From: Polaribacter marinaquae
Lineage (GTDB): Bacteria; Bacteroidota; Bacteroidia; Flavobacteriales; Flavobacteriaceae
Reading direction: 5' to 3'
Assembly (NCBI RefSeq): GCF_038019025.1
Contig: NZ_CP150496.1
Location: forward strand, 2,496,001-2,560,000
Length of the DNA: 64,000 nt
Below are positions 1-64,000 of this stretch, one piece after another; position 1 is the first letter of the stretch, and every line of letters starts with the position of its first letter. Position numbers and translations under genes: made by a program. The notes beneath the pieces were generated by a model. That model was not told the origin of the DNA, ran no database searches, and saw nothing but the letters and a program-made list of their open reading frames with translations.

Positions 1-837
1 GAAAATATTGATAGTTTATTTCTTAAAATGAATAATTCTTTATCTACTTATATTTCAGATTCAGAAATTTCTAGAGTAAATAGAGATGAGGAAAATGTAG
101 AGTTAGATCCTTATTTTATAGAGGTTTTTAAAAAGTCTAAAAGAATTTTTAAAGAAACTAATGGTTACTTCGATCCAACAGTTGGTAATTTGGTAAACGC
201 TTGGGGTTTTGGGCCAAAGAAAACAAAATTAGATCTAACAGAGGCAGAGGTTGCCAAGGAAATGCAGTTTGTAGGTTTTGATAAATTACAATTAGAAAAC
301 TCGACAATTAAGAAAGAATTCCCCGGAATTTATTTAGATTTTAATTCAATTGCAAAAGGTTTTGGTATAGATGTAGTTGCTCGTTTTTTAGAAAGTAAAA
401 ATGTAAAAAGTTATTTAGTAGAAATTGGTGGAGAGATTAGAACAAAAGGTTTTAAAGAGGCAGATAAACCATGGTTGGTAAAATTAGTAGATCCAATAAA
501 TGCAGATGGTTCTGGTTTTAAAACTCTAAATCTATCTAATAAATCGATGGCAACATCTGGTAACTATAGAAAGTTTAGAATATCAGAATCTGGTAAAAAG
601 TTTGTGCATACTGTTAATCCTAAAACTGGTTACGCACAAGAAAGTAATTTATTAAGTGCATCTGTAATTGCAGATTTAGATTGTGCAGATGTAGATGCGT
701 ATGCCACCGCATTTATGGCAATGGGATTAGAAAAAACAAAAAATTTCTTAAAGAAGAACAGTAAAATTAAAGCAATTTTATTGTACACAAATGAAAACGG
801 AAATCTAGAAGAATACACCAATTATACCTACAAGTAG
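1..837 (+). CDS. apbE: FAD:protein FMN transferase (ApbE family), 5' end outside window
   Basis: The frame is open from base 1 (ENIDSLFLK precedes the first ATG at 28), so the N-terminus lies outside the window. ApbE proteins attach FMN to a Thr of redox proteins such as NqrB/NqrC or RnfG, usually at the outer face of the inner membrane as lipoproteins. Family features seen are the early SLSTYISDSEISRVN segment, NGYFDPTVGNLVNAWGFGP, LDFNSIAKGFGID, the VEIGGEIRTKG stretch, ATSGNYRKF and HTVNPKTG, followed by DADAYATAFMAMG-like Mg/FAD-site residues. About 280 residues are visible of a usual 320-350. The family is certain. Which flavoprotein it serves cannot be told here. Confidence 0.93.
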   Translation, partial: ENIDSLFLKMNNSLSTYISDSEISRVNRDEENVELDPYFIEVFKKSKRIFKETNGYFDPTVGNLVNAWGFGPKKTKLDLTEAEVAKEMQFVGFDKLQLENSTIKKEFPGIYLDFNSIAKGFGIDVVARFLESKNVKSYLVEIGGEIRTKGFKEADKPWLVKLVDPINADGSGFKTLNLSNKSMATSGNYRKFRISESGKKFVHTVNPKTGYAQESNLLSASVIADLDCADVDAYATAFMAMGLEKTKNFLKKNSKIKAILLYTNENGNLEEYTNYTYK

Positions 838-912
838 GTAGTGTTTTTCGGCTTAAAAATGACTATTTTTTTTTATATTGCACTCTAAAGTTCTCAATAC
901 CCAACATTTACT

Positions 913-2193
913 ATGAAAAAACAATTGTTATCTATTTTTTTTGCTACTTTTTTTTGTAGCTTTTATGCCCAAAACAATTCAGAAATTGCCAACGTATATA
1001 TAAATAGAGCCAATACTGCTATTGAAGAAAGTATAGATTATAAAGAAGCACTAGATCTTTTTGAAAAAGCCATGAAATACATGGATACCGTAACAAAACC
1101 TTCTGTTGCAGACCTAGGAGCAAGAATATACTACGAATTAAAAAATTACAGACAAGCTCAAAAATATTCGAAACAATATTTTTTACTAGCTAAAAATAAA
1201 AAATCTGAAACTTATCAGCAGCAATTAGAACTATTTGTTACTATTGATGAAGAATTGAAAGAGCAAATAGAAAGAGAAAGAATATTAGAAGAAGAGAGAA
1301 TTAGGAAATCTAAAGAACTTAAAAGAATAGATTCTTTAAAATTTATTTGGAAAAAGACTTCTATGGATATGGCTTTAAAAGTAGATAGTGTTTACAATTT
1401 TAACGCTAACAATTATGCATTGTTTTCTAAAGAAGGTAAGTTTGGAGTTATAAATGATAAAGCAGAAATAATTTTAGAAGCCAAAGAATACACAAATGCA
1501 ATTAATTTTGCGGGGTATTTTTTATTACTGAATAAATCTAAAGAGGCAACTAAAATTTATAGTTTTAATACAAATAGCGGTACAGGTATTTTATTACCAA
1601 ATCCATCTGACTTTAACGCGCTTTCTACACATTTTGGTAAGGTAATGTTGCCAAGAGAAAACGGAAGGTTAATTACATATCCAAACAACTCATATGAACC
1701 TTTAGTTTTTGACTTAAATCAAGGTAAAATTGTTAAAATCTCTAATAAAGAAGATTTAATGAAAGATTTAAAAAAGAACGATGTTTTAAGAAAATATAAT
1801 AAAGATGGTGAAGTAAAAGTAGATAAAGATTGGTATTTGTTTGGAGGTCATTTAGGTGGCGGAATTTACCCGCTATATGTAGAAGGAGATTATAATGTTA
1901 AAGCTTTTTTATGTTCTGTAGATGGTACAATGTTGTATGCTGATTCTAAGTACGATTATATTGGTTCTTTTCATGATAACAAAGCGCAAGCTGTAAAAGG
2001 AGATACTATTTCTTGGGTAAATCAAAACGGAACAAAAGTTTCAAAAGCTAAAGATAGTAAAGCAAATTATAAAGGAGATTCTAAAGTATTTAAAGTAGAA
2101 GATGGTGTTTATCAGATTCTTAAAAATGGAGTAATTATAAATGGAGATAAAAAACTAGAAAAATTACCAGAATATTTAAGGAAATTTCAGTAA
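913..2193 (+). CDS. Secreted TPR-like / WG-repeat-like protein of unknown function
   Basis: 426 aa with a Sec signal peptide (hydrophobic residues 4-18, then YAQNN). Residues 25-105 look like TPR helices (EALDLFEKAMKYMD, YYELKNYRQAQKYSKQYF). A charged coiled-coil segment rich in E, R and K follows at about 110-140. The C-terminal half has short beta-rich units such as KFGVINDKAEIIL that resemble degenerate WG repeats. I do not recognise a named family. It is probably periplasmic or outer-membrane associated. It lies 75 bp after apbE on the same strand, with no clear functional link, and ends 6 bp before the convergent methyltransferase gene. Confidence 0.75.
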   Translation: MKKQLLSIFFATFFCSFYAQNNSEIANVYINRANTAIEESIDYKEALDLFEKAMKYMDTVTKPSVADLGARIYYELKNYRQAQKYSKQYFLLAKNKKSETYQQQLELFVTIDEELKEQIERERILEEERIRKSKELKRIDSLKFIWKKTSMDMALKVDSVYNFNANNYALFSKEGKFGVINDKAEIILEAKEYTNAINFAGYFLLLNKSKEATKIYSFNTNSGTGILLPNPSDFNALSTHFGKVMLPRENGRLITYPNNSYEPLVFDLNQGKIVKISNKEDLMKDLKKNDVLRKYNKDGEVKVDKDWYLFGGHLGGGIYPLYVEGDYNVKAFLCSVDGTMLYADSKYDYIGSFHDNKAQAVKGDTISWVNQNGTKVSKAKDSKANYKGDSKVFKVEDGVYQILKNGVIINGDKKLEKLPEYLRKFQ

Positions 2194-2199
2194 TCTCAA

Positions 2200-2967
2200 T
2201 TATTTATAACATACGGGAAGAATTTCGTTCTTCATTAAACAAAATCGTTCTAGTTTTTCTGGAGCGATTTTTTTTGTATAATCAACTTCATCAACCTTAA
2301 AACCAATTGCACGCAGTTTATCAAAATAATCTCTTCCGTAAACCCTTACATGATCGTATTGACCAAATATTTTTGCACGTTCTTTTTTGTCTGTTATAGT
2401 ATCGTCTTCAAAAGTTTTTTCTCTTGATAAATCTTGCGGAATTTGAAAAATACCAAAACCACCAGGTTTTAAAACTCTATACAGTTCTTGCATCGCTTTA
2501 GTGTCATCAGGAATGTGTTCTAAAACATGATTACAAAAAACAACATCAAATTCGTTATTTTTAAAAGGTAAATCACAAATATCTGCTTTTACATCGGCAA
2601 TTGGAGATTCTAAATCTGATGTTAAATAATTTAGATTTTCTTGTTTTCTAAAGATATCTAAAAAACATTGTTCTGGTGCAATATGTAAAACGTTTATTTT
2701 TTTTGTTGAGGTAAAGAAATTAGTTTCATCTTTAAGAAAAAGCCACATTAAACGATGTCTTTCTAAAGAAAGTGTAGAAGGAGAAAGTGCATTTTCTCTC
2801 TGGTTTCCATATCCGTAAGGTAGAAATTTTTTAAAACTTCTACCATCAATAGGATCTGTAAAATTATCACCTTTTAAATACCAAGCTATAGTTGGTCTAA
2901 CTAGATAGCTTGCTTTAATTAACCAAGGTCTAGGTATGGTGTTAAGTATGGTTTTAAATATAGACAT
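2200..2967 (-). CDS. Class I SAM-dependent methyltransferase (Methyltransf_11 type)
   Basis: 255 aa. The core SAM fold is visible from about residue 90: KINVLHIAPEQCFLDIF (motif I, with AP in place of the usual GxG), SDLESPIADVKADICDLPF (acidic motif II), then FDVVFCNHVLEHIPDDTKAM and LKPGGFGIFQIP, typical of Methyltransf_11 proteins. The substrate is unknown. The N-terminal 85 residues, with IPRPWLIKASYLVRP, are the part specific to this Bacteroidota group. It is the last gene of a tight minus-strand run, 10 bp after map. The fold is confident and the specific activity is not assignable. Confidence 0.85.
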   Translation of the reverse strand: MSIFKTILNTIPRPWLIKASYLVRPTIAWYLKGDNFTDPIDGRSFKKFLPYGYGNQRENALSPSTLSLERHRLMWLFLKDETNFFTSTKKINVLHIAPEQCFLDIFRKQENLNYLTSDLESPIADVKADICDLPFKNNEFDVVFCNHVLEHIPDDTKAMQELYRVLKPGGFGIFQIPQDLSREKTFEDDTITDKKERAKIFGQYDHVRVYGRDYFDKLRAIGFKVDEVDYTKKIAPEKLERFCLMKNEILPVCYK

Positions 2968-2977
2968 TAACGTTTAT

Positions 2978-3781
2978 TTACTGTCTAAATTCGTCTTCTT
3001 CTGTAGTTTCAATTCCTAAAGCTTCGTGTACATATTTAAATGTAGAAAGCAATTCTGGTTTTCCGTTTAGAATTGCAACATCGTGTTCAAAATGAGCAGA
3101 TGGTTTGTCATCTAAAGTAGTAATTGTCCAACCATCAGAATGTTGTCTTATCTTTTGAGTTCCTAAATTTGTCATTGGTTCTATAGCTACAACCATTCCT
3201 TCTACAAACTTTTTTCCTCGTCCTCTTTTTCCGTAATTTGGCATTTCTGGGTCTTCGTGCATTTCTCTACCCAAACCATGACCAACAAGTTCTCTAACAA
3301 CACCATAACCATGGTCTTCAGTAAATTTCTGAATCGCATAACCAACATCGCCAACTCTGTTACCAACTTTAAACTCTCTTATACCAACATACAAACTCTC
3401 TCTAGTTACGTCTAATAATTTTTTGGTTGCTGGTTCTATTTCGCCTACAGCAAAAGTGTATGCATGATCGCCATAAAAACCATTTTTTATTGCACCACAA
3501 TCTATAGAAATAATATCGCCTTCTTTTAAAGGATCTTTATTTGGAATACCATGAACAACTTGAGAGTTCGGACTCATACAAAGCGTGTTCGGAAAATCAT
3601 ATAACCCTAAAAAACCAGGAATTGCACCTTCTGCTCTAATAAATTCTTCTGCTAATTTATCTAAATATAAAGTTGAAACACCAGGCTTAACTTCTTTGGC
3701 AAGCATACCTAATGTTTTAGAAACTACTAATGCACTTTCGCGCATAATTTCTATTTCTTCTTTGGTTTTAATCTTTATCAT
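2978..3781 (-). CDS. map: Type I methionine aminopeptidase
   Basis: Removes the N-terminal Met from new proteins in the cytoplasm. I place the start at the ATG ending at 3781 (MIKIKTKEEIEIM, 267 aa), because upstream codons add only a non-conserved MWFNFFN extension. The pita-bread fold ligands are visible: ISIDCGAIKNGFYGDHAYTF (two Asp), LVGHGLGREMHEDP (His), MVVAIEPM (Glu) and a final EHDVAI (Glu). It also has the substrate-side VVHGIPN. Length matches the family. It sits between the HAD gene and the methyltransferase gene. Confidence 0.97.
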   Translation of the reverse strand: MIKIKTKEEIEIMRESALVVSKTLGMLAKEVKPGVSTLYLDKLAEEFIRAEGAIPGFLGLYDFPNTLCMSPNSQVVHGIPNKDPLKEGDIISIDCGAIKNGFYGDHAYTFAVGEIEPATKKLLDVTRESLYVGIREFKVGNRVGDVGYAIQKFTEDHGYGVVRELVGHGLGREMHEDPEMPNYGKRGRGKKFVEGMVVAIEPMTNLGTQKIRQHSDGWTITTLDDKPSAHFEHDVAILNGKPELLSTFKYVHEALGIETTEEDEFRQ

Positions 3782-3839
3782 GTTAAAAAAATTGAACCAC
3801 AAAGTTAGTATAATTTAAGTAATTTGTAGACTGATTTTG

Positions 3840-4238
3840 TTATTTGAAAAAAGAGAAAAAACCTTTTTTCTTTTTAGGTTCTGGTTCGTGGTTAAAAATT
3901 TGCTTGTAAACTTGTGTCCAACCAATAAAACCACCCACATTTCTATCGTCTATAAATATGTCGGCGTTAATTTTTCTACTGTATTTTTCGTCATAAATTT
4001 CTTCTGGATAACTTTTGTTAACAGCATAAAATTCAATTCCGTTTTCTTTACAAAAAGCCACGGCTTCAGTTAATCTAGAGCCACTTCTATATGTCCATAA
4101 GATTAACCTAAAACCTTCTGCTTGAAGTTTTCTTAAGGTTTCGAAAGCAAAAAGTTGTGTTTTTCCTATTTTAGGATAACCGTCTTCTACAATTGTACCG
4201 TCAAAATCTACAGCAATAATTAAATTATTGTTTTTCAT
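3840..4238 (-). CDS. Small HAD-type phosphatase (BT0820-like)
   Basis: 132 aa. The N-terminal IIAVDFDGTIVEDGYP is the HAD DxDGT motif I with nucleophile and acid/base Asp. LILWTYRSGSRL supplies the motif II Thr/Ser region and IFIDDRNVGG the motif IV acidic pair. It resembles the short HAD phosphatases of Bacteroidota typified by Bacteroides BT0820, which lack a large cap domain. The substrate is unknown. The lysine-rich tail (EPKKKKGFF) is not conserved in HADs. It starts one base from the stop codon of the upstream thioredoxin-like gene, so the two are co-transcribed. Confidence 0.88.
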   Translation of the reverse strand: MKNNNLIIAVDFDGTIVEDGYPKIGKTQLFAFETLRKLQAEGFRLILWTYRSGSRLTEAVAFCKENGIEFYAVNKSYPEEIYDEKYSRKINADIFIDDRNVGGFIGWTQVYKQIFNHEPEPKKKKGFFSFFK

Positions 4239-4769
4239 TTATTTACTTCTGTCGTAAGAATGTTTATATGGTTTGTTTGTAACTATTTTAAGAATATCTT
4301 TTTCTAGAGTTTGTCTTGCATATTCTACATAACGCCCAACCTCCTTATCATTTTTATAAAAAATAAATGTTGGTACTCTTATAATATTAAAGCCTTCTTG
4401 TAAATTGTCTGGTGTTCTTTTAGAACGATTAACGGTGATAAGCTCTACATTTTTAAGGTTGAAATTTGCCATTTCTAGTATTTTAAAAAAACGCGGTGTT
4501 TCTCTTTTACTATCGCCACACCAAGTGCCCATAAAACCTTTAATTTTATATCCTTTTAAAGCACTTTTTAAAGCTTCTATAGTTGCTGCGTCTGGTTTGT
4601 AAGAGTCATAATTTTTTGTAAACCAAGCACTGTAAGGTGCTTGATTGAAAGATTCTTTGTTTGCAAAGCCAATTAAATTGCCTTTATTGTTTTTTTTAGC
4701 TGTAATTTCTTGTTGTGCACTGCAAGAACTTAATGCAATTACAAAAAATAAGAGTAAAATTTTTTTCAT
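4239..4769 (-). CDS. Thioredoxin-fold lipoprotein with a WCGDS active site
   Basis: 176 aa. The lipoprotein signal peptide has the lipobox LSSCS, placing it in the periplasmic or outer membrane. The thioredoxin fold carries GTWCGDSKRETPRF in place of the usual WCxxC, so the resolving cysteine is replaced (CGDS), followed by the cis-Pro segment NIIRVPTFIFYK. Such one-Cys variants cannot run the normal dithiol cycle, so a reductase or chaperone-like role is uncertain. It lies 17 bp after gpmI and abuts the HAD gene. Confidence 0.85.
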   Translation of the reverse strand: MKKILLLFFVIALSSCSAQQEITAKKNNKGNLIGFANKESFNQAPYSAWFTKNYDSYKPDAATIEALKSALKGYKIKGFMGTWCGDSKRETPRFFKILEMANFNLKNVELITVNRSKRTPDNLQEGFNIIRVPTFIFYKNDKEVGRYVEYARQTLEKDILKIVTNKPYKHSYDRSK

Positions 4770-4786
4770 TGTATTTGTTTACGATT

Positions 4787-6304
4787 CTATAATAAAGAGT
4801 TTTGTGTCATTTCTTCTGGTTGTGCTACACCCATTAATTCTAAAATTGTAGGTGCTACGTCTCCCAATATACCGCTTTTTATAGACTTTATCTCTTTATC
4901 AATTAAAACAAAAGGTACAGGGTTGGTAGTGTGTGCAGTGTGAGGTGAACCATCAGGGTTCATCATTGTTTCACAATTACCATGATCTGCAATTAATAAA
5001 ATAGAATAATCATTTTCTAAACCAGTTTCTATAACTTCTTTTGCACAAGCATCTACAGCTTCACAAGCTTTTATTGCTGCTTCCATAATACCTGTATGGC
5101 CAACCATATCTCCGTTTGCAAAATTTAAGCAAACAAAATCTACTTCACCTTTTTCTAAATCTTCACACAAAGCATCTTTTAATTCATAAGCAGACATTTC
5201 TGGTTTTAAATCGTAAGTAGCTACCTTAGGTGAGTTTCTTAAAATTCTAGATTCACCTTCAAAAGGAGCTTCTTGGCCACCAGAGAAGAAAAAAGTTACA
5301 TGTGGATACTTTTCTGTTTCGGCAATTCTAATTTGTTTTTTACCAGCTTTAGACAAAACTTCACCCAATGTGTTTTTAATATTATCGTTATTATAAATTA
5401 CATTTATTCCTTTAAAGCTTTCGTCATATAAAGTAATGGTTGTATAGTATAAGTCTAATTTTTTCATTCCGAATTCCGGAAAATCATTCTGCGATAGCGC
5501 ATTTGTTAATTCTCTTCCTCGATCTGTTCTATAGTTAAAAAACAAGACAACATCTCCTTCTTTAATTTTTGCTTTCGGATTACCGCTATTGTCTGTAGCA
5601 ATTATTGGTGTATGAAATTCATCTGTAATACCAGCCTCATAATTTGCATTCATTTCAGCAAGAACTTCTGTTGTTTTTTTACCAATTCCGTTTACAACAC
5701 CATCATAAGCTTCTTTTACACGTTCCCACCTGTTGTCTCTATCCATAGCATAATAACGCCCAGTTACAGAAGCCAATTCTCCTGTACTTTCTTTCATGTA
5801 TTCTTGAATATCATTTATAAAAAACGTACCAGATTTAGGATCACAATCTCTACCATCTGTAAATGCATGTAAGTAAACATTTTCTACTTGATTTTCTTTA
5901 GCGACATCTAAAATTCCTTTTAAATGATTAATATGTGCATGAATTCCTCCGTTAGAAACCAAACCAAGTAAATGCACGTCTTTATTGTTTTCTTTTGCAA
6001 AGTTAAAAGTGTCTAAAAGTACTTTTTCTTTACCTAAAGTTTTTTCTTCTACAGCTTTGTTAATTCTAGCTAAATTTTGATATACAATTCTACCTGCACC
6101 CAAATTCATATGTCCAACTTCAGAATTACCCATTTGACCTTCTGGCAAACCAACATGCAAACCGTCTGTTCTTAATTCTGCATGCGGATATTTGTCATAC
6201 AAACTATTAATGTAAGGTGTTTTTGCGTTGTATATTGCAGATACTTTTGGGTCTTGAGTTATTCCCCAACCATCTAAAATCATTAAGATTACTTTCTTGT
6301 CCAT
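4787..6304 (-). CDS. gpmI: 2,3-bisphosphoglycerate-independent phosphoglycerate mutase
   Basis: Interconverts 3- and 2-phosphoglycerate in glycolysis, using Mn2+ and a phosphoserine. 505 aa, the usual length for the monomeric enzyme. Visible landmarks are LMILDGWG (metal Asp), MGNSEVGHMNLGAGR with the catalytic Ser, HAFTDGRDCDP, ITGRYYAMDRDNRW-like segment, FFNYRTDRGREL, LNFANGDMVGHTG and the metal site ADHGNCE. It is the first gene of the minus-strand operon running to 2200. A promoter should lie in 6305-6400, but I see no convincing element on the minus strand. Confidence 0.98.
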   Translation of the reverse strand: MDKKVILMILDGWGITQDPKVSAIYNAKTPYINSLYDKYPHAELRTDGLHVGLPEGQMGNSEVGHMNLGAGRIVYQNLARINKAVEEKTLGKEKVLLDTFNFAKENNKDVHLLGLVSNGGIHAHINHLKGILDVAKENQVENVYLHAFTDGRDCDPKSGTFFINDIQEYMKESTGELASVTGRYYAMDRDNRWERVKEAYDGVVNGIGKKTTEVLAEMNANYEAGITDEFHTPIIATDNSGNPKAKIKEGDVVLFFNYRTDRGRELTNALSQNDFPEFGMKKLDLYYTTITLYDESFKGINVIYNNDNIKNTLGEVLSKAGKKQIRIAETEKYPHVTFFFSGGQEAPFEGESRILRNSPKVATYDLKPEMSAYELKDALCEDLEKGEVDFVCLNFANGDMVGHTGIMEAAIKACEAVDACAKEVIETGLENDYSILLIADHGNCETMMNPDGSPHTAHTTNPVPFVLIDKEIKSIKSGILGDVAPTILELMGVAQPEEMTQNSLL

Positions 6305-6480
6305 TTTTCTAAAATTATACAGTAAAAATAAGAAAGTTTTTTGTCTTCTTATTAAGTTTTTACGAAACCGATACCGTAAAATTACTAGTATTATTCTTGC
6401 TTTTTTTCAATTGTAATATTATTCAGATTAAAAAAAGAAATTTTCATGAAATAGAAATAAAGAATTACTATTTTAATCCG

Positions 6481-6488
6481 TAATTTTG
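6481..6488 (+). promoter_or_regulatory. Putative -7 element before aromatic amino acid hydroxylase
   Basis: TAATTTTG fits the Bacteroidota -7 consensus TAnnTTTG and lies 28 bp before the hydroxylase ATG. No good TTG is seen about 19-21 bp upstream, so the call is weak. Confidence 0.35.
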
Positions 6489-6515
6489 TAAGAATAATTC
6501 AATAAATAGAAGAAT

Positions 6516-8252
6516 ATGCAGTTTCAATTGAATGATGTCACAAAAAAGTTACCAAAACACTTACATAAGTTTGTAGTTAAGCAGCCTTATGAAGAATATA
6601 CAGCACAGAACCAAGCCGTTTGGCGCTATGTAATGAGAATTAATGTTGATTATTTAAGTAAAGTTGCACATAATTCTTACATAAAAGGTTTAGATAAAAC
6701 AGGAATTTCTACAGAAGTTATACCACACATGGAAGGTATGAATCGTATTTTAAAAGATATTGGTTGGGCTGCAGTTTCTGTAGACGGATTTATTCCGCCA
6801 AATGCTTTTATGGAATTTCAGGCATACAATGTTCTGGTAATTGCATCAGACATGAGAACTATAAATCATATAGAATATACACCTGCGCCAGATATTATTC
6901 ATGAAGCTGCAGGTCATGCTCCAATTATTGCAAATCCAGAATATGCTGAGTATTTAAGAAGATTTGGAGAGATAGGATGCAAAGCAATTTCTTCTGCTAA
7001 AGATTATGAAATGTATGAAGCAATACGTTTATTGTCTATTTTGAAAGAAGATCCAAATTCTACAGAAAAAGAAATTACAGAAGCGCAAGAAAAAGTAGAG
7101 TATCTGCAAGAAAATATGGGTGAATTATCTGAAATGGCACAGATAAGAAACTTACACTGGTGGACTGTTGAGTACGGATTGATTGGATCTTTAGAAAATC
7201 CTAAAATTTATGGAGCCGGTTTACTTTCTTCCATAGGTGAAAGTGCATGGTGTATGAAAGAAGAAGTGGTTAAAAAACCATATTCTATAGAAGCTGCTAA
7301 TATTAATTTTGATATTACAAAACCACAACCACAACTTTTTGTAACTCCAGATTTTGCTCATTTAAGTTTAGTTTTAGAACAATTTGCCAATAAAATGGCA
7401 ATTAGAAAAGGAGGTTTATCTGGTTTAAGAAAATTGATAGAATCTAAAAACCTTGGAACGATTGAGCTTAGTACGGGTATTCAAGTTTCTGGCGTTTTTA
7501 CAAATGTTATTGCAGACGAAAATAACAAGCCAATTTATTTTCAAACAACAGGGCCAACTGCTTTGTCTAACAGAGATAAAGAGTTGATTGGTCATGGTAT
7601 CGAAACGCATGCAGATGGTTTTGGTAGCCCAATAGGTAAGTTAAAAGGAATTAATATTCCTATCGAAAATATGAGTCCTAGAGATTTAGAAGCTTACCAA
7701 ATTTATGAAGGTAAAACAATTACTTTAGAGTTTGAAGGCGGTTTAAAAGTAATAGGAAATGTAATTACAGGTACAAGAGATTTAAAAGGAAAAATATTGA
7801 TAATTTCTTTTGAAAACTGTACAGTTACCCATAATGATAAGGTTTTATTTCAACCAGAATGGGGTGTTTACGACATGGCTGTGGGTAAAGAAGTTGTATC
7901 GGCTTATGCTGGTGCAGCAGATATCAATTCTTTTGAAGATACAAGTGAAGTTTCTAAAACAAAAACACATAAAATTAAGTATTCTGATAATCAGAAAAGA
8001 TTATATGGTTTATACGATAGTGTAAGAGAAATTAGAAATACAAAAAACGTAACAGAACAAAAAATTGAATCTATTTATAATGACCTTTTAAATAATTATA
8101 AAAATGATTGGTTATTGCTTTTAGAACTATATGAATTAGCAAAAACACATAAATTAGATATTCAAGAAAAGATTCTAAAATCTTTAGAGGTTTTAAAAAG
8201 TAATAATAGTTACACAAAATTGATAGAAAATGGTTTAGCTTTGTGCCATTAA
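6516..8252 (+). CDS. Aromatic amino acid hydroxylase (phenylalanine 4-hydroxylase family) with long C-terminal extension
   Basis: 578 aa. The iron and pterin-dependent hydroxylase core is in the N-terminal ~340 residues: the 2-His site PDIIHEAAGHAP (about residues 124-135), then HWWTVEYGLIG with the Glu ligand region, YGAGLLSSIGE and FVTPDFAHLSLVLE. It likely converts Phe to Tyr, although Trp or Tyr hydroxylation cannot be excluded. The remaining ~230 residues are unlike bacterial PhhA (about 260-300 aa) and include a beta-rich section (GKTITLEFEGGLKVIGNV) and a helical tail. A rhodanese gene follows 18 bp downstream. Confidence 0.93.
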   Translation: MQFQLNDVTKKLPKHLHKFVVKQPYEEYTAQNQAVWRYVMRINVDYLSKVAHNSYIKGLDKTGISTEVIPHMEGMNRILKDIGWAAVSVDGFIPPNAFMEFQAYNVLVIASDMRTINHIEYTPAPDIIHEAAGHAPIIANPEYAEYLRRFGEIGCKAISSAKDYEMYEAIRLLSILKEDPNSTEKEITEAQEKVEYLQENMGELSEMAQIRNLHWWTVEYGLIGSLENPKIYGAGLLSSIGESAWCMKEEVVKKPYSIEAANINFDITKPQPQLFVTPDFAHLSLVLEQFANKMAIRKGGLSGLRKLIESKNLGTIELSTGIQVSGVFTNVIADENNKPIYFQTTGPTALSNRDKELIGHGIETHADGFGSPIGKLKGINIPIENMSPRDLEAYQIYEGKTITLEFEGGLKVIGNVITGTRDLKGKILIISFENCTVTHNDKVLFQPEWGVYDMAVGKEVVSAYAGAADINSFEDTSEVSKTKTHKIKYSDNQKRLYGLYDSVREIRNTKNVTEQKIESIYNDLLNNYKNDWLLLLELYELAKTHKLDIQEKILKSLEVLKSNNSYTKLIENGLALCH

Positions 8253-8270
8253 TCAAAATAACAACATAAC

Positions 8271-8579
8271 ATGGGCTTATTTAGCATGTTTAAAAGAAAT
8301 GATATGAGTGCAGAAATTAAAGAATATTTACAAAATGATGCCGTAATTTTAGATGTTAGAACTTTAGAAGAATGGAATGAAGGACATATAGAGTCTTCTA
8401 AACACATTGTTTTAAATTTAATTCCGTTAGAAATAGAACAAATAAAATCTTGGAACAAACCTGTAATTACAGTTTGTAGAAGTGGAGGTAGAAGTGGGCA
8501 AGCTGCTCAGTTTTTAGCTCAAAACGGAGTTGATGTTATAAATGGCGGACCTTGGCAAAATGTAGCAAAAGAGCTATAA
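8271..8579 (+). CDS. Rhodanese-like single-domain protein
   Basis: 102 aa. One rhodanese domain: VILDVRTLEEWNEGHIESS, then the active-site loop VCRSGGRSGQAAQFL with catalytic Cys, and INGGPW at the end. It would carry a persulfide or move sulfur in the cytoplasm, as no signal peptide is seen. It probably shares a transcript with the hydroxylase, but the pairing gives no clear function. Its stop is 4 bp from the convergent membrane-protein gene. Confidence 0.92.
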   Translation: MGLFSMFKRNDMSAEIKEYLQNDAVILDVRTLEEWNEGHIESSKHIVLNLIPLEIEQIKSWNKPVITVCRSGGRSGQAAQFLAQNGVDVINGGPWQNVAKEL

Positions 8580-8583
8580 AAAC

Positions 8584-8970
8584 CTATTTGCCAAACCCTT
8601 TTCTTCTACGCTTACGTAATTTCAAGTAAATTATGTAAGTGTGTTTTATTTTTCTAATAATTGCAAAAATACCACCAAGCATTGCACCTACAAATGCTCC
8701 CATAGTTAAAGCATCTAAGTTTTGACCTGTAATTAAGCGTTTTAAAACGAAAGTAATAATACCTATTAGAATTAGTACAAAAAAGACTTGTAATTTAGAT
8801 TTAGATAAGTGTGCATAAATTCCGCCCAAACCACCAGTAATTATTGCTGTGGCGGTAATCTTAGTTAAAAATAATTCTATTAATTCGCTTGTAGTTGGTT
8901 GTATAATTGCAGAAACAAAAATACCAACCAGAGCACCAGAAACTAAACCTGTAATAATTTTTCTAATCAT
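8584..8970 (-). CDS. Small membrane protein of unknown function
   Basis: 128 aa with four likely membrane helices, two of them rich in Gly and Ala (LVSGALVGIFVSA, TMGAFVGAMLGGIFAI), and a strongly basic cytoplasmic tail (LRKRRRKGFGK). I recognise no family. The glycine pattern resembles glycine-zipper membrane proteins. It is monocistronic and convergent with the rhodanese gene. About 215 bp separate it from the next gene, and I see only AT-rich DNA there. Confidence 0.7.
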   Translation of the reverse strand: MIRKIITGLVSGALVGIFVSAIIQPTTSELIELFLTKITATAIITGGLGGIYAHLSKSKLQVFFVLILIGIITFVLKRLITGQNLDALTMGAFVGAMLGGIFAIIRKIKHTYIIYLKLRKRRRKGFGK

Positions 8971-9185
8971 ACTTTCAGTAATTATTTTACCTAAGACTTA
9001 AAGGTACAAAATATTAATGTACTAAATTAAGTTTCTTTTTTGTGCGCTTTATTTTCTTTAATATTTTTTCTTAACTTCAAATATATATAATTTAAATCTT
9101 CAAAAAAGGTAGGGTAAATTACAATTGAGTTGTTTTACTAATAGATAATAGAAATTATGTATTAGAATTTATAAATTTTTAAATT

Positions 9186-9632
9186 ATGAAAACAATCAAA
9201 TTAATAGCAACATTTATCGCTCTTTTTACAATCGGATTTTTAAATGCTCAAGAACAAAAAGAACAGCAATTAGAACAAAAAGAACTGTCTAAATCTGCTT
9301 ATTATCAAAAAAGAGCAAAGGAAGATGCCAAATTCGAACAACAATATGAGGCTAAATCTAAAAAAGATGAAAAACAATTCTGGAAAGAACAAAAAGCCTA
9401 CGAAAAAGAGTTAAAGAAAAAAGACAAAGAAGCGTATGATGCCTATATGCAAGGTAAAAGAGATGCTTATGCAGAACATCACAATCACTGTGATTCACAT
9501 TGTCATCATGGTTATTATTATCACAATCACACAAGATATTATTACAGTTACGAGTATAGAAGTCAACCAAGATATAGAACACGAACAAGTGTAAGAGTTG
9601 GTGTGCCAAGAGTAAGAATTGGATTATTTTAA
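9186..9632 (+). CDS. Secreted His/Tyr-rich small protein
   Basis: 148 aa. Signal peptide (hydrophobic 5-18, then NAQE), a highly charged K/E/Q helix at about 25-90, then a His/Tyr-rich segment (HHNHCDSHCHHGYYYHNH) with two Cys, ending in a basic RVGVPRVRIGLF tail. The His/Cys cluster could bind metal, which is inference from composition only. I know no named family. A strong hairpin terminator follows immediately. Confidence 0.75.
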   Translation: MKTIKLIATFIALFTIGFLNAQEQKEQQLEQKELSKSAYYQKRAKEDAKFEQQYEAKSKKDEKQFWKEQKAYEKELKKKDKEAYDAYMQGKRDAYAEHHNHCDSHCHHGYYYHNHTRYYYSYEYRSQPRYRTRTSVRVGVPRVRIGLF

Positions 9633-9638
9633 TTAATT

Positions 9639-9675
9639 AAAAGCTTATCGAGCATAGTTTTCGGTAAGCTTTTTT
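9639..9675 (+). terminator. Rho-independent terminator, probably bidirectional
   Basis: The 13-bp stem AAAAGCTTATCGA (9639-9651) pairs with 9661-9673 with one G-U pair, has a 9-nt loop and is followed by a T run. The A-rich left side would give a U tract for the convergent GSCFA gene, whose stop codon overlaps it. Confidence 0.85.
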
Positions 9676-10624
9676 AAAATTTAATAAAAGGAAGTTTTTT
9701 AGTTAACTGTGCTTTTTTTAATTGCAAGTTTTTTAAAAACTTTTGATGTTCTTCAGAAGCTTCATTAAAAGGTCTGTGTGCAATTCCTCGCTGAATTGTT
9801 TCAACATCTTTCATAATTGGTTTAGAATCTTCAGAAAACCAAGTTGCTGTGAATTTTTCCCAAATATAATTTATTGCAATGTTATTCGGATGAATCATAT
9901 CTTCATTATAAAAACGATAATCTCTCAATTCATCTACTACAATTTCATAGGAAGGGAAATAATATGAATTCATATCAGAATTTACGGTAGCATGAACCGC
10001 ACTAATTAAATGCGCTTTACTTCTGTTGTTTTCTATAAAACCATCTTTTAAATGTCTAACCGGTGAAACTGTAAAAATAATGTTAGCATTTTTATTAATT
10101 GATTTTATTAGAGAAGTTATCTTTTTTAAAGTTGAGGTAATTTCATCAACAGAAAGTAAATCTTTAGAAAATTTTTTCTGCGGAATTTTATGACAATTTG
10201 CTACAATACAATCATTTTCTAAATAACGATATACCCAAGAAGTACCTAATGTTATAAGAATATGAGATGAATTTTCTAAATAACTTTTAGTGTTTTTTAA
10301 AGCTAAATTTAAGTTGTATAAAAGCGTTTTCTTATCCGAAGCACTTAAACTTGAGTGTGCATCAAAACAATGCCACCTTTCGTTGTTGTAAACTAATTCT
10401 TTTTCGGTATAGAATTTACTGTTGATAGCTCTAGAAATTAAATTTTCTATTGCCTTCGGATGAAATAAAATACCAAATGGATTTTGCTGTGTTTGAAACT
10501 TATAAAAAGCAAGTTTATTACCAATGTTTTCTGAAAAACAAGAACCAATTAAAAGTGTTTTAGAATGATAAGAAATAAGATTGTTATCTTCTCTTTTGAT
10601 TGGTATTTGTGTCTGAAAAATCAT
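9674..10624 (-). CDS. GSCFA domain protein
   Basis: 316 aa. The family name motif is present as LIGSCFSENIGNKL at about residue 25, as are ITLGTSWVYRY, FTVSPVRHLKDG and the late MIHPNNIAINYIW. GSCFA proteins are SGNH/GDSL-like hydrolases, and the GSC serine and the late D/H segment (EDMIHPN) are consistent with that fold. The substrate is unknown. It starts one base after the alaS stop, so the two genes form an operon. Confidence 0.9.
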   Translation of the reverse strand: MIFQTQIPIKREDNNLISYHSKTLLIGSCFSENIGNKLAFYKFQTQQNPFGILFHPKAIENLISRAINSKFYTEKELVYNNERWHCFDAHSSLSASDKKTLLYNLNLALKNTKSYLENSSHILITLGTSWVYRYLENDCIVANCHKIPQKKFSKDLLSVDEITSTLKKITSLIKSINKNANIIFTVSPVRHLKDGFIENNRSKAHLISAVHATVNSDMNSYYFPSYEIVVDELRDYRFYNEDMIHPNNIAINYIWEKFTATWFSEDSKPIMKDVETIQRGIAHRPFNEASEEHQKFLKNLQLKKAQLTKKLPFIKF

Positions 10625-13243
10625 TTATACTAAATAATCTTTTGCTTTGTCTAATGCTTTCGGTATTCCACCTGGGTTTTTACCACCAGCAGTTGCAAAA
10701 AAGTTTTGGCCACCACCGCCACCATGAATTAATTTACCTAATTCTCTAACAACCTTACCAGCATCGTAACCACGTTCTTTTGCCAATTCTTTAGAAATGT
10801 AACAAGTTAACATCGCTTTGTCTTTAGAAGGAGCAGTAGCAAACAATAAAAATAAATTATCTAGATCTTTACCTAAGCTAAAAGCTAAGTTTTTAATTCC
10901 GTTTGCATCTAAATCTACTTTTGTAGCTAAAAATTGCACTCCATTAATTTCTTGAAGATTGTTCTTAATTTCTCCTGATAAATTTTGCGCTTTTTCCTTT
11001 AAAAGTTGTTCTATTTGTTTTTGAAGCGACGCATTATCTTCTTGTAATTTTAAAACTGCTTTTACGGGTTCTTTAGCGTTGTTAAGTAAGTCTTTAATTT
11101 CGAATAAAGTTTTGTTATTTTCAGAATAGAAACCTTTAACAGCATCATTAGTAATTGCTTCTATTCTTCTAATTCCAGAGGCAACAGCGCCTTCAGATTT
11201 AATTTTGAAATGCCATATGTCTCCGGTGTTTTGTACATGTGTACCACCACATAATTCTACAGATTTACCAAATTTAATTGCTCTAACAGTATCACCATAT
11301 TTTTCTCCAAACAATGCCATGGCACCATCATCTAAAGCTTGTTGCATTGGTATATTCCTTTTTTCTACTAAAGGTAGTTTACCAGAAATACGCGCATTAA
11401 CAAAATCTTCTACATCGCTTAACTCATCCGCAGTTAACTTAGAAAAGTGAGAAAAATCGAAACGTAAATATTTAGAATGCACAGCAGAACCTTTTTGCTC
11501 TACATGAGTTCCTAAAACTTCTCTTAAAGCTTGATGCAATAAATGTGTTGCTGTATGATTACATTCTGTTCTGTAACGTTGTTTTTTATCTACAACAGCT
11601 TTAAAACTCTCGTTTAAATGCTTTGGTAAATTTTTGGTAAAATGTATAATTAAGTTGTTTTCTTTTTTAGTATCTAAAATATAAACAACATCACCGTGTG
11701 TATCTTCTAAATATCCTTTATCACCAACTTGTCCTCCGCCTTCAGGATAAAAAGGTGTTAAATTGAAGACTAATTGAAACATTTCGCCATCTTTTTTAGA
11801 GGTTACTTTTCTATACTTAGTTAGCTTTACATCAGCTTCTAAATAATCGTAACCAATAAATTCTTCTTCTTTGTCATCAATTAAAACTACCCAATCTTCT
11901 GTAGAGCTTTCACTTGCAGCTCTAGATCTATTTTTTTGTTTCTGAAGTTCTTCTTTAAAACCGTTTTCATCTAAAGTATAGCCTTTTTCAGATAAAATTA
12001 AAGCAGTTAAATCAATAGGAAATCCAAAAGTATCATATAATTCGAATACTTTTTCCCCAGAAATTTCTTTGGATTTAGAAGTATCAATAATTCCGTCTAA
12101 TAAAAGTAATCCTTTGTCTAGAGTTTTTAAGAAAGAAGCTTCTTCTTCTCTAATTACATTTTCTATTAATTGTTTTTGTGCTTTAATTTCTGGAAAAGCT
12201 TCTCCCATTTTATTGCTTAAAACTTCTACAAGTCTATAAATAAATGGATCTTTTTTATTTAAAAACGTAAATCCGTATCTAATAGCTCTTCTTAAAATTC
12301 TACGAATAACATAACCTGCACCTGTGTTACTTGGTAATTGGCCATCTGCTATTGAAAAAGCAACCGCTCTAACATGATCTGAAATTACACGAGTTGCAAT
12401 GTCTTGTTTTTCGTTTTTTCCGTAAGTTGTATTTGTAATAGTTCCAATTTCGCTAATAATTGGTTTAAAAACATCTGTGTCGTAGTTAGATTGTACATTT
12501 TGCAAAACCATGCATAAACGTTCAAATCCCATACCTGTGTCTATATGTTTGTTTGGTAATTCTTCTAAAGTTCCGTTTGCTTTTCTATTGAACTGCATAA
12601 AAACTAAGTTCCATATTTCTACAACATGCGGATGATCTTCATTTATTAAAGTTCTACCATCAACTTTTGCTTTCTCTTCTGCAGAACGAATATCTACATG
12701 AATTTCAGAGCAAGGTCCGCAAGGTCCTTGTTCTCCCATTTCCCAAAAGTTATCTTTTTTATTTCCTTTTAAAATTCTGTCTTCATCTATATATTGTTTC
12801 CAAATATCGTAGGCTTCAGTATCTAATTTTAAATTGTCTTTATCGTCAGAACCTTCAAAAACGGTAACATATAAAATGTCTTTATCAATTTTATAAACTT
12901 CGGTTAATAATTCCCAAGCCCAAGCGACAGCCTCTTTCTTAAAATAATCTCCAAAAGACCAATTACCCAACATTTCAAATAATGTGTGATGATAGGTATC
13001 GTAACCAACTTCTTCTAAATCATTATGCTTACCAGAAACCCTTAAACATTTTTGCGAATCTGTAATTCTTGTACTTTTAGGCGAGCCATTACCCAAGAAA
13101 TATTCTTTAAAAGGTGCCATTCCAGAATTTACAAACATTAAAGTTGGGTCGTCTTTAGTTACCATGGGTGCAGACGGCACAATAAGGTGAGATTTATCTT
13201 TAAAAAAGTTTAAAAATGTAGCACGAATATCTTGAGATTTCAT
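10625..13243 (-). CDS. alaS: Alanine--tRNA ligase
   Basis: 872 aa, full length. The class II catalytic core is visible ([45 protein letters not shown] stretch [12 protein letters not shown]). The editing domain zinc ligands are [18 protein letters not shown] and CGGTHV. The C-terminal DHHA1/C-Ala region is glycine rich ([15 protein letters not shown]). It charges tRNA-Ala and clears Ser/Gly mischarges. It is divergent from the M23 gene, with 160 bp between, which must hold both promoters. Confidence 0.99.
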
Positions 13244-13403
13244 AAAGAAAGAAGTTTCTAGATTGGTTATTATATGTTAATATATCTATAAAACAACTGT
13301 TTTAAAAAGCAGTTGTAAAACATTTTGTAAATTAGCGAGTTCTTAAAAGTGAAATTTTAACTAAAATCAAATTTAAGAATACAAAAATAGTACATTTACA
13401 ATT

Positions 13404-14372
13404 ATGGCAAAAGTAAAATATTATTACGATGCAGATACACTTTCTTACAGAAAAATTGCTGTTAAGAAAAGTGATTACTACAAGAAAACAATATTTGTTT
13501 TTTTAGCTATTTTATTAAACGGATTTATAGGTTTTATAGTGTTTAGCCAATTTATCATGTCGCCAAATGAAAGAGCCTTAAACAGAGAAAACGAAAATCT
13601 ACAGTTAAATTTAGAATTATTATCTAAAAGAGTAGAAGAAAGTTCTACAATTTTAGCCCAGTTACAAGAAAGAGATAACAATATTTATAGAGTTTATTTT
13701 GAAGCTAACCCAATACCAGAAGAACAAAGAAAAGCAGGTTTTGGTGGTGTAAACAGATATAAAAGTTTACAAGGTTACGACAACTCTAAACTAATAACAG
13801 ATTTAACTAAAAACGTAGATATTTTATCGAAACAGCTTGTAGTGCAATCTAAATCTTTAGACGAAATTGTTGTTTTAGCAAAAGAAAAAGAGAAAATGTT
13901 GGCAGCAATACCAGCAATTTTACCTGTAAAGTTAGTAGATTTAACAAGAATGGCGTCTGGTTATAAATGGAGAATGCATCCTATTTTAAAAATTCGTAAA
14001 TTTCATAAAGGAATGGATTTTACTGCGCCAGTTGGTACACCAATATACGCTTCTGGTAACGGTAAAGTTATTAGAGCAGAAAGAAGTGCTACTTTTGGTA
14101 AAGTTATTTACATAGATCATGGTTATGGTTATAAAACCATTTATGCTCACATGAGTAAAATGAAAGTAAGAAAAGGACAAAAAGTAAAACGTGGCGATTT
14201 AATTGGTTATGTTGGTAATACAGGTAGATCTGTTTCCGCTCACTTGCATTACGAAGTTCATAAAAATGATAGAGCTGTAAATCCTATTAATTTTTACTAC
14301 GGAGATTTAACGCCAGAAGAGTTTGCTGCAATGCAAAAAGCGGCAGAAGAAGAAGGACAATCTTACGATTAA
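13404..14372 (+). CDS. M23 family metallopeptidase, membrane anchored
   Basis: 322 aa. A single N-terminal membrane helix (about residues 28-50) is followed by a coiled coil (about 58-95). The LytM/M23 domain is near residues 190-300, with zinc ligands in HKGMDFTAPVGTPIYA (H and D) and HLHYEVHKNDRAVNP (HxH). YIDHGYGYKTIYAHM is also typical. All catalytic residues are present, so it is probably an active periplasmic peptidoglycan endopeptidase. It is 12 bp upstream of a MerR gene in the same operon, a common flavobacterial pair. Confidence 0.94.
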   Translation: MAKVKYYYDADTLSYRKIAVKKSDYYKKTIFVFLAILLNGFIGFIVFSQFIMSPNERALNRENENLQLNLELLSKRVEESSTILAQLQERDNNIYRVYFEANPIPEEQRKAGFGGVNRYKSLQGYDNSKLITDLTKNVDILSKQLVVQSKSLDEIVVLAKEKEKMLAAIPAILPVKLVDLTRMASGYKWRMHPILKIRKFHKGMDFTAPVGTPIYASGNGKVIRAERSATFGKVIYIDHGYGYKTIYAHMSKMKVRKGQKVKRGDLIGYVGNTGRSVSAHLHYEVHKNDRAVNPINFYYGDLTPEEFAAMQKAAEEEGQSYD

Positions 14373-14384
14373 AATCGCTAAAAA

Positions 14385-14714
14385 ATGCATATAGATTTAC
14401 CAGAAAAGCGTTACTACAAAATAGGTGAAGTTGCCAAAGCATTTGATGTAAATACGTCTTTAATTCGTTTTTGGGAAAAAGAATTTGATATTATTAAACC
14501 CAAAAAAAACGCAAAAGGTAACCGACTTTTTACTGCGGATGATATTAGTAATTTTAAACTAATTTTTAATTTAGTAAAAGAAAGAGGATTTACTCTAGAA
14601 GGTGCAAAACAAAAATTAAAAAAGAATCCAGATTCTACAATTTACAATCACGAAATTATTAGCAGATTAGAAAGTGTAAAAGCAGAATTGATTAAAATTA
14701 AAAATCAGTTGTAA
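14385..14714 (+). CDS. MerR family transcriptional regulator
   Basis: 109 aa. The winged HTH at the N-terminus reads YKIGEVAKAFDVNTSLIRFWEKEF followed by NRLFTADDISNFKLI, then a short helix. There is no C-terminal ligand domain and no Cys cluster, so a metal sensor is unlikely. It is co-transcribed with the M23 peptidase gene, which suggests a cell-envelope link (inference). Confidence 0.92.
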   Translation: MHIDLPEKRYYKIGEVAKAFDVNTSLIRFWEKEFDIIKPKKNAKGNRLFTADDISNFKLIFNLVKERGFTLEGAKQKLKKNPDSTIYNHEIISRLESVKAELIKIKNQL

Positions 14715-14785
14715 CACTTTTAACTTTTACGTGTCTAACAATTATATAAAGCAAATAACTGCTTTATATTCTTAAGAATATTAGG

Positions 14786-14793
14786 TAAATTTG
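14786..14793 (+). promoter_or_regulatory. Putative -7 element before the lemA operon
   Basis: TAAATTTG fits TAnnTTTG, 47 bp before the LemA ATG. An inverted repeat TAAAGCA...TGCTTTA lies just upstream (about 14747-14765). No clear TTG element is seen. Confidence 0.35.
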
Positions 14794-14840
14794 TAGAAAT
14801 CGATTAAAAATCAACTAAAAAACTTTAAAAAATAGAAATT

Positions 14841-15440
14841 ATGAAAAAATGGTTAGTACCAGTAATTGTTATATTAGTAATAGTAATTGGTGTTTATAAA
14901 TGGGGTGTAGGTTTTAATAATACAGCAATAGAATTAAACGAAAGTGTTTCAGAATCTTGGGCAAATGTAGAAACGTCTTACCAAAGAAGAAACGATTTAA
15001 TTGGTAACTTAGTAAACACTGTGCAAGGTGCAGCAGATTATGAAAGAGGTACATTGGTAGAGGTAATCGAAGCAAGAGCAAAAGCAACTTCTGTAAATAT
15101 CGATCCTTCTAACATAACACCAGAACAATTGGCACAATTTAATAAAGTACAAGGAGGTTTAAGTGGTGCTTTAAAAAGTTTATTGGTAACTGTAGAAAGA
15201 TATCCAGAGTTAAAAGCGAATGAGAACTTTTTAAAATTACAAGATGAATTGGCAAGTACAGAAAACCAAATTCTAACTGCAAGAACTCGTTTTAATGAGA
15301 AAATAAAACCTTATAACAATCACGTTAAGAAATTTCCTAATTCAATTTTAGCAGGTTGGTTTAATTTTGAAGGGAAACCATATTTTCAAGCAGAAGCAGG
15401 TGCAGAAAAACCAGTTAAAGTAGATTTTAGTAAAAAATAA
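14841..15440 (+). CDS. lemA: LemA family protein
   Basis: 199 aa. One N-terminal membrane helix is followed by the LemA helical core: SVSESWANVETSYQRRNDL, IGNLVNTVQGAADYERGTL, and FKELKANENFLKLQDEL-like segment with NQILTARTRFNEKIKPYN. LemA proteins have a short N-out anchor and a cytoplasmic or periplasmic four-helix body. The role is not established. It is the first gene of a three-gene operon with two TPM proteins, the usual partner set in Bacteroidota. Confidence 0.95.
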   Translation: MKKWLVPVIVILVIVIGVYKWGVGFNNTAIELNESVSESWANVETSYQRRNDLIGNLVNTVQGAADYERGTLVEVIEARAKATSVNIDPSNITPEQLAQFNKVQGGLSGALKSLLVTVERYPELKANENFLKLQDELASTENQILTARTRFNEKIKPYNNHVKKFPNSILAGWFNFEGKPYFQAEAGAEKPVKVDFSKK

Positions 15441-15443
15441 AAG

Positions 15444-15878
15444 ATGTCTAAAGTAGAAGAATTTCTTACACCAGCAGAAGAAAAAGAAATTATTTCTGCT
15501 ATTAGAACTGCAGAGTCAAATACTTCTGGTGAAATACGTGTTCATATCGAAGCTACATCAGATAAAGAACATTACAAAAGAGCGCTAGAAGTGTTTCATC
15601 TCTTAAAAATGGATAACACCAAAGATGCCAACGCTGTATTAATTTATGTGGCAGTTAAAGATCATAAATTTGTTATTTACGGTGATAAAGGTATTAATGA
15701 TGTTGTGCCTAAAAATTTCTGGGATACTACAAAAGATGTAATTCAAAATCAATTTAAAAAAGGAAACTTTAAGCAAGGACTTGTAGATGGTATTTTAAAA
15801 GCTGGTTTAGAATTGCAAAGTCATTTTCCTTGGCAAACAGATGATATTAACGAATTACCTAACGAAATTTCTAAATAA
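15444..15878 (+). CDS. TPM domain protein (soluble)
   Basis: 144 aa, one TPM_phosphatase-type domain without a signal peptide: LTPAEEKEIISAIRTAESNTSGEI, VHIEATSDKEHYKRALEVF, VLIYVAVKDHKFVIYGDKGI and VPKNFWDTTKDVI. Biochemical function is unknown in bacteria; plant homologues act in photosystem II repair. It is 3 bp after lemA and 8 bp before the second TPM gene. Confidence 0.92.
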   Translation: MSKVEEFLTPAEEKEIISAIRTAESNTSGEIRVHIEATSDKEHYKRALEVFHLLKMDNTKDANAVLIYVAVKDHKFVIYGDKGINDVVPKNFWDTTKDVIQNQFKKGNFKQGLVDGILKAGLELQSHFPWQTDDINELPNEISK

Positions 15879-15886
15879 TCAATTTC

Positions 15887-16693
15887 TTGAAAGCATTTAA
15901 AAACATCAGTTTTCTTCTTTTATTTTTTGTAACTCAAATTTCATTTGGGCAATTTACGATACCAGAAATCCCAAAAGAACAAACAAGTGTTTACGATTAT
16001 GTAAACTTATTAACTGCTAGCCAGAAAACGAATTTAGAAAATAAATTAGTACGTTATTCAGATTCAACATCAACACAAATTGTTGTTATTGTAATAGAGT
16101 CAACAAAAAATGAAAGTATTGGTATCTTGGCTCCTAAATGGGCTCAAAAATGGGGAATTGGTCAAGAAAAAGAAGACAACGGTATATTAATTTTACTTGC
16201 CGAAAAAGACCGTAAAATTTGGATAGCACCAGGTTATGGTATCGAACCAATTTTAACCGCTGGTATTGTTGGCGAAATTACAAGAAATGTAATAATACCA
16301 GAGTTTAAAAGAGGGAATTTTTACGAAGGATTAGACAAAGGTTCTGATACTATTTTTCAATTACTAAACGGAGAATATAAAGGAACTCGAAAAAACAAAT
16401 CGAAAGGTTTTGATCCAGGAATGTTTTTCTTCATCCTAATTGTCATCATCTTTTTTATTATAATCTCAAGAGGTAATAAAAATAATAGAGGTGGCGGCAA
16501 CAGGCATAGAAGAGGTTCTTTAGCCGATACAATTTTTGATACCATTATATTAAGCAATGCCGGTAGAGGTGGCGGAAGCTTTGGAGGCGGTTTTGGCGGT
16601 TCTTCTGGTGGTGGAAGTTTTGGCGGAGGCGGCTTTGGAGGCGGTTTCGGTGGCGGTGGCTTTAGTGGCGGTGGAGCAGGAGGAAGTTGGTAA
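15887..16693 (+). CDS. YgcG/TPM domain membrane protein with Gly-rich tail
   Basis: 268 aa. The start is a TTG at 15887; the signal peptide MKAFKNISFLLLFFVTQ begins there and no ATG upstream fits. The TPM domain (about 28-150) has VYDYVNLLTASQKTNLENKL, TQIVVIVIES, GILILLAEKDRKIWIAPGYG. A membrane helix follows at about 178-194. The last 50 residues are almost only Gly, Ser and Phe (FGGGFGGSSGGGSFGG), the low-complexity tail usual for YgcG-type proteins. It is third in the lemA operon. Confidence 0.93.
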   Translation: MKAFKNISFLLLFFVTQISFGQFTIPEIPKEQTSVYDYVNLLTASQKTNLENKLVRYSDSTSTQIVVIVIESTKNESIGILAPKWAQKWGIGQEKEDNGILILLAEKDRKIWIAPGYGIEPILTAGIVGEITRNVIIPEFKRGNFYEGLDKGSDTIFQLLNGEYKGTRKNKSKGFDPGMFFFILIVIIFFIIISRGNKNNRGGGNRHRRGSLADTIFDTIILSNAGRGGGSFGGGFGGSSGGGSFGGGGFGGGFGGGGFSGGGAGGSW

Positions 16694-16745
16694 CAAGCTA
16701 CTAAAGATTATTTTAGGTATCATAATTTAGATACTTACAAAACAG

Positions 16746-16784
16746 AACACTTAATTTTTATTTAAAAAATTTAAGTGTTTTATT
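16746..16784 (+). terminator. Rho-independent terminator after the lemA-TPM operon
   Basis: AACACTTAATTTTT (16746-16759) pairs with the A-rich AAAAATTTAAGTGTT ending at 16779 with one bulge, and is followed by TTATTATTTT. Confidence 0.7.
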
Positions 16785-16813
16785 ATTTTCAATAATTCTA
16801 AAAGCAAAAGTAA

Positions 16814-17656
16814 ATGAAGAAAATAGTTTCCATATTTAGTTTTTTAATTTTGATGAGTTGTCAGAATTTTGGGCAATTAAATATAATTTCAGATTTACCA
16901 AAAACTTTAAATGAAGTTTCTGGTACAGAAATAGTGCCGAAATCAGATTTAATTTGGATGATAAATGATGGTGGAAATAAACCAACTTTGTTTGGCTTAA
17001 ACGCTAAAGGAAAAATTAAAAAAGAAATTTATATTAAAGCTAAAAATCACGATTGGGAAGATTTAGCTTCGGATGAAAATGGAACTATTTACATTGGAGA
17101 TTTTGGAAATAATTTAAACAAAAGAAAAAATTTATCGATTATAATAGTTGAACAAAATGAATTGGACGAAAAAAATGCAGAGGTAGATGAAATAGAGTTT
17201 GAATATCCAAATCAAAATAAATTCCCACCAAAAAAGAAAGATCGCTACTTTGATACAGAAGCTTTTTTTTACTATAATAAGAACTTATATATTCTAACAA
17301 AAAGTAGAGTAAAAGGTAATTATGGTAAAACTACTCTTTATAAATTACCTGCTAAAAAAGGAACTTACACAGCAGAAATAGTAGATGATTATGAAAACTG
17401 TAAAGATTTAGAATGCTGGATTACTTCTGCGGATATTTCGCCTAACGGAAAAAAAGTTGCAGTTTTATCTCAAAGAAATATCTTAATATTTTCTAATTTT
17501 AAAGGAGATAAGTTTCTTTCTGGAGATGTGAAAAAGATAGATTTAACTCATCGATCTCAAAAAGAAAGTATAACTTTTAAAGACAATAACACGTTACTTA
17601 TTTCAGATGAAAAGGCGCACGGTACAGGCGGTAATTTATACGAATTAAAACTTTAG
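16814..17656 (+). CDS. Lipoprotein, beta-propeller-like, unknown function
   Basis: 280 aa. Signal peptide with lipobox LILMSCQN. The body consists of repeated beta segments (ISDLPKTLNEVSGTEI, WEDLASDENGTIYIGDFGNN, WITSADISPNGKKVAVLSQ, ESITFKDNNTLLISDE) typical of a surface-exposed or periplasmic propeller, reminiscent of SdiA-regulated and phytase-like folds. I cannot name a substrate. Its stop overlaps the convergent DUF423 gene by 4 bp. Confidence 0.78.
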   Translation: MKKIVSIFSFLILMSCQNFGQLNIISDLPKTLNEVSGTEIVPKSDLIWMINDGGNKPTLFGLNAKGKIKKEIYIKAKNHDWEDLASDENGTIYIGDFGNNLNKRKNLSIIIVEQNELDEKNAEVDEIEFEYPNQNKFPPKKKDRYFDTEAFFYYNKNLYILTKSRVKGNYGKTTLYKLPAKKGTYTAEIVDDYENCKDLECWITSADISPNGKKVAVLSQRNILIFSNFKGDKFLSGDVKKIDLTHRSQKESITFKDNNTLLISDEKAHGTGGNLYELKL

Positions 17657-18042
17657 ATAAAATAGAGTAAACTAAATTTATAAAAAATTAATGCCCAACC
17701 TAAGCATAAAAACAATCCTCCCAAAGGAGTAATTGGTCCTAAGAATTTCATTTTTTTATTTTTAGCTGAAGAAATTACCAAGCCATAAATAGAAAATGAA
17801 AATAAAATTACACCAATTATAAAAGCGTAAACTATGTAATTATCTATAGTCAATTCGCTGTTTAGTTTAAATCCTAAAAATAGTAAAACAATGGCGTGAT
17901 ACATTTGGTATTTTACACCTGTTTCAAAGCTTTGTAATTGTTCTTCGGATAATTTCTTTTTTAATAAATGCGCCCCAAAAGCTCCAAATATTATTGCTAA
18001 TAATCCAAAAAAACTTCCAAATAAAATTGCTGTGTATATCAT
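17653..18042 (-). CDS. DUF423 (YgdD-like) membrane protein
   Basis: 129 aa with four membrane helices. Family signature FFGLLAIIFGAFGAHLLKK, then SFETGVKYQMYHAIVLLFLG and ITPLGGLFLCLGWALI. Function unknown. It is the last gene of a minus-strand run, 3 bp after the phosphoesterase fusion gene. Confidence 0.95.
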   Translation of the reverse strand: MIYTAILFGSFFGLLAIIFGAFGAHLLKKKLSEEQLQSFETGVKYQMYHAIVLLFLGFKLNSELTIDNYIVYAFIIGVILFSFSIYGLVISSAKNKKMKFLGPITPLGGLFLCLGWALIFYKFSLLYFI

Positions 18043-18045
18043 AAT

Positions 18046-21000
18046 TTAAAAATCGAAACCTAAACTAAAAGTTATTCTAGAGCCTTCGTTACCATCAAAA
18101 ACCCCAATACTTGTGGTTAACATATCTGCAGCGTTTAAAAATAATCCACCTCCAAAAGAAGTATTCGGTTTAGAAGATGGGTTTGGTTGCACTGTTAAAG
18201 AAGTTGGGGTTCCCCATACTTTACCATAATCAAACCCAGAATAAATACCAATATTAATAGGTAAAATAGCAGTTCTTAAATTACTTATATTATACCTAAG
18301 ATCTGTTGTGTGGTAAAAAGCATTTTTACCTGTAAATCGCTCGTTTCTATAGGCTCTCATACCTTCATTACCTCCAATAGAGGCTCCTTGATAAAATTGA
18401 AAATCGTTGCCAAAAATAAAATGTCCGTCTACTTTTGATGCCAATACAAGTTTACCATTCGGAATTAATTTATGCGTAATTCCTAAAGAAGTGGTAGCGT
18501 AAGAAAAATTACTTTTATTACTTAAATTACCTGTAAAGCCTATAAGAGCATTAAATTCTACACCTAAAGTAGGAAATGCAGGATTGTCTGAGTGTTGGTA
18601 ATAGTAACCAGCTTCTGTGTTTATAAAGTTTTGAGCTTTAAACAAATCGTTACCAGCCGCATATTGTGTTTCTAAAAATCTACCTGAAGTTCTTTCAATG
18701 TCAAAACTTTGAAAACTTGCAGAAGCTGTAAATTTTGCACCCAAATCACCTCTCCATTTTAAAAATGCACCTGCTTGTAGTTTTCTAATTTTTACTCGAT
18801 TATAATCTCTATTTACAGTTCCGTTTGGTTCTAAGTTTATAGAATTGTTACCAAATCCAAAAAAGTTAGTAGCATAATTAGGACTGTTAAATTCTGCATT
18901 AAACCCTAAGTTAAAACGGTCTAAAATATTGGCAAACTCGCCGTTATATTTTATTTCTAAACCTTGTGTTGCAAATACATAATAACCTTCTATAACATGT
19001 TTTCTTGTAAACGGATTTCTTTCGAAACCATTTACCAAACGTGTATTTTTAATACCTAGTTTAACTCCGTCATCTGGATTGTAACCAATTGCAGGAGAAA
19101 CTAAATTACTTTTACTTCTTAATTTTTTATAATCGTATGTGTTGGTCTTATAATCGTCTGTAATTTTTTTATTGATATTCTTAGTTATAAAGGTGTTTTT
19201 CTTAGTTTTATAATCATAAACCTTAATAAACTTTTTTGTTTTTATGTCGTAAATATCGTTGTTTAATCCTCCGATTAATTTAATTTTTATTGGATCAATG
19301 CCAGAAGGACCACTAACAACAAACCTGTCATCATCATCTAAACCATATACCCAAATATCTTTGGTAACATCTTTTTTATATCTCCTTTTATGAAAAATAT
19401 CAGCTTTTTTACCGTCTTTTATTCTATAACCTATAATTTCAGTATCTCCGTTTACAAATCTGTTTATTTCAAACCAATCATCTTTATGAGTACCTGTTAC
19501 TACTTGAAATTTGTTTAAGTGACTAAAATACTTATCCGATATTTTTTGTAGATTTTTTCTTCGTCCTTTTAGTTTTCTCTTGATGTTGTCTATTGCATTT
19601 CCTCTAACTTCTTTCGGGAATTTAGAAAACGCACTTTCTATAACTTCATCTGTAATTTGATTTTGAATTATTTGTACTTCTCTATCCCAATCTGCTTTGT
19701 TAGATTCTCTAATTAACCTCATATCTAAAGGATATGCAGATAAACTAAAATGGGCCGGATTTTTGATATCTTCTTCGTAAGATCGCATCCCTTTTAAAGC
19801 AGGAATAATACTTGTAATTGTGTTCATTAAAAATCCATCACTAAAAACAGAAAAAGCTTGATCGCGATCTCTTGGTACAGGTCGGTAAATTACTTTATTA
19901 TCTTTTTCAAAAGTTGCCCATCGCCATTGATCTTGATGTCTGTCCCAATCTCCAATTAACATATCAAACAAACGTGCTCTTATATAAGAACCTTCATCTA
20001 AAACATATTTTTCGTCTTTCGCTAGATTTTTTCTTAAATCGTCTGTACTTATTATTTCATCAGAAAAACCAAAGTATTCTTTATCTCCATGACCGTCTGC
20101 AGTTCTTGCCTCAATCATGTACAATTCATCACCAAAGCTAGCATTAAACTCTTTTAAAGTCTCTTGCTTTGGTACGTAAAATAAAATTGGTTTGGTATGA
20201 TATACGTTAATTGCTTCTGCCAATTTATCAATAGTAAAAGGCGCATACGGATGCGATCCTGTAAAAACATCTAATAACAAGTCTTCTGTAAAAGTGTTGC
20301 TAAATTGCCCTTCTACATATTGATTTTTAAAAGCAACAGCTTGCAGATATTGCACAGCATTTTTTCTTAATGCTCTCATTACATATTCCTTACCGTCTTT
20401 ATCTTCTAATCGTAAAGATTTAGATTGATGTCCGCCACCTTTTCTAACGGGTTTTAATCCGCCGTATAAAGTGTCTAAACTTACAGTTGGGGCCATTATT
20501 TTCTGACCAAAGTATTTACGGTATCTTTTTCCCCATAAGAAATTATAGAATTTCCCTTTATTTGTTTCTTTATCGGTGTAAATTCCCGCTTTTTTTTCTG
20601 AAACATCCATGTTAGGGAAGTCTGTAAATTCTACAATGCTATCTTTTTTAAATACATTCGCTTCAAAAACAATTTTGCGTTCTTTTGCCGTGTAAAAATG
20701 AACTGTAGATGCGCCGTCTTCATAAATATCTAATCTAGCAAAACCTTGAGTTCCGTAAGAAAAAACACCACCATTTACGTTTTTAGTTGCTGTTAATTTA
20801 GAACCAGAACCGCTTACAATTTGCGGTATGTTGTCTTGCACAATATATTGTATACTATGTTCATGACCAGAAATAAACATTACTTTTTCATTCTGTTGCG
20901 CTAAACTAATAATACGTTTTCTTAATAAATTGTATTTTTCATTTTGTTGATCTGTATTTGTAACTCCAGATGTTTTTCTTAGAATATTTAAAGCAGAACC

Positions 21001-21744
21001 AAAAATAGGCAAAGGCTTCATGTGACTTTTAAAAGAGTAATAACCACCATGCGGACCGTTTGTAAACATTGGGTGGTGTAAAGCAACAATTGTAGTTTTA
21101 CCTTGCGATTTTTTCAACAAACCTTCAAATTCTTCGAAGAATTTTTCTCTGGTTTTAATTTCGCAATTATCGTTAATTCCTGGGTGATTGTCCCAGTTTG
21201 TAACAAACCAATGCGTATCTACAACAATAACATTTATGTCATCATTTATTTCAACTTTTTCTAACGGACAACCTTTTTCTGGTAAAAAAGAGTTTTTTCC
21301 AAGTGCTTTTTCTACTAATTTTTCTTGTCTTTTTAAACCATCTAAACCGCTATACCAATCGTGATTACCCGGAATAAAAAATGTTCTACCAGGAAATTTT
21401 TTACCAATATCTGTTTGAACTTTTAATCTGTGTTCTGCTAACTTATAGTTTTTAGAATTCTCTTTCGGAATTCCTCTTTGATAAACATTATCACCTAAAA
21501 ATATTAATGTAGAATTTTTCTTAGCATTTTTAATTTCTTCCTCTAAATAAGAGAGTGCAGAATCTTTTTTATTTAAAGCAGAATTACCAGCATCTCCTAT
21601 TAAATAAAAAGAATGTAAAACTTTAGACGAGTCTTTTTTAGAAATATAACTATGGTTTTCTGCAACTTGCATTTTAATGGTTGCGCAAGCAGAAATTAAT
21701 AGTGATAAGACAAGTAAAGTAAGTATTTGTTTGATGAAGTTCAT
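18046..21744 (-). CDS. Metallophosphoesterase / kinase-like / outer-membrane beta-barrel fusion
   Basis: 1232 aa lipoprotein (lipobox LLISACA). Residues about 45-330 are a calcineurin-like phosphoesterase: YLIGDAGN, FLGDNVYQRG, PGNHDWYSG, LHHPMFTNGPHG and ISGHEHSIQ cover all metal motifs. The middle (about 400-850) is not phosphoesterase; MLIGDWDRHQDQWRW and VPRDRDQAFSVF resemble the catalytic and metal loops of HipA/Fam20-like kinase folds. The last ~330 residues look like an Omp85/BamA-type barrel (SIGGNEGMRAYRNERFTG, ending in LGFDF with terminal Phe). Homologues of this length are common in flavobacteria and usually annotated only as metallophosphoesterase. It sits between the mocA-like gene and DUF423. 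Confidence 0.85.
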   Translation of the reverse strand: MNFIKQILTLLVLSLLISACATIKMQVAENHSYISKKDSSKVLHSFYLIGDAGNSALNKKDSALSYLEEEIKNAKKNSTLIFLGDNVYQRGIPKENSKNYKLAEHRLKVQTDIGKKFPGRTFFIPGNHDWYSGLDGLKRQEKLVEKALGKNSFLPEKGCPLEKVEINDDINVIVVDTHWFVTNWDNHPGINDNCEIKTREKFFEEFEGLLKKSQGKTTIVALHHPMFTNGPHGGYYSFKSHMKPLPIFGSALNILRKTSGVTNTDQQNEKYNLLRKRIISLAQQNEKVMFISGHEHSIQYIVQDNIPQIVSGSGSKLTATKNVNGGVFSYGTQGFARLDIYEDGASTVHFYTAKERKIVFEANVFKKDSIVEFTDFPNMDVSEKKAGIYTDKETNKGKFYNFLWGKRYRKYFGQKIMAPTVSLDTLYGGLKPVRKGGGHQSKSLRLEDKDGKEYVMRALRKNAVQYLQAVAFKNQYVEGQFSNTFTEDLLLDVFTGSHPYAPFTIDKLAEAINVYHTKPILFYVPKQETLKEFNASFGDELYMIEARTADGHGDKEYFGFSDEIISTDDLRKNLAKDEKYVLDEGSYIRARLFDMLIGDWDRHQDQWRWATFEKDNKVIYRPVPRDRDQAFSVFSDGFLMNTITSIIPALKGMRSYEEDIKNPAHFSLSAYPLDMRLIRESNKADWDREVQIIQNQITDEVIESAFSKFPKEVRGNAIDNIKRKLKGRRKNLQKISDKYFSHLNKFQVVTGTHKDDWFEINRFVNGDTEIIGYRIKDGKKADIFHKRRYKKDVTKDIWVYGLDDDDRFVVSGPSGIDPIKIKLIGGLNNDIYDIKTKKFIKVYDYKTKKNTFITKNINKKITDDYKTNTYDYKKLRSKSNLVSPAIGYNPDDGVKLGIKNTRLVNGFERNPFTRKHVIEGYYVFATQGLEIKYNGEFANILDRFNLGFNAEFNSPNYATNFFGFGNNSINLEPNGTVNRDYNRVKIRKLQAGAFLKWRGDLGAKFTASASFQSFDIERTSGRFLETQYAAGNDLFKAQNFINTEAGYYYQHSDNPAFPTLGVEFNALIGFTGNLSNKSNFSYATTSLGITHKLIPNGKLVLASKVDGHFIFGNDFQFYQGASIGGNEGMRAYRNERFTGKNAFYHTTDLRYNISNLRTAILPINIGIYSGFDYGKVWGTPTSLTVQPNPSSKPNTSFGGGLFLNAADMLTTSIGVFDGNEGSRITFSLGFDF

Positions 21745-21757
21745 CTTACAAAAATAG

Positions 21758-22351
21758 CTATTTTAAAATTGAATTTTTAAAGTCTTGATAGTCTTTTTCT
21801 GTATCTATATCTAAGAAGTTAGTTTTTTTAGGCATCGAAATTACTTCGCTATTGTTGTTTAAAATTTCTTTAGCGCCAATATCTCCATAAATATTTTTTA
21901 AATCTTTAAAATAATTTTTAGGAAATAAAGCAGGAACACCTAATTTGTTTCCATAATTTGAAGCAATAATTTTAGTGTTACTTTTACTAAATAACGCAAT
22001 CATGTTATTTAAATATTCTTTTTCTACAGCAGGTTGATCTCCTAAAAGCACTAAGATTCCGTCGTAATTTTGATATTGTTTTTCTATTTCTGATATTCCA
22101 AAAGAAATACTTTTGCTTAGTCCTTTTTCAAAATCTTCATTATAAAAAAAATGTACATCAGGACTAGAAATTTCTTTTAAAATAATTTCTGCATTTGCAC
22201 CTAAAACACAGTAAACTGCATTTGCTTCTATAGATTTTGCTTTGGATAAAACAGTTTCAATTAGAAAATTGGTACCAATAGTAACCAATTGTTTCGGAGT
22301 TTTCATTCTTGATGATTTTCCTGCTGCTAAAACTAAAACTGCAATTTTCAT
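21758..22351 (-). CDS. MobA/MocA-like nucleotidyltransferase
   Basis: 197 aa. MobA-like NTP transferase fold: VLVLAAGKSSRMKTPKQL is the nucleotide-binding loop, then GILVLLGDQPAVEKEYL with the metal Asp, and NKLGVPALFPKNYF. MocA-type enzymes add CMP, and MobA GMP, to molybdopterin; next to XdhC the MocA role (molybdopterin-cytosine dinucleotide) is more likely. It is 5 bp after xdhC and 13 bp before the phosphoesterase fusion. Confidence 0.88.
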   Translation of the reverse strand: MKIAVLVLAAGKSSRMKTPKQLVTIGTNFLIETVLSKAKSIEANAVYCVLGANAEIILKEISSPDVHFFYNEDFEKGLSKSISFGISEIEKQYQNYDGILVLLGDQPAVEKEYLNNMIALFSKSNTKIIASNYGNKLGVPALFPKNYFKDLKNIYGDIGAKEILNNNSEVISMPKKTNFLDIDTEKDYQDFKNSILK

Positions 22352-22356
22352 TATTT

Positions 22357-23376
22357 TTAATTATTAATGTTTTTTGATAATTTTTTTAATGAGAACGGTT
22401 CTTTTTTTCTAACGACAGCTAAAATTTCTGCAATTATAGAAATTGCAATTTCCTCTGGCGTAGTTGCTCCAATATGTAAACCTGCAGGTGTAAAAATAGT
22501 GTCTAAAAACTCTTCTTCTAAATCGGGTACATACTCAAAAAGTTGGTTAAAAAGTTTTTCTCTTCTTTTGGGTGCACCAATTATGCCAATATATTGAGGT
22601 TTATATTTACTTAGTTTTACTAAATATTTTAAATCTTGCACAAAACTATGATTCATTAATACAATGGCTGTATTTTCTTCAATAGAACTAAAAGTTATGG
22701 TTTCTGGTGTTGTGCCTTTTACGCTAAAAGCCCCTGGAAAATCTAGTTGAGATTTCGAATCTTTTATAGATGTGTAAACTTCTATTTGCCAACCTAAATT
22801 AGCGGCAATTTCACAGAGTTTTACAGCATCATGTTCGCCACCAATTATTATTAATTTGAATAAAGGTTTTAATTCTTGAGAAAAAACTTTCTTATCTTTT
22901 GTTTGCTTAATATCAAAAGAATTAGAAAAAGCAACTTGTTGTTGATTGTTGTATGTAATTACAGAACCGTAATTTCCTTTAGCTTCATCTTCTGTTATAA
23001 AATAAGAATCGATTTTAATAGATTCTCTGTTTTCAATTGCGTTTAAAAATAAAGTTCTAAAGTGTTTGGTTATGTCTAAAGGTTCTATCAAAATGTATAA
23101 AACACCTTCGCAACCTAATCTATATCTGCCATCATAAGTAATTATTTTTGCAATATTATCATTAAAAACACTTTGTGCTCTTCTAATAATTTCTTTTTCT
23201 ACACAACCACCACTTACAGCACCAACAGAAGTATTATTGCTAGAAATTAACATACGAACTCCGGGTTTTCTGTAAGAAGAACCATTTAAATCTACTACAG
23301 TTACCAATACATTTTTAATGTTATTTTCTTGGTTTATAATTGCTTGTTTAAATATGTTTTTAAGTTCGTGTAGCAT
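22357..23376 (-). CDS. XdhC/CoxI family protein
   Basis: 339 aa. The XdhC_CoxI domain at the N-terminus has VTVVDLNGSSYRKPGVRMLI and VGAVSGGCVEKEIIRRA; the Rossmann domain at the C-terminus has LIIIGGEHDAVKLCEIAANLGW and the end motif AGLHIGATTPEEIAISIIAEIL. XdhC proteins bind molybdenum cofactor, sulfurate it and insert it into xanthine dehydrogenase-type hydroxylases. No such hydroxylase is in the window. It precedes the mocA-like gene. Confidence 0.94.
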   Translation of the reverse strand: MLHELKNIFKQAIINQENNIKNVLVTVVDLNGSSYRKPGVRMLISSNNTSVGAVSGGCVEKEIIRRAQSVFNDNIAKIITYDGRYRLGCEGVLYILIEPLDITKHFRTLFLNAIENRESIKIDSYFITEDEAKGNYGSVITYNNQQQVAFSNSFDIKQTKDKKVFSQELKPLFKLIIIGGEHDAVKLCEIAANLGWQIEVYTSIKDSKSQLDFPGAFSVKGTTPETITFSSIEENTAIVLMNHSFVQDLKYLVKLSKYKPQYIGIIGAPKRREKLFNQLFEYVPDLEEEFLDTIFTPAGLHIGATTPEEIAISIIAEILAVVRKKEPFSLKKLSKNINN

Positions 23377-23454
23377 TTAAATACTTTAATATTTTAGTTT
23401 AAATATAAAGGTTTTTTACAAAATGTATCTTAAAAAAGTAAAGGGTTGTTTCTT

Positions 23455-25014
23455 TTAAGAACTGCAAGACAACATAGAACAACCAATTTTGTTATTTGCC
23501 CAATCTGGTCTTTTTGCAAACCATTTATTGTACTTTGGTTGATCTGTATATGGTTGTTTAAGTACTGTAAATAATTCGTCTATTAAATTATAATCTTCAT
23601 TATCTGCGGCATCAATTGCTAATTGCGCCATGTAATTTCGTAAAACATATTTAGGATTTACCAAATCCATATTTTCTTTTCTTTCTTCGGATGAAACTCG
23701 CTCTATTTTAAGTCTATCTGCGTATTTATTAAACCAAATATTCCAGCGTTTTTTTACATCCATAGAAATACTTTCTAAATCATAAAAAGCATCTTTAATC
23801 AAATCGATACCTGAAATTTTATCAGAAAAATCACTTAGATTTCTAAAAAAAATGGTCATATCAGTTTCTACTAATTGTAAATTATCCTCTAAGCTCTGAA
23901 TCAGTTTTAAATCGTCTTCATCTGAAGTAAATAAACCTAATTTAGATTTCATCATCTGTAAAGATTTTACTTCAAAATCAGTTTTATATTGTTCTAAAAT
24001 AGCATTTAAAGGTGCTACTTCTTCAATTATAGGATATAAAGCATTTGCAAGTTGATACAAATTCCATAAACCAATATTTGGTTGATTGCCAAAACGGTAA
24101 CGTCTATTTTCTCTATCTGTAGTATTTGGCGTCCAGCTAAAATCGAAACCTTCTAACCAACCATAAGGCCCATAATCTATTGTTAAACCAAGAATAGACA
24201 TGTTATCTGTATTCATAACGCCATGCACAAAACCAACTCTTTGCCAGTTTATAATCATATCTAGAGTTCTTTTTGAAACTTCTTCGAACAGCTTAATATA
24301 GTTTTCTTTAGATGGTTTTCCCAAATAAGAAAAATGGTTATTTATGGTGTAATCTACTAATTTTTTTAAATTTTTTAAATCGTTTCTTGCAGCAAAAATT
24401 TCAAAACTACCAAACCTTAAAAAAGAAGGTGAAACTCTAGCAACGATAGCACCTTTTTCATAAGCCGCATTACCATTGTACATAATGTCTCTTAAAACGC
24501 TATCGCCAGTAACACTTAAAGAGAGTGCTCTTGTGGTCGCAATACCTAAATGATGCATTGCTTCGCTGCATAAATACTCTCTAATAGAAGATCTAAGTAC
24601 AGCCAAACCATCTGCAGTTCTAGAATATGGTGTTTCTCCGGCGCCTTTTAATTGAACTTTCCAGTTTTTATTCTGATGTTCAATTTCAAATAAATTGATT
24701 GCTCTACCGTCTCCTAATTGTCCTGCCCAATTACCAAATTGATGACCAGCATAACACATTGCAAAAGGTTTTGTATTCGGATAAATTTGATTACCCGTAA
24801 CAATATCTCTAAAAAAATCTGTATTTAAATCTTTTTCTAAAATACCTAGTTCTGATGCCATTTCTTTTGAAGTATGCACAACTTTTGGATTGGAAGTTTG
24901 TTTAGGATTTACATAAGAATAAGCTGCATTTTCTACTTGTCTTCTTGTGTTTTCTAAAATTTTATCCGCTGGTAGATTGTCAGTAAATTCACTTTTAATA
25001 GTAAGATTTTTCAT
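23455..25014 (-). CDS. selO: Protein adenylyltransferase SelO (YdiU family)
   Basis: 519 aa. SelO uses a pseudokinase fold with flipped ATP to AMPylate proteins on Ser/Thr/Tyr. Key segments are CYAGHQFGNWAGQLGDGRAI, VQLKGAGETPYSRTADG, VLRSSIREYLCSEAMHHLG and VHGVMNTDNMSILGLTIDYGPYGW (DNM and DYG metal/catalytic parts). The chain ends in CSS, where eukaryotic SelO has selenocysteine; here it is an ordinary cysteine codon. It is third in an operon with msrB and msrA, which fits the known redox link of SelO. Confidence 0.97.
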   Translation of the reverse strand: MKNLTIKSEFTDNLPADKILENTRRQVENAAYSYVNPKQTSNPKVVHTSKEMASELGILEKDLNTDFFRDIVTGNQIYPNTKPFAMCYAGHQFGNWAGQLGDGRAINLFEIEHQNKNWKVQLKGAGETPYSRTADGLAVLRSSIREYLCSEAMHHLGIATTRALSLSVTGDSVLRDIMYNGNAAYEKGAIVARVSPSFLRFGSFEIFAARNDLKNLKKLVDYTINNHFSYLGKPSKENYIKLFEEVSKRTLDMIINWQRVGFVHGVMNTDNMSILGLTIDYGPYGWLEGFDFSWTPNTTDRENRRYRFGNQPNIGLWNLYQLANALYPIIEEVAPLNAILEQYKTDFEVKSLQMMKSKLGLFTSDEDDLKLIQSLEDNLQLVETDMTIFFRNLSDFSDKISGIDLIKDAFYDLESISMDVKKRWNIWFNKYADRLKIERVSSEERKENMDLVNPKYVLRNYMAQLAIDAADNEDYNLIDELFTVLKQPYTDQPKYNKWFAKRPDWANNKIGCSMLSCSS

Positions 25015-25033
25015 CTAGAAATCATTGTATTTT

Positions 25034-25570
25034 TTATGCTAATTTGTCTGCGTGTAACTGTCTTAATTTGGCAAGCTTTGGTTCTATTACAAAACTACAA
25101 TAACCTTGTGTTGTATTGTTTCTATAATAATTTTGATGTTCTTCTGTAGCTTTGTAAAAAATTGGTAAAGCACTTAACTCTGTAACTATCTTATCATCAT
25201 AATAAGACTGAATTTGTTTAAGAACTTCAGAAGCTAAGGCTTTTTGATTATCATCATGATAGAAAATAACCGATCTATATTGCGTACCTCTATCGGCACC
25301 TTGCCTATTTAATGTTGTAGGATCGTGTGTTGTCATAAAAATGACCAAAATATCTTGGTAAGTAATAATATCTGGATTGTAAGTAATTTGAATTACTTCT
25401 GCATGACCAGTTAATCCAGAACAAATTTCTCTATAAGTTGGTTCTCCTGGTACATTTCCGCCAGCATAACCAGAAACTACTTTTTCGACACCTTTTACTT
25501 CTTGAAACACAGCTTCTGTGCACCAAAAACAACCGCCACCAACCGTTGCAACTTGTAAGTTTGTACTCAT
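25034..25570 (-). CDS. msrA: Peptide methionine (S)-S-oxide reductase MsrA
   Basis: 178 aa. GGGCFWCTEAVFQ contains the catalytic Cys and the GCFWC motif; GHAEVIQITYNPDIITY and EEHQNYY are conserved. It repairs Met-S-sulfoxide. There is no signal peptide, so it is cytoplasmic. The start is 3 bp after the msrB stop and the stop is 19 bp before selO, so translation is probably coupled. Confidence 0.98.
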   Translation of the reverse strand: MSTNLQVATVGGGCFWCTEAVFQEVKGVEKVVSGYAGGNVPGEPTYREICSGLTGHAEVIQITYNPDIITYQDILVIFMTTHDPTTLNRQGADRGTQYRSVIFYHDDNQKALASEVLKQIQSYYDDKIVTELSALPIFYKATEEHQNYYRNNTTQGYCSFVIEPKLAKLRQLHADKLA

Positions 25571-25573
25571 TTT

Positions 25574-26026
25574 TTAAGAATTTTCTTTTTCTAATTGCAT
25601 AGATTCAGAATTAATACAATAGCGTAAACCGCTTGGTTCTGGTCCGTCAGGAAAAATATGGCCTAAATGTGCATCGCAAGTATTGCATAAAACTTCTACT
25701 CTTACCATGCCAAAAGAAACATCTTTGTGATATTTTATAGCATTTGTTGTAATAGGTTGCGTAAAACTAGGCCACCCAGAACTCGACTCAAATTTTATTG
25801 TAGAATCAAATAATGGTGTATTGCAACAAACACAATTGTATTTTCCTTCTTCGTATGTAGAACATAATTCGCCTGTATGCGGTCTTTCAGTTCCTTTTAA
25901 TCTTGTAATTCTATATTGTTCAGAACTTAGTATTTCTTTCCACTCTGCCTCAGATTTTTCTACACGTTTCTCTGGGGTTGGATTTCCTTTTACTGTAAAA
26001 TTTATAATATCTTTCCAAGTAAGCAT
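25574..26026 (-). CDS. msrB: Peptide methionine (R)-S-oxide reductase MsrB
   Basis: 150 aa. Zinc ligands are in CVCCNTPLF and CNTCDAHLGHIF. The fold signature is SSSGWPSFTQPI and the catalytic Cys lies in LRYCINSESM. It repairs Met-R-sulfoxide and complements MsrA. It is the first gene of the msrB-msrA-selO operon. No signal peptide is present. Confidence 0.98.
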   Translation of the reverse strand: MLTWKDIINFTVKGNPTPEKRVEKSEAEWKEILSSEQYRITRLKGTERPHTGELCSTYEEGKYNCVCCNTPLFDSTIKFESSSGWPSFTQPITTNAIKYHKDVSFGMVRVEVLCNTCDAHLGHIFPDGPEPSGLRYCINSESMQLEKENS

Positions 26027-26193
26027 TTTAATCTATTTTTTTAATTATTAATTGTCTTTATATAGACGAAAAATGTAGCAATAGCTTACAAATTCACAAT
26101 TTTTGTATATGCTAAAATCAATACTTAAATTTACAACAAAAATCAATTAGAGAAAACCATTTTTAATTGTTTATTTTTGTTTAAAATTTTACC

Positions 26194-27396
26194 ATGAGCG
26201 CATTAATTATAGAAGTAGAAAAATTTGTTTTTAGTTTTTTAAGTAAAAATATACACTCTAATTTTGTGTATCATAATCTTGCGCACACACAAAGAGTTGT
26301 AGAAAGCGTAAAAGAAATTGCAGAAAGTTTAAAGTTAGATAACATTGCTCTAGAAAACTTAGTTATTGCAGCTTGGTTTCATGATATAGGTTATGTAGAG
26401 GGTTCTGATAATCATGAACAAAAAAGTATAAAAATTGCTGCAAAATTTTTAAAAGAAAATAACTTTGATGAGAAAAGAATACAAGTTGTTTCTGAAGTTA
26501 TTTTAGCAACAGAAATGAACTCTGTACCTAAAAATATTTTAGAAGAAATTATTAGAGATGCAGATTGTGCACATTTAGCATCTAAAGATTTTATAGATTA
26601 TACTTCTTTACTTCGAAGAGAATGGGAACTTTCTTTAGAGAAAAAATATACCAATGCTGAATGGATTAATCTTAATCTTGCGTTTTTAACACAAAAACAT
26701 AGATATTATACAGATTTTGCTTTACGTAATTGGAGTGAGGGGAAAGAAAAAAATATAGCTAAACTATTAAAGAATAAAAAGAAATTAAAAAAAGAAAGTA
26801 AAAAATTTAAGCAGAAAAAAGTTGCTTTAGATTTAAAGAAAAATAAAAGTGAAGTACCCGAAAGAGGAGTAGAAACTATGTTTCGAGTTGCACTAAGAAA
26901 TCATATTACCTTAAGTGATATTGCAGATACAAAGGCGAATATTTTACTTTCTGTAAATGCTATTATCGTTTCTTTGGCACTTTCTAGTTTATTGCCAAAA
27001 TTAGACAATCCTTCTAACTCGCACTTGTTAATACCTACAATTATTTTTATAGCTTTTACAGTTGTTTCTATAGTTTTATCAATTATAGCTACAAGACCAA
27101 ACGTAACAGAGGGTAAGTTTACAAAGCAAGATGTTGCTAATAAAAAGGTGAATTTATTGTTCTTCGGAAATTTTCACCAAATGAAATTGGACGATTTCGA
27201 GTGGGGGATTTCAGAAATGATGACCGACAGAGATTATTTATACGGCTCGCTTACAAAAGATTTATACTTTTTAGGATTGGTTTTAAATAGAAAATATAAA
27301 ATATTAAGATTAACCTACACTGTTTTTATGGTAGGTATTATTGTAAGTGTTTTAGCTTTTGCAATTTCGTTTAGATATCAAACAGTTGTTGCTTAA
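26194..27396 (+). CDS. HD-domain protein fused to a Pycsar-effector-type membrane domain
   Basis: 400 aa. Residues 1-185 are an HD phosphohydrolase domain: YHNLAHTQRVVESV (His), AAWFHDIGYVEGSDNHEQKS (HD pair) and IRDADCAHLA (Asp). A lysine-rich linker follows (about 190-222). Residues ~228-400 match the Pycsar effector membrane module (DUF5706/PycTM): FRVALRNHITLSDIADTKAN, LLSVNAIIVSLALS, then two or three more helices (LIPTIIFIAFTVVSIVLSI, LTYTVFMVGIIVSVLAFAI). In Pycsar defence, a PycTM effector responds to cCMP or cUMP made by an adjacent cyclase. No cyclase gene is nearby here. The stop overlaps the convergent GAF gene by 4 bp. Confidence 0.87.
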   Translation: MSALIIEVEKFVFSFLSKNIHSNFVYHNLAHTQRVVESVKEIAESLKLDNIALENLVIAAWFHDIGYVEGSDNHEQKSIKIAAKFLKENNFDEKRIQVVSEVILATEMNSVPKNILEEIIRDADCAHLASKDFIDYTSLLRREWELSLEKKYTNAEWINLNLAFLTQKHRYYTDFALRNWSEGKEKNIAKLLKNKKKLKKESKKFKQKKVALDLKKNKSEVPERGVETMFRVALRNHITLSDIADTKANILLSVNAIIVSLALSSLLPKLDNPSNSHLLIPTIIFIAFTVVSIVLSIIATRPNVTEGKFTKQDVANKKVNLLFFGNFHQMKLDDFEWGISEMMTDRDYLYGSLTKDLYFLGLVLNRKYKILRLTYTVFMVGIIVSVLAFAISFRYQTVVA

Positions 27397-29780
27397 GATT
27401 CTATTTGTCTTATTAAGTCGTTAAGAGTTATGGTTTTCTTTTCATCAAAATCTTTTTGATAAATAACCTCTACTCTTAATGCTTTTAAACCAGAAACACC
27501 TTGTAAATCTTCTAATTCTAAAAATTCAATTTTACCTAATTGTTTTCTAGATTGTAAAAAGTTTATGTATTTAATATATTCTAAAGCATCTTTATCTTGA
27601 GAATATATAATTGCAATTTTACCAGGCTGTGTAACCCTTTCTTCTGTATTTTTAATATTTGCTTTATCTATTCTTTTCTTAATTATTTCGTATCTAATAT
27701 TATAAGCACCATCAACATCAAATTGTTTTTCATCCATCCTAAACTTAATAGCCATAGGATTACTGTGAACTAAAATTAAAGACGCAACTCTTAAGTTATG
27801 TGGCATTGTATCTACCAAAGTATATGCAATATTTTCCATTTCGCACATTGTTTGCAGTTGCCATAAACGCAAATTGTATAGATAAATATTGTCGAAAGAA
27901 TTCTTTTTAGTGATTGATTCACCAATATACATGTTAAACTCTACACCATCGGTTTTATATCTTTCAAAATAATGAGGATACATTTTTTGAGCATCCTTTT
28001 GTTTTTTATCGATATATTTAGCTAATTTTTCGTTGATAAGATTTACACTTTTTTCGTAGTCTTTTCTTTTTTCATAAACCACATTTAAATCTTCATCTAA
28101 ACGGTTCATGTAAATATCTACTTTTTTGGCTAAATTTTTATCTAATTCTTTAATGTGATTAAAAACAGGGTATATTTCTCTTTGTAAAAAATCTAAAATA
28201 TTAACCTCGTCACCAGCATTTAAATCTTGTTTAACATCTTTTAAAAAGGTTGATACTCTATACATCAACTCGTTGTAAATTGGTAATTTTTCCTTTTTAC
28301 AAGCGTCTTTTAAAACAGAAATTGCCAAAGATAATTGTGTAATTAAATCTTCTTTAATTGCTGTATTTCTTGCATCAGAAGAACCTTTAATATCACTTTG
28401 ACCAAACAACGGATACACATCTTTAAACACAATTTCGTCTAACTTTGCATTGTCGTTAGTTTGAAATTCTGTATGATATTTTTCTGCAGCTTCATAAAAA
28501 CGCCATTTAACAGATTCGTGAATAGAAGTATAGTTTTCTTGAATTGTAGCTTCTAAAACATTTTGTCTTTCTTCTGATGTCCTTTTTACCGCAGCTTCAA
28601 AAACAGGAATAATATCTTTTAATTTGTTAATATTTACCGAGTTTAAATCGTATGCATTTGGCGACGCAATTTCTAATAATGCCAAGTCGCCACTTTTGGT
28701 AGCTTTAATTGGTATTAAAATAATACTTTGAATTCCGCCATCATATAAATTATGATAAAAAGGATTTTTATCTGTAGCTTTACCATATTCTTCGATATCA
28801 GAAATGATAAAAGTTTCATGATTTACAAAAACCTTTTGCATTACTTCTTCACAAAAGTAATTTGAAGAACAATTAATTTCTTCTTTATTATTTAAAATGA
28901 TGCTATTTGATTTGTTTACGATAGTTTCGCACAACTTGTCGTTTAAATTGTCGAAAATAGAATAGCCTAATTTTAAATCTTTAATAGCATAAAAATCTCT
29001 TAAGTTGTTTTGAAGTTTAAAGATTAAACTATCATCACTTGCTAATAAATTTGCTTTTATAGAAGACAACATTTCTTCTGATGTAACATCAAAAAGATTG
29101 ATAAGCCCAAAACCTTTAAAAATATAACTATTTGGTGGAAATTTCTCTTTCCAAATATCTATGTTATCAAAGTTATTTAATAATTCTCTGTAATCTTCTT
29201 TTGTAATTTTAGGTGCAATTTTTGTTGGTGTAATTTCAGAAAAGTCACCATTAAAAGCTGCTCTATAATATTTCATTGTACCAGAAGTTCTATCTGGAAT
29301 ATCAAAATAAAAAGGTCTTTTTAAATCGATTTTATATCCATAAACAAAACTTAGAATAAAAGTACATGCTAGAATGTACATACTTTCGTCTTGAAAATTT
29401 CTAACAGAAAGTTCGTAATCTTCGCCAGCGTTGTCTAAAATGTTTTTAAAACGATCTGTAAATTTAAAGGAAGTAAATAAAAACGGTATACTTGCTGCTT
29501 TTATTTCATTTAAAAGTAAAGGTTCTGGAAATAAAGGATTTAATACTAACTCTATTTCTTCTTCATATTTATCTAAAAGAGAATAATCTGAAAAACCATC
29601 ATTTAATTCTGGATGCTGCTTAAACAGCTTTACCATTTCTAAAGCAGAACTGTAAAACGGATGCCCTTTATAAGATTCATGCGTGTATTTTTCATAAAGA
29701 TCATAAACCTTTCTAAAAGAAATGTTTAGCTGTAGCGGTAATTCTACTTCGGTTTCTATGTTAGATTTTATGATTTTCAT
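27393..29780 (-). CDS. Large GAF-domain protein of unknown function
   Basis: 795 aa, no signal peptide and no membrane helix. A GAF-like domain sits at about residues 290-400 (ISDIEEYGKATDKNPFYHNL, GGIQSIILIPIKATKSGDLALLEIASP). After it come long alpha-helical, partly coiled-coil segments (about 400-620) and a C-terminal alpha/beta portion. No kinase, cyclase or DNA-binding motif is visible. Homologues occur as single long proteins in flavobacteria. It converges on the HD-PycTM gene; whether the two interact is not shown by the sequence. Confidence 0.82.
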   Translation of the reverse strand: MKIIKSNIETEVELPLQLNISFRKVYDLYEKYTHESYKGHPFYSSALEMVKLFKQHPELNDGFSDYSLLDKYEEEIELVLNPLFPEPLLLNEIKAASIPFLFTSFKFTDRFKNILDNAGEDYELSVRNFQDESMYILACTFILSFVYGYKIDLKRPFYFDIPDRTSGTMKYYRAAFNGDFSEITPTKIAPKITKEDYRELLNNFDNIDIWKEKFPPNSYIFKGFGLINLFDVTSEEMLSSIKANLLASDDSLIFKLQNNLRDFYAIKDLKLGYSIFDNLNDKLCETIVNKSNSIILNNKEEINCSSNYFCEEVMQKVFVNHETFIISDIEEYGKATDKNPFYHNLYDGGIQSIILIPIKATKSGDLALLEIASPNAYDLNSVNINKLKDIIPVFEAAVKRTSEERQNVLEATIQENYTSIHESVKWRFYEAAEKYHTEFQTNDNAKLDEIVFKDVYPLFGQSDIKGSSDARNTAIKEDLITQLSLAISVLKDACKKEKLPIYNELMYRVSTFLKDVKQDLNAGDEVNILDFLQREIYPVFNHIKELDKNLAKKVDIYMNRLDEDLNVVYEKRKDYEKSVNLINEKLAKYIDKKQKDAQKMYPHYFERYKTDGVEFNMYIGESITKKNSFDNIYLYNLRLWQLQTMCEMENIAYTLVDTMPHNLRVASLILVHSNPMAIKFRMDEKQFDVDGAYNIRYEIIKKRIDKANIKNTEERVTQPGKIAIIYSQDKDALEYIKYINFLQSRKQLGKIEFLELEDLQGVSGLKALRVEVIYQKDFDEKKTITLNDLIRQIES

Positions 29781-29940
29781 CTTTTAAATTTAGGGTGCAA
29801 ATTTACAAAATTGTGCCTATTTGGTCGTTTATAGCAACAATAACTTTCGAGGTTTTACTCTTAAAGATAAAAAAAAATAGCTAAGTAGTCCTTTATAATT
29901 TATTGCTAAATTATTTTTAAGCCTTAAATAAAGTGTTTTA

Positions 29941-31251
29941 TTATTTTTGTCTGAAATAAATTGTAATTGGTACACCAGAAAAATCATATAAATCTCTTAG
30001 TTTATTTTCTAAGAATCTTTTATAAGGATCTCTTACATATTGTGGTAAATTACAAAAGAATGCAAATTGCGGAGTAGGAGTTGGCAACTGCATGCAGTAC
30101 TTTATTTTTACAAATTTTCCTTTAATTGCTGGTGGCGGGTAACTTTTAACAATGTCTAACATAGCATCGTTTAGTTTACTTGTAGGTATTTTAAATTTAC
30201 GTTTTTCAAAAACTTCTACAGCCGTTTCTATTGCTTTAAATAAACGTTGTTTTGTTAATGCAGAAATAAATACAATTGGTACATCTGTAAATGGTTCGAT
30301 TTGTTTTCTAACCATTGCTTCAAAATCTCTCATTGTATTGGTTTCTTTCTCAATTAAATCCCATTTATTAATTAAGATTACCACACCTTTTCTGTTTTTT
30401 TCTGCTAACCAGAAAATATTTTGATCTTGTCCTTCGAAACCACGAGTAGCATCTACAACTAAAACAATTACATCAGAATATTCGATAGATCTTACAGCTC
30501 TCATTACAGAGTAAAACTCTAAATCTTCTTTAACTTTAGATTTTTTTCTAATTCCGGCAGTATCTACAAGATTAAAATCGAAACCAAATCTATTATATTT
30601 TGTATCTATAGAATCTCTAGTTGTACCTGCAATATTGGTAACTATATTTCTGTCTTTACCAATTAAGGCATTTATAAATGACGATTTACCTGCGTTTGGT
30701 CTACCAACTACGGCAAATCTTGGTAACTCTTCTTTTTCTAAATCAACTTCTTCTGGTTCGGGCATTTTTTCTGTAATTGCATCTAAAATGTCTCCGGTAC
30801 CACTACCGTTAATAGAAGAAATTGTATGGTAATCTCCTAAACCTAAGTTGTAAAATTCAACAGCATCTGCATCTCGCATTGCATTGTCTACTTTGTTAAC
30901 TGTTAAGAAAATTGGTTTTTTAACTTTACGTAAAAGTTTTGCAACTTCAGCATCCATAGGTGTTATACCTTCTTCTACATCTACAACAAAAACAATAATA
31001 TCTGCTTCTTCTATAGCTAAAGCTACTTGTTTTCTAATTTCTTCTTCAAAAATATCATCAGAACCAATAGTATAACCACCTGTATCTATAACAGAAAATT
31101 CTTTTCCGTTCCAGTCAGATTTTCCATAATGTCTATCACGTGTAACTCCACTTACAGAATCTACAATTGCTTCTCTTCTTTGTACAAGTCTATTAAAAAG
31201 TGTCGACTTTCCTACATTTGGTCTTCCTACAATGGCAACAATACTATTCAT
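29941..31251 (-). CDS. der: Ribosome-associated GTPase Der (EngA)
   Basis: 436 aa from the ATG ending at 31251 ([19 protein letters not shown]). A longer frame adds ten non-conserved residues and is rejected. Two tandem GTPase domains: GRPNVGKST / DTGGYT / NKVD and GRPNAGKSS / [10 protein letters not shown] / NKWD. A C-terminal KH-like domain ends in [11 protein letters not shown]. It is essential for 50S assembly. The 160 bp between its stop and the start of the GAF gene is AT-rich without other visible features. Confidence 0.98.
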
Positions 31252-31325
31252 TTTGAATTCTAATTTTTTGCAAAGATACAATTTAAGGTTGTAAGAAAGA
31301 TACTAAAAAAAGAAGTCTTTAAAAA

Positions 31326-31357
31326 ACAAAAAACCAGCAAGTTAAATTGCTGGTTTT
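31326..31357 (-). terminator. Terminator of the choice-of-anchor-I gene
   Basis: AAAACCAGCAA (31330-31340) pairs perfectly with 31347-31357 around a 6-nt loop. On the minus strand the stem is followed by TTTTTTGTTTTTT. Confidence 0.85.
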
Positions 31358-31377
31358 ATTTTAATTAAAAGTAGTAA

Positions 31378-32889
31378 TTAGTTGTTCTGATAAATAGTAA
31401 CAGTTCCGCTATCTTCATTAGAAACTACTAGTAAATCTTTACCGTTTGGGCTATCTTCAGATTTTATAACCAATAATCCTTCCGGAGCTTCATCATCAGA
31501 ATTAGAAAGTATCTGTAAAAACTCTGGAGCATTTGGGTTTGTAATATCATACACCATAACTTGATCGTTTCTTTCTAAACCAACAAATAAAATATAACGT
31601 TGATCGCCTATGTTTAAAACTTCTACACTTTCTGGTTCTGCACCTTTATCATCACTTCTTTTATCATTATCATTAAATCTGTCTGTAGTTAATGCTAAAG
31701 TTTGAGTTGCGATGCTGTTTCCAGAATCGTATACCAAATTACCGTTATCAGACCAAATACTAAAAGATCTTGCACCATAACTATATAGTTCTTCAACTTT
31801 ACCATCGTTATTTGCATCACCTAAAGTTGTAGTAGTTTTTAAACGACCAAGATTCATTTCATTTAAATAATCTTTATCATAATCAAATACAGTTTCGTCT
31901 AAAGTTAAATCGTCCATTCTAACTTCTTCGCTAAATCCATCGTAATCTCTTGCATCACCTTCATTTGCAGAAATAATGTATTCTACTCCGTTAATTTTAA
32001 CATATACAATAGCATCTGGCATGTAAATACCTTTCACTGGCCAAGATTTTAATTCTTTTACGTCGTCTTTATCACTTGCGTCTAAAGTGTTTTTTGCTAA
32101 AGAGTAATCTTTAAAACCTAAAGGATAAATGGCTTCGATTGTTTTTGTTTGTAAGTTAACTTTAGCAATTCCGTTGTTTTCTTGTAAAGAAACCCAAGCA
32201 GTTTTAGAATCTTCTGAAATTGCTACATATTCTGGTTCTACATCTTTCGCTAAATCTGCATTTGGTCCAAAAACTCTAAAACCTTCACTTTCTAAAGAAG
32301 CTTCTTGTGCGTTAAAAGCATTAAAATTTAAAGTTGTAACAGCATCGTTTTCTAGGTTAATGATACTTATACTTCCTTCTGGGTCTACTGTATAGTCATC
32401 ATTTGGTTCACCTTCATTTGCAGAAACAATCATCTTTCCGTCTGGTGAAAAAGTTACCATATCTGGCAAAGAACCTACAGTATATTGTTTTAATAAAGAA
32501 TTGTCTACTGTATTGTAAAGTAATATTTTCCCAGGATTTTGTTTTACGTTATCTTCTACTGCAATTGCTAATTTTCCTTCAAAAATAGCAACACTATTAG
32601 GTGCACCGTAAGCATTTAAACTTATAGAGTTTTCTTTTACAGGTGTGTCTAAATTTGAAATATCATGAATAGAAATCTCGTTTAAATCTACGTTTACAGT
32701 AAAAAGTTTTTTCGAGATTTTGTCATAAGCTGTAATTTCTGATGCACCTTCACCACCTACTTTGATGGTAGTTTTATGAGTAAAATTAACTGATGTATCT
32801 ACAGGAGTGATAACAGGATTAACATCGTCTTTACAACTAAAAGTAAAAGCTAATAAAGAGAATAAAGTAATTTTTTGTAATGTTTTCAT
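31378..32889 (-). CDS. Choice-of-anchor I domain lipoprotein
   Basis: 503 aa. Lipoprotein signal (LLAFTFSCKDD). Choice-of-anchor I proteins are seven-bladed beta-propeller-like secreted proteins: GGEGASEITAYDKISKKLF near the start, MVTFSPDGKMIVSANEGEP, DVEPEYVAISEDSKTAWVSL, ISANEGDARDYDGF and GAEPESVEV. DANNDGKVEELY could bind Ca2+. Cell-surface display is likely and the biochemical role is unknown. Monocistronic. Confidence 0.92.
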   Translation of the reverse strand: MKTLQKITLFSLLAFTFSCKDDVNPVITPVDTSVNFTHKTTIKVGGEGASEITAYDKISKKLFTVNVDLNEISIHDISNLDTPVKENSISLNAYGAPNSVAIFEGKLAIAVEDNVKQNPGKILLYNTVDNSLLKQYTVGSLPDMVTFSPDGKMIVSANEGEPNDDYTVDPEGSISIINLENDAVTTLNFNAFNAQEASLESEGFRVFGPNADLAKDVEPEYVAISEDSKTAWVSLQENNGIAKVNLQTKTIEAIYPLGFKDYSLAKNTLDASDKDDVKELKSWPVKGIYMPDAIVYVKINGVEYIISANEGDARDYDGFSEEVRMDDLTLDETVFDYDKDYLNEMNLGRLKTTTTLGDANNDGKVEELYSYGARSFSIWSDNGNLVYDSGNSIATQTLALTTDRFNDNDKRSDDKGAEPESVEVLNIGDQRYILFVGLERNDQVMVYDITNPNAPEFLQILSNSDDEAPEGLLVIKSEDSPNGKDLLVVSNEDSGTVTIYQNN

Positions 32890-33038
32890 TGTTTGATTTT
32901 AGTTTTTGCAAAAATGAACTCAAAAACTAAAAATCGTGTTAAATGAAATATAAGTAAACATTAGATTTTACATTTATTTGTAAAATAATTGTTTATTAGG
33001 GTTGTAAGATAGTTGTCTAATGTAAATTAAATGTAATA

Positions 33039-33923
33039 TTATTTTTGATTGTAACCAAAGCGTTTTAATTGCGTTTTATCGCTACGCCAGTTTTTATTAA
33101 CCTTAACGTAAAGTTCTATAAAAACCTTTTTCATAAAAAACTTTTCTAGATCTTTTCTAGCTTCTGCACCAACTCTTTTAATGGCAGAACCTTTATGACC
33201 TATAATTATTCCTTTTTGAGTTTCTCTCTCGACCATAATTACAGATCTTATTCTAACAATATTTTCTTCTTCTATAAACTCTTCTGTTTCTACTTCTACA
33301 GAATACGGAATTTCTTTCTTATAATGAATTAAAATCTTTTCTCTAATTTTTTCATTTACAAAAAAACGTTCTGGTTTGTCAGTTAATTGGTCTTTCGGAT
33401 AAAAAGGAGGTCCTTCTGGTAAAAGTTCTTTAATTTTATTAAAAACGGCAGCAACATTAAACCTTTCTAATGCAGAAATTACAAAAACTTCTGCATTGGG
33501 TACTTTCTCTCGCCAGTATTTTATTTTTTCTTCGACATCTTCTTGAGATGATTTATCAATTTTGTTTAATAAAAGAATAACAGGAATTTCACTATGGATT
33601 ATCTTATTGAAGAAAGCTTCGTTTTTCAATTCTTTTTCGCCAATTTCTACCATGTAGATTAAAATATCGGCATCCTCAAAAGCAGATTTCACAAAATCCA
33701 TCATCGAAGATTGAAGCTCATAAGCTGGTTTTAAGATACCTGGCGTGTCAGAAAATACAATTTGATGCTCCTCATCATTTACAATGCCCAAAATACGATG
33801 TCTAGTCGTTTGAGCTTTCGGAGTAATTATTGATAGTTTTTCTCCTACCAAAGCATTCATTAATGTCGATTTTCCTACGTTAGGATTTCCTATGATGTTT
33901 ACAAAACCTGCTTTATGTGTCAT
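33039..33923 (-). CDS. era: GTPase Era
   Basis: 294 aa. G1 [18 protein letters not shown]2 region TPKAQTTRHRI, G3 FSDTPGI, G4 LLNKIDK and G5 SALERF. The C-terminal type II KH domain carries QKGIIIGHKGSAIKRVG. Era binds 16S rRNA 3' end and aids 30S maturation. The gene is single, followed on the minus strand by 149 bp without features. Confidence 0.98.
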   Translation of the reverse strand: MTHKAGFVNIIGNPNVGKSTLMNALVGEKLSIITPKAQTTRHRILGIVNDEEHQIVFSDTPGILKPAYELQSSMMDFVKSAFEDADILIYMVEIGEKELKNEAFFNKIIHSEIPVILLLNKIDKSSQEDVEEKIKYWREKVPNAEVFVISALERFNVAAVFNKIKELLPEGPPFYPKDQLTDKPERFFVNEKIREKILIHYKKEIPYSVEVETEEFIEEENIVRIRSVIMVERETQKGIIIGHKGSAIKRVGAEARKDLEKFFMKKVFIELYVKVNKNWRSDKTQLKRFGYNQK

Positions 33924-34001
33924 AATGCAAAGATAAATAGATTTTATATCGGATTAGAATTTAGAGGATTAAAAAAAGATTAAAATTTTTTCGATAAAAG
34001 T

Positions 34002-34033
34002 TTGGTTAGTACTTTAAATATGTTGTATATTTG
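34002..34033 (+). promoter_or_regulatory. Flavobacterial sigma-A promoter for tRNA-fMet
   Basis: TTG at 34002-34004 and TATATTTG at 34026-34033, 21 bp apart, fit the Bacteroidota TTG/TAnnTTTG promoter. It lies about 70 bp before the mature tRNA. Confidence 0.7.
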
Positions 34034-34103
34034 CAACCCGGAAATAACGTGTCGAATTTATGAGTCGAAAGTTTAAAGCTAAGTCGTTTATCTGAAATCA
34101 CAA

Positions 34104-34176
<73 letters not shown>

Positions 34177-34184
34177 CTAAGTAT

Positions 34185-34214
34185 AAGCTTCATAGAAATA
34201 TGAAGCTTTTTTTT
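34185..34214 (+). terminator. Terminator after tRNA-fMet
   Basis: AAGCTTCATA (34185-34194) pairs perfectly with 34199-34208 around a GAAA tetraloop, followed by a T run to 34214. Confidence 0.93.
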
Positions 34215-34324
34215 GTGCTTAATTTTTTTACTTTTATTTGCTTTACTATACCGCAAAACGTGCACAGTTTGTTTGTTTGTAAAATTATCTGCAATTTTTT
34301 TTCATTTAAAATAAGTTACATGAA

Positions 34325-34461
34325 GTGAAAAGTTTTTTACTTTTTGTGCAGATTTAGATGAAAACATAGAAAATAGTTCAATTGAAAATGAAATTTTATC
34401 AATAGGAGGAGAAGATGAACAAGATCCAAGTGAAGATGAAAACCCAACTAATGTAAGATAG
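34325..34461 (+). pseudogene. Possible frameshifted small acidic peptide gene
   Basis: From 34348 to the TAG at 34459-34461 the frame reads CADLDENIENSSIENEILSI then a very acidic tail (GGEDEQDPSEDENPTNVR), with no in-frame start codon. A GTG at 34325 in the next frame gives a hydrophobic MKSFLLF segment. One extra T in the T run near 34341-34345 would join them into a short signal-peptide-plus-acidic-tail protein. It lies 31 bp before the TPR kinase gene. Either a decayed gene, a sequencing error, or non-coding DNA that looks coding by chance. Confidence 0.4.
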
Positions 34462-34492
34462 TGATTTTAAGAAATTATAGTACATTAGAGGA

Positions 34493-36415
34493 ATGAAACA
34501 AGTAAAAGTAGCATTCCTCTTTTTTGTTTTATTTTCATTTTTATCATGTGAAAAACAAGATGATAAATTAGAGAATGATTCAAAACAAAAATCCCTAGCA
34601 AAAGAATTCTTTAAAAGTGCAGATTATAAAAAATCGAGTAATGCCAAAAGATTAGAAAATTCAAAAATATTTATTTCTGATAATAAGTTAAATTCAACTG
34701 ATAAGTATTTGATGTACAATAATATCAGCTATTTATCGAGTAAATTAAACAAAATAGACAGTGCAATATTTTATTCAAAAAAAATGTTGAGACTGCCTAG
34801 TGTAGAAAATGATATAAATCTAAAAGGAAAAGTTTATTATAAGCTAGGGATTTATCAGTACAAAAAAAACGCACAGGATAGTTCTTATTTTTTCTATGCT
34901 AAATCTAAAAATGAGTTTTTAAAATTAAAGGATAGTGTATCTGTTGGGAAAAGCTTATCTAATTTAGCAATAATAGAATCAAATTTTGGAAGCTATTCTT
35001 TAAGTGATTCTTTGGCTGTAGAATCTTTAAAGTTTTTTAATGGAAAAGAACCAAAAACAATGGCTTCTAGTTTAAATTGTTTAGCCATTAATGCTAAAAA
35101 AAGATCATTTTATAACGAAGCTATTGCTTACTATATTTCTGCTTTGAAAATTACCACAAGAAAAAGCTCTAAAATTAGGTTTCGAAATAATTTAGCGATT
35201 GCACACAAAGAGTTAAAGAATTATAAAAAATCGATTTTAATTTTTGAAGAGTTGTTGCAAGACACTATTACAAGTCAAAAAACAAAGACAAGAGTTATAG
35301 ATAATTTAGCATATGTAAAGTGGTTAGAAAATTCAGATGTAAATGTATTAAAAGAATTGTTGTTTGCTAATTCTAAAAAACTTCAGCTTAAAGATAATTA
35401 TGGTTTAATAGCAAATTACAGTCATTTATCCGATTATTTTCAAGAAAAAAACAGAAAAAAATCATTGCAATATGCTATAGAAATGTATAAAATTTCAAGA
35501 AAAGTAAAAAGCATTCAAGATGTTTTAGAAGCTATAGATAAGATTGTAGAAAGACAGCCGCCTGAAAAGGCTATTACATATTATAAAGAAAGTATTAATT
35601 TAAGAGATAGTTTACAAGAAGCAGAGACTAAAAGACAGTTTAGGTTTGCTAAAATTAAATATAATTACGACGAAGAAGAAAAACTAAAAGAAAAGTTTAG
35701 AAACCTAGCAATTGAAAATGAATTAAAAGTAGAAAAAGAGAATAGCCAAAAGAAGAATAGTATAATTATCGGAATTCTTTTAATTTCTGGTCTGTTATTT
35801 TTATTATACAGACGTAAACAATTACATAAAAAAAGAGTTTTACAAGAGAGTTATAATACTGAAACAAGAATAGCAAAGAGATTACATGATGAATTGGGTA
35901 ATGATGTTTTTAATACGCTTGTAAAAGTTCAGAATCCAAAGATCAATACATTAGAGATTATAGATGATTTAGATAAAATCTACCATCAAACACGTTCCAT
36001 TTCACATGAAAATAATGCTATTAAAACTGGAGATAAATTCGAAAGTTATTTTAGACATTTAGTAGCAAGTTATAATACAAATGATTGTAAGATTATTATA
36101 AAAGGGTTATCTGACATTCATCTAAACAACCTAGCTGCTGAAAAGCAAATTGTGGTTTACAGAATATTTAATGAACTTTTTGTAAATATGAAGAAGCATA
36201 GTAAAGCTAGTTTGGTAATGTTGACTTTTACAAAAAAGAATAGTAGAATAGAAATGATTTATTTTGATAACGGAATTGGTTTTGAAAAAGAGAATATTGT
36301 TCATAAAAATGGACTTAAAAATATGGAAACCCGTATAAAAACTATTAACGGAACTATTAATTTTGAAAACAAACCAGGTAAAGGATTAAAAGTTAGTATT
36401 CATTTTAAAAGTTAA
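34493..36415 (+). CDS. TPR-containing sensor histidine kinase
   Basis: 640 aa. Lipoprotein-like signal (FSFLSCEKQ), TPR repeats over about residues 60-370 (periplasmic), a coiled coil, a membrane helix at about 421-438 (IIIGILLISGLLFLLY), then a cytoplasmic kinase. The phospho-acceptor is in RLHDELGNDVFN (HisKA_3 type, His near 465). The ATPase has NELFVNMKKHSKAS (N box), DNGIGF (G1), GLKNMETRI and GKGLKVSIHF (G2). It would sense an envelope or extracellular signal and phosphorylate the response regulator encoded 2 bp downstream. Confidence 0.94.
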   Translation: MKQVKVAFLFFVLFSFLSCEKQDDKLENDSKQKSLAKEFFKSADYKKSSNAKRLENSKIFISDNKLNSTDKYLMYNNISYLSSKLNKIDSAIFYSKKMLRLPSVENDINLKGKVYYKLGIYQYKKNAQDSSYFFYAKSKNEFLKLKDSVSVGKSLSNLAIIESNFGSYSLSDSLAVESLKFFNGKEPKTMASSLNCLAINAKKRSFYNEAIAYYISALKITTRKSSKIRFRNNLAIAHKELKNYKKSILIFEELLQDTITSQKTKTRVIDNLAYVKWLENSDVNVLKELLFANSKKLQLKDNYGLIANYSHLSDYFQEKNRKKSLQYAIEMYKISRKVKSIQDVLEAIDKIVERQPPEKAITYYKESINLRDSLQEAETKRQFRFAKIKYNYDEEEKLKEKFRNLAIENELKVEKENSQKKNSIIIGILLISGLLFLLYRRKQLHKKRVLQESYNTETRIAKRLHDELGNDVFNTLVKVQNPKINTLEIIDDLDKIYHQTRSISHENNAIKTGDKFESYFRHLVASYNTNDCKIIIKGLSDIHLNNLAAEKQIVVYRIFNELFVNMKKHSKASLVMLTFTKKNSRIEMIYFDNGIGFEKENIVHKNGLKNMETRIKTINGTINFENKPGKGLKVSIHFKS

Positions 36416-36417
36416 AA

Positions 36418-37086
36418 ATGTTTAAAAAAGTTTTAGTTGTAGAAGATTTTGATGTTATAAATAGCGGTATTAAAATTGCTTTAGATGAAATAGGAATTCA
36501 TCATGTAGATTATATTTCTTATTGTGATGAAGCTTTTTTAAAAATTAAAAGCGCTTTTTTAAAAGGAGAACCTTACGGTTTAATTATTTCAGATTTATCT
36601 TTTGAAAACGATGGTACACCTCAACAATTAAAATCCGGAGAAGAATTGATAACCAAAATTAGAGAAGAATTTATTGATTTAAAAATTATAGTTTTTTCTG
36701 TAGAAGATAAACCGTACACAATACAAAATTTATATAAAAATTTAAAGATCCAAAGTTATATTTGGAAAAATAGAAACGGATTAAAAGAATTAAAAAAAGC
36801 AATTTATAAATCTTTTACTTCTAGTGAGTTTTACATTTCTCCAGAGTTACATGCTGCAATTCATCCTAAAAAAGCTGTAGAAATTACAGATTATGATCTC
36901 TCTTTGATCAAATACCTTTCGCTAGGTTTTTTACAGGAGGTTATTAGTGAAAAATTAAAAGAAAAAGGAATAACACCTTCAAGTACAAGTGCTATAGAAA
37001 AAAGATTAAAGTTTTTAAAAGAACATTTTAATGCCAATAATCCTGCACATTTGGTTGCAATAGCTAAAGATTTTGGTTTGATTTAA
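36418..37086 (+). CDS. Response regulator, REC plus LuxR-like HTH
   Basis: 222 aa. Receiver domain: KVLVVEDFDVINSGIKIAL (acidic pair E-D), LIISDLSF with phospho-acceptor Asp, IIVFSVEDKP (Ser) and a Lys at YIWKNRNG. The C-terminal ~65 residues (ITDYDLSLIKYLSLGFLQEV, SSTSAIEKRLKFLKEHF) fit a LuxR/NarL-type HTH, though diverged. Translation is coupled to the kinase gene, so it is the cognate regulator. Targets are unknown. Confidence 0.92.
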   Translation: MFKKVLVVEDFDVINSGIKIALDEIGIHHVDYISYCDEAFLKIKSAFLKGEPYGLIISDLSFENDGTPQQLKSGEELITKIREEFIDLKIIVFSVEDKPYTIQNLYKNLKIQSYIWKNRNGLKELKKAIYKSFTSSEFYISPELHAAIHPKKAVEITDYDLSLIKYLSLGFLQEVISEKLKEKGITPSSTSAIEKRLKFLKEHFNANNPAHLVAIAKDFGLI

Positions 37087-37135
37087 AATTCTTATGCAAT
37101 ATAATTGTTTATGCTAGGGAAAGCTTTAGTGTTTT

Positions 37136-37339
37136 TTGTGTTTTAAGAAATTAGGTTTGTTATTTAAAAATGCTAAATACTTCAAAAAAGAGAATCATAG
37201 TATAAAGGTGTACCCACATATTGAATTAGCGGAAATATTTAAACAATTAATAACCTTTGGGATAACTAAAAAAGTCAGGGAATTTAAAGGTGTAATACAG
37301 ATAATTGACGGATATTTGGTGTTTATTTTCTTCGAATAA
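37136..37339 (+). CDS. Uncertain small ORF
   Basis: 67 aa from a TTG codon (MCFKKLGLLFKNAKYF). No signal peptide, no motif I recognise, and no clear ribosome-binding site. The C-terminal third is hydrophobic (GVIQIIDGYLVFIFFE). It could be a gene remnant or spurious. Confidence 0.25.
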   Translation: MCFKKLGLLFKNAKYFKKENHSIKVYPHIELAEIFKQLITFGITKKVREFKGVIQIIDGYLVFIFFE

Positions 37340-37359
37340 GCAACAACCTTAATTAAAGA

Positions 37360-37453
37360 GAACCGACCTAAATAGTTTTTTATAGTACGTCTTAGCTACT
37401 GTGGCACAGTAAGATGTAATACTTAGATAAGGATTTACTGATAAGGTAGGTTC
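37360..37453. other. Structured intergenic segment, possible small RNA
   Basis: GAACCGACCT (37360-37369) pairs with AGGTAGGTTC (37444-37453), 9 of 10. Inside, TACGTCTTA-CTGTG pairs with CACAG-TAAGATGTA, with a 4-nt bulge. Together they would form a closed branched RNA of about 94 nt between the response regulator and the K+ transporter genes. Function and strand are unknown. Confidence 0.4.
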
Positions 37454-37461
37454 TAACTGTT

Positions 37462-38814
37462 TTAAACAGCTAAATCATCAAGTTTAATTTTTTTAATTCC
37501 CTTATTTTTTTGTTGTAATAATGCAAAACCAAAAGTTAATACACCAACACGTCCAATAAACATCAAGATAATAATCAATATTTTTCCAATATTAGATAAA
37601 TCTCCGGTTATACCCGTACTTAAACCTACGGTTCCTAAAGCAGATGCAACTTCAAATAAGATGCTTTCAAAAGAAAATTTTTCAAAATAAGAAAGTAAAA
37701 ATGAAAACAAGAAAATTAAACTGGTATATAACATAAAAGTTGATGTAGCAACATATATTCTTTCAAAAGGAATTAATCTATTTAAAAATGTAATTTTAGT
37801 TTGACCAAATAATCTACTTTTTAATATTGCTAACATTGCTGTTAAAGTTGTAATTTTCATACCACCAGCTGTTCCTGAAGGTGAGGCGCCAATATACATC
37901 AGAAAAGTTATAAGTAGTAGTATTGGTAAAGAAAATTCACCAATAGCTATCGTGTTAAAACCAACTGTTGTCATTGCAGACATTGCTTGAAAAAAAGATG
38001 TCATTAGTGTGCTACTTGATCCTAAAATAGATAAAGATTCTGAAGAGTAAATTAGTAAAGTACCTAATATCAGTAAAAATAAAAAGCCGTAAATAATAAT
38101 TTTAGTCGTAAACGAAATTTCTTTTGATTTACCACTTATTCGATACCAAAGATCTGTAATAACAATAAAGCCCAACGAACCAGAGATAGCTAATATAGAA
38201 ATAATTGTATTGATAAAAGTATTGTCTTGGTAGCTTTCGAAGCCATTATTAAATAAGCCAAAACCAGCTGTACAAAATGTAGAGACACTATGAAAAATCG
38301 AAAACCAAACAGCCTTTAAATTATCCATTCCGGCATTAGTAAAGGCAAAGTAAAAAAGAATTGCTCCAATAATTTCCATCACCAAAGTAAAAATTATAAC
38401 ACTTTTGATGAAATCTTTAATTTGAATTGTATTAGGTAACGTAAATTCTGTACCTATTAATTTACTGTGCCAGTGGGTTATTTTTTTTGTGGTAAATATT
38501 AAATAATATGTTGTTAATGTCATATATCCAATTCCGCCAATTTGTATCAATCCCATAATTATAAATTGGCCAAAAAAATTATAGGAATCAAAAATACTAA
38601 CAGTTACCAGACCTGTAGTAGAAATAGCAGAAGTAGAAATAAATAAATTATCTAAAAAAGCGATATCAGTTTTGTGAAATAATGGAATAGACAGTAGAAT
38701 AAATCCGGTTAAAGTGTACAAGAAGAAACCCCAAACTAAATTCATTTGTGGTGATTTGCTAATTTGAAGTTTTCTATACCAATTTGATAATTTCTTATAT
38801 TTTTTATTTTCCAT
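37462..38814 (-). CDS. TrkH/KtrB family K+ uptake protein
   Basis: 450 aa integral membrane protein with four M1-P-M2 repeats. The four selectivity loops are TSAISTTGLVT, SVSTFCTAGFG, AMSAMTTVGFN and ASALGTVGLST, each with the conserved Gly. The size (450 aa) is closer to KtrB than to TrkH. It needs a cytoplasmic RCK subunit (KtrA/TrkA); none is adjacent. K+ or Na+-linked K+ uptake is expected. Confidence 0.95.
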   Translation of the reverse strand: MENKKYKKLSNWYRKLQISKSPQMNLVWGFFLYTLTGFILLSIPLFHKTDIAFLDNLFISTSAISTTGLVTVSIFDSYNFFGQFIIMGLIQIGGIGYMTLTTYYLIFTTKKITHWHSKLIGTEFTLPNTIQIKDFIKSVIIFTLVMEIIGAILFYFAFTNAGMDNLKAVWFSIFHSVSTFCTAGFGLFNNGFESYQDNTFINTIISILAISGSLGFIVITDLWYRISGKSKEISFTTKIIIYGFLFLLILGTLLIYSSESLSILGSSSTLMTSFFQAMSAMTTVGFNTIAIGEFSLPILLLITFLMYIGASPSGTAGGMKITTLTAMLAILKSRLFGQTKITFLNRLIPFERIYVATSTFMLYTSLIFLFSFLLSYFEKFSFESILFEVASALGTVGLSTGITGDLSNIGKILIIILMFIGRVGVLTFGFALLQQKNKGIKKIKLDDLAV

Positions 38815-39262
38815 TATTTATACTCAGTTGTTTAATTAAAAATGAGATTTACTTTAACTAACATAGCATATTTGCAGGCTCAAAGTTATTAAATAAAAGA
38901 AGAAAAAAATGGTTATTGTATTTTTTTGTATTTCTGTAAAGTATAAAAATCTATCGGTTAGATATGTTTTTATTGATACTCAATACAATTCTGTTTTGAT
39001 TAGTTTTGTATCGTTGTGCTTATTATAAATTTCTCTGATTCTGTTAATAGAGTCGGTATTTTATAATGAATTGTAAAATTATACTTCTCTTTCTGATTTG
39101 TGAATTAATTCTTAATCAGGTTATTTTAACGTTCAAGAGTTGTACTTCTGTATTTAATATTAAGCTAACTCAAGTTCTAAAATAGTTAGTAAAGCTACAG
39201 TTTTGCCAAGTTTTAAGGTTTATAGAAAAATTAATAAAATCTAAAAATAGGAATCAATTATG
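38815..39262. other. Non-coding interval, nothing recognised
   Basis: About 450 bp of AT-rich DNA before the accessory region. I see no credible ORF, tRNA or terminator. Its right end leads into a degenerate cassette-repeat terminus at about 39263-39277 (CAATTATGTATGATGTTTAC). Confidence 0.5.
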
Positions 39263-39278
39263 TATGATGTTTACAAAG

Positions 39279-40259
39279 TTATTTTTCCGTTTGTTTATTG
39301 ATCCAATTCATTAATTCATATTTATCTATTTTATTCCAAGTAGTCTGTGTATTTCGATTTTCAGATTGATTATATTCAGGCTGCAAAATAACTAATTCTG
39401 TATTTTTATTTCCTGCAAGTTCTAATTCGGCTAAAAATCCAACAATGTCAGTAGCATTATTTTCATATAAAGTTCTGTAATATTTTTTAAGTCTGTACTT
39501 TATTTTTGGCTCGATATAGGCTCTTACAGCATAATTTTTATAAAAATTAATATTTTCATTATTTTGATTAGAGTAACTATAAGTCGAGAAATTATGATAA
39601 TTATCTTGAGCAGTTTTGGGTGTACCTTTCAGGTAGGTTTCCAACATAAAATTCATAAAAGTCGGCTCCCAAAGATTGATTCGATTTATTTTAATGTCTC
39701 GTTTATGTTGTTGCCATTTTCTTATCCAATCTAATGTAAAATCACAAATAACCACACCTTTAATGTTAATCTTAAAACCGGAATCTTCTTTATTGATAAA
39801 TTCAGTATATTTCATTGCTCTATGACCAACTAAACCTGCACCCAAAAAGAAAATATTTTCATTAGGGAGATTGAATTTTTTAAAAATTTTTTGAATTAAA
39901 TTATGAGTAGATTTAATCGAAGATTTAGAAAAATAAAAATCTAGAGGTATTTCGGTAGAAATTGATAATACCCCAAAATTACTTATAGATGCTTGATTAT
40001 ATATCTGCTTAGAACTAAAATTCTTTTTGTTGTATTTTGAATCTTCTAAGAAAATAAGTACACCTTTTATCTTTTTATTTTCGGGAAGCATTAGAGTATA
40101 TCCTTTTTGAATAAAGGGTAAAAAGTCATTTTCTCCTATTCCAATTTTTAGGCTGTCATTTTTTACAGGTTCGTAATCTTTAATTATTTTCTGCGAAAAA
40201 GATTTCGTGCTTAAAGTAGTAAGAAAGAGTAATAGTAATAACTTAAAAGGTGTTTTCAT
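39279..40259 (-). CDS. Secreted alpha/beta-hydrolase-like protein lacking the Ser nucleophile
   Basis: 326 aa. Signal peptide (LLLLLFLTTLSTKSFSQ). The body has an alpha/beta hydrolase-like order: GVLIFLEDSKYNKK, GVLSISTEIPLDFYFSKSSI, ENIFFLGAGLVGHRAMKY at the place of the nucleophile elbow (GxSxG), and IKGVVICDFTLDW. The elbow reads GAGLVG, so the Ser is replaced by Gly and classical esterase activity is doubtful. It is the leftmost member of the minus-strand cassette-like series and is followed upstream by repeat R1. The assignment of fold is inference. Confidence 0.7.
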   Translation of the reverse strand: MKTPFKLLLLLFLTTLSTKSFSQKIIKDYEPVKNDSLKIGIGENDFLPFIQKGYTLMLPENKKIKGVLIFLEDSKYNKKNFSSKQIYNQASISNFGVLSISTEIPLDFYFSKSSIKSTHNLIQKIFKKFNLPNENIFFLGAGLVGHRAMKYTEFINKEDSGFKINIKGVVICDFTLDWIRKWQQHKRDIKINRINLWEPTFMNFMLETYLKGTPKTAQDNYHNFSTYSYSNQNNENINFYKNYAVRAYIEPKIKYRLKKYYRTLYENNATDIVGFLAELELAGNKNTELVILQPEYNQSENRNTQTTWNKIDKYELMNWINKQTEK

Positions 40260-40276
40260 TATTGTTTTTTAGTTAC

Positions 40277-40403
40277 AACAAGGTCTTTATGTATTGTTGG
40301 TTATGTAAATTAAGTAACTAATCTACTAAATAAATCACGAACGGCGAAAATCCGAAGGATTTTCCAAGTTGGCTAAAACTATAAATTAATTATGCACTTT
40401 CTT
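40277..40403. repeat. Cassette repeat R1 (attC-like)
   Basis: About 127 bp: starts TTACAAC, has the central palindrome GAAAATCCGAAGGATTTTC (40346-40364), then AATTAATTATGCAC and ends near CTTGGCA. The outer parts are diverged from R3-R7. Confidence 0.7.
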
Positions 40404-40407
40404 GGCA

Positions 40408-40997
40408 TTAGTTTCTTCTTTCGTTCCTTTTTATTTTTTTCATAATCTTTTCAAAACCTTTTCTGGTTAGTTTTTCTACGCTTTTTGTAAAAGCAAAATC
40501 TTGATTGTTTTCGTCAATAGTTAAATTAGCAACAACAGTGTGAAAATAAAATTTTTCAAGTAAATTTAAATCATATATTTCAATGCCAATTTCTACATTG
40601 TTTTCAAGACGTGAGTACACTGGTCCAATTTGTAGGGCTCCTATTTCATTTTTATTGGTATTTGCCTTTATATTAATGAAATAATCAAAATCAGTTCCAT
40701 TCTTAATATATCTTAGAATAGATTTATTGAAACTGTCTTTACTTTTAAGTTGTGGGACTAAAATGTTTTTTGCTTCATTTAATGTCGAAAATCTTTCACC
40801 TAATATTTTTGAAAATTTATCTCTAGCTATTTTGTTAAAACATAATTAACTTCTTTAGGAGATTCTATATTATTTAATAACCATTTTCCTTTTCTAAAAT
40901 CTAGGCTAGAATTAACATTTCCTGAACGTCTATAACTAGGAAAATGGCAGGATAAAAAGGTTGTAAGTATTATTAATAAAAAGAAAAGTTTTTTCAT
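40408..40997 (-). pseudogene. Lipoprotein gene broken by a 1-bp deletion
   Basis: The minus strand starts with an ATG at 40997 and lipoprotein signal MKKLFFLLIILTTFLSC, reads to SPKEVNYVLTK and hits TAG. The next frame continues without a break as IARDKFSKILGERFSTLNEA through NGTDFDYFINIKANTNKN to the stop at 40408 (KRNERRN). Adding one T to the run at 40830-40833 restores a 196-aa protein. The family is unknown. It could be a true recent pseudogene or a homopolymer error. It sits between R1 and R2 like a cassette gene, and its terminal bases match partly (TTGGCATTA near R1, TAGTGCTCA at R2). Confidence 0.75.
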
Positions 40998-41007
40998 AGT
41001 TAGTGCT

Positions 41008-41130
41008 CACGTGTTTGTGAATGCTTCTTTGCATTGGTTTAGCGTAAATCTAGTAAATAAATCACGAACGGTGAAAATCTGAAGGATTTTCGTAAGTGAG
41101 CTAAAAGCAGCAATTAATTATACACGTCTT
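41008..41130. repeat. Cassette repeat R2 (attC-like)
   Basis: About 123 bp: CACGTGTTTGTGAATG, then AAATAAATCACGAACGG, central GAAAATCTGAAGGATTTTC (41073-41091), AAGCAGCAATTAATTATACACG and a degenerate end (TCTTAAG). The inner part is shared nearly base for base with R1. Confidence 0.75.
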
Positions 41131-41172
41131 AAGTTTGTCTTTTAATAAATTTGATATCTAATCAGAAAGAAT

Positions 41173-41338
41173 AAAAGAGAGAATTAAGGTTAATATATAC
41201 GGTGAAGCTTTCGACTTCGACAACATTGGTAATCCTCTCTCTTTTCTACTATAAACCACGTTCAGTTCTGTGAGACCTAGATCTCGTTTTCAAGTTGTTG
41301 TGAGTCATGGTAGGTTATTCTTTCATAAATCAGTTCTT
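41173..41338 (+). ncRNA. Candidate IS110 bridge RNA leader
   Basis: The segment upstream of the transposase holds a long stem, AAAAGAGAGAATTA (41173-41186) against TAATCCTCTCTCTTTT (41230-41245), enclosing a smaller hairpin GAAGCTTTCGACTTC. IS110 elements express a bridge RNA from the non-coding end next to the transposase, so this is the expected location. The guide loops have not been identified. Confidence 0.45.
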
Positions 41339-42316
41339 ATGAATAAATATAAGGAAATTTTTGGAGTTGACATTAGCAAAGATGTGTTTGATGTTTATGG
41401 AAGTACAAGTGGTCATAATCAATTTAAAAATGATGCCTCTGGATTTAATTTTTTTCTAAAAAATCTTCCTAAAAACTCATTAGTAATTATGGAAGCCACA
41501 GGTTATTATCATTACAGGTTAGCTCAATTTTTATACAAGCAAAGTGTTATTGTCTCTGTTGTAAATCCATTATCAATAAAGCGTTTTATTCAAATGAAAT
41601 TGGCAAAAGTTAAAACAGATAAAAGTTATGCCAAAGCAATTTGTGATTATGGAATGATAAATGAAGTTCCATTATACAATGCTCTTACAGATGTTCAAAG
41701 TGAATGTTTACAGCTCTTTAGGTGGTTAGATAGTTTAATAAAAAAACGTACAGCTACCAAGAATAAAATTCATGGAGAAGAAGTGTTAGGGGTTCCATCA
41801 AAATGGGTCTATCGCTCTTTAATTCGTGTTAAAAAACATTTAGAAAGAGAGATTAAAGGCATAGAAGAAAAGTTACTTACTTTAGTAAAGCAAGAACAAC
41901 AAGCTCAATTAACACTTTTAACCAGTATTCCAGGAATAGGATTAAAGACAGCATTATTTTTAATCGTTGTGACAGATGGTTTTGAAAAGTTTGAAACAGC
42001 GGCTCAACTTTGTAGTTATGTAGGAATCACACCAACAATAAGAGAGTCTGGAAGTAGTGTGAGGGGTAGAGCAAGAATTAGTAAGGTGGGTAATAGAAAG
42101 CTACGCAATCTTTTGTTTTTGTGTTCATTTACAGCTTGTAAGCATAATAAAGGTTGTAGAGAAATTTATGAGCGAATTGTAAACAAAGGTAAGAGTAAGA
42201 AATTAGCTTTAATTGCGGTTTCTAATAAGTTGTTAAAACAGAGTTTTGCAATTGCCAAATCTGGATTAGCATATGATGAAACTTATGTTTCTGTATTGTC
42301 TAAACAAATAAGTTAA
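41339..42316 (+). CDS. IS110-family transposase
   Basis: 325 aa from the ATG at 41339 (MNKYKEIFGVDISKDVFDVY). The N-terminal DEDD RuvC-like domain has GVDISKDVFD, VIMEATGYYHYRLAQFL and AKVKTDKSYAKAICDYG. The C-terminal Transposase_20 domain has LLTSIPGIGLKTALFL and IRESGSSVRGRARISKVGN with the catalytic Ser. All key residues are present and the frame is intact, so the element may be active. Confidence 0.95.
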   Translation: MNKYKEIFGVDISKDVFDVYGSTSGHNQFKNDASGFNFFLKNLPKNSLVIMEATGYYHYRLAQFLYKQSVIVSVVNPLSIKRFIQMKLAKVKTDKSYAKAICDYGMINEVPLYNALTDVQSECLQLFRWLDSLIKKRTATKNKIHGEEVLGVPSKWVYRSLIRVKKHLEREIKGIEEKLLTLVKQEQQAQLTLLTSIPGIGLKTALFLIVVTDGFEKFETAAQLCSYVGITPTIRESGSSVRGRARISKVGNRKLRNLLFLCSFTACKHNKGCREIYERIVNKGKSKKLALIAVSNKLLKQSFAIAKSGLAYDETYVSVLSKQIS

Positions 42317-42436
42317 AAAAAAAAATAAAGCTCAAAATACCAAGTAAAAGCATTTTGAGCCTAAAATAATATTGAATAGATTTAACGAAGAAAATAGTTG
42401 TTTTTTAGCTCAGTTCTTTGTTGGTAGTAGTATTTT

Positions 42437-42805
42437 TTAATAACCAGTTCCACTAAATTTCATTAGAATTGTGTCATTTTTGATTTCGCAAAAGACTTTT
42501 CTGTTTAACGAACCTCCGTTTGTATAATATCCACCAACAGTTTGTTCCTTTTTTCCATTTTTTCTTTCGAATATTATTCCATATGCGCCATCTTCTTTTT
42601 GATTATTTGTCATATCCAGAAATTCCTCAACTGTCTCATTCGGTTTTATTTTTTCAAATTCCAGCTTTGTGCTTCCGTCCGATAAAAAAAATACATTACG
42701 AATAGTTTTGTCAGAAGAGTTTTTGATTTTAGCTATAATTCCGTTTTTCCCATAATTACAGGAAATGAAAGTCAAAAGTAATATTAGAACGGTTAGCTTT
42801 TTCAT
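42437..42805 (-). CDS. Small lipoprotein, cassette gene
   Basis: 122 aa. Lipoprotein signal MKKLTVLILLLTFISCNYGK. The rest is a small beta-rich domain (IKNSSDKTIRNVFFLSDGST, KPNETVEEFLDMT, VGGYYTNGGSLNRKVF). No family is recognised. The ATG lies 10 bp from repeat R3, in the minus-strand order GTTGTAC, short leader, ATG, like a promoterless cassette gene. Confidence 0.72.
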   Translation of the reverse strand: MKKLTVLILLLTFISCNYGKNGIIAKIKNSSDKTIRNVFFLSDGSTKLEFEKIKPNETVEEFLDMTNNQKEDGAYGIIFERKNGKKEQTVGGYYTNGGSLNRKVFCEIKNDTILMKFSGTGY

Positions 42806-42814
42806 ATTATGTAC

Positions 42815-42940
42815 AACGTGTTTTTGTATGGTTTGTTGCGAGTTTAAGCAATAAAGTTAATGAATAAAACACTAACAAAGAAAATCCGAGAGGATTTTCG
42901 CAAGTGAGCAATTTGCAAGCAATAAATTATACAAGGTGTT
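42815..42940. repeat. Cassette repeat R3 (attC-like)
   Basis: 126 bp. Left end GTAC-AAC-GTGTTTTTGTATGG, central GAAAATCCGAGAGGATTTTC (42880-42899), right end AAGGTGTT-GGGC. The GTTGGGC end fits the attC R' consensus GTTRRRY. Confidence 0.85.
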
Positions 42941-42952
42941 GGGCAAAGTTTT

Positions 42953-43660
42953 TTATTCAATTTCAATTAATTCTGCTTTTTTCATTCCATCAAATTTTTC
43001 AAATTCAGACATTTTCATTTTTGGGCAATGATTTACAACTAAATTAAATTCTCTTATTCTTTCAATAGTAGTTAAAAATATTTTGAAATTTCTATTTTTA
43101 TTTTTAAAAGTCATTTCATAAACTGATTCATTAATTTTATGTATTTCAATAATTGTTTTTTGAAACTTCGTTCTTGACTCAATACTATTCAATTCAAGTT
43201 TTATATTTCCTTTTTTTGATTCAATCAATTTATAAATAGTATGAGCTTTAGATTCAAGTGGACCATAAATTATAAACGAATCTTTGAGTAATTCAAATCT
43301 TTGGTCAATTCCATCACATCTTTCATAAAGAATATATTCGCCCTTTAATTTTCTTAATGTTATAAAATTATTCGGAAATTCTTTCAACTGAATTGATTTG
43401 GGTTTAAAATTCTCATTCAGTTTTTTTAAAGATAATTTGGTATCATTAATATCATATTTTGATTTTTTCCAATTTTCAATTCTTTTGTAGAATATTGAGT
43501 TTCTTGTAGTGTCTATGAAAATTTGATTTTCATTTAGATTTAATGACTTTGGATTATTTTTTTCAATAATCGTGTCTTTTTCAAACCTTTCTGTTTGAGA
43601 AAATATCTTACCAGAAATTATGGATAGAATTATAATTAATATTACTGTTATTCTGTTCAT
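42953..43660 (-). CDS. Secreted protein of unknown function, cassette gene
   Basis: 235 aa from the ATG at 43660 (MNRITVILIIILSIISGKIF), with a Sec signal peptide; an upstream TTG would only add residues from the repeat. The mature part is K/E/N-rich with beta segments (GEYILYERCDGIDQRFELL, GPLESKAHTIYKLIES). No family is recognised. It is bounded by GTTGGGCAAA on the left and its exact reverse complement on the right, the clearest cassette-type boundary pair here. Confidence 0.72.
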   Translation of the reverse strand: MNRITVILIIILSIISGKIFSQTERFEKDTIIEKNNPKSLNLNENQIFIDTTRNSIFYKRIENWKKSKYDINDTKLSLKKLNENFKPKSIQLKEFPNNFITLRKLKGEYILYERCDGIDQRFELLKDSFIIYGPLESKAHTIYKLIESKKGNIKLELNSIESRTKFQKTIIEIHKINESVYEMTFKNKNRNFKIFLTTIERIREFNLVVNHCPKMKMSEFEKFDGMKKAELIEIE

Positions 43661-43673
43661 TTTAATTTTGCCC

Positions 43674-43799
43674 AACGTATTTGTGTTATGGAAAGTTGCG
43701 TTTAAGTGAACGGCTATTTTCCGAAGGAAAATAGAAGTTTACAAAAATGCGATTAACTTTTATTAAGCTAAAATTAAGCAATTTTTTTTACACGGTGTT
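43674..43799. repeat. Cassette repeat R4 (attC-like), occupied by the integrative element
   Basis: 126 bp. Left end GCCC-AAC (fits RYYYAAC), central CTATTTTCCGAAGGAAAATAG (43714-43734), right end TACACGGTGTT. It differs from R5 by three substitutions and one indel over its length. The bases after GTT belong to the integrative element. Confidence 0.88.
43790..43799. other. attL of the integrative element
   Basis: ACACGGTGTT, a 10-bp direct repeat of 58609-58618. Joining 43799 to 58619 restores an R4 end followed by GTACAAAG, which matches the right end of the next cassette. Confidence 0.75.
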
Positions 43800-43914
43800 A
43801 TATAGATACTGCACTCTATTACTCTAAATTTCTTTAAAACCCTTTATATACAAGGGTTTATGGTTTTTAGCCAAAGTAAAATAATGCAATAAAATGCGCT
43901 AAAATGCTTGTTTT

Positions 43915-43934
43915 GTTGTACCCTTTGTTGTACC
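43915..43934 (+). promoter_or_regulatory. Paired GTTGTACC repeats, likely integrase arm sites (left)
   Basis: GTTGTACC at 43915-43922 and 43927-43934, 12 bp apart and in the same orientation. A matching pair occurs near the right end. Confidence 0.5.
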
Positions 43935-43981
43935 TTAGTACTCGGTTGCACCGCATTGCATCCCTTTAAAACCAGTACTTT

Positions 43982-45199
43982 ATGTCTTCAATAAAACTAA
44001 TTTTAAGAAATAACAAGATAGATAAAGCAGGTGAAGCACCTCTTTATTTAAGAGTTATCAAAGACCGTAAAACTAAATTCATTTCGTTAAGCCTAAAATT
44101 AAAGCCAAATGAATGGGATGAAGATAAGCAAAAAGTAAAAAAGAATCACAGTAATTCTACAAGGCTAAATGCTTACATATCTCAAAAGGTAGCGGATGCA
44201 AAAGGCGAAATTGCAGACCTAGAACGCAGGAACCAATCCACAACCGCAAGAAAATTAAAAGAGGCCATTAAGGGTAAACCCTTAACGAACTTTTTTGACT
44301 ACTCTGATAATCTTTGCGAAAAGAGAAAAGATACTTTAGCTTATTCGACGTATAAGAATTACAAAACTTATTTAAAGAAATTTGAAAAGTTTGTAGGGCA
44401 TAGAGAGTTGATGTTTGAAGATATTACAGTTACAACTTTAAAGGATTTTGCATCTTATTGCAGTTCTACATTAGGCAATAATAATACAACCATAAATTTC
44501 TCTTTAAAGATTATGAAGATAATGTTTAAGGAGGCGCAAAAAGAAGATTTAATACCTTTGGATTTATTTCCATTTAACAAATTCACAGTAAAAAAAGATA
44601 AGAGTACAAAACGCTATTTATCTGCTGAACAGTTTCAGGACTTTATGGATTTAGAAGTTTCAAATAAGGACAAAGCACAGATTATAAAAGATATGTTTAT
44701 TTTTTCAGTCTTTGCAGGTGGTTTAAGGTTTGGGGATATGTTAGAGCTAAAATGGAAAAATTACGATAAGAAAAACGGAAGAATTACAAAGATAATCAGA
44801 AAAACAAACAGACAGCACAGCGTTAGAATAGGGCAAAAAGCAGTTGAGATTTTAGAGAAGTATCAACAAAAAGACCAGAAGCAAGAAGATATAATTTTCC
44901 CTTTTGCAAATATTGATAAAACCTATTTTACAGATAAAGAACATAGAAATTTAATAACCGGAAGAGCAATAGCATTAAGCAATATGTATTTAAGAAAAAT
45001 GGGCAAACGTTTAGAACTGCCTTTCAATTTAAGTTTTCATATTAGCAGACATACATTTGCTACCAGGGCATTAAATAATGGTATGCGTATAGAACACGTT
45101 TCTAAATTGATGGACCATTCAGATATTGGTATCACGCAAGTGTATGCAAAGATTATTAGTAGTGAGTTAGATAATGCAGTAGATAAATATATCAATTAG
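43982..45199 (+). CDS. Tyrosine recombinase / integrase
   Basis: 405 aa. N-terminal arm-binding domain (LILRNNKIDKAGEAPLYLRV), SAM-like core-binding domain (about 105-200) and catalytic domain. Catalytic residues: Arg in FAGGLRFGDMLEL, Lys in the following beta hairpin, HISRHTFATR (H-x-x-R), LMDHSDIGITQVYAKI (His and nucleophile Tyr). This is the Bacteroidota ICE/IME type, not an integron IntI. It starts 182 bp inside the left end and probably catalyses recombination at ACACGGTGTT. Confidence 0.96.
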   Translation: MSSIKLILRNNKIDKAGEAPLYLRVIKDRKTKFISLSLKLKPNEWDEDKQKVKKNHSNSTRLNAYISQKVADAKGEIADLERRNQSTTARKLKEAIKGKPLTNFFDYSDNLCEKRKDTLAYSTYKNYKTYLKKFEKFVGHRELMFEDITVTTLKDFASYCSSTLGNNNTTINFSLKIMKIMFKEAQKEDLIPLDLFPFNKFTVKKDKSTKRYLSAEQFQDFMDLEVSNKDKAQIIKDMFIFSVFAGGLRFGDMLELKWKNYDKKNGRITKIIRKTNRQHSVRIGQKAVEILEKYQQKDQKQEDIIFPFANIDKTYFTDKEHRNLITGRAIALSNMYLRKMGKRLELPFNLSFHISRHTFATRALNNGMRIEHVSKLMDHSDIGITQVYAKIISSELDNAVDKYIN

Positions 45200-45202
45200 T
45201 TT

Positions 45203-47185
45203 ATGAAGGAAATTGTTTTTGATAGTTTTAAAAGCACACTTCAAGAAGTGAAGATTTTAAATAATATCGTTGTAAAAGAAAAAATTAGAAATTCTCAATT
45301 AGAAGACAGTTTAAAGCAGGCGCAGAATTTATTATTTTCTAGTTACAGTAGCTTGAATATTTTTGCTGAATCAGTTAAAAGTTATATATCTGTAGGGTAT
45401 AAGATTACACCTTTTGATAAAAAAGAGAAGAAACAAATATCAAAAATTGAAGCTAAAATAATTTATAACAAATTATTAGGCATCATAAACTCGGAACTAG
45501 AAAAAGATATTATTGTACCAACAGAATCATTAATTCTTCAAAGTCAAATTTCTTCATTAGGTTTAGCTTTTATTTCGGCCTCAATAGATGAAAATCTAAA
45601 AAAGAATAATGATGAATTAAATATTGATAAATTAAAATCACAAGAACTATCAACAGCACTAAATAAATATTTTGCTGCTATAATAGGTTATATCCAAGAT
45701 ATTTTATTGTACGACATTTATTTAATATTTGAAAAGCCAGAAATCACTTACTTGCAAGAAATTGTTTTTACAACAGATTACAAGAAAGAATATATTGATA
45801 AATGGCTAGATTGTACTGTAACTTTTAATGAATTAAGAAGAAATAAAAGAACAGATCATTGGGCTGAAATTTATAAGCTAAAATTAGAGTTTGAACAAAC
45901 AGAAAAAATTGAAAATCATCAAAAAAAGCTTTTTAATGAACGTATTGATTTTGAAATAAGAAATGCAATAAATGATTTTGATGAATTAGAAGATGACGTC
46001 AAAAAGGAAGCATTAAATAAAGAGATTAAATTAATACAAGACTTTTTCAATAGTGATACATCAAAGACTGTTGTAAAAAGGCTTAAAAATATTTTAAATT
46101 TTTCTAAGCCAAAAGAGGTGGTTTTAGAGTATGATAATATTTTAAGGGATAGGTTATTGTTGGGTGATTTTAATATTTACGAAGTTGGTAAATCAAATTA
46201 TTCATCAGCTTTTGTAGCATCTTTCTTTATGCAGTATTTAGATAAATTAAAAGAATATTTAGAGTCACTTAATGATGAAGTAAATAATAATAAAATGATA
46301 AACGACCAATTTCAATACGACAACTTCAAAGATTTATTATTAGTAGAAGAATTAGAAAAGCGTGTAGCAATTGAAGCAGCAGAGTACAAAAAGAATTGCG
46401 ATGACTATTGGGAAACTTATACTTTCGACCCAACCTATTTTGATACGTTCATTTCTGGCGAGTTGTACACTATATTTTTAAACGCTATATATGAAAGAAT
46501 AAAGCCTTTAAATGACTTTGAAATTAATAAATACCTAACACTATCATTAAATCAATTCAATACACATACGCCAACAAAAAGAGCTGAAGAGTTTAAAAGA
46601 ATTTACCACAATACATATTGGTTTCCAAACTATATGGAGTACAATCCAAATCAGTACGAGAATAAGTATCCTGTTCACGTTTGGAAGCATTACGCAAATC
46701 ATTTCCACTTATTTAAAGAAGCATCAGAAAATATATTACAGGACTTTAAAAAAGGCTTAATTGGTAGTGGCAGAAAACAAGAAGTCATTGCAAAGCCAAA
46801 GACTAAACTAAAATCAAAGCATAACTCATTTACTTATAAAAAATGGAGATTTGAATCCACAAATCTAACTTCATTAAAAGACTCTTTAATTAGAAAAAAA
46901 TTAATTGCATCAGACACAGATCTAAAGGATTTTAGAAAAGCATTTAGCGGAGAAGAAATTGAAAAGCCTATTGTCTGGACTGGTAATATTAGCGAACTTT
47001 CATATTTCATTAAGCAATTGCATAATGTATTAAAACTTGTTGTAGATTTAAAGCAACAGCAATGGGCAGTAACTATAAACTGTTTTATTCAAGAAAACGG
47101 AGAGCAATATAACCGCACCAAATTAAGAACTCAAAAAGTTCCTGCTACATCAAAAAACATTGATATGGCATTAAAAACACTGTAA
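45203..47185 (+). CDS. RteC-like large protein of the integrative element
   Basis: 660 aa, mostly alpha-helical, no signal peptide. The N-terminal ~550 residues are not recognised. The C-terminal part (GEEIEKPIVWTGNISELSYF, IKQLHNVLKL) resembles the C-terminal domain of RteC, the regulator of excision of Bacteroides conjugative transposons. It is 3 bp after the integrase stop. A role in control of excision or transfer is inference. It may instead belong to a flavobacterial element family with only local similarity. Confidence 0.6.
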   Translation: MKEIVFDSFKSTLQEVKILNNIVVKEKIRNSQLEDSLKQAQNLLFSSYSSLNIFAESVKSYISVGYKITPFDKKEKKQISKIEAKIIYNKLLGIINSELEKDIIVPTESLILQSQISSLGLAFISASIDENLKKNNDELNIDKLKSQELSTALNKYFAAIIGYIQDILLYDIYLIFEKPEITYLQEIVFTTDYKKEYIDKWLDCTVTFNELRRNKRTDHWAEIYKLKLEFEQTEKIENHQKKLFNERIDFEIRNAINDFDELEDDVKKEALNKEIKLIQDFFNSDTSKTVVKRLKNILNFSKPKEVVLEYDNILRDRLLLGDFNIYEVGKSNYSSAFVASFFMQYLDKLKEYLESLNDEVNNNKMINDQFQYDNFKDLLLVEELEKRVAIEAAEYKKNCDDYWETYTFDPTYFDTFISGELYTIFLNAIYERIKPLNDFEINKYLTLSLNQFNTHTPTKRAEEFKRIYHNTYWFPNYMEYNPNQYENKYPVHVWKHYANHFHLFKEASENILQDFKKGLIGSGRKQEVIAKPKTKLKSKHNSFTYKKWRFESTNLTSLKDSLIRKKLIASDTDLKDFRKAFSGEEIEKPIVWTGNISELSYFIKQLHNVLKLVVDLKQQQWAVTINCFIQENGEQYNRTKLRTQKVPATSKNIDMALKTL

Positions 47186-47265
47186 TAACACTCTACACTT
47201 CTAGTGCAGTATTAAAAAACTTTCTTCAAAAAATACAGTTAATCTCTTTTAGTTTGTCTGTTTTT

Positions 47266-47305
47266 TTATAGCACTCTACACTCTACACCTTACTCTAAAC
47301 CCTTG
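47266..47305. repeat. CACTCTA-type repeats before the HTH gene
   Basis: GCACTCTACACTCTACACC then ACTCTAAACCC. A close relative, GCACTCTATTACTCTAAA, lies at the element's left end (43810-43828), and CACTCTACACTTCTA at 47190-47204. Possibly binding sites for the HTH/excisionase protein. Confidence 0.4.
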
Positions 47306-47372
47306 TTTTTAAAGTGTTTTGAACCTCTGTTTCTGACAATCTTTGTTTTCATAATCATAAAAATTTTATCAA

Positions 47373-47663
47373 ATGGAAGCAATTATTTTAAGCGCACAAC
47401 AGTACAAAGAATTAGTAAATCGTTTAGATGTTCTAAACAAGAAACTAGAAGAAAAACAGAAGTCACCTAACGACACGTTTTTAGACAATCAAGAATTTTT
47501 ACAGCTAATGAATATTAGCAAAAGAACAGCACAATCCTGGAGAGATGAAGGTAAAGTTTCATTTTCACAAATAGGCTCAAAAATCTATTATAGAATGAGC
47601 GATGTACAGAAGCTTTTAGACAAAAACTACAAAGCAGCATTTTCTAACAAACGTAAATATTAA
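47373..47663 (+). CDS. Helix-turn-helix (excisionase/MerR-like) protein
   Basis: 96 aa. A short coiled N-terminus, then an HTH_17-type winged helix: FLDNQEFLQLMNISKRTAQS, WRDEGKVSFSQIGSKIYYRM and VQKLLDKNYK. Such proteins act as excisionases or regulators in Bacteroidota elements. It is 19 bp upstream of the primase-helicase gene. Confidence 0.88.
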   Translation: MEAIILSAQQYKELVNRLDVLNKKLEEKQKSPNDTFLDNQEFLQLMNISKRTAQSWRDEGKVSFSQIGSKIYYRMSDVQKLLDKNYKAAFSNKRKY

Positions 47664-47682
47664 TTCTAAAATGTAAAAAGTT

Positions 47683-49167
47683 ATGAAAAAAGCTGTATCA
47701 CTAAAACCAGAATTTGAAAGTTTAGAAGAGCCTAATACTATTATTCAACACGTTAAGGAATTAACCAAAAGAGAAGAAGTTAAACACGCTAGTATATTGT
47801 CGAAATTATTAAAAGAATTTAAACCTATTGATTTTGAAAAAATAGCAAATCCAAGTGTTCACGATAATTTTAAACTTTCAAACAAACACTATTCAATTAT
47901 TTCAATTGATACTGTATTAAAAATTGCTAAAAACAATAATTGGGGTTTATGTAAAAATCATAGTTTCATTTATTTATACAACGGTTCTTATTGGAATGAA
48001 ATCGACAAAGAAGCATTTCAAAAGTTTTTAGGCAATGCATCAGAAATTATGGGAGTACCAAAATTTTCAGCAAAGTATTATAAATTCAAAAAAGAATTAT
48101 ACGAACAATTTTTGGCAACCGCTTACTTGGAAGCTAAACCAACATCAGCAGATAATGTTTTAATAAACTTAAAAAACGGAACATTTGAAATTAATACAAA
48201 AGGCACACAATTAAGGCCTTATAATTCAAATGATTTTATCACATATCAATTACCATTTGAATACAATCCAGAGGCGCAAGCACCTCTATTTAAAGCCTAT
48301 TTAAACGAAGTGTTACCAGATATAGAGCGTCAAAATGTATTGGCAGAATATATAGGTTTTGTATTTATCAAACACAATAGTAATCGGTTAAAAGAAGAAA
48401 AAGCATTAATACTTTACGGTACAGGTGCTAATGGTAAATCTGTATTTTTTGAAGTGATAAGTGCCTTATTGGGTGATGAAAATATAAGTAACTATTCTTT
48501 GCAAAGTCTTACCAATGAAAACGGATATTTTAGAGCAAAGTTAGCGAACAAGTTAGTGAATTACGCATCCGAAATTAATGGAAAATTAGAGAGTTCAATA
48601 TTCAAACAATTAGTTTCTGGTGAACCTGTAGAAGCGCGCTTACCTTATGGCGAACCATTTACATTGAAGCAATACGCAAAATTGATATTCAATTGTAACG
48701 AATTGCCAAAAGAGGTAGAGCAGACAAACGCGTACTTCAGACGCTTTTTAATTATTCCTTTCGATGTTACTATTCCACCTGAAAAACAAGATAAAAACCT
48801 ACACAATAAAATCATAGAAAAAGAATTATCAGGTGTTTTTAATTGGGTTTTAGAGGGGTTAAATAGACTGTTAGCACAAAAAGGATTTTCTAATTGTAGA
48901 GCAGCAGAAGAAGCAGTTGCAGACTATAAAAAACAATCTGATAGCGTTAAAATGTTTATTGATGAAAACGATTATACTATTTCGCCAAACCAATACACGC
49001 TCATAAAAGAAATATATCCACGTTACAGGCAATATTGTGCGGAAGATGGTTATAGACCAGTTAGTAAAGTTAATTTCTCTAAACGTCTAAAAAACTTAAA
49101 AATCATAGTTGAACGTGTTGCAGGCAACAAATTAGCAGCATTTATAACAAATGATATTCCCTATTAA
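47683..49167 (+). CDS. D5/P4-type primase-helicase
   Basis: 494 aa. D5_N-type region (about 130-225), then a SF3 helicase core: LYGTGANGKSVFFEVISALL (Walker A), KLVNYASEINGKLESSIFKQ (Walker B-like), LPYGEPFTLKQYAKLIFNCN (motif C), ending with a primase C-terminal segment (RYRQYCAEDGYRPVSKVNF). It would unwind the element's origin during replication after excision. The full primase domain is missing; the next gene may supply it. Confidence 0.9.
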   Translation: MKKAVSLKPEFESLEEPNTIIQHVKELTKREEVKHASILSKLLKEFKPIDFEKIANPSVHDNFKLSNKHYSIISIDTVLKIAKNNNWGLCKNHSFIYLYNGSYWNEIDKEAFQKFLGNASEIMGVPKFSAKYYKFKKELYEQFLATAYLEAKPTSADNVLINLKNGTFEINTKGTQLRPYNSNDFITYQLPFEYNPEAQAPLFKAYLNEVLPDIERQNVLAEYIGFVFIKHNSNRLKEEKALILYGTGANGKSVFFEVISALLGDENISNYSLQSLTNENGYFRAKLANKLVNYASEINGKLESSIFKQLVSGEPVEARLPYGEPFTLKQYAKLIFNCNELPKEVEQTNAYFRRFLIIPFDVTIPPEKQDKNLHNKIIEKELSGVFNWVLEGLNRLLAQKGFSNCRAAEEAVADYKKQSDSVKMFIDENDYTISPNQYTLIKEIYPRYRQYCAEDGYRPVSKVNFSKRLKNLKIIVERVAGNKLAAFITNDIPY

Positions 49168-49191
49168 AAAAAGATGTTTATAAGTAGTAAT

Positions 49192-49239
49192 TAAAGTAAC
49201 TAAAATAACAAGCAGAGTTACTAAAGTTATTAAAGTTAC
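49192..49239. repeat. 9-bp iteron-like repeats, candidate origin
   Basis: TAAAGTAAC-TAAAATAAC (49192-49209) and TAAAGTTAT-TAAAGTTAC (49222-49239) are two head-to-tail pairs of a 9-mer between the helicase and DUF6371 genes. A further TAAAGTTAC lies at 50697-50705. Layout is like replication iterons. Confidence 0.45.
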
Positions 49240-49258
49240 CCTTCAAGAAAAACTTTTT

Positions 49259-50638
49259 ATGCGCCAATACAGATACATATTCGAAAAAGGTAGTAAAAAA
49301 CACCAATGTCCTGCGTGTCATAAAAAACGCTTTGTAAGGTATGTTGATGTTTATACACAAGAATATCTTCCAGAGATTTATGGTAAATGCGACCGAGAAA
49401 TGAATTGCGGTTATCATCTAAACCCATATAAAAATGGTTATGCAAAAGACAATACTATTAAAGATGATTTTGTGTATCAAATTAGTAAACCGATAGTAAA
49501 ACCAAAACCAGTATTTATTCCAAAAGATGTATTTTATAAAACAAGAAAAGCGTATGAAGAAAATACATTTATACAAAATTTACTAAATAATATAGCATTT
49601 CCATTCGAGTCAGAAGATATAGAGAAAATAATAGCACAATATCATTTAGGTACAATAACAAAGGGTTATCGTAAAGGCGCAACAACATTTCCATTTATTG
49701 ATATAGATAATAATGTAAGGGCAATCCAAGTAAAGCAATTTGATAAATTCAACCATACAATAGGCACAGATTTTTTGCACTCAATAATAGAGAAGCATTA
49801 CAAACGTAATAAACAACAAATCCCTATTTGGTTAAAAGGTTATAATAAAAACGAAACTAAAGTTTCTTGTTTATTCGGTGAGCATCTATTAAGCAAATAT
49901 CCTTTAAATCCTATTGCATTAGTTGAAGCACCAAAAACAGCAATGTATGGCACGTTGTATTTCGGATTTCCTAACAATCCTAAAAACTTATTGTGGTTAG
50001 CGGTCTATAATTTGAGTAGTTTAAATATTAATAAGTGTAAAGCATTAAAAGGTAGAAACGTTTATTTATTTCCAGATTTATCAAAAGAGGGTAAAGCATT
50101 TAATTTATGGTCTAATAAGGCACAGAAAATTCAACAACAATTAGAAAATTCATTTTTTAAAGTTTCCGATTTATTGGAAGAACTAGCACCAAACCAAGAC
50201 AAAGAAGAAGGTAAAGATATTGCAGATTATCTCATAAAATTAGACTGGCATAAATTCAGAAAAAAGGAAATTAAAAATATACTTGAAGTAGTTCCCAAAA
50301 AAATAACTGTAAAAAACAAAATAATAGCAGATAAAACCAATAATATAAACAGTAAAAGTTCTGCTAATCAATTCAAAGAAATACAATTAGAAGAAACGTT
50401 TATTCATCAAGAAAAACAGTCAATTAATTGGAATGAACAAATAGAAGAATTAGAATCATTTTTTAAAAACATCCAATTACCTCAAAAAGAAATAAAACTA
50501 AATCAATGTACTACAATTTCAAATGTCAATAAATTTATAACAAGTCATTTAGCTACTGTTAAAGCGAATAATGGTAGTCTTATATACTTACCATATTTAG
50601 TGAGATTGCAGGAATTAAAAGTTATTTTAAAAGTATAG
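49259..50638 (+). CDS. Zinc-finger DUF6371-like (primase-like) protein
   Basis: 459 aa. The N-terminal zinc ribbon has CPACHKK and CDREMNCGYH ligands (HQCPACHKKRFVRYVDV). A middle region (about 190-330: FPFIDIDNNVRAIQVKQFD, NPIALVEAPKTAMYG, LKGRNVYLFPDLSKEGKAF) looks like a Toprim-type fold with acidic residues. The tail is charged and not conserved. DUF6371-type proteins accompany D5 helicases in Bacteroidota elements; a primase role is inferred from zinc ribbon plus Toprim. Confidence 0.78.
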   Translation: MRQYRYIFEKGSKKHQCPACHKKRFVRYVDVYTQEYLPEIYGKCDREMNCGYHLNPYKNGYAKDNTIKDDFVYQISKPIVKPKPVFIPKDVFYKTRKAYEENTFIQNLLNNIAFPFESEDIEKIIAQYHLGTITKGYRKGATTFPFIDIDNNVRAIQVKQFDKFNHTIGTDFLHSIIEKHYKRNKQQIPIWLKGYNKNETKVSCLFGEHLLSKYPLNPIALVEAPKTAMYGTLYFGFPNNPKNLLWLAVYNLSSLNINKCKALKGRNVYLFPDLSKEGKAFNLWSNKAQKIQQQLENSFFKVSDLLEELAPNQDKEEGKDIADYLIKLDWHKFRKKEIKNILEVVPKKITVKNKIIADKTNNINSKSSANQFKEIQLEETFIHQEKQSINWNEQIEELESFFKNIQLPQKEIKLNQCTTISNVNKFITSHLATVKANNGSLIYLPYLVRLQELKVILKV

Positions 50639-50731
50639 CTTTTATCTCTTAAAAGATTTATATTTTTATAGCCTTTATATAAATATCACTAATTCTTAAA
50701 GTTACTTAAAACTATATTAACAATCCAATAA

Positions 50732-52948
50732 ATGGCAAAAAAGAAAGAAGTTAAGCAAGAACCAATAGAAAAACAACTTTGGAAAGCAGCAGATAAACTG
50801 CGTAAAAATATTGATGCAGCAGAATATAAACACATTGTATTAGGCTTGATATTTTTAAAATACATATCTGATTCTTTTGAAGAACTCTATGCTAAACTGC
50901 AAGCAGGTGAAGGCGAATATGCAGGAGCCGACCCTGAAGATAGAGACGAGTACAGAGCAGAGAATGTATTCTTTGTGCCACCTTCTGCAAGATGGTCTTA
51001 TTTACAAGGTAGAGCCAAATTACCTGAAATAGGTAAAGACATTGATAATGCAATGGATGCTATTGAAAGAGACAATGCTTCATTAAAAGGAGTACTACCC
51101 AAAGCATTTGCCAAAGAGAATTTAGACCCAACCAGTTTAGGGCAACTAATTGACTTGATTAGTAATATTGCTTTAGGTGATGAAGTAAGCAGAAGTCAAG
51201 ATTTATTAGGTAAAGTATATGAATATTTCTTAGGAGAATTTGCATTGGCTGAAGGTAAAAAGGGCGGACAATTCTACACACCAGAGAGCATCGTAAAATT
51301 ATTGGTAGAAATGCTACAACCTTATAAAGGTAGAGTGTTTGACCCTTGTTGTGGTTCAGGTGGTATGTTCGTACAGTCTGAAAAATTCATATTGGCTCAT
51401 CAAGGTAAAATCAATGATATTTCCATTTACGGGCAAGAAAGCAATCAGACTACTTGGCGTTTGGCTAAAATGAATTTAGCCATTAGAGGGATTGATAGCT
51501 CACAAGTAAAATGGAACAATGAAGGCTCATTTTTAAACAATGCTCATAAAGATTTAAAAGCAGATTATATTATCGCAAATCCGCCTTTTAATGATAGTGA
51601 TTGGAGTGGTGATTTATTAAGGGGTGACGCAAGGTGGCACTACGGCATCCCATCAGCAAAAAACGCAAATTTTGCTTGGCTACAACATTTTCTGTATCAC
51701 TTATCTCCTAATGGTACAGCAGGTATTGTTTTAGCGAATGGTGCTTTGTCCTCAGATACTTTAAATGATGATGTTATTAGGAAACAAATGATTGAATCCA
51801 ATGTAATAGACTGTATAGTTATGCTTCCTGAGAAATTGTTTTTTAATACAGGTATTTCAGCATCATTGTGGTTTCTGAGAAAGAATAGAACTCGTGATGA
51901 AGTACTATTCATTGATGCATCAAACTTTGGTGAAATGGTTAGCAGAAAACTTAGAATACTTGATAGTAATGATTTAAAAGAAGTTGCACAAACTTATGAA
52001 GATTGGAAAAATAACAATAATTATCAAGATGTCATTGGTTTTTGTAAATCTGCGAGCTTGGATGAAATTAAGAAAAACAAACACATTTTAACACCTGGTA
52101 GGTATGTTGGCGATATTGTTGACCCAGAAGAAAAGCTATCATTCAGTTCTAAAATATTAGCATTTAATAAAACACAGAATGAATTAGATGAAATATCTAA
52201 TGGCATCAATAATGACATAAGAACTAAACTGAACTCATATTATCCGGATAACAATTTCGACAATATCAAATTAGAATCAGTAAAAGTTATTGATTATTTG
52301 GGGGAATTAATTTTTAAAGAATGGATTATTAATGAGAATCTTCCAAAATCTATTCAATTGTCTAACAATTTAGAAACCGTAAAACTTTCGGAGGTAGTTG
52401 AAAAGAGTAATACTGGTGCTGATGCTATACAAAAAGCTCCAATTGTTGAGGATGATACAGGTGTTAGATGTATTAGAATAGGCGACATAACTAATGAAAG
52501 ACCTTTTAATGAATGGGGTTTTAGTAAAGTGACAGAAAAAATTTTCAAACAATATCAATTAAAGGCTAATGATATAATTGTAACAAGAACAAGTGTTTTA
52601 GGTCTTTCGCGTTATATATCAAATGATTTAATGAGCGTATATAATAACGGTTTAATACGCCTACAAATAACAGAAGCTATACCTGCACAGTATGTTTATG
52701 CTTGGCTTCAAAGCTCTTCATTTAGAAAGTATATCAATAGAATTACGAATGAAACATCTACAAGGCCAAATATGAAGATGAATTATTTGCTTGATTTTCC
52801 AATTAAAATTGGATGCGACAATCTAATTAAAGAATTTTCAGAACTCTATTCTCTTCTTATAAAAAAGAAGAACCATCTAAATACTATGCATATTAAGTTA
52901 CAGAAAAATATTGATGAAAGAATAGAATTAGAATTGAATGATTTTTAA
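50732..52948 (+). CDS. hsdM: Type I RM methyltransferase HsdM fused to a half HsdS
   Basis: 738 aa. Residues 1-~500 are HsdM: N-terminal helical domain (KQLWKAADKLRKNIDAAEYK), SAM motif RVFDPCCGSGGMFVQSE, and the N6-adenine motif IIANPPFNDSDW. Residues ~545-738 resemble one target-recognition domain plus a helical spacer of HsdS (VKLSEVVEKSNTGADAIQKA, RCIRIGDITNERPF, YAWLQSSSFRKYINRITNET). No separate hsdS lies between it and hsdR, so specificity comes from a single TRD in the fusion. hsdR follows 3 bp downstream. Confidence 0.92.
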   Translation: MAKKKEVKQEPIEKQLWKAADKLRKNIDAAEYKHIVLGLIFLKYISDSFEELYAKLQAGEGEYAGADPEDRDEYRAENVFFVPPSARWSYLQGRAKLPEIGKDIDNAMDAIERDNASLKGVLPKAFAKENLDPTSLGQLIDLISNIALGDEVSRSQDLLGKVYEYFLGEFALAEGKKGGQFYTPESIVKLLVEMLQPYKGRVFDPCCGSGGMFVQSEKFILAHQGKINDISIYGQESNQTTWRLAKMNLAIRGIDSSQVKWNNEGSFLNNAHKDLKADYIIANPPFNDSDWSGDLLRGDARWHYGIPSAKNANFAWLQHFLYHLSPNGTAGIVLANGALSSDTLNDDVIRKQMIESNVIDCIVMLPEKLFFNTGISASLWFLRKNRTRDEVLFIDASNFGEMVSRKLRILDSNDLKEVAQTYEDWKNNNNYQDVIGFCKSASLDEIKKNKHILTPGRYVGDIVDPEEKLSFSSKILAFNKTQNELDEISNGINNDIRTKLNSYYPDNNFDNIKLESVKVIDYLGELIFKEWIINENLPKSIQLSNNLETVKLSEVVEKSNTGADAIQKAPIVEDDTGVRCIRIGDITNERPFNEWGFSKVTEKIFKQYQLKANDIIVTRTSVLGLSRYISNDLMSVYNNGLIRLQITEAIPAQYVYAWLQSSSFRKYINRITNETSTRPNMKMNYLLDFPIKIGCDNLIKEFSELYSLLIKKKNHLNTMHIKLQKNIDERIELELNDF

Positions 52949-52951
52949 GCT

Positions 52952-55900
52952 ATGGCAAAAATTACAGAAAACGACATAGAATTATATGCAATAGAAGAAT
53001 TAGAAAAACTTGGGTATTCCTATATCTATGGTCCAGATATTGCACCTGATACAGATGCACAAGAAAGAACTTCTTTTGACCAAGTTATTCTTACCGAAAG
53101 GCTTCAAAATGCAATTGACCGCATCAATCCAAGTATTCCAAGTAATGCTAAAGAAGATGCTCTAAAACAAGTATTGCGTATTGGTACACCTGATTTATTA
53201 ACAGATAACGAAACATTTCATAAAATGCTCACAGAGGGCATAAATGTAACTTATCAAAAAGACGGAAGCCAAAGAGGAGATATTGTAAAATTAGTTGATT
53301 TTGATACGGTAAATAACAATGAATTTAATGTTATCAATCAGTTTACTGTTATTGAAAATAACAACAACAAAAGACCAGATGTAATTCTATTTGTAAATGG
53401 TTTACCCTTAGTAGTCATAGAGCTAAAAAATGCAGTAGATGAAAATGCAACAATAAGGTCGGCTTACAAGCAAATACAAACCTATAAAGCTACAATTCCA
53501 TCATTATTTACCTACAACAGCATATTGGTAATATCAGACGGTACAGAAGCCAAAGCTGGTTCATTATCGGCAGGTTTTACACGTTTTATGTCTTGGAAAA
53601 CAGCAGACGGAGAAAGTGAAGCATCACATCTTATTCCTGAAATGGAAACGCTAATTAATGGGATGCTAAATAAAAAAACCGTTTTAGACCTTATTCGCCA
53701 TTTTATTGTATTTGAAAAATCTAAAAAAGAAGATTTAAAAACAGGAATTACTACCATAGAAACAGTAAAAAAAATAGCAGCCTATCATCAATACTATGCA
53801 GTTAACAAAGCAGTTATAAGCACACAATTGGCAAGTGTTGAAGATGGCGACAGAAAAGGTGGTGTAGTATGGCATACACAAGGCTCTGGAAAGTCTTTGT
53901 CTATGGTTTTCTATTCAGGTAAGATAGTTTTAAATCTAAACAACCCTACCATATTAGTCATAACAGATAGAAATGATTTAGACGACCAATTATTTGACAC
54001 CTTTGCTTCATCCACTCAATTATTAAGACAAACACCGGTACAAGCTGAAAATCGCCATCACTTAAAAGAGTTGCTAAAAGTTGCATCAGGTGGAGTTGTT
54101 TTTGCCACTATTCAAAAATTCCAACCAGAAGAAGGAAACATTTTTGAAACCCTTTCAGAACGTAAAAACATCATTGTTGTAGCAGATGAAGCTCACAGAA
54201 CACAATATGGTTTTAAAGCAAAAACCATAGATGAAAAAGATGCAGACGGTAACGTAGTAGGTAATAAAGTAGTGTATGGCTTTGCAAAGTATATGCGTGA
54301 TGCTTTACCAAATGCCACTTATTTAGGTTTTACAGGAACACCTATTGAAAATACAGACGTAAACACATCAGCAGTTTTTGGGAACTATGTAGATATATAT
54401 GATATAGCCCAAGCAGTAGAAGATGGTGCAACAGTTAGAATATTTTATGAAAGTAGATTGGCTAAAATTGCCTTAACAGAAAAAGGTAAAAAACTGGTTG
54501 AAGATTTAGATGAGGAATTAGGCGAAATTGAATTAAACGAAACCCAAAAGGCTAAAGCAAAATGGACAAAATTAGAAGCCTTAGTTGGTAGTGAAAAAAG
54601 AGTAAAAAGTATCGCTAAAGATGTAGTAACACATTTTGAAGCTCGGCAAGAGGTTTTTGAAGGTAAAGCAATGGTAGTTTCTATGTCGAGAAGAATAGCA
54701 GCAGAATTATACAAAGCTATTACCACTTTAAGACCAGATTGGCACAATGACGATTTAGACAAAGGAGCAATAAAAGTAATAATGACTGCATCATCTTCTG
54801 ATGGTCCAGAAATGGCAAAACATCATACCACAAAGCAACAGCGTAGAGCATTAGCAGACCGTATGAAAGACCCAAAAGACGAATTAAAATTAGTAATAGT
54901 TAGAGATATGTGGTTAACAGGTTTTGATGCTCCTTCTATGCACACCTTATACATTGACAAGCCAATGAAAGGCCATAATTTAATGCAAGCTATTGCAAGA
55001 GTAAATAGAGTTTATAAAGATAAACCAGGTGGTTTAGTTGTTGATTATTTGGGTATAGCATCAGACCTTAAAAAGGCATTAGCCTTTTATTCGGATAGTG
55101 GAGGAAAAGGAGACCCAACCATTGCACAAGAACAAGCAGTTCAACTAATGTTAGAGAAGTTAGAAGTTGTGTCTCAAATGTTTTTAGAGAAACCAGAACA
55201 AGGCTATTCCAGCGATTTTACTTCATTAGTAGAAGATCCATCCGTTCCATATTTAGGGAGAAATAAAGGTTTATTGTATGAAGAATATTTTACAGCTGAT
55301 ACCAAAACTAAACTTAAAATAATATTAGCAGCAGAAGAGCATATTTTGAGTATTGAAGATGGTAAAAAACGTTTTATCAATGAAGTTACAGCATTGTCTA
55401 AAGCGTTTGCAATTGCTATACCTCACGAGCAAGCATTAGATGCTAAAGATGAAATAGGCTTTTTTCAAGCGGTTAAATCAAGGCTTCAAAAATTCGATAC
55501 TACTGGCTCAGGTACATCAGATGACGAAATAGAATCAGCTATCAGACAAGTAATTGATAAAGCATTAGTTTCAGATGGTGTGATAGATGTGTTTGATGCA
55601 GCAGGTATCAAGAAACCTGACATTTCAATCCTATCTGATGATTTCCTTATGGAAATCAAAGATATGGAGCATAAAAACTTAGCATTAGAAACATTAAAAA
55701 AATTGCTTAATGACGAAATAAAATCAAGAGCAAAAACAAATCTAATACAGAGTAAATCCTTAATGGAGATGCTTGAAAATTCTATTAAAAAATATCAAAA
55801 TAAAATTCTTACAGCAGCAGAAGTAATAGAAGAATTGATAGAGTTAGCCAATAGCATAAAAAATAAAGACAAAGCCGATAAAGACACAGGCTTAACCAAT

Positions 55901-56176
55901 GAAGAATTAGCCTTCTACTATGCAATTGCAGAAAATGAAAGTGCAAAAGAAGTGTTGGGTAATGAAGTTTTAAGAGAGTTAGCTGTCCATTTATCGGAAG
56001 TTGTAAAAAACAATGCAACAATAGATTGGACAATTAAAGAAAGTGTTCGTGCCAAATTGAAAGTAATGGTAAAAAGAGCACTAAGAAAATTTGGCTATCC
56101 ACCAGACCTTCAAAAATTAGCAACAGATACCGTATTAAAACAAGCTGAATTATTAGCAAATCATTGGACTAAATAG
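52952..56176 (+). CDS. hsdR: Type I restriction endonuclease subunit HsdR
   Basis: 1074 aa. The nuclease domain has the PD-(D/E)xK motif [20 protein letters not shown]. The SF2 translocase has [19 protein letters not shown] (Walker A), [13 protein letters not shown] (DEAH), [16 protein letters not shown] (motif III) and, near the end of the helicase, [24 protein letters not shown] (motif VI). The length is normal. With the HsdM-S fusion it forms a complete RM system, a plausible defence or addiction cargo for the element. Confidence 0.96.
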   Translation: [1074 protein letters not shown]

Positions 56177-56181
56177 TCCCC

Positions 56182-56235
56182 ACAACACAAAACCCAGTTT
56201 TTTCGTACCTCAAAATCCTCTGTTTTTTGTGTTGT
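56182..56235 (+). terminator. Hairpin after hsdR, possible terminator
   Basis: ACAACACAAAA (56182-56192) pairs with TTTTGTGTTGT (56225-56235), with an inner CAG/CTG pair. There is no T run after it, so the terminator call is moderate. Confidence 0.5.
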
Positions 56236-57199
56236 TCCGCGCGCCACCGCATAGTTAGTTTTATGTCATAATACTTGTACCCAACGCTATAATGGCACAT
56301 TGCTTGTTTTATTTAAACGTATCTATTTTTCTTAATTGGTACAATAAAAAAGCAAAGAGCCATTGCCTACGCTCAAACAACTATTACGCCAAAAAACCAA
56401 CCCAAAGCTATGTTACATAATAGAAGTTATAGTAGCAAAAACCTTTTCATTGGTACGCTACGCTAAGTTTTTATGTTTTGGTAGCTATAACTGCTATTAT
56501 GTAAAATATCCGCTCATCCAACGCGCACTTCCTTACATATAACAACATTTTGAACTAACAATGAACATTCCTAGGTTCTTGCATTGTTTTTATAAGTGCT
56601 TTTTTAGTTTCATTTCAACAAGACTTTTAATTTTGAAGTTGGGGTTTATATAAGATAATTTGTAAAGCACCTATAAAATCAAAAAATCCAAATAAGAGTA
56701 TTACCATTCATTTGTCAATAACATTAGTACAATAAAAGAAAAGGAAGTAAAACAAATAAAGGGCAATACACTTATTTCCGCTACTGCCAGCGCACTACGT
56801 ACTTTAATATTGTTTTTATTTCTTATCTCATTCCATTGCACAAAACCATCGTTAAGTCCAAGTATTCCTTATCTCAAGTCTTTGTTTATTCCATTTCACT
56901 AAGAAATAAAAATGTCCTAACATCATATTTAGAACTATAAAAAAATAAAAAAGATAGCAAATATAAGTGCCTTGCTACAGCCAACGCTAAAAGCCTGTAA
57001 AGGTCAAGCCCTACGGGTTTTGAATAAAACTTTTTTCACAATATTTCTTCTTTTTCATTAAACATTTTAACTCAAAAAACTTTTATCCAAAAACCTTGAC
57101 AGTCTTATCCAAGGCACTTTTAGATAGCACATCTTTTTTCTTTCTTTTCCAAAAATAATGGCGCGAAGCGTAGCGAAGCAAATTTTTAATTGGATAGCT
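56236..57199. other. Non-coding 1-kb interval inside the element
   Basis: No credible ORF on either strand. It holds a long inverted repeat (56413-56504) and GC-richer patches (56236-56260, 57160-57180) that break the AT-rich background. It could hold a transfer or replication site, but no relaxase gene is present to support an oriT. Confidence 0.5.
56413..56504. repeat. 20-bp inverted repeat with 52-bp spacer
   Basis: TTACATAATAGAAGTTATAG (56413-56432) and CTATAACTGCTATTATGTAA (56485-56504) are complementary at 19 of 20 positions; CAAAA/TTTTG extends the pairing inward. Confidence 0.75.
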
Positions 57200-57640
57200 A
57201 TGTCAACTTTTGAACTGAAAACACACCGAAGCGGAAGAGCTTACTCGAAACCTCATTTTTTTATACTAAATAAAGGTCTAAACAGCGGAAAACCGCTTTC
57301 AAATCCTTGTCCTAACTGTTTTGTAGTGAAAACTGCAACCGAAAAAGAAAAAAACACGCTGTTTCATTTATCTATGATGCTACAAATAGGCGGTTTTTAC
57401 GCTTATTATTTAAAAGGTAGTGTTATTCCGTTTATTTCAATAGATGATTGCAGAAAAACGCTTAAAAGCAGTTTAAAATCAAATAGTAATGCAGGCGATT
57501 TAATACAGAAACATATTAAAGCGGTTGAGGTTATTAGTAAAAAAGAAAAAGAGTTACAAAATGTCATTGATAAAATGGCAGTTTTAAAGGTTGCATATAT
57601 CCGAAATTGTTTCAATCTAATGCAAACGAAAGAAGTCTAA
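57200..57640 (+). CDS. DUF6943-like protein of the integrative element
   Basis: 146 aa from the ATG at 57200 (MSTFELKTHRSGRAYSKPHF); an upstream in-frame codon adds non-conserved residues. Central segments are NSGKPLSNPCPNCFVV, LQIGGFYAYYLKGSVIPFIS and DDCRKTLKSSLKSN. It is small, basic and cytoplasmic. Proteins like it recur near DUF6266 genes in flavobacterial elements and are listed, as I recall, under DUF6943. Function unknown. Confidence 0.65.
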   Translation: MSTFELKTHRSGRAYSKPHFFILNKGLNSGKPLSNPCPNCFVVKTATEKEKNTLFHLSMMLQIGGFYAYYLKGSVIPFISIDDCRKTLKSSLKSNSNAGDLIQKHIKAVEVISKKEKELQNVIDKMAVLKVAYIRNCFNLMQTKEV

Positions 57641-57777
57641 TGCAAAGGCATCACAACGCACTAAAACAGTAACAGAATGGCATAATTTTCGTTATATTAG
57701 AAGAGTAAACAAAGTTTAAAAGCAATATTAAGTCCGTACCAAATCCGAACGTGTATTAATTTTAAATATTTATAGTT

Positions 57778-58419
57778 ATGGGGAAAATATCCCAAGGAAT
57801 TTTAGGAGGGTTATCAGGAAAAGTAGGTAACGTAATTGGTGGTAGTTGGAAAGGTATTGACTACATCAGAATTAAGCCATCAAGTGTGGCGAATCCTCGA
57901 ACAGAGGGGCAAGTCAATCAGCGTAATAAATTTACTGTTACATTGGAGTATTTACAACCGAACAAAGAGTTCTTGAAAGTCGGTTACAAGTCATTTGCGA
58001 CAAAGAAAACAGAATTTAATGCTGCAATGTCTTATGTGTTGAATAATGCAGTAGGAGGTACTGCGCCAAACTTTACGGTAGATTATTCTAACGCTCTATT
58101 AAGTAGAGGTTCATTATCTGGAGCATTAAATGCAACTACAGATTTAGCAACAGCAGGACAAGTTTCTTTTGCTTGGGATGATAACTCATTAGAGGGTAAT
58201 GCAAATACAACTGATAAAGCAATGGTTTTAGTTTACAATCCAAGTAAAAAAGAATCAATGTATATTTTAGATGGGGCAATTAGAACTGCAGGTTCTCAAA
58301 CAGTAACACTACCAGGAACTTATGCAGGCGATACAGTAGAGCTGTTTATTGCGTTTGTTTCCGCTGATGGTACACAAGTATCAAACAGTTTGTATTTAGG
58401 CTCTGGTACGGCAGCTTAA
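57778..58419 (+). CDS. DUF6266 family protein
   Basis: 213 aa. The family start GKISQGILGGLSGKVGNVIG, then GGSWKGIDYIRIKPSSVANP and RTEGQVNQRNKF, is highly recognisable. The rest is beta-rich with Ig-like periodicity (LATAGQVSFAWDDNSLEGNA, AGDTVELFIAFVSADGTQVS). There is no signal peptide. It occurs widely in Bacteroidota mobile elements. Function unknown. It is the last gene of the element, before a strong terminator. Confidence 0.9.
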   Translation: MGKISQGILGGLSGKVGNVIGGSWKGIDYIRIKPSSVANPRTEGQVNQRNKFTVTLEYLQPNKEFLKVGYKSFATKKTEFNAAMSYVLNNAVGGTAPNFTVDYSNALLSRGSLSGALNATTDLATAGQVSFAWDDNSLEGNANTTDKAMVLVYNPSKKESMYILDGAIRTAGSQTVTLPGTYAGDTVELFIAFVSADGTQVSNSLYLGSGTAA

Positions 58420-58448
58420 TAACTTTAAGCGTAAATACATACAAAAAG

Positions 58449-58481
58449 AAACCGTTACAATATATTTGTAACGGTTTTTTT
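58449..58481 (+). terminator. Strong Rho-independent terminator after the DUF6266 gene
   Basis: AAACCGTTACAA (58449-58460) pairs perfectly with 58466-58477 around a 5-nt loop, followed by TTTT. Confidence 0.95.
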
Positions 58482-58528
58482 ATGCTTTTAGATCACTATT
58501 TCTACTTCTCAAATTTATAGTTTAAAAA

Positions 58529-58547
58529 GTTGTACCTATGTTGTACC
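58529..58547 (+). promoter_or_regulatory. Paired GTTGTACC repeats, likely integrase arm sites (right)
   Basis: GTTGTACC at 58529-58536 and 58540-58547, same orientation as the left pair and 11 bp apart, about 65-80 bp from the right boundary. Confidence 0.5.
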
Positions 58548-58608
58548 TCTTTTAATTTGTTTCTAAATAAGTCAATAAAATCAACACATACAGAGTTTTA
58601 TCTACACA

Positions 58609-58618
58609 ACACGGTGTT
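58609..58618. other. attR of the integrative element
   Basis: ACACGGTGTT, matching attL at 43790-43799. It is followed by GTACAAAG, the start of the next cassette. Confidence 0.75.
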
Positions 58619-58631
58619 GTACAAAGTTTTT

Positions 58632-59246
58632 TTATTTTATTCGATTGTATGTATATCCAGAAGGATGACTAATATTTCCAGTTCTACTTTCTCCACCATT
58701 ATCTATTTTTCCATAATTTAGAATTGTTAAATTGCTTTTTGTAGAATCAATATTATAATTCCAAATTTCATTATTTGAATGTAAAAAGTCAGAATAACTT
58801 GGGAAATAATTCATTAATTCACAAAATTTTATTTTCAAACTGATATTAGGATCGTTTGCTTTTAAATTTTGTTTACTTGTGTAATAAAAAATAGAATCTT
58901 TAGTTATACGTAAAAATTTTCCAAGTTTTTCATAGTGTTTTTTATCTTTCTCACTTTTTATTTTACTTAATATCTTTATTTTCCAATTTCCTTCTATATT
59001 TCTAATTAACTTTTTCCTTAAAGTAGATTTTAAAGAGTCAGATAATTTCAAAGATTTTTTTCCTGTTTTACTTTCAGGAAGCAATTCATATGCAAACCTG
59101 TAAGAAGAAAAAGCTCTATTTATTTGACGTTCATTTAATTCCATTTCAGCCTTCTTATACCAATTATTTTGTGCTTCAGCATCCTTTTTTTCTTGAGCAA
59201 TAATTAAAATCGGAATTAGGAAAATTATCAGAAGTAGCTTTTTCAT
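58632..59246 (-). CDS. Secreted protein of unknown function, cassette gene
   Basis: 204 aa from the ATG at 59246 (MKKLLLIIFLIPILIIAQEK, a Sec signal peptide). An upstream TTG would start inside the repeat and is rejected. The mature part is helical and charged (KAEMELNERQINRAFSSYRF, ESKTGKKSLKLSDSLK), then beta-rich (GNWKIKILSKIKSEKDKKHY). No family is recognised. It is bounded by GTTGTACAAA at 58617-58626 and TTTGTACAAC ending at 59259, exact reverse complements. Confidence 0.72.
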   Translation of the reverse strand: MKKLLLIIFLIPILIIAQEKKDAEAQNNWYKKAEMELNERQINRAFSSYRFAYELLPESKTGKKSLKLSDSLKSTLRKKLIRNIEGNWKIKILSKIKSEKDKKHYEKLGKFLRITKDSIFYYTSKQNLKANDPNISLKIKFCELMNYFPSYSDFLHSNNEIWNYNIDSTKSNLTILNYGKIDNGGESRTGNISHPSGYTYNRIK

Positions 59247-59256
59247 AATTTTGTAC

Positions 59257-59383
59257 AACGTGTTTGTGTTATGGAAAGTTGCGTTTAAAGTGAACGGCTA
59301 TTTTCCGAAGGAAAATAGAAGTTTACAAAAATGCGACTAACTTTGATTAAGCTAAAATTAAGCAATTTTTTTTACACGGTGTT
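59257..59383. repeat. Cassette repeat R5 (attC-like)
   Basis: 127 bp. Left end GTAC-AAC, central CTATTTTCCGAAGGAAAATAG (59298-59318), right end TACACGGTGTT-AGCT. Nearly identical to R4. Confidence 0.88.
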
Positions 59384-59411
59384 AGCTGACGTTTTTTAAT
59401 TCGGTTTAGTT

Positions 59412-59876
59412 TTATTCCGATTTTGCTGGATTTTTTCCCCAATCACACCAAAAGTTAAACTTTTTTTCAGTTAATTTTTCTTTCAAATTTTTATTCATTT
59501 CTATAATTATAAGATTTTCGTGAGTATTTGTTGCAAAAAATTCTTTTCCATTTTTCACAAAACTCATATCTTCATAATTATAACCATTCCAATCTCCGTA
59601 TTTTTTTGATTTGATAAATTCCTTTAATTCATCTGATAATTTATATCTGACAAAATAATTTCCATTAGAGTAAATTTTTTCACCCCTTTTGTTTTTTTCT
59701 ACTAAAAATTCAGAAAGAGATTCAATTTCAAGTGTAATTTCTTGATTTGTATAAAGTACATTGAATTCAACAAATTCAGCCTTTTCAAGAGCATAATCAA
59801 GTAAATATTGCCACTTTTCTTCTTCTCCATATTTCAATGAATCGTCACAATAGTATCTGTTTTCGGTGTTGCTCAT
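59412..59876 (-). CDS. Small cytoplasmic protein of unknown function, cassette gene
   Basis: 154 aa, no signal peptide. Rich in E, K, N and aromatic residues (EEKWQYLLDYALEKAEFVEF, KKYGDWNGYNYEDMSFVKNG, FNFWCDWGKNPAKSE). I recognise no family; the fold could be an SMI1-like or immunity-type small domain, but nothing fixes this. It is bounded by GTTAGCTGAC on the left and GACAGCTAAC on the right, matching at 9 of 10. Confidence 0.72.
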   Translation of the reverse strand: MSNTENRYYCDDSLKYGEEEKWQYLLDYALEKAEFVEFNVLYTNQEITLEIESLSEFLVEKNKRGEKIYSNGNYFVRYKLSDELKEFIKSKKYGDWNGYNYEDMSFVKNGKEFFATNTHENLIIIEMNKNLKEKLTEKKFNFWCDWGKNPAKSE

Positions 59877-59887
59877 AAATGACAGCT

Positions 59888-60092
59888 AACGTGATTGTAT
59901 AAGATTAGTTGCGTGAAAATATGTTTAAATTTTCGGATTAAGAAATAAGCTATTAAAGCTGTTTTATCCTTATAAAATCGGGTTGAAAACCTGAAATCTA
60001 AAAATCATAACAAAACTGCTTTAATAGTGGTTTTCCAAATACAAAACGACCAATGGGGTAGCCTTGAGCAGCAATTAATTTTATACGGTGTT
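59888..60092. repeat. Cassette repeat R6 (attC-like, longer variant)
   Basis: 205 bp. Left end AGCT-AAC-GTGATTGTATAAG, right end AGCAGCAATTAATTTTATACGGTGTT-ACCT. The outer parts match the other repeats, but the centre is a different sequence without the GAAAATCC palindrome. Confidence 0.75.
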
Positions 60093-60131
60093 ACCTGCAG
60101 GCTTTATTCCCCTAATTAGTAACAGTTGTTG

Positions 60132-60638
60132 TTATTTTTCTGTTCCTTCTTTATTTAGGCTTAAAAATTTTAAACCTAGAGCCAAAAGCACAATTGAAGC
60201 AGGGAGTATTATTAATTCCCATTTAAGGTTGTCAATATTCACAAATACTACTTCAAGAAATTTTACAAATAGAATAATCACAATGACTTCGGCAAGTACA
60301 TTTTTTAAATGTCCGATGTTTGGGGTTCTAATCCATTTTAAAACACCATTTCCATCATCAAATTTTTTGTTAGATATGAATAAAGTATATACTCCATGGG
60401 CAAAAATGAAAAGCACCAAAGCAATCAAGAAAGTGTCTAAAGATTTAATAAGATAAGTTGTTGCTATATCTGCAGTATGTAAATGGGCTTTGTCTTTTGG
60501 AATGTAATCGAATAGCACAACTCTAAAAGCGTTGATGGTTTTTAAGGCTCCAACGACAAAAAGTAGAAGCGAACCAAGTAGAGAGCCTATAATTGCTATC
60601 CAGCTGATATATCGGAATAGATAGAATGTTTTTTTCAT
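60132..60638 (-). CDS. UPF0114 (YqhA-like) membrane protein
   Basis: 168 aa with three to four membrane helices (YISWIAIIGSLLGSLLLFVV, SLDTFLIALVLFIFAHGVYT, VLAEVIVIILFVKFLEVVFV). LKWIRTPNIGHLKNVLAEV with the preceding Lys/Asp-rich loop is typical of UPF0114. Function unknown. It is the promoter-distal gene of a minus-strand set with aldehyde dehydrogenase, but a terminator lies between them, so it may have its own promoter. Confidence 0.88.
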   Translation of the reverse strand: MKKTFYLFRYISWIAIIGSLLGSLLLFVVGALKTINAFRVVLFDYIPKDKAHLHTADIATTYLIKSLDTFLIALVLFIFAHGVYTLFISNKKFDDGNGVLKWIRTPNIGHLKNVLAEVIVIILFVKFLEVVFVNIDNLKWELIILPASIVLLALGLKFLSLNKEGTEK

Positions 60639-60683
60639 AATATAAATGAGTTTTAGAGCTATTACAGCTGCTTTACTAAAAAT

Positions 60684-60710
60684 TAAAACCCCGGAATTTC
60701 CGGGGTTTTA
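60684..60710 (-). terminator. Bidirectional terminator after the aldehyde dehydrogenase gene
   Basis: TAAAACCCCGG (60684-60694) pairs perfectly with CCGGGGTTTTA (60700-60710) around a 5-nt loop, with A/T runs on both sides. Confidence 0.92.
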
Positions 60711-60733
60711 TTAAAACTAAATAGAGGTTTCAA

Positions 60734-62236
60734 TTAAAAGAATCCCATTGGTTTCTTGTCGTAAGATATCAACATGTTTTTTACAACACGGTAATGATCT
60801 AATGCCATTTTATGGTTTTCACGACCAAATCCTGATTCCTTAACACCACCAAATGGAGCGTGAGCAGGATAGGTATGGTATTGGTTTACCCAAACTCTAC
60901 CTGCTTGAATAGATCTAGGAACTTGGAATAATTCGTGTGCATCACGAGACCAAACACCTGCACCTAATCCGTAAGGCGTATCGTTAGCAATAGCAATAGC
61001 TTCCTCGGTAGAACTGAATGTAGTTAAGGCTACAACTGGGCCAAAAATTTCTTCTTGGAATACACGCATATTGTTATCACCCTTTAAAACGGTAGGCTGG
61101 ATGTAGTATCCTTCAGAAAGTGCGCCTTCGTAATTACCAGCGTCACCACCAGCTAATACCGTTGCACCTTCTTCTTTACCAATATTGATATATCCTAAAA
61201 TCTTCTCGTATTGTGCTTTAGATACTTGAGAACCAATCATCGTTTCAGGATCTAATGGGTCCCCAGTTTTAACATCTTTTAAACGTGCTTGCATTCTTTC
61301 GATAAAAAGGTCTGCAATATCTTCATGGACAAGAATACGTGATGGTGATGTACAGATTTCTCCTTGGTTAAGTGCGAACATTAACGCGCCTTCAATAGCC
61401 TTGTCGAAAAACTCATCATCTTGTTCTGCAACAGATGGGAAGAAAATGTTTGGAGATTTTCCACCTAATTCCATAGTTACTGGAATAATGTTTTCTGCAG
61501 CATTGTGCAATACTTTACGTCCTGTTTCGGTAGAGCCAGTAAATGAAAGTTTTGCAATACGTTTAGATGTTGCTAAAGCTTGTCCAGCTTCTGCGCCGAA
61601 ACCAGTTACGATGTTTAATACACCTGCAGGTAAAATGTCGCCTATAAGTTCCATTAACGCCATAACACTGGTAGGAGTTTGTTCTGCCGGCTTAACAACC
61701 GCTGTACAACCTGCAGCTAAAGCTGGAGCAATTTTCCATGCTAGCATTAACATTGGGAAGTTCCAAGGAATAATTTCTCCAACAACACCTATAGGTTCGT
61801 GCAATACAATACTTACCGTGTCTTTGTCGTGTTCTGAAACACTTCCTTCGTCTGCACGGATAACACCTGCGAAATAACGAAAGTGATCAATACAATAAGG
61901 AATATCAGCTGCACGAGACTCACGAATTGGTTTCCCATTATCGATTGTTTCCAAAGTTGCCAAGTACTCGAAGTTGTCTTCCATTACTTGTGCAATTTTT
62001 AAAAGCATATTGCTACGCTCGGTTGCTGAAGATGTGCTCCAAGACGGGAATGCTTCGTGTGCTGCATCTAAAGCAAGATCTACATCTTCTTGGGTTGAAC
62101 GTGCTGCTTGGGTAAATACTTTTCCATCTACAGGAGATACGTTGTCAAAATACTGACCCTTTACAGGTGCCACGAATTTTCCTCCAATAAAGTTCCCGTA
62201 TCTTTCTTTGAATACAGGTTTTTTTACATTTGCCAT
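60734..62236 (-). CDS. NAD-dependent aldehyde dehydrogenase
   Basis: 500 aa, full-length ALDH. NAD fold: [47 protein letters not shown]; general base [14 protein letters not shown] (Glu); nucleophile [11 protein letters not shown] (Cys); [10 protein letters not shown] and the C-terminal [14 protein letters not shown]. It is closest in pattern to acetaldehyde dehydrogenases of the ExaC/AldB/AcoD group. Base composition is clearly richer in G and C than its neighbours, which suggests transfer or high expression. It is probably controlled by the AraC protein encoded just upstream. Confidence 0.96.
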
Positions 62237-62302
62237 AATTATTTGTTTAAGTTATTTTTCTGAATTTGTACTTGCTTTAAACAAGCGTTTGTAATTACAG
62301 TG

Positions 62303-62361
62303 CAAATGTATGGCGAGTGTTCACTTTTTAACTTATTGAAACAGCTCAATAACTTATGAAA
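62303..62361 (-). promoter_or_regulatory. Aldehyde dehydrogenase promoter with AraC-type operator
   Basis: On the minus strand TACATTTG (62310-62303) is a TAnnTTTG -7 element. Upstream are two direct repeats, AACTTATTGAAA (62330-62341) and AACTTATGAAAA (from 62351), 21 bp apart, the spacing usual for AraC operators; the inner one overlaps the -33 position. A palindrome TTATTGA/TCAATAA (62333-62352) is also present. Confidence 0.55.
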
Positions 62362-62455
62362 AAAGGTCAAAGTGTATTTTAGAAGAGTAACAGCTGAGTA
62401 GTACTATATTTACTTTGTTGATTTTAAGATGGTTAGTGTGATTGGTTGATTTTTA

Positions 62456-63289
62456 TTAAATATCCTTTGGGCTTTTTCCGAACTTATTTTTGAAGGCTGT
62501 GCTGAAGTTGGAGAGGTTATTATAACCTATATCTAAATAGATATCAGAGGGTTTTAAAGATCCTTCTTGCAATAACTCCATTGCTTTTTGAAGGCGTTTA
62601 TCTTGAAGCCATTTTCCGGGTGCTTCATTGTATTCAGATGTAAAATGGCGCTTGAAGGTGGATAAGCTCATATTACATAAAAAGGCTATTTCTCCCAGCT
62701 TTAAATTGGAATACACATTACTTTCCACTGTCTTTTTAAAAGGAGAAACCTCTTTAGAAATTAAAGACTGTAAATAAATTTCAAAATTTTCTCCATATTT
62801 ATTTAATAGATAAAGCATAATTTCCTCAAACTTTATTGAAAGTAAATTTTCTGAAAATGATGAAGGCGCATTGCTTAAAGTGGATAATGAATTTAAGTAA
62901 GAAGAGATATAGGTATCATTTTCTATCACAAAATATGCTATCTCATCTTTATTCAGCAGTGTGTTTTTAGTGTGCTTTTTTAAAAACTCCAGTAGTTTCT
63001 CTTCCGAAAAAAATAACAGTTTACAATAATAGATCGCTTCTTTATCCAGTAATTCTGTCCATAACCAGTTCCCTTTTTTTAGCAATAAGGATTGGTCTTT
63101 ATTTACTGCTACGGAAGTGTCTGCAAAATGCACCTGTTTTTTACCAACTTGTAAAAAGCTAAACATATTCATGCTTAAATTCACCTTACTTTTAACAACG
63201 TCATTGGTCATTTTAAAATCATAAACGAACAAATCAGGACTTTCTTTTTTGTCCTGGATGTAGATTTCTGGTATGTTTTCTATTGGCAT
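62456..63289 (-). CDS. AraC family transcriptional regulator
   Basis: 277 aa. The N-terminal sensor part (about 1-160) is a cupin-like beta region. The C-terminal double HTH is LGEIAFLCNMSLSTFKRHFT, then DKRLQKAMELLQEGSLKPSD, and IYLDIGYNNLSNFSTAFKNK followed by FGKSPKDI. It lies upstream of, and in the same direction as, the aldehyde dehydrogenase gene (219 bp between), which carries a matching operator. The most likely role is an aldehyde- or alcohol-responsive activator (inference). Confidence 0.92.
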   Translation of the reverse strand: MPIENIPEIYIQDKKESPDLFVYDFKMTNDVVKSKVNLSMNMFSFLQVGKKQVHFADTSVAVNKDQSLLLKKGNWLWTELLDKEAIYYCKLLFFSEEKLLEFLKKHTKNTLLNKDEIAYFVIENDTYISSYLNSLSTLSNAPSSFSENLLSIKFEEIMLYLLNKYGENFEIYLQSLISKEVSPFKKTVESNVYSNLKLGEIAFLCNMSLSTFKRHFTSEYNEAPGKWLQDKRLQKAMELLQEGSLKPSDIYLDIGYNNLSNFSTAFKNKFGKSPKDI

Positions 63290-63315
63290 AAGGATTTTTT
63301 TTTCAGCTTGCAGGT

Positions 63316-63439
63316 AACGGTTTTGTGTATGCTTTGTTGCGTTGATTTAGCGTAAAGTTAGCAAATATATACTTAATAGAAAATCCGCAAGGATTTTCGT
63401 AAAAAGGCTAAAAGCTAGCAATAAAATATACACGTTGTT
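63316..63439. repeat. Cassette repeat R7 (attC-like)
   Basis: 124 bp. Left end AGGT-AAC-GGTTTTGTGTATGC, central GAAAATCCGCAAGGATTTTC (63379-63398), right end GCAATAAAATATACACGTTGTT-GGGC. The final GTTGGGC fits the attC R' consensus. Confidence 0.85.
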
Positions 63440-63541
63440 GGGCGTAGGTTATTTGTTATTTCGATTTTTTCTTATTTAAATTAAATTTATTTTAATATTC
63501 AAAGTTAATTTTCGTGCAGTCTATTCATTACTTTATTTTCA

Positions 63542-64000
63542 ATTGTTTTAAAACTCCTGCATTTACTAGTTAACCTATTTTTCTTTAAAAATCAGGATTT
63601 TCATTTTTCGCACAGTTTTTACAGTTATTGTATTTCAGTTGTTTTAAAATTCCTGCTTTTACTAGTTAAACAATACTATCTTAAAAATTTGGATTTTTAT
63701 TTTTTCGTATAATTCTTACAGTTGTTGTATTTCAGTTGTTTTAAAATTCCTGCTTTTACTAGTTAACCTATTTTATCTTAAAAATTAAGATTTTTATTTT
63801 TCTTATAGTTCTTACAGTTGTTGTATTTCAGATGTTTTAGAATTCCTACTTTTACTAGTAAACCTATTTTACTTTAAAAATAAGGATTTTTGTATTTCAC
63901 ACAGTTTTTAAGGTTCTTGTATTTAATAGTCTTAAAAAATTCTGTTCTTTCTAATTTTCCTAATTGGTATTAAAAGTGCAACTCTTAAAACCTGTTTTTT
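63542..64000. repeat. AT-rich 96-97-bp tandem repeat
   Basis: The unit begins TTGTTTTAAAATTCCTGC and contains TTTACTAGTTAACCTATTTT and TTACAGTTGTTGTATTTCAG. Copies start at 63543, 63639, 63736, 63832 and 63928, so 4.5 or more copies run off the window end. No ORF lies in this stretch. There are no unique spacers, so it is not CRISPR. Confidence 0.88.

Follow-up and report, generated by a model that had tools for sequence, protein, structure and literature searches.

A probable integron-type gene-capture platform with a non-IntI tyrosine recombinase in Polaribacter marinaquae

Chromosomal integrons of the classical IntI type are the systems that the Polaribacter array described here resembles, sharing with it an integrase, an adjacent attI, one-way cassettes, each with a palindromic site at its 3' end, and turnover between close strains. 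Integrons of Treponema, whose integrase likewise points towards attI and the cassettes, come closest in layout as far as their report describes them (PMC3607928). The I2 helix has been described as the innovation that enabled integrases to use single-stranded sites, and Xer proteins are reported without it (PMC7790495). A survey of IntI and classical attC, in its account of Bacteroidetes proper, gives one complete integron, that of Salinibacter ruber (PMC9024848). In the Polaribacter phage P12002L, two predicted attC sites have been reported as an integrase-less cluster, one of which recombined with attI1 through IntI1 (PMC9892861). The literature searched contained no description of a Polaribacter-type cassette system with a non-IntI recombinase. 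The array is very probably an integron-type gene-capture platform run by such an integrase, a tyrosine recombinase of about 385 amino acids.

The window, the whole 64,000-nt stretch of the P. marinaquae genome under analysis, contains the distal part of a cassette array that has 21 sites in all. A profile search of the window found seven sites of a single palindrome family, all on the minus strand (Table 1), in agreement with the six or more minus-strand units separated by palindromes of the initial annotation, whose four quoted end pairs are also present in the sequence. Each unit consists of GTT, a gene, AAC and then an imperfect palindrome of about 125 nt. Two stretches formerly counted in the array lie outside it: the open reading frame at 39279-40259 falls within a flank common to a conspecific genome, and the stretch at 43800-58608 is a separate integrative element. 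Site RA adjoins the start of a flank conserved with genome G919 in the alignment. In genome G016, element ends could not be pinned down. Solitary copies of the repeat are also found elsewhere in the Polaribacter genome, outside arrays.

Table 1. Sites, cassettes and inserted elements at the far end of the array (positions in the 64,000-nt window)
Feature	Position	Strand	Ends or evidence
attC-like site RG; AAC side ends a cassette extending past the window, GTT side starts the ALDH cassette	63316..63441	-	profile 83 bits and sequence
Three-gene cassette	60094..63315	-	ends GTTACCTGCA / TGCAGGTAAC
AraC-type regulator, three-gene cassette	62456-63289		
Aldehyde dehydrogenase, three-gene cassette	60734-62236		
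UPF0114 protein, three-gene cassette	60132-60638		
attC-like site RF, long insert at centre	59886..60093	-	profile 36 bits
Cassette, ORF 59412-59876	59386..59885	-	ends GTTAGCTG / CAGCTAAC
attC-like site RE	59256..59385	-	profile 59 bits
Cassette, ORF 58632-59246 (or 59258)	58619..59255	-	ends GTTGTACAAA / TTTGTACAAC
Integrative element, inserted at end of site RD; not a member of the array	43800..58608	+	ACACGGTGTT at both 43790 and 58609
Type I restriction-modification-like subunits, integrative element	50732-56176		translation only
Tyrosine recombinase, integrative element	43982-45199		
attC-like site RD, outer end adjoins integrative element	43672..43799	-	profile 57 bits
Cassette, ORF 42953-43660	42943..43671	-	ends GTTGGGCAAA / TTTGCCCAAC
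attC-like site RC	42814..42942	-	profile 70 bits
Cassette, ORF 42437-42805, split by IS110-family element	41128..42813	-	
IS110-family transposase inside the preceding cassette	41270-42316	+	
attC-like site RB, decayed ends	41009..41127	-	profile 61 bits
Degenerate cassette, longest ORF listed 70 aa	40406..41008	-	
attC-like site RA, final site of the array	40280..40405	-	profile 43 bits; alignment boundary

The ends of these units match across the gene and not across the repeat, as had been claimed from the window. Across 14 array segments of the genus, six nucleotides match across the gene in 178 of 215 neighbour pairs, compared with 5/213 across the same repeat and 5/202 for the next-but-one repeat; in the array of P. 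marinaquae itself the match is found in 12 of 15 distinct neighbour pairs. These counts cover array regions, where a general failure of ends to match across the enclosed genes, which would have counted against a cassette system, was not seen. All 375 sites in 16 segments are oriented as their segment, consistent with a cassette made of a gene plus one 3' palindromic site, a relation that is weaker in three cross-species clusters. Pairing across the gene is shared with a true IntI array from another class, G376, where matches in the first six links extend over 10-14 nt with GTT included, so the long end match is not the peculiarity it had been taken for. The observation that some ends fit GTTRRRY and others do not is borne out: unlike in IntI integrons, only 27 of 178 heads fit, and the RYYYAAC / GTTRRRY core is thus not general here, though heads in G376 likewise often deviate from it. 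End-paired chains beat every shuffle in only 14/20 and 9/21 heads. Reverse complementing a sequence leaves its GTT..AAC pairing as it was, which makes the reverse complement useless as a control for this test; shuffles and a held-out model took its place. When seven IntI regions served as positive control, with links counted at 6 nt, only G376 (13 links) and G549 (5 links) rose above shuffles, so either many true arrays escape the test or those regions hold none.

The initial annotation had seen no integron integrase, which is correct for the window, but 27 kb beyond it, at the head of the array, lies a recombinase gene (G000:C1:2587243-2588400, minus strand). Its reading frame, which has a TTG start and lies on the cassette strand, is open over 385 codons and speaks against the decayed integron once proposed; recombinases of this kind head 12 arrays in the genus. 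The distance between the KGxKDR and TPHxLRH motifs is 62-64 residues in 44/44 relatives, 65-73 in 10/10 Xer-like rows and 102-104 in 31/31 IntI, so that, unlike IntI, the protein lacks the insert of about 41 residues that forms the IntI-specific additional domain, the I2 helix. The IntI model TIGR02249 (cut-off 265) gives 194-212 bits in 5/5 recombinases, with the match in two pieces, and the residues ahead of the core domain have a median of 101 (range 9-150) in the new family against 11 in IntI. An N-terminal extension had been considered necessary for heading arrays; this is wrong, as short recombinases in genomes G303 and G039 also head arrays, with 7, 21 and 12 profile matches downstream.

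In both trees, which left out IntI row L216, a frame of 792 aa, and Xer locus L258, in which there is no long ORF, IntI forms one clade with support 100/100 that contains no row of the new family, again unlike the recombinases of IntI integrons. Four of the 44 new rows stand beside IntI at 83/45 in the first tree, and in the second, which took 21/44 new rows and 11/31 IntI rows, IntI and the new family form an open fork. Similarity in recombinase sequence extends to the XerA / NF040815 'site-specific tyrosine recombinase/integron integrase' family, whose model gives the five recombinases 204.5-220.8 bits at a cut-off of 220, one of the five lying above it. This model exceeds its cut-off in 108/198 genomes of the phylum, Xer proteins among them, and is therefore so broad that its name fails to mark out cassette integrases. 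The best matches of solved structure are 4a8e ('probable tyrosine recombinase XerC-like'), 5hxy ('tyrosine recombinase XerA') and 2a3v (IntI4).

The attC-like layout could also stem from a decayed or integrase-less classical integron (CALIN), with ordinary attC sites served by an IntI that lies at another locus or has since been lost. Other members of the phylum commonly have IntI, which exceeds the cut-off in 84 of 296 sampled genomes, and phage P12002L, one of whose two predicted attC sites recombined through IntI1 (PMC9892861), carries sites of the Polaribacter family: the Polaribacter site profile matches four stretches of its record with E values no higher than 3e-5, one stretch being split into two pieces, and the class-wide profile finds nothing below E 0.05 in that record. 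The passages of the phage report concerned mention no host integrase or host array (PMC9892861). A search of phage records with a single site found nothing; one viral contig matched a pattern. Against a CALIN stand the absence of any IntI match at 1e-60 in the P. marinaquae genome, the open gene for a non-IntI recombinase that heads this array, the attI-like junction directly after the recombinase in 9/12 array heads, and an array content that differs wholly between conspecifics. This origin is unlikely.

Right after the recombinase stop lies an attI-like site of the form ATATAAC(C/G)A|GTT or one close to it. In nine of the 12 genus heads, the recombinase stop is followed after 27-42 nt by a GTT, and the bases next to that GTT agree 10/10 with the first tail; one of these nine extends over 6.4 kb, in which some sites probably went undetected. 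The same insertion point is marked by a conspecific genome with flanks 95-98% identical: identity ends at the GTT that closely follows the recombinase gene and begins again once the last palindrome is passed (window position about 40279), and among 16 and 45 delimited cassettes none is common to the two genomes. The identical gene order that would have spoken against a cassette system was thus not seen in this conspecific pair. Across species, 30 cassette pairs were found, 27 involving two cassette families of genome G013, and none has a common neighbour. Neither conspecific genome displays a decay gradient along the array, site decay being uncorrelated with recombinase distance.

Turnover of this kind might be ascribed to homologous recombination among the repeats without any site-specific recombination, since a pair of repeats in the window shows 97% identity along 100 nt and cassettes have been amplified in G013. 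Such shuffling, however, leaves the pairing across genes unexplained, and conspecific identity stops exactly at the attI-like site, which before its GTT has, by eye, nothing in common with the repeats. Moreover, in copied cassettes the 3' repeat is better retained than the 5' one: median identity is 0.98 for the downstream site versus 0.69 upstream, the downstream value being higher in 19 of 20 clusters, 13 of which involve the single genome G013. In the three species-spanning clusters, downstream-site identity is just 0.65, 0.71 and 0.78, above upstream in two of the three. Homologous recombination is accordingly a very improbable source of the array. The earlier suggestion of a repeat that duplicates with its gene is borne out in that the 3' repeat travels with the gene, but it leaves the attI-like breakpoint, the recombinase and the lack of shared conspecific cassettes unexplained.

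The folded repeats carry a signature of strand. Base 8 of the head is always A (178/178), and the base opposite it is C in 158/178, giving a fixed A-C mismatch on the top strand, G-T on the bottom, beside the outer arm that sets these sites apart from those of IntI integrons. Within the genus, stem mismatches wobble on the bottom strand in 564 cases and on the top in 8, and the bottom strand is the better folder in 220/223 sites. Beyond the genus the bias is weaker (wobble 121 versus 44; bottom strand better in 65/88), 4 of 92 chain-derived sites having been removed as non-member-like before these counts. The wobble asymmetry suggests that the folded bottom strand may be the substrate, as for attC. 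A stable hairpin after each gene would also be expected of RNA elements such as terminators or processing sites, but this reading is not favoured because it is the strand opposite the genes that preserves wobble pairing; an Rfam scan matched no family at the repeats, cassette turnover also tells against it, and it is extremely unlikely. The sequence itself establishes the layout of the array, the attI-like junction, the make-up of the units and their turnover. Under the integron-type reading, the head recombinase would recognise both the attI-like site past its own stop and the hairpin attC-like sites at cassette 3' ends. Joining at GTT would insert a circular cassette at attI or excise it, and in the presumed circular intermediate the outer hairpin stem would be closed by bases that the cassette itself carries next to GTT and AAC.

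Recurrence in relatives, together with the head recombinase, the attI-like junction, the single orientation and the turnover, supports the distinct Bacteroidota cassette system that had been offered as one option. In Bacteroidia relatives, a site model built with the genome held out finds at least two sites in 23 of 33 recombinase heads and fewer than two in the other 10, with 137 matches on the recombinase strand and none on the opposite strand. Among 18 further regions, five have at least two sites and 46/47 matches lie on the recombinase strand, the sole exception being in genome G319, where three related recombinases have no array. The repeat is present in 86/88 recombinase-positive versus 43/58 negative genomes of the genus (p 2e-5; negative meaning no match at 1e-60), and of 295 Bacteroidia genomes sampled, 140 have recombinase relatives at 1e-50. 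In Chryseobacterium sp. SNU WT5, a plasmid carries a recombinase copy with four downstream sites, suggesting that the system can travel; the end-pairing chain of this copy is not above shuffles.

It is rather more plausible than otherwise that these arrays represent a second integron type, with a wide distribution in Bacteroidia, whose recombinase handles folded single-stranded sites without an I2 helix. Either single-strand cassette recombination would then have arisen without I2, or the integron ancestor would predate I2 and IntI would have gained it later. If the recombinase relatives act as proposed, a large pool of cassettes has been overlooked, and a cassette system without the I2 helix would make the origin of integrons directly testable.

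In Polaribacter marinaquae, seven members of one imperfect palindrome of about 125 nt, an attC-like site, lie within the window, where they make up the distal third of a 21-site array, in agreement with the minus-strand palindromic repeat units of the initial annotation. Each cassette consists of GTT, a gene, AAC and then a site. The range originally assigned to the array also takes in a separate integrative element, and an ORF near the start of that range is flank, as alignment with a conspecific genome indicates. One cassette is broken by an IS110-family element that adjoins a site; IS110 relatives targeting attC are known. The ends of the integrative element carry copies of a site's final 10 bases, and tyrosine recombinases of similar PF00589 score and length occur in or beside the arrays of several species, including that of the conspecific genome; these are possibly elements that target the sites.

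Coordinates of array-associated features (positions in the window, which spans chromosome 2496001-2560000, unless a genome, chromosome or record is named)
Feature	Location	Description
Range initially assigned to array	39263..63439	
Flank ORF	39279-40259	
Cassette broken by IS110-family element	41128-42813	
Integrative element	43800-58608	ACACGGTGTT at both ends
Tandem direct repeats	63509-63990	about 96 bp, four overlapping 193-nt copies, in a cassette extending past the window
Extent of own array	chromosome 2585993	
Own array-head recombinase	G000:C1:2587243-2588400	385 aa, TTG start
Recombinase in or beside array, sampled genome G016	G016:C1:2259702	
Recombinase in or beside array, sampled genome G001	G001:C1:2270194	
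Recombinase in or beside array, sampled genome G021	G021:C1:364150	
Recombinase groups, genus member G013	G013:C1:2093000-2292000	some 30 tyrosine recombinase matches, regularly repeated, equal scores
AAC-to-GTT stretch, phage	L293 (NC_028924) ~30008-30060	

A single-repeat query of 39 genomes found matches in 21 of the 24 that belong to the genus, the own genome among them, and in 1 of the 15 from elsewhere. Iterated profile searching of five fetched regions recovered 273 sites in one orientation per region, 122 of them within one 120-kb stretch, and the addition of further regions brought the total to 375 sites over 16 segments, every site pointing the way of its segment. The end bases match across the gene and not across a repeat, as first noticed in the window: in 178 of 215 distinct head/tail pairs, taken from neighbours separated by less than 3 kb, the six bases that follow GTT are reverse-complementary to the six that precede the next AAC. 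The same comparison gives 5 of 213 when made across a single repeat and 5 of 202 with a next-but-one repeat as control, and shuffled identity at the six paired positions is 0.32-0.54. The matching pairs comprise 85 different 6-mers, and 27 of the 178 heads conform to GTTRRRY. Base 8 of the head is A in all 178, and its tail partner is C in 158, a mismatch on the gene strand and a G-T wobble on the other.

A strand signature is also found in the stems. Since related sites are not independent, these stem and fold figures are counts rather than probabilities: of the mismatches in 223 distinct genus sites, 564 become wobble pairs in the bottom strand, 8 do so in the top strand and 297 are of other kinds, with the bottom strand folding better in 220; in 88 sites of other heads they number 121, 44 and 74, with the bottom strand folding better in 65; and in 87 of 88 the two stem halves of a site match each other more closely than they match a partner taken from a different genome.

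Array heads are accompanied by a tyrosine recombinase of about 390 aa (PF00589 matches, 12 genomes), the kind of neighbour that the initial annotation had proposed to look for. In the fetched regions, it lies on the cassette strand ahead of the first site at 12 heads, in G016 by 6.5 kb to the first profile match. In nine of these heads, an attI-like GTT 27-42 nt past the recombinase stop matches the first tail at 10 of 10 positions; in the remaining three the match is 8 or 9 of 10, one of them at 27 nt. The residues R, H, R, H and Y, presumably catalytic, are invariant in 17 aligned relatives. The repeated recombinase groups of G013, a genome with amplified cassettes, look like an unrelated amplification.

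Comparison with G919, listed as the same species, delimits the variable segment. The recombinase and its flank are 95.3% identical over 4739 bp, and the opposite flank 96.2% over 2855 bp and 98.1% over 4187 bp; the opposite side also has a 238-bp piece that is 86% identical, and roughly 3 kb of the own flank there has no match. Identity stops at the attI GTT, immediately preceded by AATATATTTGATTGCATATAACCA in both genomes, and restarts at most a few bases from the last site; the interval holds 21 sites in the own genome and 47 in G919. Identical gene order in related strains, named at the outset as one observation that would speak against a cassette system, is not seen in this pair, with no cassette common to the two sets (16 and 45, delimited at 150-3000 bp). 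Matches of at least 180 bp inside the array are the sites themselves (74-83%) and parts of the integrative element (78-87%).

With one pair taken from each of 20 cassette-similarity clusters (13 of which involve G013), median site identity is 0.98 downstream versus 0.69 upstream, and the downstream value is higher in 19; the three species-spanning clusters give 0.65, 0.71 and 0.78 downstream versus 0.49, 0.51 and 0.81 upstream. None of 30 cross-species cassette pairs (70% identity and coverage), 27 of which come from two families amplified in G013, has a shared neighbour. The largest ORF lies on the gene strand in 197 of 266 distinct cassettes (median coverage 0.93, leader 28 nt) and on the other strand in 18; a further 51 lack any ORF of 50 aa or more. 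The 47 proteins scanned, which were part of the cassette ORFs of the own genome and G919 plus the flank ORF, matched 39 Pfam families, with one member each among the 25 listed, and 13 PADLOC entries, also with one member each; contents include transport, peptidase, glycoside hydrolase, LRR and HEPN proteins, among others.

At 1e-60, 59 of 296 genomes in the order contain a relative of the recombinase, as do 140 of 295 in the class at 1e-50. From these lists 40 chosen heads (two, in G228, of the same genus) were fetched, together with one plasmid. Cassette chains in the fetched heads, defined by paired ends alone, beat all shuffles in 14 of 20 heads (5 shuffles) and, against 20 shuffles, in 9 of 21, of which two were too short, the longest having 9 links versus 4 in any shuffle. 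A site profile rebuilt per genome, with that genome's sites withheld, found at least 2 sites in 23 of the 33 heads that had 2 kb or more of downstream sequence, with 137 matches on the recombinase strand and none on the other, and, being trained on other heads' sites, it tests recurrence rather than discovery from nothing. Eighteen further regions (short or distant homologues and the surroundings of own Xer genes) yielded at least 2 sites in 5, with 46 of 47 matches on the recombinase strand and one (G319) on the other; the site profile found no sites in the two own-Xer regions. The plasmid, from Chryseobacterium, carries four sites. In the phage record L293 and in L281, AAC and GTT with similar ends enclose stretches of about 50-75 nt that are possibly short sites. 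Numerous draft contigs stop a few kb or less past the recombinase, which would fit assemblies being interrupted by repeat arrays.

The classical integron integrase IntI differs from this family in a defining insert of about 41 residues: the KGxKDR-TPHxLRH distance is 62-64 in the new family (44 rows) versus 102-104 in IntI (31), and 65-73 in Xer-like rows (10). With outgroups from Bacteroidota only, IntI forms one clade (100/100) in both trees. The first tree places 40 of the 44 new rows in one group (94/87) and four beside IntI (83/45). The wider tree contains a 25-row clade (96/82) of 21 new, two short array-heading and two other-class rows, the last being recombinase rows only; array-less G319 and G390 proteins stand next to it (91/32), and this whole set, along with IntI and another group that lacks the insert, is separated from Xer at 97/97. 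IntI exceeds the cut-off in 84 of 296 phylum genomes; a match at 1e-60 is present in 85 genomes, one of them listed under this class and the others under different classes, figures that are counts over the whole phylum sample and not rates per class, and the own genome has no IntI match at 1e-60. By the defining insert and by clade, the array falls outside the IntI integrons. In the literature searched, a set with few subscription-journal or bioRxiv articles, neither a non-IntI integron nor a host array in Polaribacter is described, which leaves novelty unproven.

Judged from sequence, the array and its recombinase are predicted to work like an integron. The array-head recombinase would catalyze cassette recombination, probably through a circular cassette intermediate and on a single-stranded substrate, and cassettes may be expressed by read-through from the recombinase gene.
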